Below are positions 1 to 36,558 of a stretch of DNA of 36,558 nucleotides, one piece after another; positions within the stretch are counted from its first letter, which is position 1, and each line of letters begins with the position of its first letter. The DNA lies in the NCBI GenBank assembly GCA_030833205.1, contig JAURHS010000018.1, positions 1 to 36,558 on the forward strand, given 5' to 3'. The notes under the pieces were generated by a model, which was not told where the DNA came from, did no database searches, and saw only the letters and a program-made list of their open reading frames with translations. Source of the stretch: Prosthecobacter sp. GTDB lineage: Bacteria; Verrucomicrobiota; Verrucomicrobiia; Verrucomicrobiales; Verrucomicrobiaceae. Position numbers and translations under genes: made by a program.

Positions 1-2215
1 GTTGAAGTCGCCACGGCGCTGGAATCGGCACTTTGCCAAGCTTGAGTTGCGTCAGCGCGGTGCGACCGAGGTGCTTGAGCCCCTGAAGGCCTGGGCGGCG
101 GCCTTGGATGCGGGCGACCCGCAGTACTGGCATCATTTGCTAGAGGCGGCTTGGGCTCACGAGGGCCTCAATCATTTTTCACCCAAGCTATGGCGGCAGT
201 TGGCCGATAGCCCACAGGCTGAGGCCAGGGCGGCGGCTTACCGCATGTTGACCCACCGTTGGCAGGAGTTGGGAGACGCACTCAAAGCCCTGGAAAAAGG
301 CGTGCGCGATGAGCACCCACTGGTTCGGTTGTGGGCGGTGGCAGGCTTGATGAACATGCATCAGCCCAAGGCGCTTGAGGTGGCTTTGCTGGCGCTGGAT
401 CAGCCGATGGATGAGTCGCTGGATTTTCTGCTCGAGAGCTTTGCGCGGGAGCAGGCGTCGGTGTGGTTGCCGCTGGCGCTCTCAGGCAAGCTCAAGCTCA
501 ACGGCAAGCCCAAGCATCTGGTGTACGCGATGAAGGCGGCCTCGACGCCGCAGGCGCTCACGCCTCTGCTTGAAGCGCTGCGTGCGGGCAGGCTTTCCGA
601 TGAGGACGCCAGGGAAGTGTTGGCGATGGCCGGCGATGCGGCCGACGCAGCGCAGGCCGCGGAGTTGGCGGAGTTGGTCAAAGACCCCGAGTTTGCCTCC
701 AAGCGGGTGGGCTTGCTCGATGCCTTGGTGAAGGCCGCGGCCACGCGTGGCGTGCGCCCCGAGCAGGCGCAGGCTCTGGCGACGCAATGGCTGGCCGATC
801 CAGCCATGGAAGTGGTGCATCGTGCCGCCATTCTAGCTGGGGCCTGGAAACTGCAGGGCGCAAGGCCGAGGCTGCAGGAGATTTTTGATGATGCCAAGCT
901 GCCGCGTGGGGTGCGCGAGGGCGCGCGCGAGGGACTGGTGCGCTTGGGTGGGACGGCCAGCCGCGATTTCTTTGACGAGGCCTTCCGTAGTCGCGAGCAG
1001 TCGCGGGCGTTGGCCCTCAAGGGCTTGGTGGAGGTGGGGCCCAATTTGGCGGCGCAGCGCGCCATCGAGTTTTTCGCCAAGGCGCCGGTGCCGGCAGCCA
1101 TGGAGATCCTGACGGCCTTCATGCAGAACAAGCAGTTGCCGCAGACCTTGGCCAAGGCCTTGCAGGGAAAGCAGATCCCCTCGGAGTTTGCGGTTGAGGC
1201 GATTCGCATGGTGAGCACCCGCGGTACAGCGGCAGGCCTGGAGGCTGCCCTGCGTCAGGCCGGTGGGGTCAAGGCCATGGCCCAAAGTCTGGACCCAGCG
1301 GCCATGGCGGCGATGGTGGCCAAGGTGCAGAATTCCGGCAACGCGCAGCGCGGAGAGGTGATTTATCGCCGAGCCAATCTGCTCTGTCAGAGCTGCCACG
1401 CCATCGGCGAGGCCGGTGGGGTGTTGGGGCCAAATCTGGTGAGCATTGGCGGCAGCGCGCCCGTGGATTACCTCATTGAGAGCCTGTTGGAGCCAAGCAA
1501 AAAGATCAAGGAGGGTTACCACATGAGCATTGTCAGCCTGAAGGATGGTCGCGTCTTCAGTGGGGCCGTGGTGCAGGATGGCGGGCAGGAGTTGGTGCTG
1601 CGCGACCCGGCCAACCAGATGCAGAAAATTGCCAAGGCCTTGATTGCCAAGCGTGAAATGAGCCCGGCGAGCATGATGCCGGCGGGTCTCACCGCCTCGT
1701 TGCGCGAGGATGAATTCGTGGATCTGGTGCGGTTTTTAAGCGAGCTGGGCCGCGAGGGCGCCTATAAAATTGGCACCAAGCGCCTGGTCCGGACCTGGCA
1801 GGTCATGGGGGCTGGCATCGGCCGCGACAGCATTGACCATGTGCGCCATGTCGGCTTGCATGCCCTGCACGAGAAGGACGGCCAGTACCCTTGGGAACTG
1901 CGCTTCTCTCAAGTCTCTGGATCCTTGCCGCTCAACGAGCTGAGTGAAATCAAGATGTACCCTTGGTTCCCCAGGATTGCGCGCTTCGGGCTCAAGCTGC
2001 CGGGCGCGGGCAGGGTGAGGCTAGGCCTGAGCTCCGTTGAGGCCGTGACCGTGGTGGTTGGCGATCGCATTTTGCCAAAGACGGAAGCGGAGCTGGAACT
2101 GGAGTTGCCTGCTGGCGTCACTCCCATCAGCGTGGTCATTGGCCGTGATGCCAAGGGCCTGGAGGGCTTCAGCGTCGAATTGCTGCAAGGTGCGGCCGAA
2201 GTGGTGACGCCTTGA
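1..2215 (+). CDS. PVC-type HEAT-repeat / CxxCH heme-binding protein, 3' part (5' end outside window)
   Basis: The open frame runs in from the left edge and ends at TGA 2213-2215; 737 residues are visible, and a true start is probably upstream. Residues about 1-420 are Ala/Leu-rich helical pairs of HEAT type. A c-type cytochrome domain follows with the heme site CQSCH (C462, C465, H466), then GPNLVSIGG and a segment around residues 490-560 (E-S-L-L-E-P-S-K-K-I-K-E-G-Y). This is the pattern of the Pirellula/Verrucomicrobium-type heme-binding domain (TIGR02603). A beta-rich tail of about 150 residues closes the protein. Family members usually start with a sugar/sorbosone-dehydrogenase-like propeller, which would lie upstream. 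Expected role: periplasmic or membrane-attached electron transfer tied to carbohydrate oxidation; the substrate cannot be read. It looks unrelated to the downstream block, from which a probable promoter separates it. Confidence 0.88.
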   Translation, partial: LKSPRRWNRHFAKLELRQRGATEVLEPLKAWAAALDAGDPQYWHHLLEAAWAHEGLNHFSPKLWRQLADSPQAEARAAAYRMLTHRWQELGDALKALEKGVRDEHPLVRLWAVAGLMNMHQPKALEVALLALDQPMDESLDFLLESFAREQASVWLPLALSGKLKLNGKPKHLVYAMKAASTPQALTPLLEALRAGRLSDEDAREVLAMAGDAADAAQAAELAELVKDPEFASKRVGLLDALVKAAATRGVRPEQAQALATQWLADPAMEVVHRAAILAGAWKLQGARPRLQEIFDDAKLPRGVREGAREGLVRLGGTASRDFFDEAFRSREQSRALALKGLVEVGPNLAAQRAIEFFAKAPVPAAMEILTAFMQNKQLPQTLAKALQGKQIPSEFAVEAIRMVSTRGTAAGLEAALRQAGGVKAMAQSLDPAAMAAMVAKVQNSGNAQRGEVIYRRANLLCQSCHAIGEAGGVLGPNLVSIGGSAPVDYLIESLLEPSKKIKEGYHMSIVSLKDGRVFSGAVVQDGGQELVLRDPANQMQKIAKALIAKREMSPASMMPAGLTASLREDEFVDLVRFLSELGREGAYKIGTKRLVRTWQVMGAGIGRDSIDHVRHVGLHALHEKDGQYPWELRFSQVSGSLPLNELSEIKMYPWFPRIARFGLKLPGAGRVRLGLSSVEAVTVVVGDRILPKTEAELELELPAGVTPISVVIGRDAKGLEGFSVELLQGAAEVVTP

Positions 2216-2227
2216 GTTGGCGATGAC

Positions 2228-2247
2228 CTCCCGCGGTGACCCGGGAG
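2228..2247 (+). terminator. Weak hairpin after the cytochrome gene
   Basis: CTCCCG (2228-2233) pairs perfectly with CGGGAG (2242-2247) across an 8-nt loop, 13 nt after the stop codon. No T-run follows, so it is not a classic intrinsic terminator. It may stabilise the mRNA end or be chance. Confidence 0.3.
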
Positions 2248-2272
2248 AGGCGGTATTTACCATGTATTTGGT

Positions 2273-2302
2273 TTGACCTGCGAGGGCTGGTTTTGGTATT
2301 CT
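2273..2302 (+). promoter_or_regulatory. Putative sigma70-type promoter for the cassette
   Basis: TTGACC (2273-2278), an 18-nt spacer, then TATTCT (2297-2302). This is the best -35/-10 pair I can find in the 136-nt gap, and it sits about 50 nt before the start of the cassette B gene. A leader of roughly 40 nt would follow. Assigned by eye only. Confidence 0.45.
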
Positions 2303-2351
2303 TGAACCGAGTCCAATCCTGTTCGTTCCAACTCTTTAAGGCGCGCCCACC

Positions 2352-2879
2352 ATGAAGCCAACCCTCGCCCCCAAGTCAGTCGCTTTGCCGACCCGCACGC
2401 GTTCCGGGTTTTCCTTGGTCGAGGTGGTGTTGGCGGTGGGCATCATGGGTCTGGGAGTGGTCACGATTTTGGGCCTTCTGCCTCATGGTCTGGAGCTGTC
2501 GCGCAAGACCTTCAACGAGCAGGCGCACACCCGCATTGTTGACTCCATTGCCTCCGATCTCCAAGGGGCCTCATGGGCCGACATGGCGGGCGCCACGAGG
2601 GCAGGCGGGATCAAATTTTTCTTTGATGATCAGGGCTTGCGTCAGGAGAGCTCCACCAACGCCACTTTTGTGGCCAGAGCACAAATGGTCAATGAGGCAG
2701 AGCTGACCATCGGCATGCCCATGCCAGGCAATGCCAACTCCCTGCAACCCAACCCGAACCTTCGTCGCATTCGCATTGATGTGGCCACCTCGCAGGATCA
2801 GAACTTCAATTTCGACGCGCCGCCCGCAGCGGCTCCAGTCAAGCGCTACACCGCCCTGGTGGCCAAGATGCGCCCCTGA
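2352..2879 (+). CDS. Verru_Chthon cassette protein B, prepilin-like (GspI-like)
   Basis: A 175-residue protein with a class III (prepilin-type) signal. A basic leader R15-T-R-S-G19 is followed by FSLVEVVLAVGIMGLG, predicting cleavage G19|F20 with Glu24 at +5, then a hydrophobic helix and GLLPHGLEL. The start ATG has AAGG about 10 nt upstream (2338-2341). The sequence GLLPHG right after the helix and the overall length fit Verru_Chthon cassette protein B (TIGR02598). The helix and the following segment resemble the minor pseudopilin GspI, which is my inference. Processed by a prepilin peptidase, it would sit in the inner membrane or at a pseudopilus tip. It is first in the block, 37 nt before the giant gene, so the two are probably translated from one mRNA. 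Confidence 0.88.
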   Translation: MKPTLAPKSVALPTRTRSGFSLVEVVLAVGIMGLGVVTILGLLPHGLELSRKTFNEQAHTRIVDSIASDLQGASWADMAGATRAGGIKFFFDDQGLRQESSTNATFVARAQMVNEAELTIGMPMPGNANSLQPNPNLRRIRIDVATSQDQNFNFDAPPAAAPVKRYTALVAKMRP

Positions 2880-2916
2880 AATCATGCTGCCTGTGCAGCG
2901 CTACAAAAGGATTTTT

Positions 2917-3021
2917 ATGAACACGAAGCATTTTCTTCGTTCCTGGTTGAGTTGGGCCTTGTCCCTGACCTTGCTCGCCCTCGGCTTCATGCTGCTGAGC
3001 GTCCTCAACTCTGCGTTGGCG
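2917..3021 (+). other. Sec signal peptide of the giant protein
   Basis: Residues 1-35: a polar start with K4 and R8, a long Leu/Ala hydrophobic core (residues 10-30) and an S-A-L-A cleavage site before Q36. This supports both the chosen start and export across the inner membrane. Confidence 0.85.
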
Positions 3022-6000
3022 CAAAGCAGCTTTGACGGCTCGTGGTTCAACTTCGGCGGAGGCAGTTGGGGCGGGTTGAATACGACGAACTGGTCCTACA
3101 CCGCGCCCGTGCGTCCTGCGGCAATGACCGCGCAACTCAACCCCCTGCCGCGCATCCGAGTCATCCGGCGCAATGACTATGTGGAAAGCGTGGTTCTCGA
3201 CACCACATTTCCCGACCCGGGAGGTTCAGGCTACACCAAGCCGCCCACGATTTACTTCAGCGACCCCGGCGCGGGTGCGCTTGGACGCCCTGCCGTGTTT
3301 CGTGCCGTGCTCGATGGCAATGGCAGCATCAACAGTTTTGAGGAAGTGGACAGAGGCAGCGGTTACACGGGCAACATCTCTGCCCAGATCAGTCAGGAAG
3401 TGACCGGAGTTGTGGTGACCAGTGCTGGCTCGGGCTATGCACAGGCCCCCTTGCTGAACTTCAGCGGGGGCGGTGCTTTCAACACCTCATCGCCACCTGC
3501 GGTTTCCATCCGCGGCGGCGTGGGTGGTGGTGCCGAGTTGAGTGTGAATGTCACCGGAAGTGCCATCACCTCGGTCAATGTGATCAATCCCGGCCGGGGC
3601 TATTCAACGGCTCTGAGGCCCAGCATTCAAGTCATCGGCTTTGATCCGCTGGCGGGTGCTTCAGGCGCCAGTGTGGGAAGTGGCGCTTCGCTTACGCCTT
3701 CGTTGGGATTGTCCTCACGCAGTTTCGTTCTGGTCAACGGAGCGTCCTTCGGACTGACCGACCAAAGCTTTGCGGTCACCTCCGGAACCCAGACTTACAG
3801 TGTTGCGCCCAAAGTCACCATTAGCGGTGGCGGCGCTATCGCCGATGCCACGGCCACTGCGGTGCTTGATGCTTCCGGCCTGGTCACTGGGATCAAGATT
3901 GTCAATCCGGGCAGCGGCTACTTCTCGGCTCCCACTCTGAGCTTCAGCGGCGGCACTGTCCTGGTGGCTGGAACGGCACCAACGGCCACAGGCAATACAA
4001 CCAACTTCAAGGATCTCTCCGACACCTTCGGAGTCACCGCGCAGAGTTTCACCATCGCCAGCGGTACGCAGACCTATTCGGTGGCACCAACCGTCACGAT
4101 CAGCGGCGGTGGAGCCAAGGTGGATGCCACCGCCAGCGCATCAATCAATGCCTCAGGCCTGGTCAATGCCATCACAATCACCGACCCAGGTCGCGGTTAC
4201 ACCTCGGCGCCGACCCTGACTTTCAGCGGCGGCACGGTTCTGGCCGCAGGCACGGCGCCTTCTGCGGAGGGCAATGCCGCCAACTTTGTGGATTTGGCCC
4301 GCACTTACAGTGTGGCACCAACGGTGACGATCACTGGAGGTGGGGCCACCTCGGCTCCTACAGCCACCGCAGTGCTGATCAATGGCAAGATTGCTGGCAT
4401 TTCGGTGAGCAATCCGGGCAATGGCTACACCTCTGCCCCTACAGCCGCATTCAGCGGTGGGACGATTCAGAACAATGGGCTGACACCAAGTCTGGTCGTG
4501 GATGACGACTTTTTCGTGATTAGTTCCGTGGTGGTTGCCGCTGGTGGTACGGGCTACAACCCAGCGAGGCCTCCAGTTGCCAGAGTCGTGGGCAGGACAC
4601 CGAGCTTTGCCGCTCAAGCCAGCGTCGTGGTCATTGATGGCCGAGTTGCCGCGGTGCCGCTCTCCCAGTCTGGCTCGGGCTACACCTATCCGCCAGTCGT
4701 GGTGATCAGCGGCGGCCCCGCCGGCCTGCTGGGTGGGGTCCGGGCCGAAGCGAGAATCAGCGCCGATGGCCAGGTTGAGGCGATCGAACTGGCTGACGAC
4801 ATTGGCGGTGTTTCACCCGCAGCTGGCGGCGCGGGGGGTGCTCAGGCGATCGCGCAATTTTCCCAAACCGACAAGGCGCAGGCATCCATGGGGGTGATTT
4901 CCTCCGTGCAGATTCTGGACGGCGGCCAAGGCTACAGCTCGGTGCCAACCATTACGGTGGGCGCCACCGCGCAAACCACCGCAGTCGCCGTGTCTCAAAT
5001 CACCGATGGATCCGTCAGTTCCGTTTCGGTCCCCAATCAGGGCAGTGGTTATGTGGTGGCTCCGCTGGTGACGCCTTTGACGAATCGCTGGACCGGCTAC
5101 ACGGCCAATCCACTGCTGAGGTTCAGCAGCAATGGCGTGACCGCTGCACTCGCCAACGCGAACTTTGCAACCACTGGCGCCAATGCAGGCAAGGTGACTT
5201 CTCTCTCCTTGGTTGATGGAGGCGCTGGGTACACTGCCGCCCCTGAGGTGATCTTGGTGGGCGGCAAGGGCAGTGGCGCCAGCGCAACGGCCTTCATCAA
5301 TCGCGGTGCCGTGATTGGCGTTGTGGTCACCAACGGTGGCTCGGGCTACGGTACCGGCGCTGAGGCTCCACGCATTGTTTTTGGAGGCAATTTTCTGGTG
5401 GGCACCTCCTTTGGAGCTGAGGCCACTGCCAATGTCAGTGGAGGGCGCATTGTCTCCATTACGGTGACTCGGGGCGGCTTCAATTACTGGACACCGCCGC
5501 AGGTCTTCATTCAATCAGGCACACCAACGACGAAGGCCACAGCAACCGCAACTCTGACCTCGGGTAGGGTGAGTGGCTTTGCCATCACCGATGGTGGCAG
5601 CGGCTACACCTCGTCTCCCATTGTGGCCTTCAAGACTGGCACGACCACCTTTCCGGTGGCCAATGTCTCCACCTCGGTGACCTATTTCAATACACCCTTT
5701 GCGGGTCGCGTGTATCAGACCAATGTGTTGTATCCTGGTGAAGGCTGGACGGGCAGCACATCGCCGCAGGTGGTGCTGACGGGCGGCGTGGTCAATGGTG
5801 GGCCTCAGGCCACGCTTCAAGTCATTCGCGACAGCGTCGCTGGCACAGTCAGGGGTCTCTGGATTGCCAATCCTGGGGGCGCAGAACCTGCGCGTCTGCT
5901 GGCCAACCTCAGCCCCCAAGGTGGAGTTGGCTCGGTGCAGATCATCTCAGGCGGCACGGGCTACCTGAGTGCGCCGCTGCTGGTGCTGGAAGCGCCCACA

Positions 6001-9000
6001 GGGAATGCTGCCCCGCTCGCCCTGGCTCCTGGAGGCCCGGGCTCCTTTGTTCAGTTCACCCGTGACATTGGCAACATCGCCGTCTCGCTGGATGCCCAGC
6101 GTGTTGTAGGTTCTCTCTCGATTGGTGACGGTGGCGGTGGTGACCCTTTGGGAATTGTCAGTGGCACCGGCGGGACGAATAGTTCTCTGGTGATGTCCAT
6201 GGGCCCGCGCGGAGGCGGTCGCGCCTTCTTCAACAAGCGGCAGGGTGGCAATGACTACATCAACGCGCCGCTGGAGTTAAGGGATCAGGTGCATCTCTCG
6301 CTGACGGGCGGCTCACTGACTCTCAATGGTCCAATCACCGGCAGTGGCGGCTTGCAGCTCAATGGTGGAGCGACGCTCTTTGTGCGCAGCAGTTCGACCG
6401 GGGCCACGCGTTCGCCGCTGTGGTTGGGCAATCGAGGCACCATTGAATTGGGTAGTCGCGGCGGCCCCATTTTTGGTTCGATCCGTCTTGGCGACAATAG
6501 TTATGGCAGCACCGGAGGCTCTGCCACCCTGCAGCTTTGGGCATCCCGCGGCTCCGGATTGGCGGATCGCTCGGCTTTCCTCGACCAGATTGATGACGCG
6601 GCAACCGTCCTGGTGGATGCCGTGGCCAACCGCTGGGGCTACCTGAAGCTTCTCGGAGGCGATGAACGCATTGGCAATCTCGTTGACCTCAACAACGCGG
6701 TGGTTCTGGAAAACATGGAGGGTGAGGGCATCAACACCGACGCCTCACTGGTGCTTGGAGGAAACAATCTCGACTCCTACATCGGCGGTTACGCTCGCGA
6801 CCGCGCCAGTGGTGGTGGCACGGGAGCCCTTGGCATTGTCAAGGAGGGCAGTGGCAGACTGCTGCTCAGGGGCGGCAACATTTCCTACACGGGAGATACG
6901 GTTCTCAAGAGCGGCGTGCTGCGCCTGACCAACACCAGCAATTTTGCCAGCCGCATCGTGGCCTCCGAGGGCACCAGAGTGGAAATTGAGACCACCTCAA
7001 ATGTGGATTTCAGTCGCGGCATTGTCGGCAGCGCCAACCTCGTCAAGCTTGGCTCGGCGACGCTGAGCTTCCGCTCAGGCAATCTCGACCTCGACAATCT
7101 CAGTTCTCGGGCCGGCACGATCAACATCTTGCCTGGTGCCGCCAGCTTTTTTGGTGCCAGCAACCGCGTGGCTGGCGCTCTCGGAACCGCTGGCGAAAGT
7201 GGACTCTCCCGCAGCATGCGGTTGGGGGGAAGTGTCTCGGTGGGTTCTCTGAGGGTGGAGGGTGCCTTTTGGGACAGCTCCTCCAACAGTGAAACCAGAG
7301 TCGAAGGACAGGACTTCACCACGACCTTCACTGGCATCACTGCCAACACCCAGGGATTCTTCACCGATGGCGTGCTGGAATCCCGCGGCGCTGTGGAGGC
7401 GGTAAACTCGACCTTGCGCATGGCGCCAAAGGAGATTGCACGAACCTTTGAAGTGGCTTCCGCGGCCAATGGCACCACGGCAATCCTCAAGGACATCACC
7501 AATGTGGTCGTCGGTGCCGTGGTGGTGCTGGGTCCCACCGAGTCCGCCTATGATGCGAACCTGCGCCACATTGTTGGCGGCACGGTGGTCACCGCCGTCA
7601 ACCCCGCCACCCGCGAGGTCACCTTCAACAACCCCGTCAAATTGGCCGCGGGCACCAAGCTTGGCTTTTATTTCAGCAGCACCACCGACGGCGTGATTCG
7701 TGCAGAGTACCTCGCCTACACCTCCGCGGTCTATGATCCGGTCAGTGCGTTGTTCGTGGCGGTCACTGCCAATGGCACCATTCACACCTCTGCCAACGGG
7801 ACTTCTTGGACCGAAGTCAGGCGGCCTGAGTTTGAGGGCGTTGCGCTAAACGCCATTGCCATCAAGGTGGGCGTGGCTGGGGTGGCGCCTTCTCAGTTTG
7901 TTGCAGTAGGCGACAACGGGCGCATTCTCTACAACGGCACCGGTGATCCTGCAGAGGTGCGTAGCGGCGGCGTCGAGGTCAGCAATGACTGGCAGTTGGT
8001 CGGCAGCACGGGCACTGGAATGGCGCTCTACGCTGTGGTCAATCGGGGGGGGGACCGTTGGGTGGCAGTGGGCAGGGATGGAACCATCATCTCAAGTGGC
8101 AATCCCTCCTTGAGTTGGCAGCAGACAGCAGGGGCGCCCAGTACCGATAGCGACCTGCTTGGGTTGACTTCGGCCGGTGCCTTTGCGCGCAGCGTCACGG
8201 TGGCGGCCAGCAACGCCACCACCGTGGGTTTCGCTGATGTCAGCAACATCGGTGTCGGCGATGAAATGGTGCTGACCTGGGGCAGCACTGCCTCGGGCAG
8301 CGTTGTGGTGCCTGCATCCACCAAGGTGACTGCAGTGGGCACAGGCACCGTAACTCTCGACAAAGCAGTGAGCTTGCCGGTGGGCACGAGAGTGGACTTC
8401 CTCGCCTCGATGGTTGCCGTGGGAAGACAGGGTGAGGTTCTTCGTTCCCTCGATGGTCAGTCATGGTCCAGAGCGGCGCTGCCCATGAATTCACGCAGCA
8501 GTGTGATTCGCGGCATCGTGGACACCTCCAGCGAGCGCTCATTGATCTTGAGCAACAGCGCCAGAGTCAGCGGCAGTGGCGCCACTTCCGTGGCTTTTGC
8601 CAACCTGCGCGCCGACACCACCGCCACTTCCGAAAAAATCACGAATATCAACGGCGCCGATATCCTTCGGCCGGGTTCGATGGTGGTCTTCAACGGTGTG
8701 CAGGCGGGGGCCAGCGTCGTCTCGGTGGATGTCGCGAATCGCTCTGCCCGTCTCTCCATGCCCTCTACGGCGTCGGGCTATGTTGCCATTCGCACCATTC
8801 GCGGTTTGACCAGCAACCGCGTGTTGCCCATCACCGGTGCCTCGGTTTACGCCTCATACAACGCGCCGAATCTGGCCAATCTCTTCGAGCGCGTCAATCA
8901 TGGTTTGAATACGGGCGACGCAGTGACTCTCGCGGGCATCGCCAATGGTGCCGGCTTGAAGGCAGGTTTCACCTACTATGTCATCCGCGTGAGTGATTCC

Positions 9001-12000
9001 AGCTTCAAGCTGGCTGACAACCTCGCCAATGCCCGGGCCGGCGTCAGTGTGATCGTGCGCAACAATCGCTTTGGCGTCACGGTTCTGCCCAGTGCCAACA
9101 TCATTCGCGAGGTCAGCAACACCCGTGGGTTGAGGCCTGGCATGTTGCTGCACGGCACTTCACTCAGTGCCCCGGCGGTGATCACCGCCATTGACGAGGT
9201 CAACCGCAGCATCATCATCAGCGGCACGCCGACGCTCTCAGGCGTGGGCTACTTCGGAGTTCTTTACGGAACCGCCACCGCCAACAGCACTGATTTGACG
9301 GCGCTGCGCCTCCTGCCAAGCATGCAGGCACTCTCCGGGCTCAGTGAGCACCTCTTCAAGCAGGTGGGTGGTCTGCCAGTGGGCAAGGACATCTCAGAGT
9401 TCCCGGGACGCACCGCATTTGGAGGCACCGCTGTGGCCTCGTTGAGTCTGCAGAACAACTCATTGATGCTGACTGAACCAGCCAGTGGCTCGGGCTATGC
9501 GCCGCTTTACACGATCAAAGGCATTACCAGCAACGGCTCAGATGTGGTCAGTGGACTGACAGCTGCAGACCTTGCTGGATTGCAGGTGGGCCAGGAAATT
9601 TACCTCAACGGCAGCCTGGAGGCCGCTGATGTCTTTGAGATCAACGGCATTGCCGCCATCAATCCGCCGAGCAGCAGTGAAGCCACTGATGGTGAGTTGG
9701 TGCTGCGTGCCGCAGTCAACCTCAACCGCGATTCCGCTCCCACGAGCGTTGACCTCGGGGTGTTTACTGGCAAGTTCACCGAGGGTCAGTCTGAGGTGAC
9801 AGATTTGAGCAACCGCGTCGGAGTGCCAGCCCCTCAGTTGGATTTGCCTGACTACCGCAGTGTGCTCGCCGTCACACGCACCCGCTTTTTTGCCGTTGGG
9901 AACAATGGTGGCGTACTCACCAGTGCAGATGGGGGCCTGACTTGGACCTCCTCCAACAGCGGCACGGGACGCGACCTGTATTCCGCGGTCATGTCCGGAA
10001 CCCGTGTCATGGTTGCAGGAGAGGACGGGTTGATCCTCGATTGCGATCAGAATGGCACGGGCTGGACCACTCTGCGTGCGCCAGACCGCAGCGACCTGCT
10101 TGACGCGCGGCAAGTGCGAGAGGTGCGCGCCTTGGTCAATGGCGGTGGCAATCTCGTGGCCTTGGGTCGGGGTGGCCTAGCTCGCTCAGGTACCACATGG
10201 TCCACCTCTCCCAATGACACCTTCAGTGGTTCGTCACTGTTCCTGACGGTTGCGGGACGCGCTGGCGCTCCCTCCTCGGCGGCCTCGGGCCGCGCGGGTG
10301 AAATCAACATCAGAAATCAATATAGCCCCGTGGTTGCTGCTGAACGGCGCATTGCGCCTGGCTCCTCAGGAGTGTTGGTGAACACCAACAACAGCAACCG
10401 CGTCGAGGACAGCATCGTGCTGCGCTCCCTTGGCGGTGTCTTCAGTTTTGAAAACAACAATGCAGATGCGGCCTTCCGCGAGACGGTTGGGGGTCTGTGG
10501 CTGGACCAAGGGCAGTTGCGCATTGAGGCCTTTGAAGCTGGCGCTGCTGGCAGCAGTCGGCTGACCTTCAACTCGCTGAGCCGCACGCCTGGTGCCACGG
10601 TGGACTTCGTGAGCCGTGTCAGCCCCAACACGACACCGCTTTCGGGCTCCATGGGCAGGAACAGCCGCAATCAGGTCATGATGGCCGTGGCCCCTACCTT
10701 GGACAATGGCATTGTGGGTGGCTGGGCCACCTTGGACAATGAGTGGGCCACCTACGATGCCACCAATGGCTTCGCGAAGCTGGCGAGTGGTGGCGTGGGC
10801 TACTCGGATGTGGGAAATGGAGCAAACTCGACGAGCTTCACAGCAGCGATGAATGCGCGTTTCCTTGGCGGGATCGCCCTCAGCAACGCGAACCGAGCGC
10901 TGAATTCCATAAAGATTGATTCCAGCAACACACTGAATCTTGGAACAGGGTTCACAAGCATTGAGAGCGGCGGCGTTTTGGTTCCCAATGTGACGGCCAC
11001 CATCGCCAACAGCCGCCTGACCGTGGGGGGTGCCGCTGGGACCTCTCCAATTCTTTACTTGAATGTCAACGGAACGCTCAACCTTGGCTCGATTGTCAAT
11101 AACGCCCCTGCCAACATTACCAAGATTGAGGATTTTTCATCTACGGTACCCCTCAGTTCCACTTCCAGTGTCACGGCTTTGACCTTCGCGAATGCTGCAT
11201 CGCTGACTGGTCTGCTGCCAGGGATGAGCGTCTCGGGCAGCCCCAGCATTCCCACAGGGACTGTGATTCAAAGCATCAGCGGCACGCAGGTCACCCTGAG
11301 TCGTGCGCTCACTGGCAGCATTGCCGCCAGCACCCCGATTACCTTCACTGGAGCGCCGGTCTCACTGGCCAAGTCTGGCTCTGGTACCTTGGTGTTTTTT
11401 GGAACCAATGCCACGGGAGGCCTTGACGAAATTGGCTTGGGCTACACTGGCAAGACTTACCTCAATGCTGGGGTTACGCAGGTTTCAGGCACGGGGCGGC
11501 TTCTTGAATTTGGGCGTCTGCCCCGCTTTCTGGTCGCCGATCACCTGCAGATCAATGGCGGCACCCTGCGCTTTGCCAATCCGGCGGTCAATCCACTGGG
11601 GGCATTTCCACAGCTCAGCACCATCAATGACACCCGGGGCATTCAGATCGGCAGTTCCGGAGGCCGCATTGAAGTCGGGCAGGGGAATCCAGCCCCCGAC
11701 ACTCGCTTGGATTTGGTGATTGAGTCGCCAATTCGAGCGCTTGGCGTGCTTGAGTTGGCCGTGTCTGGCAACGGCGTCAATCAAAACCGCATCACTCTGG
11801 GCCGGCAGGGAGGTGCGAATCTCTATCAGGCCGGACTGAAGATGGACAACGGCTTCAATGGTGATGTCATCGTGCTGGGCAGCAACACCATTGGTGGAGT
11901 CTACAAGCAGTCTGGCAACCTGATCATTGACGGTGATGCCTCCGGGGGCGGCAATAACTTCACCCTGCCGATTCGGTCCACAGCTGGCAATCTCACCCTG

Positions 12001-15000
12001 CGCGGTCGCAATCTCTGGCTTGGAGGCAGCGAGTTTATCGAGCCGCTGGTCATTTCCGGTGGAACGCTGAGGCTGGAGGGCGCCGAGGCGCTGGGTGGCG
12101 GAGGCCTTCGTCTGGACATGGGAGGGTCGGCGAGGTTGAGCCTCGGAGGGGAAAGCCGCCGGATTGTTCAGCTCACCAATCTCAGCGCAAACAACAATGC
12201 CGCCATTGACAACAGTGGCGGGCTCAATCAGGCGGCCACTCTGACCATGGACTTGGATCAGAATGCAGACTTCTTTGGCAGTATTGAAGACGGTGGCAAT
12301 TCCCTGCGCTTGGTCAAGACAGGCAGCGCAACGCTCAACCTGCGAAACGAAAACAGCAGTTTCTCAGGGGGCCTCGAAATTCTCCAAGGCGGCGTGGATG
12401 TCAGTTCCATTGACAACGGTTTTGGCGGTGTCTTCGAGTTTTCGGGGCTTGGCCAGGTGCTCTCTGCGGATCCGCAGAACCTGAAGATCAATGGTGGCAT
12501 GCTCAGCTTCACCCTCAGCAGACCGCAAGTCATGGCTCGTTCCTTCACCATGGGCGCCGGTCCGATGGGCGCGGCAATCGCATCCCGCGGCGTCGGCCGC
12601 ACCTCAGGGATCACCATCGGCAGAACCAGTGGTGCCGCTTCCCCGGCAGTGGCTTTTGAGGGTAGCGGGAACCGCATCTTCACCCTGGCTGGCACCAGCA
12701 TCAGCAACAACATCTTCGCTCTCGAAATCGGTGACAAATCCGCGACCGAAGTCACATCGGTGCACAAGATGGGTGCGGGCAACTGGATTCTTTCCAAACC
12801 CAACGCCTTCACGGGGTGGACCACGGTGGCGAACGGATCCTTGGGGGCAACCGTCAATGATGCCTTTGGCAGTGAGGCTTGGGAGGTGAAGGTCACGCCA
12901 GGTCAGCCCAGAGAGTTCGAGGTCGTTGGAACCAAGCCGCCCCTGCCTGAGGGCGTTGAGCTGGGTTTCATCACGCTCAACCGCAGCCTACTGCCGGATG
13001 GAATTACCGCCAATGGACGCTACAGTGTTGAAGATGTTGATGTCGCAAGCGGCACCTTTAGGCTTGCCGCACGGCCAGAGATGGGAGGTCAGATTCCAGT
13101 GCCAATGGCGGCGCTGTTTGGCTTGAAGTCCATCACGATTCAGAGTGGTTTGCCCCGGGAGTTTTTCAGTGCTGAGAATCTGCCCAATGGCACCGTCCTG
13201 ACCCTTCCGCAGTTGGTCACCTCGGTGTTGCCAACGGGGATGAATGCGAGTGACCGTTATGTGGTTGTCGATTCTCAGGGCGGGTATTTCCGGGTCGCCT
13301 CGGAAGCCGATGCCCAGCGCACCCCAATCAGCGTGAGTTTTGGCGCTCAAACCCTGAGCATCGTGGAAGCCGGCACTGCGAACACTGGCAGCACCTTTGA
13401 GGTTTCCAACCCGCTGCCCAATGGCACCCAACTCAGCTTCTCAAAGATTTCCGGCCAGATGCCAGTTGGACTGGTGGAGGGCATTTCCTATACCGTGGTG
13501 CAGGCCCAGGGAAACCGCTTCAAGGTCTCGTTTTGGCCAGGGGGTTCTCCGGTCATGGTGACTCCAAGACCGGGGGAGGTTTCATTGACGCCCAAAAAGG
13601 TGCTGACTCAATTGCAGCCCATCAGTTCCGTGGTGCAGGTGGTGCCCCGTTTTGTGGATAAGGCGACGACCACGGTTGATCCGGACACCGATGAATTCAC
13701 GGGCTGGGTTCCTGTTGGATCCTGGGTGGTGTTTGGTCGAAAGGCCCTGCCTGTGGGAGTGGCACTGTTGCCTGAACTTGCCGGTGGCCAAGGCGTCGCC
13801 TTTGAGGAGGGCCGCCCGTTTTATGTGTCTTCATCGGCTCGGGGTCGTTTCAAAATCAAGGCGAATGCCACCGACCCCAATCCCTTGAATTTCGACACCT
13901 CCGGGACCCCAGACGGATTGTTCTACAGCACCAACTTCAAGGCCAACGACAGTGGGGGAGTCAATCTGATGGCTGGAGGCGCGGTGGATCTTCGCAATGT
14001 GGATTATCGAACCCCTGAGCGCATGGTCTTGGAGGGAGGGGCTCTTCGAGTCCCCGCGGGAATGCGCTCTGTGTGGGGCGGCAATATTGATGTCAACACG
14101 CCCTCAACCATTCAGGTGGACACGGGTGGCAGTCTCACGATCAATGGCATTCTCGATGGATCCCGTGGTCTGACTCAGGAGGGAGAGGGCAATCTGGTGT
14201 TCGCCGGGGAGTCTCTCGCCTCAGTGCTCAACGGCAACAACATCTTCCGATCCATGACGGTGCGCGCGGGCCTGCTGACCTTGGACTACTCTCTCAACGG
14301 GCAATCGAAGTTGGTGGACCAAGCCCCGTTGAATCTGGGGGGCAGTCGTCGCGGTGGCAGCATCCTTCTGCGGGGCGGCGACCACATCGAGACTGTGCTC
14401 AACACGGTGCTTGAATCTGGCGCCAATACCATCAAACGCGACAGCGGCACCAGCGTCATGCGGCTCAATGCAGTGGCGAGACAACTCGGGGGCACCCTGA
14501 TGGTTGATGGTGGAAGAATGGCTCAGATCGACAACCTCAATGTGGGCGGCATTCTTGGAGCCTGGGCGGTGATCCGCGATACCGTGGTCAACGCCAACTG
14601 GGTGATCGACGGCACCACAAGCGGCACGGTGACGGTGAGTTCGTTGGTCGGCGCAGTGACGCCCGGCACCAACTCCCACTTGCTGACGGCAAGCTCGCCG
14701 CACACTCTGCGAGATGGGACTGCGGTGCGTATGGTCTCGGGCAGTGCGCCGGCGCAGATCCAATCAGGTGTGTTCTATTATGTGGCGGATAGCCGTGGCA
14801 CGAGCAGGACCTTCCGTCTCGCGCGCACCTACCGCGACGCGATCAATCCCCGTGGAGCCCGTGTTCTTTTCTCTGGCCCGTGGAATCAGAGCTTCGCGCT
14901 TTCCCACCAGCTCATCGGCATTCTCAATGCCTCCGGTGACCAGATCAGCACTGGAGACGGCCATGGTTTGGTGAGCGGGTCCCGGGTGCGTCTCAGCCCC

Positions 15001-18000
15001 TTAATTGATGGGGAGACGATGCCACCTGGCCTCTCCTCGAGCGTGGATTACTATGTGGTCTTCCCCGAGACCAAATCGCTGAAGCTGAGCCTGGAGCGCA
15101 ACGGACCACCGATTGACCTTCGCGCCGGCCCTCAAGGTTCTGCCATGACCCTCGCCATCGAGACTCAGGGCGCTCATCGTTTTGCAGGTCCGGCCAGTGC
15201 CAGCTTCCGGGTGGCCGACTCTTTCCGCATCAACGGTCTCCAGGTGGCAGGGGAGCAGACCAATGGACGGGTCAAGGTGTTGCTGCGCTACACCGCTCAG
15301 ATTCCCAGCGCCAGCAACGAGGTGACGCGTACGGGCAGTGGCAGCATCGCCGACCCCTATGTGTTTGTAATCAACACAAGCCCAGCAGCCTCGTCCCCGG
15401 TTGAGATCGAAGCCATGCTGAGCCGTGACCCTGAAAACGAAGTGCGCGACATTTTGGTGATGTTCCGCAGCACTGCTGCGCCGACCTCCTCCTTCCTCTC
15501 AAACTTCAGCAATATTCCCACGGCAGCCAGTTTCGGAGCCTACGACCAACTTGACCTTGACGGCAACCCCACCGCGCAAAGTCTCGACGGCGGAACCTTG
15601 GACAATGGCAGTCGCGAACTGGATTGGGCACGCGCCCAGATGGCCGATGGATCGCTGGTCAATCTCGGAGACGCCTTTGTGGCGCCCAACAGCACCTATA
15701 GCGATGGTTGGGATCAACTTTTACACACCTCCCTGCGCGCCAATCTGACCAGCCTCTCGGTGGATCAGCCCAAGACCTACTCCGTGCGTTTTGCCGCGCA
15801 GAATGAGGCCTCGATCCTGCTCGATCTGGCGCGCGTGCACACGGTGCGATCGGGCGGCATCCTGGTCTCACCCACCGTGGGCGCCAACGATGTGCGCATT
15901 GCTGGCGCAGGTTCACTGACGACCGAAAACCAGGGCAATGTGGGCAACTTGGTGGCCCAACAATACAACCCCCTAGGCATGCTGGTCATTGGCAGCAACA
16001 TGGTGGACCGTGGCACAGTGGTGCGCGGCGCCTACCTGACCTCCAACGGAGGCAGAACGATTTACCTCAACAGCAGCGTCAGTGCGGCTGATGCAGCCCA
16101 ATTGCGGCCGGGGTGGACAGTCGCGGGAACGGGAATCACCGTTGGCAGCAGGATCATGTCAATCAGCCCAGGGGGAAGGGTCATCACTTTGGACCGAAAC
16201 CACAACGGAGTCTCAGCACAGATCGATTGCACCTTCAGCTCGCCCGACGCAGCGACCAACCTGGTGCTCAATGCCTTTGTCAGCAATCCGGGACGGCGCG
16301 TGCTGGCAGGCATTCTCAACCCCAATCCTGCCGAGGACGGCGTGCAGGGTATCAATGTGGGGGATCTGGTGCGCGGGACGAATATTCAGGCCGGCACGGT
16401 GGTGTTGGAGATTCTTGCCGATCGGCAATCCGTGGTGATCAGTCGCGATCACACGGCGGCATTCATGGTCCGCGACACCTATGAATTCGAAGACGGAGCG
16501 CAGCGCATTATCCGCCGTCGCGCCAGCTTGGGCGGATCAGGCGGCAACAATCGCGATGTCCTCTTTGGAGTGGCCTCTCCCTCCAATCTGCAGACCTTGT
16601 GGGTCAGTGTACCTGGGGACATCTCGGTGGCGTTGGAATTGGCGGCACTCATGGCCGCTGCTCCAGGTGGCAATTGGAGTATTAGCGGACCGGGCATTGC
16701 CCAGAATACCCGCGTTACTGCCGTCAGTGCCGATGGGCGTGTGTTGACCTTGAGCACAGCGCACTCGGGTTTGGATGGAAACGGCCGCTATACGGTGGTC
16801 AACGGATCCAACCGCCTTGCCTTCAACGCCACGACCTTTGCCTCGTTGCCTGCCGATCAGGCCAGGGTGTCCACCAGTGACCTTTACATCGGCATGCCAG
16901 TTTCAGGCCGCGGCATTCTTCCCGGCACGGTGATCCGTGAGGTGCTCAATGAGAGTGACATTCGCCTCAGCAGCAACCACGCCTACGACGGCTCATGGGC
17001 CCCCATCACCTTCACCCCGCAGACTGGATTTGAAAAATTGGGCGTTGGCGCCGCCTCGCTTACCGGTATCAATACCTACACTGGCGCCACCTACATTGCC
17101 AATGGCAGGCTGCGCATCGGCAACCTCACCAATGGTGGCATTGCTGGTCCCCTGGGGGCCTCAAGTGCGGCTGCCGGCAACCTCATCTTCAATGGCAGTG
17201 AGTTGCAGTACCAGGGGGAAAGCGCACAAACCAACCGCGGTTTTACCGTTGCGGACTTCGCGACACTGAACATCGGCCATGAGCGGACGGTGGCAGCCTT
17301 CACCGGGGGCATCGCCTCTGGAACCGACACCCTCAACAAGCAGGGCTCAGGAACACTGGTGCTCTCGGCGAGCATGAACCTGGGAACCTTGAGTGTGCAG
17401 GAGGGTACCCTCGCACTTCGGACGGTGGACAGCAACCCCAGCCCCTCCGGCTTTAGCCCAAGCAACTTCTCCACCGGATCGCAGACCAGTTTGAGAATGG
17501 AAGGTGGCAGACTGGAAGTTGTGGGCTCGCCCGAGGGCAACGCAACGCAGACACTCGGCGGCGCCTTGGTGCTGGCCGGGGGCGGTTCTGAAATCCGGGT
17601 CACCAGCCCGCTGAGCAGCATTTCTGTGGGCACGACCCTAGCCACGAGCCTGCAGTTGATGGGGCAGGTCGAGGAGCAGCCCATTCAGCGCGGGCCAGGC
17701 GCCACAGTGCGATTTGCTCTGGATGCCTCGGTCGTTGAGGGCCGTTACAGCAGTGCAGAGATTTCCATCGCGCTGGACAAGTTCAGCAATGAGCCACTGA
17801 GTTACGCAGTCTTTCAGCCCTACTCCGGTGGCGTGGCGGGCAAGGTCACCCAATTTGCGATGGTCAATGCGCCTGCCCTTGGACAGAACTATGGCAAGGT
17901 GGTGGGAGCCTCGTCCGTGCAGTACGCGCAGATCGCCAATTTCAATGATTCGCTCTACGACTATCAACGCCTTGCGATGCAATCGCGTGCTTCTGCAGTG

Positions 18001-21000
18001 GGCATGTTCATCACCGAGGACTTTGCCGCCCTCCAGGGCAATCTGGATACGGACAGCTATGCACGCCTTCTGCGCTACGACCAGCCCTACAGCGGCACTG
18101 TCACGGTTGGCGCTGGCAAGTTCTTCCAGCTGACCGACGGCGCGATCCTCCTGACGGAGGATGCGGTCAACGCCGTCAAGGAAATCGCTGGAGCCAGCGC
18201 AGACGGTCTCGCCCAGGGCACCTTGCAGAGCGGATTGCTCAATGCGGTGAACAGCGATCTTATTGTGCATCAGTACAACCCCTCAGGGCCGCTGAAAATC
18301 AGTGCCGCCATTGGTGATCGCACAGTGCGTCTTGCACCGGCACAGGTGCGGGCAGAGGCCGGAGCGATGGAGATTCTACTGACGAAGGGAATCTCGGAAC
18401 TTGAGCTCAACTCCATTCGGGCCGGCATGAAAGTCAGCCTTGCCAATCAGGATGGCAGCGCGGTGACTGCGGTGGACACTTCCATCGTGTCAATCAGCCT
18501 CGAGGAAGTCTGGATTGACTTTGACGGCGATGGGCGCCGCGATTCTGGTGAGCGCTTCTCCCATCGTCTTGTCCTCGACAAGCCGCTGCTGGCGAACCAT
18601 GTGGACGGCAACCTGAACCTTAGCGAGGCGACAAATCTGGTGCAATCCGGGCTGGGGACCACGATTATTTCAAGCCCCAGCGGCAGTTACTCTGGCAAAA
18701 CCTTTGTGCAGGGAGGCGTGCTCAGGGTGGACAACGCGGGGGCCCTCCCAGGAGGCCTCGCCCTCCAGCCGGAAGGCAGCACGCTGCCTTCCTCCGCTGT
18801 GGTCATTCAAGGTGGGGTTCTGGGCCTGGGGTACGGTGACTTCACCCGCAGCACCGGCAGTTTGGATTCTCAGGTGCTCTTCACGGCCAGCGGCGGCTTT
18901 GCGGCCTACGGTCAGGATCGTACTGTCAACCTCGGAGGCCAACTCATTCCTGACACGGTCCGCTACGGCAACAGTGGATTTGTGCCTGACGGTTCCTCGC
19001 TGGTGCTTGGCAGTCGCGATGCCACCAACAAGCTGATCTTTGCCAATCCGATTGATCTGAGTTCCTTCAGTCAGGCGGTGCGGGTGGAGCAGGGTCCTGC
19101 ACAGATCGAAGGCGAGCTTTCCGGAACTCTCTCCGGTCTGGGGCAGTTGGTCAAGTTTGGCAAGGGCTCCCTCTTGTTGAGCGGTTCCAATGATCACCGT
19201 GGCGGCATTGAGATTGCCGATGGCCGGTTGGTGGCCAGTGCCGTGGAGGATGTTTTTGGATTGGGGGGGGCTGTGCGCATGGGCACCAGCGCCACCAACA
19301 GCACAAGGGATTCGGGGATTGAACTTCATTTGCAGGGCGGCGGCCCTGCGATCGCCAACCCAATCGAGGTGGGCAGTGTGAACTCACGGGCGGCGCCTTG
19401 GATGGGTTCGATGGCGGACCCCGGACAGGCGGGCGGCGGCGAATTCGCTGCCAAGATGGTTGGAGGCCTGCCTGCCGTTGCCTATCGAGACACTGCCGGC
19501 CAACTGCGCTTTGCGCGTGCCTTGGATCAGCGCGGCCTCAGCTGGGGTGCGCCTGTTTTGGTGGACCCAGTGGCCCAGATTTCCGGCACGGTATCGCTGG
19601 AGGTGGTGAATGGAGTTCCCGCGATCAGCTATTACAGCAGCATGGCCAAGGCCCTGATGTATGTGCGGGCCACGGACAGCCAGGGTGTCACCTGGGGAGC
19701 TCCCATCAGCGTGACCGGCGCCACGCCCAGCGTGGTTGAGGTGGATGCCCAAGGCAGAGCCCTGCTGGGCGGCTCCTTTGCGGGCATTGACGGCGAATAC
19801 GCCGATGCCTCCGGCAATGTCGTCAATCAACGACTGATTCGTTTCAATCTCGACGGCTCGGTGGACACCACCTTCCGCCCCCGCATTCTCAACGGAGAAG
19901 TGCGCTGCATTCTGGTTCTCAGCGATGGCGACATTCTGGTTGGAGGCACCTTTACATCAGTCTTCGACGATGTCAGTCAGAGGGTAATCACCCGCAATCG
20001 CATGGCCCGCTTCTCCCCGACCGGCTCCCTGCGCTCCTACGACCCCTCCCCCAATGGTGATGTGCGCACGATTGTCCGCGAGAGCGCCAGCAAGATCATG
20101 GTGGTGGGGGCCTTCACGACATACGCCAACCTCGGCCGCTCCCGCGTCGTGCGGCTCAACGCAGACACTCTTTCGGTGGACACCACCTTTGCCACTGACA
20201 TTCGCAACGGTGAAGTCCGCGCCGTCTTGCCGGTGGATGTGGAGGGAGATGGCACAATGGAATACATGCTCGGTGGAAGTTTCACCGATGTTGCCGGCGT
20301 GAACCGCAACCGCATGATTCGTGTGCTGAACAACGGCGCCGTTGACGGCAGCTTCGGCATTGATGTCAACAATACGGTCAACCAGATTGAGCTCTGGAAT
20401 TCCCGTTATCTCATCGCGGGAGCCTTCACCGCATTTCAGGGCGGGGCCCTGCCGCGGCAGCGCCTTGCATTGGTCAACAGCAATGGAGCCCTCGATGAGA
20501 CCTTTCTCGTGGACGCCAACAACGAGGTCAAAGAGCTGTGCATGCTCTCGGATGGGTCCTTCATGGCTTCGGGCTCTTTCACCCAGGTGGCTGGTTTTGC
20601 CCGCTTCACCACGGTGCGCGTGTTGTCCACCGGGGCGGTGGATCCAGATTTCTCTCCCGTGTTCAATGCTGAGGTTCGCAGTGTCGCTGAAGTCAGTCTC
20701 GGTTCGCCCGCGGCATCGCATTTGATGATGGTGGGCGGATTCAATCTGGTGCAGGCCGATGATGTCCTTGGAGACGCCCTGCCAGCGCGCTACTGGGGAC
20801 AGCACACAGTGGCAAGGCTGCGTACCCCCACGGCTCTTGCGCCGAGTATTTTGGACACCACATTCCAGCGCCTGCGCTGGGATTGCGGCGAATTCGCCTC
20901 GATGTGCGTGGTCAACGGCAATCCTGCGATCGCCTTCCGTGATTCGGCCAACAAAGACCTTTGCTATGTCCGCTCCACCGATACCGACGGCAACGGCTGG

Positions 21001-24000
21001 CCCATGCCCGAAACGCTCGACGATGGTGCTGGGGACGCCTCGGCTGATCTTGGCGTGGGCATCTCACTGGTCGTGGGGCGTGCCTACGGAGAGACTTGGA
21101 CCAAGAGCAATGAGAACACAGAGTCCACGGCAGATGACACCATCACGCTGAGCAACACGAACATTGGGGCGACCGGGGCGCCCATTGTGGTCTACGGCAA
21201 TGCCAGCAATGGATCTTTGCGCTACATCGCCGCTGACGGCAACAACGGCACCGGTTACGGGTCGCTGGGGTTGAAGCTTCCGATCTCGAATTGGTCAAGG
21301 CCACTGACCATGACGAATTTTGGCAACGGGATCGGGCGCCGTTTCGCCCTCACCGTGGTGGACATGAATGATTTGTTGCTGCCCGTGGTCGTGGCGCAAT
21401 CACGCGCAGCCTCAGGCGACAGCCTTCGCATCAGCGTCGCCAACTCCAGCAGCGGCATCACCTATCCGGCTCTGCGCGATGCCAGTGGTGTGATCCTGCG
21501 TCTCAAGCTCTCAGAGGCTCCGCCTCAGTTGGATTGGGGCACTCCGCGTGTGGTGGACAGCACTGGAGTCGGCGATGCCTTGTCTGCAGACCTTCGCTAT
21601 CTGCCGGCGGTGGCTGCCGTCAAGCAGCGCGCCACACAGGACAAGGCCACAATTGCGGTGACCTACCACGATGTGGCCACGGGTCGTCTGCTCATTGCCT
21701 CAGCCCTGAATCAGACGGCCACGAGTTGGTCGGCCGGGCAGGTGGTGCATGCTACCAATCGGATGGCGGCGGTCAGTCAGTTGCTGGCGCTCGAAGATGG
21801 GCTGCCGGCAGTCATCGGTTACAGCTCCTCAAGCAGCAGCAGCAGCGGAAGCGGTCGCCTGCTCTACGGCACTCTCAGCGACTCCACGGGGTACTCTCTG
21901 CTGGGCTTTGACGGTGTCACGCGATTGACTGGTGCCATGACCCTGCGTGGGGCACTGCAGGTGCAGACTTCCTCTGCTGCCGCTGTGGAATGGGCAGGCA
22001 GGGTGGCGGGAGCCGGGGGCTTCCGCCTCTGGGGTGGTGGCAGTCTGACGCTCAGCGGCAGTGGCAATGATTTCGCCGCCTCGGCCTTGGCGCCTGGATT
22101 GGCGGCCACGCCTGCTGCCTCAATCAACGGTGGTGCGGTGTTGCGTTCAGGCGTGCTGAGACTGGCCAGCAATGGCAGCCTCGGGCGGGCAGTTCTGGAG
22201 ATGGGCGATGCCAGAGACCGTCAGGTCGTTGCCCACGCTGCCATCGGCACGAGCCTCTTGTCGCAGGGCGGGACCTTCAACGCCAATCACGATGGCAGCG
22301 CAAACAAGACTGGCGGCGAACTCCTCAACGATGGCACGATCAAGCCCCCACCTGGAGCCCTTTTGAATCTGCCTGGAGACCTGGATCTCGGTCCCGATTC
22401 CACGGAGTTGATCAGCAGTCTGCAGGAGTTGGGCCTGCCCGCTCGATCGGCAGACGGCAGGGTGAGATTGGACTTCAGCCTGCAGTTACTCAAGGAGGTA
22501 AGCCTGTTCAGAGACACCTTCTTGGGCGATTTGCCTGACGGCACCCTCATCAAGCTCTACGCAGCCGGCCTCAGGTTCCCTCAACTCCCCGGGCCTGCTG
22601 GTGACGAGAGCCAGCCCGGTTTCTCGCTGGAGATGGTTTATCGCGTGCAGCGCGTAAGCGCCACCGAGTTCAAGCTGCAAGGCCTCAATGCCAGTGGCGA
22701 TTGGATCACTCTGAATGCAGTCTCCGCGCCTGTGGGAATTTATTACTTGCGCCAGTCCTTGTGGGATGCCCGCCTGCTTGTCTCCGCTGAGGCGGATGCT
22801 CCACAGAGCCACGGAGTCTATCAATTGGCCATGGAGGGCAACTCTGTGGACCGCAGAGAGGGGCGCATCAATCTCAAGCGCGTCGCCGAACTTGACGAGT
22901 TGTCGGAGTTCTCGCAGGGCCTCCAGATTCAGGTTGGCGTTGCACCGTTTGATGGCGGCAGATTCTTCCTGGCCACCACCATTGACCAGTTCAACATTTC
23001 GCCAGTCTACTTGATCCGCGATGTCAACTCCACGGACAAGCAGGTGTTGATTTCGCGCAGCGGCACGGATTTGGTCAATCCAGTCAATGTGACAGTAGCC
23101 AATGCCATTGACATCAACACAGCCTCTGTCGGCAGCACCGGGCTCAATGTCATCGGCGCCGAGGCCTCACTGACTTCTGGGCAGGCCATGTTTACCGGGG
23201 CTTTGACTCTGCAGAACCGCCGTGCCGGTGCCGAGTTGGAGTCGCTGCGGCTTCTCTCCAACATTGGCACCGGCAGGGGCGTGGAGTTTGGCGGCGTGAT
23301 CTCGGAGGCTGCTGCCGAGGATCGGCTTTCGCTGATCAAACAGGGAACCGGGGTGGTCAGTCTCAGTGGCAGCAGCACCTTCGCCGGAGGTCTGAGCATC
23401 GAGCAGGGGAGTCTCTATGTCCTCAACAATGCCTCGCAGGGATCTGCCACCGGCAGTGGCGCTGTCAGCGCCGCTGACGGCACCATCGTCAGTGGTACGG
23501 GTCGCATCGGTGGTGCACTGACGCTTGGAGCGCTCAATGCCAATGGGGCTGGCGCTTTGCTGCGTCCAGGCAATCCATTGCAGAACCCTACGGCGACGGC
23601 TCCCGCGGGAGGTGCTGCAGCATCGGTTCAGACCCTTCAGCTCGACAGCTCGCTGATCGTCAATGCGGATTCGATCCTTGAGTTCCGCGTCGGTGCGGAT
23701 TTCTACACCCAGCTGACGACGAGGTCATCAATCGACCTGCTCGCCGCGACGCCGGGAGCCATTCGGGTGATGTTGGCCGACAACTACACGCCTGAGGTGG
23801 GTACTGCCTTCAAGATTTTGCGCAAGGTCAACGCGGCGGGAGCGGAGTTGGCTCTCGACCTGAGAATCAACGCGGCGGCTAAACTGTACTCCGTCTTTGA
23901 TAGCCTATTGCAATTGCCTGAGGAACTCGCGTGGGACACCACCCTGTTGGCCTCCCAGGGCATCATCCGAGTGATGGGCGAGAGCGTGATTCCCAGCTTC

Positions 24001-26805
24001 ACGACCAACCTGGTGGCTCCAACGGTGTTGATGCGGCTTGGTGCGCCTCCGCCGGTCTCGCTAAGCGTCGCCTTTGACCGGGGCAGTGATCCCTTTGAGA
24101 TGCGTTGGTATTTCCGGGCCTCGCCCGAGGCTGCCTGGACGGAGTTGCCTGCATCCAAGTTGCTGCCCAATGCCCTCGCCCCCGTTTCGGCACAGCTCGA
24201 TCTCGGCCTGGCGAGGGCAAGTCTTGAGGGCCAGTACAAGGCGGTGCTCTACAATAACGCGCAACGCAGCGGCGTCTCCAGTGATGTGATTGATTTGAAG
24301 GTTGATCAACCCGCAGCCATTGTTGCTGACTTGCCTGCTGAGACCAAGGCCTCAGCTGGACAGAGCCTGAGGTTGCGCATCTCCGCCTACGGCGAATCCC
24401 TGACCTATCTTTGGCAGAAGAGCACTGCGGCCTTGCCGACAGATTCTGATTGGACCGATGTCTCAGCCCCCAGCGCGGATAGTCTCATGTTGCAGGCAGC
24501 GGACTTGGCCACGCCGACAAGCTACCGGGTCAAGGTGCGTGGACCCGTTCTGCCAGGTGTGGCTTCGAATGAGGTCATCAGTCGCGTAACCCGCGTCAGT
24601 CTATCCGAGGACGCCTCGATTCTTGAGCAACCCCTCTCCCAGACTGTCCTTGCCGGGACTGATGTCACCTTCACCTCATTGGTCGGAGGCGGTGAAAACG
24701 AGCGCACCCAGGCTTGGTTGTTCAACGGCTCGCCAGTCGCCGGTGAGTTCACTGACACGCTTCGTCTGCCTTCGGTCAGCTTGACCATGGCAGGGGCTTA
24801 CTCCATGCGGGTCACCAACCGTCCCGTGGTCGGCGGACCGCTGAAGACGATGACCAGTGATTTGGCAAACCTGACCGTGGTCGAGGATCCCCAGATCCAG
24901 GTGAATGTCGTGGTCGGCAAAACAGGCACCGCAACAGCGACTCTCAGGGCGAATGTGAGAGCCGCCCGAGGTGTGGTGCCCACCTACCAGTGGCTGAGAA
25001 ACGGATCGCCATTGCTGCCATCGGTGAATGCCGTTGGCGTTGCCACGGCTGTTCTTCAACTTAAGGAATTGGTTGCCGAGGACTCTGGCACCTATGCCTG
25101 TTTGGTGACTGGACATCGCTACACTGCCGTGGTTGGGGCGACCCACTATCTGCGTGTGGCGTCTGCAGCTCCTGCCTTGGTCACCACTGCGGCACCACCT
25201 GCAGGTTCCGTGGGGCGGCTCTATGCCTGGAAAATTCCCACGACCAGTGATTCGGCGGACCCCAGTCTTTGGAGCTCAGTTCCGACCAGCTACAGAGTCA
25301 GTGGGTTGCCCGCTGGATTGCGCCTGAACACCGCCACGGGGTGGATCACGGGTCGCCCCACTGCCGCCAGTGCTGATCAGGTGCTGGGCAATGCGGTGGT
25401 CATCTCCATCACGAGCGCAGTGCCCTCGGCTTCCCCGGCAAGCCTAACTTGGAGCACGAGGCTGATGGTCAGGCCGACGACAGCAGGTCTTGTGGGCGCG
25501 TACTCTGGCTTGATCAGGCCTGGATCGCTCAACCAGAATCTCGGCGGTCGTTTCGACATGACCGTCGCATCGAATGGATCACTTTCGGGGGCGGTGACGC
25601 TTGGCGCCCAGGCCGCGCGGCGCTTTGTCGGTGCCTTGGATTTTTCAGGAACTCAAGAGTCGGAGATGGTCAGCGCCCGGCTTCGGTTGGCAGGAACCAG
25701 GACCGACCCGCCACTGGACTTCGTTTTTGATCTGCAGCGTGTGAGCGACGGAGAGGGCAGACCGCCGATCACCCGACTTGCCAACGCATCCCTGAGTTAC
25801 AGCGGCCTTAGTGTAGGTGTGGTGGGCTGGCGCCACCGCTATGCGGACCGCGAGGTCACCTCAGTCAGCACGCTGCCCTCGGCCTTCCTGATGCGCAATG
25901 CCAACCAGCAACTGCTGGCGACTCGCTACAACTGGTTGATCAATCCCACCGCCAATCGCCTGGTGGACAACAACAGCGCACCTACTGGCACAGGATTTGT
26001 CAGTCTGCTGCTCACGGCAAAGGGAACTTATACCTTTGCGGGTCGTAGCGCTGATGGTGAGGTGCTCAGCGGTGCAGGTTCCCTTGGACCGGTAGGCGAG
26101 TTGCCCATCTACGCCATGCTGTACCGCACTGCCACGCCGGGTTCGCTGCTGGCCCTCCCGGCAGATGGCAGTCTTTCGCCAACCCAGGCGCAACAGGGCA
26201 TGCTCCGCCTCGTTGTGGCTGCCTCCGCAGCAGACAACACCGTTGAAGGCGGCATGCGCTGGATCAAGCCCCTGACCAGCAACCTGAAAATCCGCACCTA
26301 TCGGAGCGGTTTTGGACCTCTGGCCATGGAGGCGATTGGCAGTGTGTATCTGCCCACCAATAGCACCCAGACAGTTCTGGGGACCTCGCCGTTGAACCCT
26401 GCCTTTGGCGATCCAGCCAAACTCAGCTTCGCGGAAACCATCACCAGCCTCGCGGTGGATGCGCTCACCGGGACCATGGATGTCAGTGCAGACTTCAATC
26501 CGAATTTGGCCGAATTGCGAATTCTCCCTGGCACCAGCAACAAGGTGGTGATGCCAATGAGCAATCCCGCGGCTGTTGCCCTCTCGATCGTCGCGCCCTC
26601 GGGCCAGCTCAGCGGATCCTTCAAGGTGCAAGACACGCTGGCTGGTGGCAAGATTGCGTCCCGAATTGGGCAGTTCCAAGGCTTGGTGATTCGGCAGCGC
26701 ATTGATGCGGACACCGTCAAGCAGTACGGAGCGGGCTATTTCCTGCTGCCCACTGCGGACGGCAGCGCCGTGCGCTCAGGACTCGTGATTCTCGCCACCC
26801 CCTGA
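2917..26805 (+). CDS. Giant secreted mosaic protein with autotransporter-associated beta-strand repeats (7962 aa)
   Basis: I chose ATG 2917 because AAAAGG ends 6 nt upstream and a typical Sec signal peptide follows, with cleavage predicted after ALA35 (A35|Q36). In-frame ATGs at 2731 and 2884 are poorer. The frame stays open to TGA 26803-26805. Most of the scaffold is autotransporter-associated beta-strand repeats (TIGR02601/PATR type), for example KEGSGRLLLRGG, KTGSATLNL and KQGTGVVSLSGSSTFAGG. These are interrupted by Gly-x-Gly-Tyr repeats, Asp-box propeller blades, delta-60 repeats and other modules described in separate entries. Three Ig-like domains, a He_PIG-like domain and a C-terminal domain end it. 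Cysteine is very rare (I noticed about eight), as expected for an extracellular protein. There is no terminal beta-barrel and no PEP-CTERM or LPXTG signal. Role inferred: surface adhesin, matrix or biofilm protein. Its place between cassette genes B and A suggests that machinery exports or assembles it. Confidence 0.9.
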   Translation: MNTKHFLRSWLSWALSLTLLALGFMLLSVLNSALAQSSFDGSWFNFGGGSWGGLNTTNWSYTAPVRPAAMTAQLNPLPRIRVIRRNDYVESVVLDTTFPDPGGSGYTKPPTIYFSDPGAGALGRPAVFRAVLDGNGSINSFEEVDRGSGYTGNISAQISQEVTGVVVTSAGSGYAQAPLLNFSGGGAFNTSSPPAVSIRGGVGGGAELSVNVTGSAITSVNVINPGRGYSTALRPSIQVIGFDPLAGASGASVGSGASLTPSLGLSSRSFVLVNGASFGLTDQSFAVTSGTQTYSVAPKVTISGGGAIADATATAVLDASGLVTGIKIVNPGSGYFSAPTLSFSGGTVLVAGTAPTATGNTTNFKDLSDTFGVTAQSFTIASGTQTYSVAPTVTISGGGAKVDATASASINASGLVNAITITDPGRGYTSAPTLTFSGGTVLAAGTAPSAEGNAANFVDLARTYSVAPTVTITGGGATSAPTATAVLINGKIAGISVSNPGNGYTSAPTAAFSGGTIQNNGLTPSLVVDDDFFVISSVVVAAGGTGYNPARPPVARVVGRTPSFAAQASVVVIDGRVAAVPLSQSGSGYTYPPVVVISGGPAGLLGGVRAEARISADGQVEAIELADDIGGVSPAAGGAGGAQAIAQFSQTDKAQASMGVISSVQILDGGQGYSSVPTITVGATAQTTAVAVSQITDGSVSSVSVPNQGSGYVVAPLVTPLTNRWTGYTANPLLRFSSNGVTAALANANFATTGANAGKVTSLSLVDGGAGYTAAPEVILVGGKGSGASATAFINRGAVIGVVVTNGGSGYGTGAEAPRIVFGGNFLVGTSFGAEATANVSGGRIVSITVTRGGFNYWTPPQVFIQSGTPTTKATATATLTSGRVSGFAITDGGSGYTSSPIVAFKTGTTTFPVANVSTSVTYFNTPFAGRVYQTNVLYPGEGWTGSTSPQVVLTGGVVNGGPQATLQVIRDSVAGTVRGLWIANPGGAEPARLLANLSPQGGVGSVQIISGGTGYLSAPLLVLEAPTGNAAPLALAPGGPGSFVQFTRDIGNIAVSLDAQRVVGSLSIGDGGGGDPLGIVSGTGGTNSSLVMSMGPRGGGRAFFNKRQGGNDYINAPLELRDQVHLSLTGGSLTLNGPITGSGGLQLNGGATLFVRSSSTGATRSPLWLGNRGTIELGSRGGPIFGSIRLGDNSYGSTGGSATLQLWASRGSGLADRSAFLDQIDDAATVLVDAVANRWGYLKLLGGDERIGNLVDLNNAVVLENMEGEGINTDASLVLGGNNLDSYIGGYARDRASGGGTGALGIVKEGSGRLLLRGGNISYTGDTVLKSGVLRLTNTSNFASRIVASEGTRVEIETTSNVDFSRGIVGSANLVKLGSATLSFRSGNLDLDNLSSRAGTINILPGAASFFGASNRVAGALGTAGESGLSRSMRLGGSVSVGSLRVEGAFWDSSSNSETRVEGQDFTTTFTGITANTQGFFTDGVLESRGAVEAVNSTLRMAPKEIARTFEVASAANGTTAILKDITNVVVGAVVVLGPTESAYDANLRHIVGGTVVTAVNPATREVTFNNPVKLAAGTKLGFYFSSTTDGVIRAEYLAYTSAVYDPVSALFVAVTANGTIHTSANGTSWTEVRRPEFEGVALNAIAIKVGVAGVAPSQFVAVGDNGRILYNGTGDPAEVRSGGVEVSNDWQLVGSTGTGMALYAVVNRGGDRWVAVGRDGTIISSGNPSLSWQQTAGAPSTDSDLLGLTSAGAFARSVTVAASNATTVGFADVSNIGVGDEMVLTWGSTASGSVVVPASTKVTAVGTGTVTLDKAVSLPVGTRVDFLASMVAVGRQGEVLRSLDGQSWSRAALPMNSRSSVIRGIVDTSSERSLILSNSARVSGSGATSVAFANLRADTTATSEKITNINGADILRPGSMVVFNGVQAGASVVSVDVANRSARLSMPSTASGYVAIRTIRGLTSNRVLPITGASVYASYNAPNLANLFERVNHGLNTGDAVTLAGIANGAGLKAGFTYYVIRVSDSSFKLADNLANARAGVSVIVRNNRFGVTVLPSANIIREVSNTRGLRPGMLLHGTSLSAPAVITAIDEVNRSIIISGTPTLSGVGYFGVLYGTATANSTDLTALRLLPSMQALSGLSEHLFKQVGGLPVGKDISEFPGRTAFGGTAVASLSLQNNSLMLTEPASGSGYAPLYTIKGITSNGSDVVSGLTAADLAGLQVGQEIYLNGSLEAADVFEINGIAAINPPSSSEATDGELVLRAAVNLNRDSAPTSVDLGVFTGKFTEGQSEVTDLSNRVGVPAPQLDLPDYRSVLAVTRTRFFAVGNNGGVLTSADGGLTWTSSNSGTGRDLYSAVMSGTRVMVAGEDGLILDCDQNGTGWTTLRAPDRSDLLDARQVREVRALVNGGGNLVALGRGGLARSGTTWSTSPNDTFSGSSLFLTVAGRAGAPSSAASGRAGEINIRNQYSPVVAAERRIAPGSSGVLVNTNNSNRVEDSIVLRSLGGVFSFENNNADAAFRETVGGLWLDQGQLRIEAFEAGAAGSSRLTFNSLSRTPGATVDFVSRVSPNTTPLSGSMGRNSRNQVMMAVAPTLDNGIVGGWATLDNEWATYDATNGFAKLASGGVGYSDVGNGANSTSFTAAMNARFLGGIALSNANRALNSIKIDSSNTLNLGTGFTSIESGGVLVPNVTATIANSRLTVGGAAGTSPILYLNVNGTLNLGSIVNNAPANITKIEDFSSTVPLSSTSSVTALTFANAASLTGLLPGMSVSGSPSIPTGTVIQSISGTQVTLSRALTGSIAASTPITFTGAPVSLAKSGSGTLVFFGTNATGGLDEIGLGYTGKTYLNAGVTQVSGTGRLLEFGRLPRFLVADHLQINGGTLRFANPAVNPLGAFPQLSTINDTRGIQIGSSGGRIEVGQGNPAPDTRLDLVIESPIRALGVLELAVSGNGVNQNRITLGRQGGANLYQAGLKMDNGFNGDVIVLGSNTIGGVYKQSGNLIIDGDASGGGNNFTLPIRSTAGNLTLRGRNLWLGGSEFIEPLVISGGTLRLEGAEALGGGGLRLDMGGSARLSLGGESRRIVQLTNLSANNNAAIDNSGGLNQAATLTMDLDQNADFFGSIEDGGNSLRLVKTGSATLNLRNENSSFSGGLEILQGGVDVSSIDNGFGGVFEFSGLGQVLSADPQNLKINGGMLSFTLSRPQVMARSFTMGAGPMGAAIASRGVGRTSGITIGRTSGAASPAVAFEGSGNRIFTLAGTSISNNIFALEIGDKSATEVTSVHKMGAGNWILSKPNAFTGWTTVANGSLGATVNDAFGSEAWEVKVTPGQPREFEVVGTKPPLPEGVELGFITLNRSLLPDGITANGRYSVEDVDVASGTFRLAARPEMGGQIPVPMAALFGLKSITIQSGLPREFFSAENLPNGTVLTLPQLVTSVLPTGMNASDRYVVVDSQGGYFRVASEADAQRTPISVSFGAQTLSIVEAGTANTGSTFEVSNPLPNGTQLSFSKISGQMPVGLVEGISYTVVQAQGNRFKVSFWPGGSPVMVTPRPGEVSLTPKKVLTQLQPISSVVQVVPRFVDKATTTVDPDTDEFTGWVPVGSWVVFGRKALPVGVALLPELAGGQGVAFEEGRPFYVSSSARGRFKIKANATDPNPLNFDTSGTPDGLFYSTNFKANDSGGVNLMAGGAVDLRNVDYRTPERMVLEGGALRVPAGMRSVWGGNIDVNTPSTIQVDTGGSLTINGILDGSRGLTQEGEGNLVFAGESLASVLNGNNIFRSMTVRAGLLTLDYSLNGQSKLVDQAPLNLGGSRRGGSILLRGGDHIETVLNTVLESGANTIKRDSGTSVMRLNAVARQLGGTLMVDGGRMAQIDNLNVGGILGAWAVIRDTVVNANWVIDGTTSGTVTVSSLVGAVTPGTNSHLLTASSPHTLRDGTAVRMVSGSAPAQIQSGVFYYVADSRGTSRTFRLARTYRDAINPRGARVLFSGPWNQSFALSHQLIGILNASGDQISTGDGHGLVSGSRVRLSPLIDGETMPPGLSSSVDYYVVFPETKSLKLSLERNGPPIDLRAGPQGSAMTLAIETQGAHRFAGPASASFRVADSFRINGLQVAGEQTNGRVKVLLRYTAQIPSASNEVTRTGSGSIADPYVFVINTSPAASSPVEIEAMLSRDPENEVRDILVMFRSTAAPTSSFLSNFSNIPTAASFGAYDQLDLDGNPTAQSLDGGTLDNGSRELDWARAQMADGSLVNLGDAFVAPNSTYSDGWDQLLHTSLRANLTSLSVDQPKTYSVRFAAQNEASILLDLARVHTVRSGGILVSPTVGANDVRIAGAGSLTTENQGNVGNLVAQQYNPLGMLVIGSNMVDRGTVVRGAYLTSNGGRTIYLNSSVSAADAAQLRPGWTVAGTGITVGSRIMSISPGGRVITLDRNHNGVSAQIDCTFSSPDAATNLVLNAFVSNPGRRVLAGILNPNPAEDGVQGINVGDLVRGTNIQAGTVVLEILADRQSVVISRDHTAAFMVRDTYEFEDGAQRIIRRRASLGGSGGNNRDVLFGVASPSNLQTLWVSVPGDISVALELAALMAAAPGGNWSISGPGIAQNTRVTAVSADGRVLTLSTAHSGLDGNGRYTVVNGSNRLAFNATTFASLPADQARVSTSDLYIGMPVSGRGILPGTVIREVLNESDIRLSSNHAYDGSWAPITFTPQTGFEKLGVGAASLTGINTYTGATYIANGRLRIGNLTNGGIAGPLGASSAAAGNLIFNGSELQYQGESAQTNRGFTVADFATLNIGHERTVAAFTGGIASGTDTLNKQGSGTLVLSASMNLGTLSVQEGTLALRTVDSNPSPSGFSPSNFSTGSQTSLRMEGGRLEVVGSPEGNATQTLGGALVLAGGGSEIRVTSPLSSISVGTTLATSLQLMGQVEEQPIQRGPGATVRFALDASVVEGRYSSAEISIALDKFSNEPLSYAVFQPYSGGVAGKVTQFAMVNAPALGQNYGKVVGASSVQYAQIANFNDSLYDYQRLAMQSRASAVGMFITEDFAALQGNLDTDSYARLLRYDQPYSGTVTVGAGKFFQLTDGAILLTEDAVNAVKEIAGASADGLAQGTLQSGLLNAVNSDLIVHQYNPSGPLKISAAIGDRTVRLAPAQVRAEAGAMEILLTKGISELELNSIRAGMKVSLANQDGSAVTAVDTSIVSISLEEVWIDFDGDGRRDSGERFSHRLVLDKPLLANHVDGNLNLSEATNLVQSGLGTTIISSPSGSYSGKTFVQGGVLRVDNAGALPGGLALQPEGSTLPSSAVVIQGGVLGLGYGDFTRSTGSLDSQVLFTASGGFAAYGQDRTVNLGGQLIPDTVRYGNSGFVPDGSSLVLGSRDATNKLIFANPIDLSSFSQAVRVEQGPAQIEGELSGTLSGLGQLVKFGKGSLLLSGSNDHRGGIEIADGRLVASAVEDVFGLGGAVRMGTSATNSTRDSGIELHLQGGGPAIANPIEVGSVNSRAAPWMGSMADPGQAGGGEFAAKMVGGLPAVAYRDTAGQLRFARALDQRGLSWGAPVLVDPVAQISGTVSLEVVNGVPAISYYSSMAKALMYVRATDSQGVTWGAPISVTGATPSVVEVDAQGRALLGGSFAGIDGEYADASGNVVNQRLIRFNLDGSVDTTFRPRILNGEVRCILVLSDGDILVGGTFTSVFDDVSQRVITRNRMARFSPTGSLRSYDPSPNGDVRTIVRESASKIMVVGAFTTYANLGRSRVVRLNADTLSVDTTFATDIRNGEVRAVLPVDVEGDGTMEYMLGGSFTDVAGVNRNRMIRVLNNGAVDGSFGIDVNNTVNQIELWNSRYLIAGAFTAFQGGALPRQRLALVNSNGALDETFLVDANNEVKELCMLSDGSFMASGSFTQVAGFARFTTVRVLSTGAVDPDFSPVFNAEVRSVAEVSLGSPAASHLMMVGGFNLVQADDVLGDALPARYWGQHTVARLRTPTALAPSILDTTFQRLRWDCGEFASMCVVNGNPAIAFRDSANKDLCYVRSTDTDGNGWPMPETLDDGAGDASADLGVGISLVVGRAYGETWTKSNENTESTADDTITLSNTNIGATGAPIVVYGNASNGSLRYIAADGNNGTGYGSLGLKLPISNWSRPLTMTNFGNGIGRRFALTVVDMNDLLLPVVVAQSRAASGDSLRISVANSSSGITYPALRDASGVILRLKLSEAPPQLDWGTPRVVDSTGVGDALSADLRYLPAVAAVKQRATQDKATIAVTYHDVATGRLLIASALNQTATSWSAGQVVHATNRMAAVSQLLALEDGLPAVIGYSSSSSSSSGSGRLLYGTLSDSTGYSLLGFDGVTRLTGAMTLRGALQVQTSSAAAVEWAGRVAGAGGFRLWGGGSLTLSGSGNDFAASALAPGLAATPAASINGGAVLRSGVLRLASNGSLGRAVLEMGDARDRQVVAHAAIGTSLLSQGGTFNANHDGSANKTGGELLNDGTIKPPPGALLNLPGDLDLGPDSTELISSLQELGLPARSADGRVRLDFSLQLLKEVSLFRDTFLGDLPDGTLIKLYAAGLRFPQLPGPAGDESQPGFSLEMVYRVQRVSATEFKLQGLNASGDWITLNAVSAPVGIYYLRQSLWDARLLVSAEADAPQSHGVYQLAMEGNSVDRREGRINLKRVAELDELSEFSQGLQIQVGVAPFDGGRFFLATTIDQFNISPVYLIRDVNSTDKQVLISRSGTDLVNPVNVTVANAIDINTASVGSTGLNVIGAEASLTSGQAMFTGALTLQNRRAGAELESLRLLSNIGTGRGVEFGGVISEAAAEDRLSLIKQGTGVVSLSGSSTFAGGLSIEQGSLYVLNNASQGSATGSGAVSAADGTIVSGTGRIGGALTLGALNANGAGALLRPGNPLQNPTATAPAGGAAASVQTLQLDSSLIVNADSILEFRVGADFYTQLTTRSSIDLLAATPGAIRVMLADNYTPEVGTAFKILRKVNAAGAELALDLRINAAAKLYSVFDSLLQLPEELAWDTTLLASQGIIRVMGESVIPSFTTNLVAPTVLMRLGAPPPVSLSVAFDRGSDPFEMRWYFRASPEAAWTELPASKLLPNALAPVSAQLDLGLARASLEGQYKAVLYNNAQRSGVSSDVIDLKVDQPAAIVADLPAETKASAGQSLRLRISAYGESLTYLWQKSTAALPTDSDWTDVSAPSADSLMLQAADLATPTSYRVKVRGPVLPGVASNEVISRVTRVSLSEDASILEQPLSQTVLAGTDVTFTSLVGGGENERTQAWLFNGSPVAGEFTDTLRLPSVSLTMAGAYSMRVTNRPVVGGPLKTMTSDLANLTVVEDPQIQVNVVVGKTGTATATLRANVRAARGVVPTYQWLRNGSPLLPSVNAVGVATAVLQLKELVAEDSGTYACLVTGHRYTAVVGATHYLRVASAAPALVTTAAPPAGSVGRLYAWKIPTTSDSADPSLWSSVPTSYRVSGLPAGLRLNTATGWITGRPTAASADQVLGNAVVISITSAVPSASPASLTWSTRLMVRPTTAGLVGAYSGLIRPGSLNQNLGGRFDMTVASNGSLSGAVTLGAQAARRFVGALDFSGTQESEMVSARLRLAGTRTDPPLDFVFDLQRVSDGEGRPPITRLANASLSYSGLSVGVVGWRHRYADREVTSVSTLPSAFLMRNANQQLLATRYNWLINPTANRLVDNNSAPTGTGFVSLLLTAKGTYTFAGRSADGEVLSGAGSLGPVGELPIYAMLYRTATPGSLLALPADGSLSPTQAQQGMLRLVVAASAADNTVEGGMRWIKPLTSNLKIRTYRSGFGPLAMEAIGSVYLPTNSTQTVLGTSPLNPAFGDPAKLSFAETITSLAVDALTGTMDVSADFNPNLAELRILPGTSNKVVMPMSNPAAVALSIVAPSGQLSGSFKVQDTLAGGKIASRIGQFQGLVIRQRIDADTVKQYGAGYFLLPTADGSAVRSGLVILATP
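3220..5985 (+). repeat. Array of about 17 Gly-x-Gly-Tyr repeats in the giant protein
   Basis: Residues about 102-1023 hold roughly 17 copies of a degenerate unit built on G-[SRTNQ]-G-Y-x-x-x-P-x-[VLI]-x-[FIV]-x-G-G, for example GSGYFSAPTLSFSGG, GRGYTSAPTLTFSGG and GNGYTSAPTAAFSGG. Later copies drift (GFNYWTPP, GEGWTGSTSP). Spacing is mostly 45-95 residues, with V-x-x-[IV]-x-[IV]-x-x-[PG]-G strands between. Similar units occur in many large extracellular bacterial proteins and in phage virion proteins; I know no assigned function. The array separates the N-terminal cap (G-S-W-G-G-L-N-T-T-N-W, about residues 49-59) from a strand starting VQFTRDIGN (residue 1045) that normally follows such a cap. 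Confidence 0.8.
3748..4485 (+). repeat. Three near-identical tandem units within the Gly-x-Gly-Tyr array
   Basis: Unit 1 (3748-4026) and unit 2 (4027 to about 4299) both run from F-G-[LV]-T-x-Q-S-F through SGTQTYSVAP to FSGGTVL-x-AGTAP. Unit 3 (4303-4485) is shorter and starts at TYSVAP. The TYSVAP codons sit at 3793, 4072 and 4303, giving periods of 279 and 231 nt. Similarity is much higher here than in the rest of the array, so this is probably a recent duplication. Confidence 0.75.
6296..7170 (+). repeat. First cluster of autotransporter-associated beta-strand repeats
   Basis: Units such as LTGGSLTLNGPITGSGGLQL, VKEGSGRLLLRGG with YTGDTVLKSGVLRL, and VKLGSATLSF follow the consensus K-x-G-x-G-x-L-x-L-x-G...Y-x-G-x-T-x-[IV]-x-x-G-x-L of TIGR02601. 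These predict right-handed beta-helix rungs. Further copies occur near 11359, 12304, 12757, 14170, 17029, 17335, 18640, 19140, 22020 and 23335. Confidence 0.8.
7700..10210 (+). other. Asp-box (BNR-like) propeller blades, split by other modules
   Basis: Residues about 1595-2432 contain blades of F-V-A-V-G-x-x-G-x-[IV]-x-x-S-x-[DN]-G-x-x-W type. There is a clean Asp-box, SADGGLTW, at 9922-9945 and degenerate ones near 7789 (TSANGTSW), 8092 and 8440 (SLDGQSW). The blades are not contiguous. Segments 8175-8400 and about 8520-9860 interrupt them with GT-V-type and YYV/FKLA-type modules. No sialidase catalytic set is apparent, so a structural or binding role is more likely than an enzyme. Confidence 0.65.
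12907..13870 (+). repeat. Four tandem 'YxVV...FKV' modules in the giant protein
   Basis: Residues about 3331-3652 hold four related modules of roughly 80 residues. Each has the order strand, LPxG, strand, [LM]PxG, YxVV, then a final F-[RK]-[VLI] strand. Landmarks: LPEGVELGF/FRLAA, LPNGTVLTL/YFRVAS, LPNGTQLSF/RFKVSF, and a diverged fourth ending GRFKIKA. The same pattern recurs singly near 8890 (HGLNTGDAV...TYYVI...FKLAD), 14690, 14930 (YYVV) and 22510 (EFKLQ). It resembles modules common in phage tail and virion proteins, which is recollection and not a search result. Confidence 0.6.
16000..17015 (+). repeat. Run of four 'GM-VSG-GI-GT-V-I' beta modules
   Basis: Residues about 4362-4700 carry four modules with the order [LI]-x-[PV]-G-x-x-V-x-G-x-x-I-x-x-G-[ST]-x-[IV], [IV]-x-x-I, V-x-[IL]-[ST]. 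Landmarks: RPGWTVAGTGITVGSRI, NVGDLVRGTNIQAGTVV, SISGPGIAQNTRV and IGMPVSGRGILPGTVI. Others lie near 7480, 8180, 9110, 9540 and 11200 (LPGMSVSGSPSIPTGTVI). The next segment (17029 on) returns to a beta-strand repeat. Confidence 0.65.
18517..18552 (+). other. EF-hand-like / GEVED-like acidic loop in the giant protein
   Basis: DFDGDGRRDSGE (residues 5201-5212) has acidic side chains at loop positions 1, 3, 5, 9 and 12 with Gly at 6, the canonical 12-residue calcium loop. With the preceding VWI it resembles the VWIDFNxDG...GE core of GEVED domains. Calcium binding is inferred from the pattern. Confidence 0.5.
19735..20825 (+). repeat. Delta-60 repeat array (6-7 copies)
   Basis: Residues about 5607-5970. 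Each unit has [LVI]-x-G-G-[SAT]-F-[TA] followed by R-[LM]-x-R-[VFL]-x-x-x-G-x-[VL]-D-x-x-F. Examples are LLGGSFAG/RLIRFNLDGSVDTTF, LVGGTFTS/RMARF, MLGGSFTD/RMIRVLNNGAVDGSF and MASGSFTQ/TTVRVLSTGAVDPDF. Arginine-landmark spacing is about 145-195 nt, matching the roughly 55-residue period of the delta-60 family (TIGR02608). These form propeller-like folds in large secreted proteins. Confidence 0.82.
21832..21846 (+). repeat. (AGC)5 microsatellite coding for a serine tract
   Basis: Five perfect AGC codons extend an eight-serine run followed by G-S-G. Copy changes would keep the frame, so this is a flexible-linker length variant and not an on/off switch. Confidence 0.8.
24301..25475 (+). other. 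Ig-like domains and a He_PIG-like domain
   Basis: Three Ig-like domains start near 24301 (ASAGQSLRLRISA...LTYLWQK), 24610 (LSQTVLAGTDVTF...AGAYSMRVTN) and 24900 (PTYQWLRNGSPL...EDSGTYACLVTG). They are followed by a putative-Ig (He_PIG) domain with GLPAGLRLNTATGWITGRP near 25310-25370. They form a stalk between the beta-helix and the C-terminal domain, residues about 7129-7520. Confidence 0.75.
25480..26802 (+). other. C-terminal domain of the giant protein, function unknown
   Basis: Residues about 7522-7962. Opens with G-A-Y-S-G-L-I, then repeated beta patterns of the type G-x-F-x-x-T-V-x-x-x-G-x-[FL]-S-G. Ends with G-S-F, F-Q-G-L-V-I and YGAGYFLLP before VRSGLVI. From memory, similar tails (G-x-Y-x-G-L ... 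GAGYFL) end many large verrucomicrobial secreted proteins. The tail has no barrel-like alternation to a terminal Phe and no hydrophobic anchor. It could be a recognition module for export or anchoring. Confidence 0.5.
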
Positions 26806-26809
26806 GGAT

Positions 26810-26831
26810 CAGGAAGTTGAGTCGGTTCCTG
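26810..26831 (+). terminator. Weak hairpin after the giant gene
   Basis: CAGGAA (26810-26815) pairs with TTCCTG (26826-26831) over a 10-nt loop, 5 nt after the stop. No T-run follows. It could partly insulate the giant from cassette A or protect mRNA. The rest of the 136-nt gap has an AT-rich pocket with CATAAT (26893-26898) that may be a -10 box, but I see no good -35. Confidence 0.25.
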
Positions 26832-26941
26832 CCGCGAAACAGCCAGCCGCAGGGCAAGTTTCTGTATGGACATGGTAACTACAAGGCATGGACATAATTC
26901 TCTTGTCAGCGGAACTCAAAATTGGCTAAATCAACCTTGGT

Positions 26942-29900
26942 ATGAGTCCTTTGCGCCGAATTTTTCGTGGTGTCCGCCGCAATCGCGGTCTTGCCCTCAT
27001 CATCGTGCTGTCGATGCTGGCCCTGTCCACCATCGTCATGCTCGCCTTCCTGACTGTGGCAGAGACGGAGTTTAAGAGCACCACCAGCTACTCCAACACC
27101 CAATCGGCACGCCGTCTGGCGGACACCGCCTTAAACCTGGTCATTGGACAGATCCGCGCCGGCACGGATCAGGATCTCGCAGTGCCTGGAACTGAGTTTC
27201 ATGCCACGCAGCCTGGTGCGGTGCGCAAGTACACCAAGGACGGAGCCTTTTTGGCGGGCTACAAATTGTTCTCCGATGAGTCAATGATCCATCGCAACCC
27301 CAACACCGCCGGCACTGCTGCAATTGCCGCCGAGTATGCATTTGTTTCGGCCAGTGAGCCAGAGTCGGGATGGAACACCGGCAACAACACTGATCGTTAT
27401 GTGGACCTCAATGAACCTGTCATCAAGGGAGTCATCGCAGCCAATGGCACCACACCCGTCAGCACGCAGGTATTCTTTCCGGTGATTGATCCCCGCGCCG
27501 CCTACGACGCGGATGCCTCTGCGGGCATCATTCCCGTTGAGGGCTTCCAATACGCCTCGACCACCGCACTCAGGGGCAACGATCTCAACGCCTCTTCGGT
27601 CAATGGGATCACCCCCGTTCAGCTTCCCCCAAACGCCAGCATTGACGCCCTGCGTCTTGCGATGCCCGTGCGCTGGCTCTACATGCTGCGGGATGGCACA
27701 TTAGGCACGCTCGATACCGGCCGTGTCTTCCAAGGACCGGCAGGGGTCAGGGCCAGCGCCACCAACCCCATCGTGGCCCGGCTTGCCTTCTGGACCGATG
27801 ACGAGTGCTGCAAGATCAACATCAACACTGCAGGTGAACCCACCTTCATGGGGACACCGCGCTACTATCACGAGCGCGACCATCGTTGGGCGGACTATCC
27901 CGCAGCGCGTGGCGAGTATCAGCGCTTTGCTGGCCACCCTGCAACGGTGGCCCTCAGTTCGGTGTTCTACCCCAACCCCTTTCTCACCTTTGATCGGGAT
28001 TTGGAAACCTACCCCGCTGGTCGCGTGGCACTGACCTCGGGCAGTGCGGCCCTGACCAATGCCATCAATGTCAAGGAGCGCATCTATGAGATCGTTCCAA
28101 GGCTTGCAGCGGGCGGCAGCAACGCGGGAACGACCCTCTTCGCCTCTGACGACTTCACGGGATCCGGCGGCTTGACCACAAGCGTCAACATGCAGACGGC
28201 GGTCAACGAAAGGCTTTACGCCAGCATGGACGAGTTGGTGTTTCGTGGTTCGGGCTTCCAGACTGCCAATGGCAGAACGCGCACCAACTCCACTGGCCTG
28301 CAGCTCTTCAATGAGTCTACCCTGGAACGGACCGCGGCCTTCCTCACTGCAAGCAGTCGTGGCAGTGAAATCAGCATGCAGGGCACTCCGCGCATTTGCA
28401 TGTGGCCCATCAGCAGCGACTCCAGCGATCGCATGCGCAGCGCCTATGACCGCCTGATTCAATTCTGTTCCACCCTGACCCCAGGCAACAGTTATATCTT
28501 CCAGCGCAGCAACGACTTCCTCGCCCAAATGAAGGGCACCTGGGTGGACGCCACTGACATTCAGCGCAATGAGGATCTCATCAACATGCTCATCAACATC
28601 CTGCGCACCGCCACCTATCCCGGCGGCAATACAGACACCCAAGGCAACACCTTTGCCAGTAAACTCAAGGGCAACGCGCAGCAAAACCACATTCAATTGG
28701 CGATTGAAATCTTCGACTACATCCGCTGCACCAACCTCTACGACAGCTTTCTTGCCCCCGACCGCAACCAGTGGCCGCTTGCCAATGTGGGTGACATCAC
28801 CGCCCTGAGCATCTCTCGCGACTCGATTGCCAGGCAGGGGCTCACCACGGTCACTCCTGGTTTTGTGCGAAACCAGTCTGACTCCGCCAACCCAGTGTCT
28901 GATCGCCGCTTGCCTGGTCATGGCCAGATGGCTCCGACCATTTGGTCGGGTGGCTATCGCGGCTTTGGCCGATCCATCACGGTGAGCGAGTTTGGCCTGC
29001 ACTTCATTTGCACCGCCGATGGACAGCCTGACAAATACAGTTGGCGCAATTTGGAATTGCAACCCAATGATCAGGGCGGAACCGACCTGAAGGTGCCCGA
29101 CTTCAGCGGTAGACATAGCGATCCAAGCATGTTGGACCCCCTCGCAGCAACTGGCGCAATCTCCGGTGGACGCACCGCTTTAAAACTGATCAACGACACC
29201 TCGCAGAACCAGACCCTGAACTACAAGCTGTACTCCGACGATGATTTCCTCGCTCGAGTTCTGCGCCCCACCGGGGGAACTGCAACGCAGCCCAAGATCT
29301 CCAATCTCGTCGCTGTGGGTTGGGGCAATGACACCGTGCGCTTCAAGGGCCGTTACTACTCCAATTACCCGCCGAACCCACGCGGCGGTCGTTACGGGAC
29401 CGACCAAGCGGCAGAGAATTCACCTGAGGTTGCAGATTGGCCCAAGGACCCCAATCGCCATCCCGGCTACATGAAAGAAAACTGGAATTACAGTCTGGAT
29501 CCAGACACACCACTGGCCGCCAATCAAAAGCGCGTTCAGGCGATGATTCACCTTGAATTTTTCTGCCCCTCGGTGGGCTACATGCAGTTGCACCCCGAGT
29601 TCACGATCGTCATTCAGCGACAGGGGATCAACCAAATCACGGTTTCAGGAAGGCGTCCCTTCAGCAGTTCCGGCGATTACATCCTCAAGAGCAGCGACAA
29701 CATCTTCGATGCTTCGGATGGCACGCCGCAGGTTGGAGGTTTCGCCAGCTTCCGCCGCTTTGCCCTGCGCCGCTCCCTGCCAGGCCGCGGTCTTGTGCAA
29801 AATGACCCCAACTACAGTCCCACCTACAGCGGCAACCCCCACAGCAATCTGGTGAGCATGGATTTGGTCTCCGACTTCTTCACGGTCCAGAGTGACACCC

Positions 29901-32221
29901 CAATGGGCATCAACTCTAGCCAGAGCATTCGCATTGACATCTACAACACCCACGACATCAGCGGAGCACAGCCCAGTCAGTCCCTGTTTATTGAGTTGCC
30001 CGCCACGGGCCGCTGCCCCGCCCCAGATCTGGTGGTGGCGCCCATCGGGTACAGCCATTGGATTGATGCCAGCACCAACGCCGTGCGCATTCATCCCACT
30101 CTGCAGGCTCCCCATTGGTGGTCCTTCCATCAACGAGGGGTGCTCAATCAGGACGGTTTCAACAACTTCTTCGGCGGTGGCGGCGCCACTGGCATGCCAC
30201 CGGATGCTGCCGGCAACCCCAACTATGGCTGGGTGGCAGGCCGTCTCTACACAGCGCCGGTCTCAGGAATTAGCGGTGACACCTCCAGCATTTATGATCT
30301 CTATCAATTCGTTCCAGGTGCCGCCTCACTCATCTTTGGCTACGATCGAGGAAATTTCCGCGGAACCGGCTTTCCCCCCAGCGGCAGCCCCGCGGCAATC
30401 CGAGCTGCGCGCATTCAATATGCGGAATCAAGTTTGAGCGCAGGCTCCGCCTCGGTGCTGGTGGAGCGCCCTCTCTACATGGGTTCCGATGTCGTCCGAA
30501 GCATGCAACCTGGCCATGGCGACCCCCGCATCATCTATGCCAAACAGAATTCGACCCCAAGGGATTGGAATCCTCACCGCTTCTGGAACAGCGATACCAC
30601 CTTCATGGCTCATAACTTCTCCTCCTACCTTGCGGGGTACGAGCCAGGCTTTGACAACGGAGTGGATGCCGGCAGTGGCGCTGGCTCTGATTTTGGAGTG
30701 TTGCCGCAAACTTTCAATGTCAACGGAACCAATTTGGTCCCCGATGCGCCCTTCTCAGGAAGTTCGAGCAATTCGCTCACGGCGACTGGCAGTTACTCGC
30801 CCGCGCACCTTGCCCGTCGTTATTACGACTTCGACGAGTCCGATCCTGGCGGCCGCATCGGCCCATTCATCAACAAGCCCGACGAGGGCAACTACTCCGT
30901 GGGGCGAGTGCAGGCCACCGGTTGGCCAACGGCGGTGGAGTGGCGCTCCACCTACTTCCGAACTTCGGTCGTGGGTGGCCGCTTTGCCCCTGGCAATTCC
31001 AGTTTCTTTACCCCAAACCGCATTGTCAGCTCGCCGGTGATGTTGGGTTCGCTGCCTCCCTATGTGCACAACAATTTGGTGGGCTCGGGCACTGACCCGC
31101 TAAGCGGTGGCAATGGTGCCTGGACCAATCTTCTCTTCAGACCGCATCTGCCCCTGAGTGTCGGCGGTGTCACGGTGGCCACCCATCCGGGGCAAGCCTC
31201 TCCCCCAGACCATTATCTGCTGGATCTGTTTTGGATGCCTGTGGTGGAACCCTACGCGATCAGCGAACCGCTCTCCACAGCCGGCAAGATCAATATGAAT
31301 TACCAGATGCTACCCTTCACGCACATCCGCCGGGCCACCGCATTGCACGCGGCCATGAAGGGCGAGATGTTCAATGCTCTGCCCAATCGCGAATATGTAC
31401 GAGCCCGCGGCAGGCGCACCGATTTCGGGCGCAATGGAAGTTCCGCCCCCACCTTCCGTTCCGAGGCAGTGGCCAACGGCGACCCTGCCGCTCGCTGGCA
31501 TCGCAGCATTGCCTTGGATCGTTTGGCCTCCATTTCTGGCGCTCCTGACAATCCCTGGTGGCAGGTGGCCGTGGGCCAGAGAGTGCTTGGCACCCTGCGC
31601 CAATTTGAGGAGCGCTTCAACTTTGGCAGTGGCTCCACCAACTTTGGTCCCAGCGGCGTGGGCGGAAGCGCCGTCAACGCGGGCATCAACCCCAGCACCT
31701 TCCGTACTGGACTGTTCCGCTCCGCCTCGCAGATCTGTGAGCTGCACCTGGTGCCCAATCCCATTTCGGTCTCTGGCAACAGCTCCATTGCGAACAACCC
31801 CAGCTCCGAGAATGTTCAGGAATCCAATCTGACCACCATGTCCGGCCGGGAATCCACCATGGCCAATTTCTGGAATAACCACGCCTCCACGGGCGACAAC
31901 AGCCGTGAAGCAATTTACTCCAACCTCTATGCCAAGTTGACGACGCGCTCCAACACCTTCCGCGTCCATGTCCGCGTGCAAACGCTGCGCAAGGCCCTGC
32001 GCGGTTCCCTGCCCACGGGTTGGGTTCCTGGAGAGGATGAAATCACCGGCGAATACCGGGGCTCCTACCTTCTGGAACGCTACATTGACCGCTCCGACCT
32101 GGCTCGCGCCGGCAATACCGTTGACTTCACCAAGATCACCAATTTTGGTGCGGATGGCCGCCCCATGCTCGATTCCTACTATCGTTTCCGCGTCCTGGAA
32201 ACCAAGCGTTTTGCCCCCTGA
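26942..32221 (+). CDS. Verru_Chthon cassette protein A, large GspK-like membrane-tethered protein (1759 aa)
   Basis: The N-terminus is basic (R5-R6...R12-R13-N-R15-G16) followed by LALIIVLSMLALSTIVMLAF and a helix with E41, E43 and a run ending NLVIGQI. This is the plan of Verru_Chthon cassette protein A (TIGR02600). If cleaved at G16|L17, position +5 is Ile and not Glu, as in GspK. At residues 286-297 lies DDECCKININTA, matching the D-E-x-x-K-[ILV]-N-[IL]-N signature of the GspK family. After it comes EYQRFAGHPAT, which I recall as typical of protein A. The rest is a long, mostly periplasmic, Asn/Gly/Pro-rich region with no other clear membrane span. No strong ribosome site precedes ATG 26942. 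The stop is 4 nt before cassette C. Inferred role: cap of a pseudopilus tip made with B, C and D. Confidence 0.85.
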   Translation: MSPLRRIFRGVRRNRGLALIIVLSMLALSTIVMLAFLTVAETEFKSTTSYSNTQSARRLADTALNLVIGQIRAGTDQDLAVPGTEFHATQPGAVRKYTKDGAFLAGYKLFSDESMIHRNPNTAGTAAIAAEYAFVSASEPESGWNTGNNTDRYVDLNEPVIKGVIAANGTTPVSTQVFFPVIDPRAAYDADASAGIIPVEGFQYASTTALRGNDLNASSVNGITPVQLPPNASIDALRLAMPVRWLYMLRDGTLGTLDTGRVFQGPAGVRASATNPIVARLAFWTDDECCKININTAGEPTFMGTPRYYHERDHRWADYPAARGEYQRFAGHPATVALSSVFYPNPFLTFDRDLETYPAGRVALTSGSAALTNAINVKERIYEIVPRLAAGGSNAGTTLFASDDFTGSGGLTTSVNMQTAVNERLYASMDELVFRGSGFQTANGRTRTNSTGLQLFNESTLERTAAFLTASSRGSEISMQGTPRICMWPISSDSSDRMRSAYDRLIQFCSTLTPGNSYIFQRSNDFLAQMKGTWVDATDIQRNEDLINMLINILRTATYPGGNTDTQGNTFASKLKGNAQQNHIQLAIEIFDYIRCTNLYDSFLAPDRNQWPLANVGDITALSISRDSIARQGLTTVTPGFVRNQSDSANPVSDRRLPGHGQMAPTIWSGGYRGFGRSITVSEFGLHFICTADGQPDKYSWRNLELQPNDQGGTDLKVPDFSGRHSDPSMLDPLAATGAISGGRTALKLINDTSQNQTLNYKLYSDDDFLARVLRPTGGTATQPKISNLVAVGWGNDTVRFKGRYYSNYPPNPRGGRYGTDQAAENSPEVADWPKDPNRHPGYMKENWNYSLDPDTPLAANQKRVQAMIHLEFFCPSVGYMQLHPEFTIVIQRQGINQITVSGRRPFSSSGDYILKSSDNIFDASDGTPQVGGFASFRRFALRRSLPGRGLVQNDPNYSPTYSGNPHSNLVSMDLVSDFFTVQSDTPMGINSSQSIRIDIYNTHDISGAQPSQSLFIELPATGRCPAPDLVVAPIGYSHWIDASTNAVRIHPTLQAPHWWSFHQRGVLNQDGFNNFFGGGGATGMPPDAAGNPNYGWVAGRLYTAPVSGISGDTSSIYDLYQFVPGAASLIFGYDRGNFRGTGFPPSGSPAAIRAARIQYAESSLSAGSASVLVERPLYMGSDVVRSMQPGHGDPRIIYAKQNSTPRDWNPHRFWNSDTTFMAHNFSSYLAGYEPGFDNGVDAGSGAGSDFGVLPQTFNVNGTNLVPDAPFSGSSSNSLTATGSYSPAHLARRYYDFDESDPGGRIGPFINKPDEGNYSVGRVQATGWPTAVEWRSTYFRTSVVGGRFAPGNSSFFTPNRIVSSPVMLGSLPPYVHNNLVGSGTDPLSGGNGAWTNLLFRPHLPLSVGGVTVATHPGQASPPDHYLLDLFWMPVVEPYAISEPLSTAGKINMNYQMLPFTHIRRATALHAAMKGEMFNALPNREYVRARGRRTDFGRNGSSAPTFRSEAVANGDPAARWHRSIALDRLASISGAPDNPWWQVAVGQRVLGTLRQFEERFNFGSGSTNFGPSGVGGSAVNAGINPSTFRTGLFRSASQICELHLVPNPISVSGNSSIANNPSSENVQESNLTTMSGRESTMANFWNNHASTGDNSREAIYSNLYAKLTTRSNTFRVHVRVQTLRKALRGSLPTGWVPGEDEITGEYRGSYLLERYIDRSDLARAGNTVDFTKITNFGADGRPMLDSYYRFRVLETKRFAP

Positions 32222-32225
32222 TCCA

Positions 32226-33359
32226 ATGTCACCTCACTCCTTGTCCAAGCTTCAACTGCGCCCGCTGCGTCGTAGGCTCCCCGTTGCGAAGGGGTTCACT
32301 CTCGTCGAAATCATGGTGTCCCTGGCGGTGCTGACCATCCTGCTGTTGGTCAGCGCTCAAGTCATTGGCCAGGTGCAGCGCACTTGGTCTTCGGCCAACG
32401 CCCGCACCACCCAGTTCAAGGAGTCGCGGACCGCCTTCGACATCATCATCCGCAATCTTAGCCAGGCTACCTTGGACACCTTTGTGGATTATGATTACAG
32501 CTACCTGGCCGAGGGCGGCAACAACAATGCAACCTCGCCGCGGGATTACCAGCCCCGCTCCTACCTGCATTTTGTCTGTGGACTGGCCAATTCGTTGGTT
32601 CCCAATGCTGGTCCTGGGCAGGCAGTGCCTGGCCATGCCATCTTCTTTCAGGCGCCTCTTGGGGTCAGCAGCGATCCAAATCTTGCAGGCTTGGACCGTC
32701 TTCTCTGCGCCCGTGGCTATTTCATCAAATTCTCTTCAGATGAGGCATGGGTTCCCCAGTTCGTGCGCACTTCCGGTTACAAGCCGCGCTTTCGCTATCG
32801 GCTCATGGAGTATTGTCCGCCCGCAGAGTTCAACGCCATTTACGACGAGACCACGGCGGCAAATGCTGGCAACCGATCGGTCAACCGCTGGTACAGCAGC
32901 GCAGGCAATGAGCCTCGAGTTGGCAACAACAGCTCGCTGATCACACTGACCAGGCCCGTGGCCGACAATGTGGTGACGCTGATCATCTCTCCGAGGCGCG
33001 AACTGCGCAATGGAGAGACCGAGGTCAATGCCGCCCGCGATCCCTTGTTGGCGCCGAACTATGCCTTCGACTCCCGCACCAACACGACCTACCGCCATCA
33101 GTTGCCACCCGTCGTTCGCATTGTTCTCATTGCCATTGATGAGGCCTCCGCCATTCGCCTCGAGCAGCTCAGGGGCTCGACCACGACGCCTCCGCTGCGC
33201 ACAACGCCCACCTTCACCTCTGCAGATCAGATGGCTGCCGATGTGGCCAAGATCACCACAGACCTCTTGGCTGAGCGGCTCAACTACCGCGTCTTCAGTG
33301 CCACCGTTCCCCTGCGCGCCTCGAAGTTCAGCGAGCTCGTGACCAATTCTTCCCCATGA
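32226..33359 (+). CDS. Verru_Chthon cassette protein C, prepilin-like (GspJ-like)
   Basis: I take ATG 32226 (377 aa), not the longer upstream frame, because it follows the stop of A by 4 nt and places a prepilin signal normally. The basic leader R12...R15-R-R...K22-G23 is followed by FTLVEIMVSLAVLTILLLVSAQ, predicting cleavage G23|F24 with Glu28 at +5. Just after the helix, F-K-E-S-R-T-A-F-D-I-I-I-R-N-LSQATLDTFVDYDYSYL is the signature stretch of Verru_Chthon cassette protein C (TIGR02599). The same layout (A-F-x-x-[IL]-x-R-x-L-x-Q-A) occurs in GspJ, the basis for my functional guess. No clear ribosome site is visible, so translation is probably coupled to A. It overlaps D by 4 nt. Confidence 0.88.
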   Translation: MSPHSLSKLQLRPLRRRLPVAKGFTLVEIMVSLAVLTILLLVSAQVIGQVQRTWSSANARTTQFKESRTAFDIIIRNLSQATLDTFVDYDYSYLAEGGNNNATSPRDYQPRSYLHFVCGLANSLVPNAGPGQAVPGHAIFFQAPLGVSSDPNLAGLDRLLCARGYFIKFSSDEAWVPQFVRTSGYKPRFRYRLMEYCPPAEFNAIYDETTAANAGNRSVNRWYSSAGNEPRVGNNSSLITLTRPVADNVVTLIISPRRELRNGETEVNAARDPLLAPNYAFDSRTNTTYRHQLPPVVRIVLIAIDEASAIRLEQLRGSTTTPPLRTTPTFTSADQMAADVAKITTDLLAERLNYRVFSATVPLRASKFSELVTNSSP

Positions 33360-34075
33360 ACCTTGTTCCTTCATTGCGCCGTCGCGGCCTGAGCGCTTTC
33401 ACCCTGGTGGAAATGCTCACCGTCGTGGGCATCATCACGCTGCTGATTGTGTTGGCCACGCCCACTCTGGTGGATGTTCTCAAGGCCACCCGCATGACAT
33501 CCGCAGGTGACAACCTCATCAATCGCCTCAGCCTTGCCCAGCAGGAGGCCATCAGCCGCAACAACGAAGTGGAAATGCGCTTTTACATCTGGGCAGACCC
33601 CAGTTCCGAGCAGCCCTCGCTGGAAATCTGTTACGCCTATCAATTGGTTGCCGCCCCAGTCAACGGGGGGGATCCTCAGGCCATCTCCGATCCCTTTTAT
33701 CTGGACTCTGGGATTGTGTTGGCTCCCGAGCCCGCGCTCTCACCCCTCTTGCAGCAACCCATGCCGCAGCCACCCCTGGTCCGTCAGTCGGGCCAGTATC
33801 TGTTTTCTCCCAGGGGCGGGCAGCCCCCCGCCAGCGTGAAATACAAGTCGCTGCGGTTTTACCAGGATGGCAGTTGCCGACTGCTCACCCAATCCACGGG
33901 GACCAACACCGATGCCACGACCACTGCCACCGCCTACACCATTCCCCAACTGGCGAGCAGCTTCCTGACCATCACCTATGCTTCGGATGTCAATACGGGG
34001 GTGATGCCTCCACGAAATTACTTCTGCATTCAAATTGATGCCTACACTGGCAAGGCTCGCGTTTATCGCCCCTGA
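33356..34075 (+). CDS. Verru_Chthon cassette protein D, prepilin-like (GspH/FimT-like)
   Basis: ATG 33356 overlaps the C stop as ATGA, so translation is coupled. The 239-residue product has leader R8-R-R-G-L-S-A14 and then FTLVEMLTVVGIITLLIVLA, giving cleavage A14|F15 with Glu19 at +5. Ala, not Gly, lies at -1. Downstream, ATRMTSAGDNLINRLSLAQQ then EAISRNNEVEMRFY matches Verru_Chthon cassette protein D (TIGR02596). It also resembles the L-A-R-S-E-A-I-x-R-N segment of GspH/FimT minor pilins. The rest is beta-rich. It is the last cassette gene. A seven-G run at 33665-33671 lies in the coding frame (codons 104-106). Confidence 0.88.
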   Translation: MNLVPSLRRRGLSAFTLVEMLTVVGIITLLIVLATPTLVDVLKATRMTSAGDNLINRLSLAQQEAISRNNEVEMRFYIWADPSSEQPSLEICYAYQLVAAPVNGGDPQAISDPFYLDSGIVLAPEPALSPLLQQPMPQPPLVRQSGQYLFSPRGGQPPASVKYKSLRFYQDGSCRLLTQSTGTNTDATTTATAYTIPQLASSFLTITYASDVNTGVMPPRNYFCIQIDAYTGKARVYRP

Positions 34076-34111
34076 TCCCCTGCGACAGTCTTGATCACAG
34101 GATGATTTTTT
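34075..34111 (+). terminator. Possible intrinsic terminator after the cassette
   Basis: CCTG (34079-34082) pairs with CAGG (34098-34101). With a 2-nt bulge, AT (34075-34076) pairs with AT (34102-34103). T6 at 34106-34111 follows. The stem is short and bulged, so this is a weak call, but it is the only hairpin-plus-T-run between cassette D and guaB. Confidence 0.35.
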
Positions 34112-34146
34112 AGGTGACAGGGACTGCCCAGTGGCTTAGGTGGCCT

Positions 34147-35607
34147 ATGGGCGATCCTCTTCCACTGGCGTTGAGTTTTGATGATGTGCTGCTCCAGCCA
34201 GCACTGAGTGAAGTGCTGCCTGGAGAAGTCAGCTTGGCCATGCGATTTGGCGGCTTGCTGGACTTGCAGGTGCCTGTGCTCTCCTCAGCCATGGACACGG
34301 TCACGGAGTCTGAGCTCGCCATTGCCTTGGCCCGTGAGGGTGGCCTGGGTGTCATTCACCGCAACTGCCGAATCGAGGAACAAGCTGAGCAAGTGGCCAG
34401 GGTCAAGCGCTCGGAGAATACCGTGATCCAAAACCCGCATCGTGTCGGGGCACAGACCACGCTGGGCGAGTTGCAGCACCTCATGAATGCCAAGGGAGTC
34501 AGCGGCTTTCCCGTGGTGGATGAGGCTGGTCAATTGCTGGGCATGGTCACCAGCCGCGACATGTGGTACATCGAAGACCCGCAGACGCCGGTCAGCGCCA
34601 TCATGACACCGCGTGAGAGGTTGGCCACCGGCACCGCCAACACCTCCTTCAATGAGGCTCTGAAAATCCTCTATACGCACCGCATCGAAAAGTTGCCGTT
34701 GGTGGACGAGCAGGGGCGCCTTGCCGGGTTGATCACCAAGCAGGATGTCACCAAGCGTCAGACCTTCACCCACGCCGCCAAGGACGCCAACGGCCAGTTG
34801 CGCGTCGGTGCTGCGGTTGGCGTCGGCGAGGATTGCGCCGAGCGCGGCGCGGCCTTGGTGGCTGCCGGGGCGGATGCCCTGTTCATTGATGCCGCCACCG
34901 GACACACCAGCCGCGTGGCCGCAGTCATCAAGCGTCTGCGCGAGACCGTGGGCGCGGGAATTCCCATCGTGGCAGGCAATGTGGTGACCGCGGAAGGAGC
35001 CGAGCACCTCATGGATGCTGGCGCCTCGGCCATCAAGGTGGGCGTGGGACCTGGTTCCATCTGCACCACTCGCGTGATTTCCGGAGTTGGAATGGCCCAA
35101 TTCACCGCGATTGTCGAGGTGGCAAGAGTTTGTCGCCCTCGCGGAGTCAGTGTGATCGCAGACGGTGGAATTCGGTATTCAGGCGACATCGTCAAGGCCC
35201 TTGCCGGTGGAGCGGACTGCGTGATGTTGGGTTCGCTGCTGGCTGGTACCGCTGAAAGTCCAGGAAACATGGTGCGCTGGCAGGGCCGCACATTCAAGGA
35301 GTATCGCGGCATGGGAAGCCTCAAGGCGATGCGCAAGGGTGCCGGCGACCGCTACGGACAAAACAGCTCTGGCAAGCTGGTTCCCGAGGGCGTCGAAGCT
35401 CGTGTGCCCTTCAAGGGCCCGCTTTCCGAGGTGGTTTATCAACTCATGGGCGGCCTGCGCAGTGGCATGGGTTATGTCGGCGCGCGCAATCTCGACGAAC
35501 TGCGCGCGAAGGCCCGTTTTGTGAGGATCACTGCCGGTGGTCTCAAGGAAAGCCATCCCCATGATGTGGTGATCACCGAGGAGCCAGTCAATTACGACCC
35601 GCGTTGA
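34147..35607 (+). CDS. guaB: Inosine-5'-monophosphate dehydrogenase
   Basis: Converts IMP to XMP with NAD+, the first committed step to GMP, in the cytoplasm. ATG 34147 gives 486 residues, the usual size; AGGTGG lies just upstream (34138-34143). An in-frame GTG at 34114 would add 11 residues unlike the family start. Visible features are LSFDDVLLQPA near the N-terminus, two CBS domains at about residues 95-205 (SGFPVVDEAGQLLGMVTSRD and IEKLPLVDEQGRLAGLIT), the catalytic loop GPGSICTTRVISGVG with Cys306, the phosphate-binding IADGGIRYSGDI, and flap segments YRGMGSLKAM and PEGVEARVPFKG. All key residues are present. guaA follows after 34 nt, the common guaBA arrangement. CBS domains usually bind purine nucleotides for allosteric control. 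Confidence 0.97.
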   Translation: MGDPLPLALSFDDVLLQPALSEVLPGEVSLAMRFGGLLDLQVPVLSSAMDTVTESELAIALAREGGLGVIHRNCRIEEQAEQVARVKRSENTVIQNPHRVGAQTTLGELQHLMNAKGVSGFPVVDEAGQLLGMVTSRDMWYIEDPQTPVSAIMTPRERLATGTANTSFNEALKILYTHRIEKLPLVDEQGRLAGLITKQDVTKRQTFTHAAKDANGQLRVGAAVGVGEDCAERGAALVAAGADALFIDAATGHTSRVAAVIKRLRETVGAGIPIVAGNVVTAEGAEHLMDAGASAIKVGVGPGSICTTRVISGVGMAQFTAIVEVARVCRPRGVSVIADGGIRYSGDIVKALAGGADCVMLGSLLAGTAESPGNMVRWQGRTFKEYRGMGSLKAMRKGAGDRYGQNSSGKLVPEGVEARVPFKGPLSEVVYQLMGGLRSGMGYVGARNLDELRAKARFVRITAGGLKESHPHDVVITEEPVNYDPR

Positions 35608-35641
35608 TCCGCCGCATCGGCCCCAGTTTACCCTTTTCTAC

Positions 35642-36558
35642 ATGACCATGATTGCCCAGGAAGTCGCCGTATTGGACTACGGCTCCCAGTACAGCCAATT
35701 GATTGTGCGCCGCGTGCGTGAGCTGGGCTTTGCCTCCCATCTGTATCCCCCAGCGGAGCTTGCCAACCTCAAGTCACCTGGTGCCATCATCCTCTCCGGA
35801 GGGCCTCGCAGCACCAGTGACGCAGACGCCCCTGATGTGGATTTTGAGCGGCTCATGTCCTTTGGTGTGCCAGTTCTTGTGGTGTGTTACGGCATGCAGT
35901 TGCTCAACATCAAGCATGGCGGCAGCGTGCGTCCAGGCGTCACCCGTGAGTATGGTCCGGCCAAGCTGGTGGTCACCAGTCACGAGGATCTTTTTGCCGG
36001 AATCTCTGCCGAGTCGCAGGTCTGGATGAGTCATAGCGACACCTGCGCCAACCTCAGTGAGGGCACTCAGGTGATTGCCACCAACGAGGACGCCGTGCCC
36101 GTCGCCCTGAAGTGGTCCTCGCGCTGCTGGGGCATCCAGTTCCACCCGGAAGTGACCCACTCTCATGAGGGCACCGAGATCCTGCGCAATTTCCTGACTC
36201 GCAGCGGTGCCGACCTTGCCCCTTTTGACATTGCCGCCTTCAAGGCCCAGATGCTGGAGCGCATTCGCAGCGAGGTGGGCAGCCGTGAGGTGATCTGTGG
36301 GGTCAGCGGCGGGGTGGACAGCACGGTGCTTGCGGTCCTGCTGCACAAGGCTGGGGTGAAGGTGCGCTGCATCTTCATTGACACCGGGCTGATGCGTCTC
36401 AATGAGGCCCAGGAGGTGCGGGAGCTCTTTGCGGAGGTGGGGGTGCCCATCGAGCAGATTGATGCCAGTGCCATTTTCCTTGGCGCGCTGCGCGGTGTCA
36501 CCGATCCAGAGCAAAAGCGGCGCATCATCGGAACCCTGTTTGTCGATGAGTTTTGGAA
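35642..36558 (+). CDS. guaA: GMP synthase (glutamine-hydrolysing), 5' part; 3' end outside window
   Basis: Aminates XMP to GMP using glutamine and ATP. The frame opens at ATG 35642 (a second ATG at 35648 is equally possible; no clear ribosome site precedes either) and runs off the right edge after 305 codons. Residues 8-200 are a class I glutamine amidotransferase: VLDYGSQYSQLIVRRVRE, ILSGGPRS, the nucleophile in VVCYGMQLL (Cys82), and FHPEVTHS (His168, Glu170). The ATP pyrophosphatase domain starts near residue 215 with the P-loop SGGVDS (222-227), then F-I-D-T-G-L-M-R. The dimerisation domain is not in the window. It lies 34 nt after guaB and is probably co-transcribed. Confidence 0.96.
   Translation, partial: MTMIAQEVAVLDYGSQYSQLIVRRVRELGFASHLYPPAELANLKSPGAIILSGGPRSTSDADAPDVDFERLMSFGVPVLVVCYGMQLLNIKHGGSVRPGVTREYGPAKLVVTSHEDLFAGISAESQVWMSHSDTCANLSEGTQVIATNEDAVPVALKWSSRCWGIQFHPEVTHSHEGTEILRNFLTRSGADLAPFDIAAFKAQMLERIRSEVGSREVICGVSGGVDSTVLAVLLHKAGVKVRCIFIDTGLMRLNEAQEVRELFAEVGVPIEQIDASAIFLGALRGVTDPEQKRRIIGTLFVDEFW

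Follow-up and report, generated by a model that had tools for sequence, protein, structure and literature searches.

Four prepilin-like genes surround the gene for a giant protein

The stretch of Prosthecobacter sp. DNA analysed here (36,558 nt; the window) raises the question of what four prepilin-type proteins, encoded away from any secretion machine, might do for a protein of 7962 residues whose gene lies among theirs. The window corresponds to contig C114 in a draft assembly of 3.63 Mb (225 contigs, 88% complete). The open reading frame list places the five genes on the same strand, in the order B, giant, A, C, D (Table 1), with intergenic distances of 37, 136, 19 and -4 bp. The mechanical open frames of the giant and of C start at 2731 and 31968, respectively; the Met start of the giant and the MSPHSLSKL... 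start of C were adopted. Upstream of the cassette lies a PVC-type HEAT/cytochrome c gene (2-2215), and downstream, from 34114 on, lie guaB and guaA (named from sequence). B was found directly upstream of the giant in 6/6 window-type relatives inspected, so that the gene order is no assembly accident; the complete order B-giant-A-C-D was seen in all seven window-type loci checked.

Table 1. Features of the cassette, with coordinates in the window
Feature	Position	Strand	Length	Description
B	2352-2879	+	175 aa	Prepilin motif G|FSLVE; TIGR02598, 5e-29
Giant	2917-26805	+	7962 aa	Open reading frame from the Met of MNTKHFLRSW...
C-terminal domain of giant	25456-26802	+	~450 aa	Recurs in many further large proteins of the window's subclade
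A	26942-32221	+	1759 aa	TIGR02600, 1.6e-268; predicted enlarged GspK-like minor pseudopilin
KININTA motif of A	27812-27832	+		A residues 291-297; read from sequence
C	32241-33359	+	372 aa	From MSPHSLSKL...; TIGR02599, 1e-95; predicted GspJ-like minor pseudopilin
D	33356-34075	+	239 aa	TIGR02596, 3e-27; minor pseudopilin, probably GspH-like

All four products scored above the curated cut-offs of the NCBIfam Verru_Chthon cassette A-D families (bit score/cut-off 101.4/51.4, 894.3/332.3, 321.1/256.5 and 96.1/70, in the order of the genes along the DNA), so these matches are not due to chance. The window's cassette is thus a member of a set of families that come without a stated function, and its arrangement with the giant in the middle is a lineage variant. 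No paper naming 'Verru_Chthon' was found in the literature searched; the families are catalogued already, and undescribed there. Class III prepilin N-termini were read from the sequence in C (G|FTLVE), D (A|FTLVE) and A (G|LALII) as well as in B, and a prepilin peptidase is encoded on contig C187 of the same genome. The gene order and the prepilin-type N-termini described in an earlier note on this DNA were therefore both found as claimed. D has Ala instead of Gly at position -1 of its predicted cleavage site, where Ala is uncommon.

A and C are predicted to fold as GspK and GspJ

The earlier note had likened A to GspK, pointing to a missing Glu at +5 and a KININ motif, and C to GspJ, pointing to the motif A-F-x-x-[IL]-x-R-x-L-x-Q-A; both likenesses held up. 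A has no Glu at +5, and the K, N and N of its KININTA motif are invariant in the A alignment. The GspK model NF037980 matched A at 5e-8 over residues 15-95. When compared by hhalign with reference sets of canonical G, H, I, J and K from relatives and E. coli, the N-terminal region of A matched GspK at 96.4%, and G, H, I and J at 22% at most. The structure was modelled on residues 64-1263 of a relative (locus L082) 38% identical to the window's A, with a pLDDT of 76.9 and a pTM of 0.85. VIA-align matched this model to E. coli GspK (3ci0_K) at Z 11.5 (233/280 residues aligned), the next fold scoring Z 3.7. Since the alignment runs from residue 1 to residue 1199 of the model, A would be a GspK frame spread over the full protein and interrupted by large insertions, an assignment that the model of the relative supports. 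GspK has two helical subdomains. An extra beta region of A (residues ~484-806 of the L082 model) gave no match to other folds above Z 3.7. Far downstream of KININTA lies another motif, of the GKIN type (STAGKINMNYQ, around residues 1445-1455; window 31274-31306), which is strongly conserved in the family.

C carries AFDIIIRNLSQA, in agreement with the motif as quoted, and matched the gspJ profile at 4.8e-7. Its model, built for the window's sequence with an alignment of 48 sequences, reached a pLDDT of 85.5 and a pTM of 0.82. The ten best PDB entries were all GspJ/EpsJ/XcpW or the Thermus pilin TTHA1219 (Z 9.3-10.6): 5vtm_W and TTHA1219 tied at 10.6, 3ci0_J scored 10.1, and the next fold 4.4. 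The model thus supports a GspJ fold for C. The fold assignments of A and C rest on the VIA-align comparison, Foldseek by itself yielding no match at E 0.001 for either model. Searches of PDB sequences with the alignment profiles of A-D recovered pilin N-terminal helices only, and nothing relevant for A, which indicates that the heads are not assignable by sequence alone.

B and D are probably GspI and GspH

For B, the NCBIfam scan returned weak matches to the PilV and gspI profiles, and for D matches to ComGD (1e-9) and gspH (1.4e-5); the globular part of D matched PF12019 (GspH) at 0.0014, just under the cut-off. In hhalign comparisons B matched GspI at 96.8%, G at 96.1% and J at 95.6%, in each case within the shared pilin helix, and D matched G at 98.1% and H at 97.7%. 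Within the helix, the matches of B, C and D do not discriminate, as canonical G, H, I and J score equally well against one another; with the globular parts only, hhalign gave no signal for any pair between A-D and the canonical sets. Gene order offers an independent line of evidence. Fourteen related cassettes (11 in the phylum-wide set, three in that of the relatives) are ordered D-B-C-A, equivalent to H-I-J-K should the assignments be right, the order seen in E. coli and in the canonical operons of the relatives. This favours B as GspI and D as GspH. Other common orders are A-B-C-D, B-C-D-A and B-C-A-D, and the window's own order is not H-I-J-K. The earlier note's view of B as GspI-like and D as GspH-like is thus probably correct, given the gene order and the weak sequence scores, while the profile matches, being confined to the helix, do not prove it.

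The core secretion machinery is encoded on other contigs

The window contains no gene for an ATPase, secretin, platform or major pseudopilin, as had been claimed. These genes are present on other contigs of the genome: secretins on C55, C105, C87, C80 and C77, GspG on C146 and C217, and, in addition, GspF-type platforms (PF00482), GspE-type ATPases and the prepilin peptidase mentioned above. C157 carries a canonical H-I-J-K run, and C217 one that extends from GspG to GspK. Operons of the type E-F-G-H-I-J-K are present in many relatives; E and F were recognised there by position, size and PF00482 matches. The presence elsewhere of core genes and of canonical minor pseudopilins indicates that the cassette is an additional, core-less set, which supports the proposal of an orphan tip. 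It is common for minor pseudopilins to be encoded in operons with the core genes of the type II secretion system (T2SS), although this is not strictly defining. Full-length A and GspK were both missing from all six genomes of one family (f2).

The cassette is tied to the giant in one lineage

Among 47 loci fetched around A genes of the same genus, A was preceded on its own strand by an open frame longer than 1,800 aa in 34. A same-strand neighbour of the PATR/PEP-CTERM type was found within 1 kb at 34 of 60 loci of the relatives, where such genes made up 34/119 of the adjacent open reading frames vs 1/183 of the distant ones. Phylum-wide, 14 of 78 cassettes had such a neighbour (adjacent 14/138 vs distant 12/609; odds ratio 5.6, p 4e-5). 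Both adjacency tests, in the relatives and phylum-wide, ignore relatedness.

In the tree of A, the window falls into a clade of 25 rows (SH-aLRT 100), and the giant adjoins the cassette in 25/25 of them. Nine belong to the window type (giant-A-C-D), and in the seven where B could be seen it precedes the giant; the other 16 are ordered giant-A-B-C-D. The linkage was kept through this change of gene order and through an exchange of the giant's C-terminus, nine rows having the new domain and 16 a PEP-CTERM. Over the whole tree at least 16 state changes are needed, indicating that linkage to a giant was gained or lost repeatedly. The tie between cassette and giant is therefore real but lineage-bound. 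The dedication to the giant proposed in the earlier note stands for the window's clade; it does not extend to the phylum, where most cassettes (64/78) lack a same-strand PATR/PEP-CTERM neighbour, so that the note's own ground for refutation, cassettes mostly without a large secreted neighbour, applies to the phylum and not to the genus.

The idea that cassettes generally lie beside secreted proteins was rejected: by our own heuristic, signal peptides were found in 14/36 of the genes upstream of cassettes, 15/35 of those downstream and 196/563 elsewhere (phylum set). Two solitary A genes (L086:4504-8454 and L093:4499-8383), with B, C and D undetected, lie directly behind a secreted-looking protein of 1,200 residues (gaps of -3 and 21 bp) whose C-terminus resembles that of the window's giant. 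In Chthoniobacter-like genomes (L237, L238, L280, L236, L263), giant-less cassettes often lie beside genes resembling LacI-type regulators or glycosidases, as judged by eye from the N-termini; it is possible that these cassettes encode polysaccharide-specific tips.

The giant ends in a recurrent C-terminal domain

The giant has a signal-peptide-like N-terminus, and Pfam and NCBIfam scans of its pieces found PATR/TIGR02601 repeats, DUF5122 repeats and Ig-like domains. The Pfam scan (four pieces, E 0.01) detected neither the C-terminal outer-membrane barrel PF03797 of a type V autotransporter, although PATR repeats are present, nor a PilY1/PilC beta-propeller of the kind expected in a PilY1-type tip adhesin, and both identities were rejected. 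Nor is the window's giant a PEP-CTERM protein, since it ends in ...SGLVILATP, with no PEP motif, membrane helix or basic tail. The 16 sister giants have PEP-CTERM-like tails (TIGR02595 over the cut-off in one, L056), in place of which the nine window-type giants carry a C-terminal domain of ~450 residues.

This domain has no Pfam or NCBIfam name. Its end fell 0-26 residues from the stop in 29/29 complete loci examined, and it was found in 14/35 genomes of the genus, with between 6 and 33 matches per genome, most of them at a distance from cassettes; the hypothesis that it is specific to cassette cargo was accordingly rejected. In the set L172-L201 it is strictly C-terminal and ends roughly G-x-G-Y-F-L-L-P...S-G-x-V, a behaviour that suggests a sorting or anchoring domain. 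In the window's own genome, other PATR giants lie on C13 (open frame of 7301 aa), C142 (3774 aa or more) and C209 (2885 aa or more), and no cassette A was found near them; apart from the window's own, the genome yielded no cassette A. One relative, G003, whose genome is 93% complete, encodes proteins that carry this C-terminal domain as well as a canonical GspK, and no cassette A was found in it.

A candidate tip complex for the giant

Minor pseudopilins of the T2SS form a quaternary tip that is held to recognise substrates (PMC6211770). A-D are very probably minor pseudopilins of this type, A being a GspK with a head enlarged several-fold, C a GspJ, B probably a GspI and D probably a GspH. 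We infer that they would assemble together into a tip complex and sit on a pseudopilus made by the machine encoded elsewhere in the genome (GspE ATPase, GspF platform, GspG major pseudopilin, secretin and prepilin peptidase), with the giant encoded inside the cassette as their dedicated cargo. The tip would prime a pseudopilus that either pushes the giant through the outer membrane or holds it there, and the enlarged head of A would be the likely contact surface. This complete chain, in which an orphan tip would serve specifically the export or display of the giant, is given slightly better than even chances. Counted against it are the phylum-wide majority of cassettes without a giant, the lack of enrichment of signal peptides beside cassettes, the PATR giants of the same genome near which no cassette was found, and the domain-bearing proteins of G003, where cassette A was not found.

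The same proteins might instead prime a pilus or pseudopilus that carries the giant at its end as a tip adhesin, as the minor pilins of Myxococcus xanthus carry PilY1. A large secreted partner encoded within a minor-pilin cluster has its precedent there (PMC7541494), several alternative clusters per genome occur in the genus, and C matches the type IV-like pilin TTHA1219 as well as it does GspJ. On the other hand, the likeness of A to GspK extends along the entire protein, the Pfam scan of the giant revealed no PilY1/PilC domain, and the sister-group giants end in PEP-CTERM, a sorting tail; this explanation appears rather unlikely. That the cassette is a general extra tip with many substrates, such as all proteins with the giant's C-terminal domain or, in other groups, polysaccharide-degrading enzymes, the giant being one client or a co-transcribed neighbour, would account for the giant-less majority of cassettes, for those beside LacI-type regulator or glycosidase-like genes and for the recurrence of the C-terminal domain away from cassettes; pseudopilin genes also accompany alginate clusters in Verruconatronum (PMC13274419). 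The strict linkage in the 25-member clade, through changes of both gene order and giant C-terminus, speaks against this account, which is considered improbable. Lastly, the giant could be sorted by PEP-CTERM/exosortase or another route unrelated to the cassette, its linkage being historical. Sister-group giants do end in PEP-CTERM, and exosortases are present in the genus, but the linkage survives the exchange of that C-terminus and exosortase sorting by itself leaves the passage of the outer membrane unexplained, so this possibility is given very little weight.

Substrate choice by the T2SS has long been an open question. The tip complex is a prime suspect (PMC6211770), and the dedicated tip proposed here would bear on it: whole tips that are duplicated, core-detached and kept beside one giant would make tip-cargo specificity testable by deleting or exchanging cassettes in harmless bacteria. 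Tip genes kept beside a giant throughout a clade suggest that the bacteria of this lineage may fit a common secretion machine with different tips according to cargo. If true, this could explain how giant beta-repeat proteins exit without a barrel, and would provide a function for four NCBIfam families at present known by name only. It is conceivable, if rather doubtful, that Verrucomicrobiota exchange GspK-I-J-H tips lacking a core of their own in order to adapt a shared type II machine to its cargo, and that in the window's lineage the enlarged GspK head, together with the C-terminal domain found in many other large proteins, provides a dedicated path of export or surface display for proteins as large as 8,000 residues.

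Comparison with known systems

The cassette is a variant of the T2SS tip, not a new kind of machine. With GspH-I-J-K (XcpU-V-W-X; PDB 3CI0, 5VTM) it shares four prepilin-like proteins, the predicted GspJ fold of C and GspK fold of A, the absence of Glu at +5 in the latter and, in the 14 related cassettes though not in the window's own, a gene order readable as H-I-J-K. It differs in that no core genes lie nearby and a canonical set exists separately in the genome, in the size of A, about five times that of GspK with large insertions, and in the gene for a giant inside the cassette. New in this analysis are the fold-based assignment of A and C, the reading of the gene order as H-I-J-K, and the link to a giant across the clade. 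M. xanthus has three alternative clusters of type IV minor pilins, each with PilY1 as a large secreted partner likened to a T2SS substrate, which serve one core machine (PMC7541494). The cassette differs from these in that A keeps the predicted GspK frame and the giant lacks a PilY1 domain. The PulG-like pseudopilins of the Verruconatronum alginate clusters are likewise core-less and lie beside a cargo-type locus in Verrucomicrobiota; unlike the cassette, they form a single major-type family of 67 copies rather than a four-gene tip (PMC13274419).
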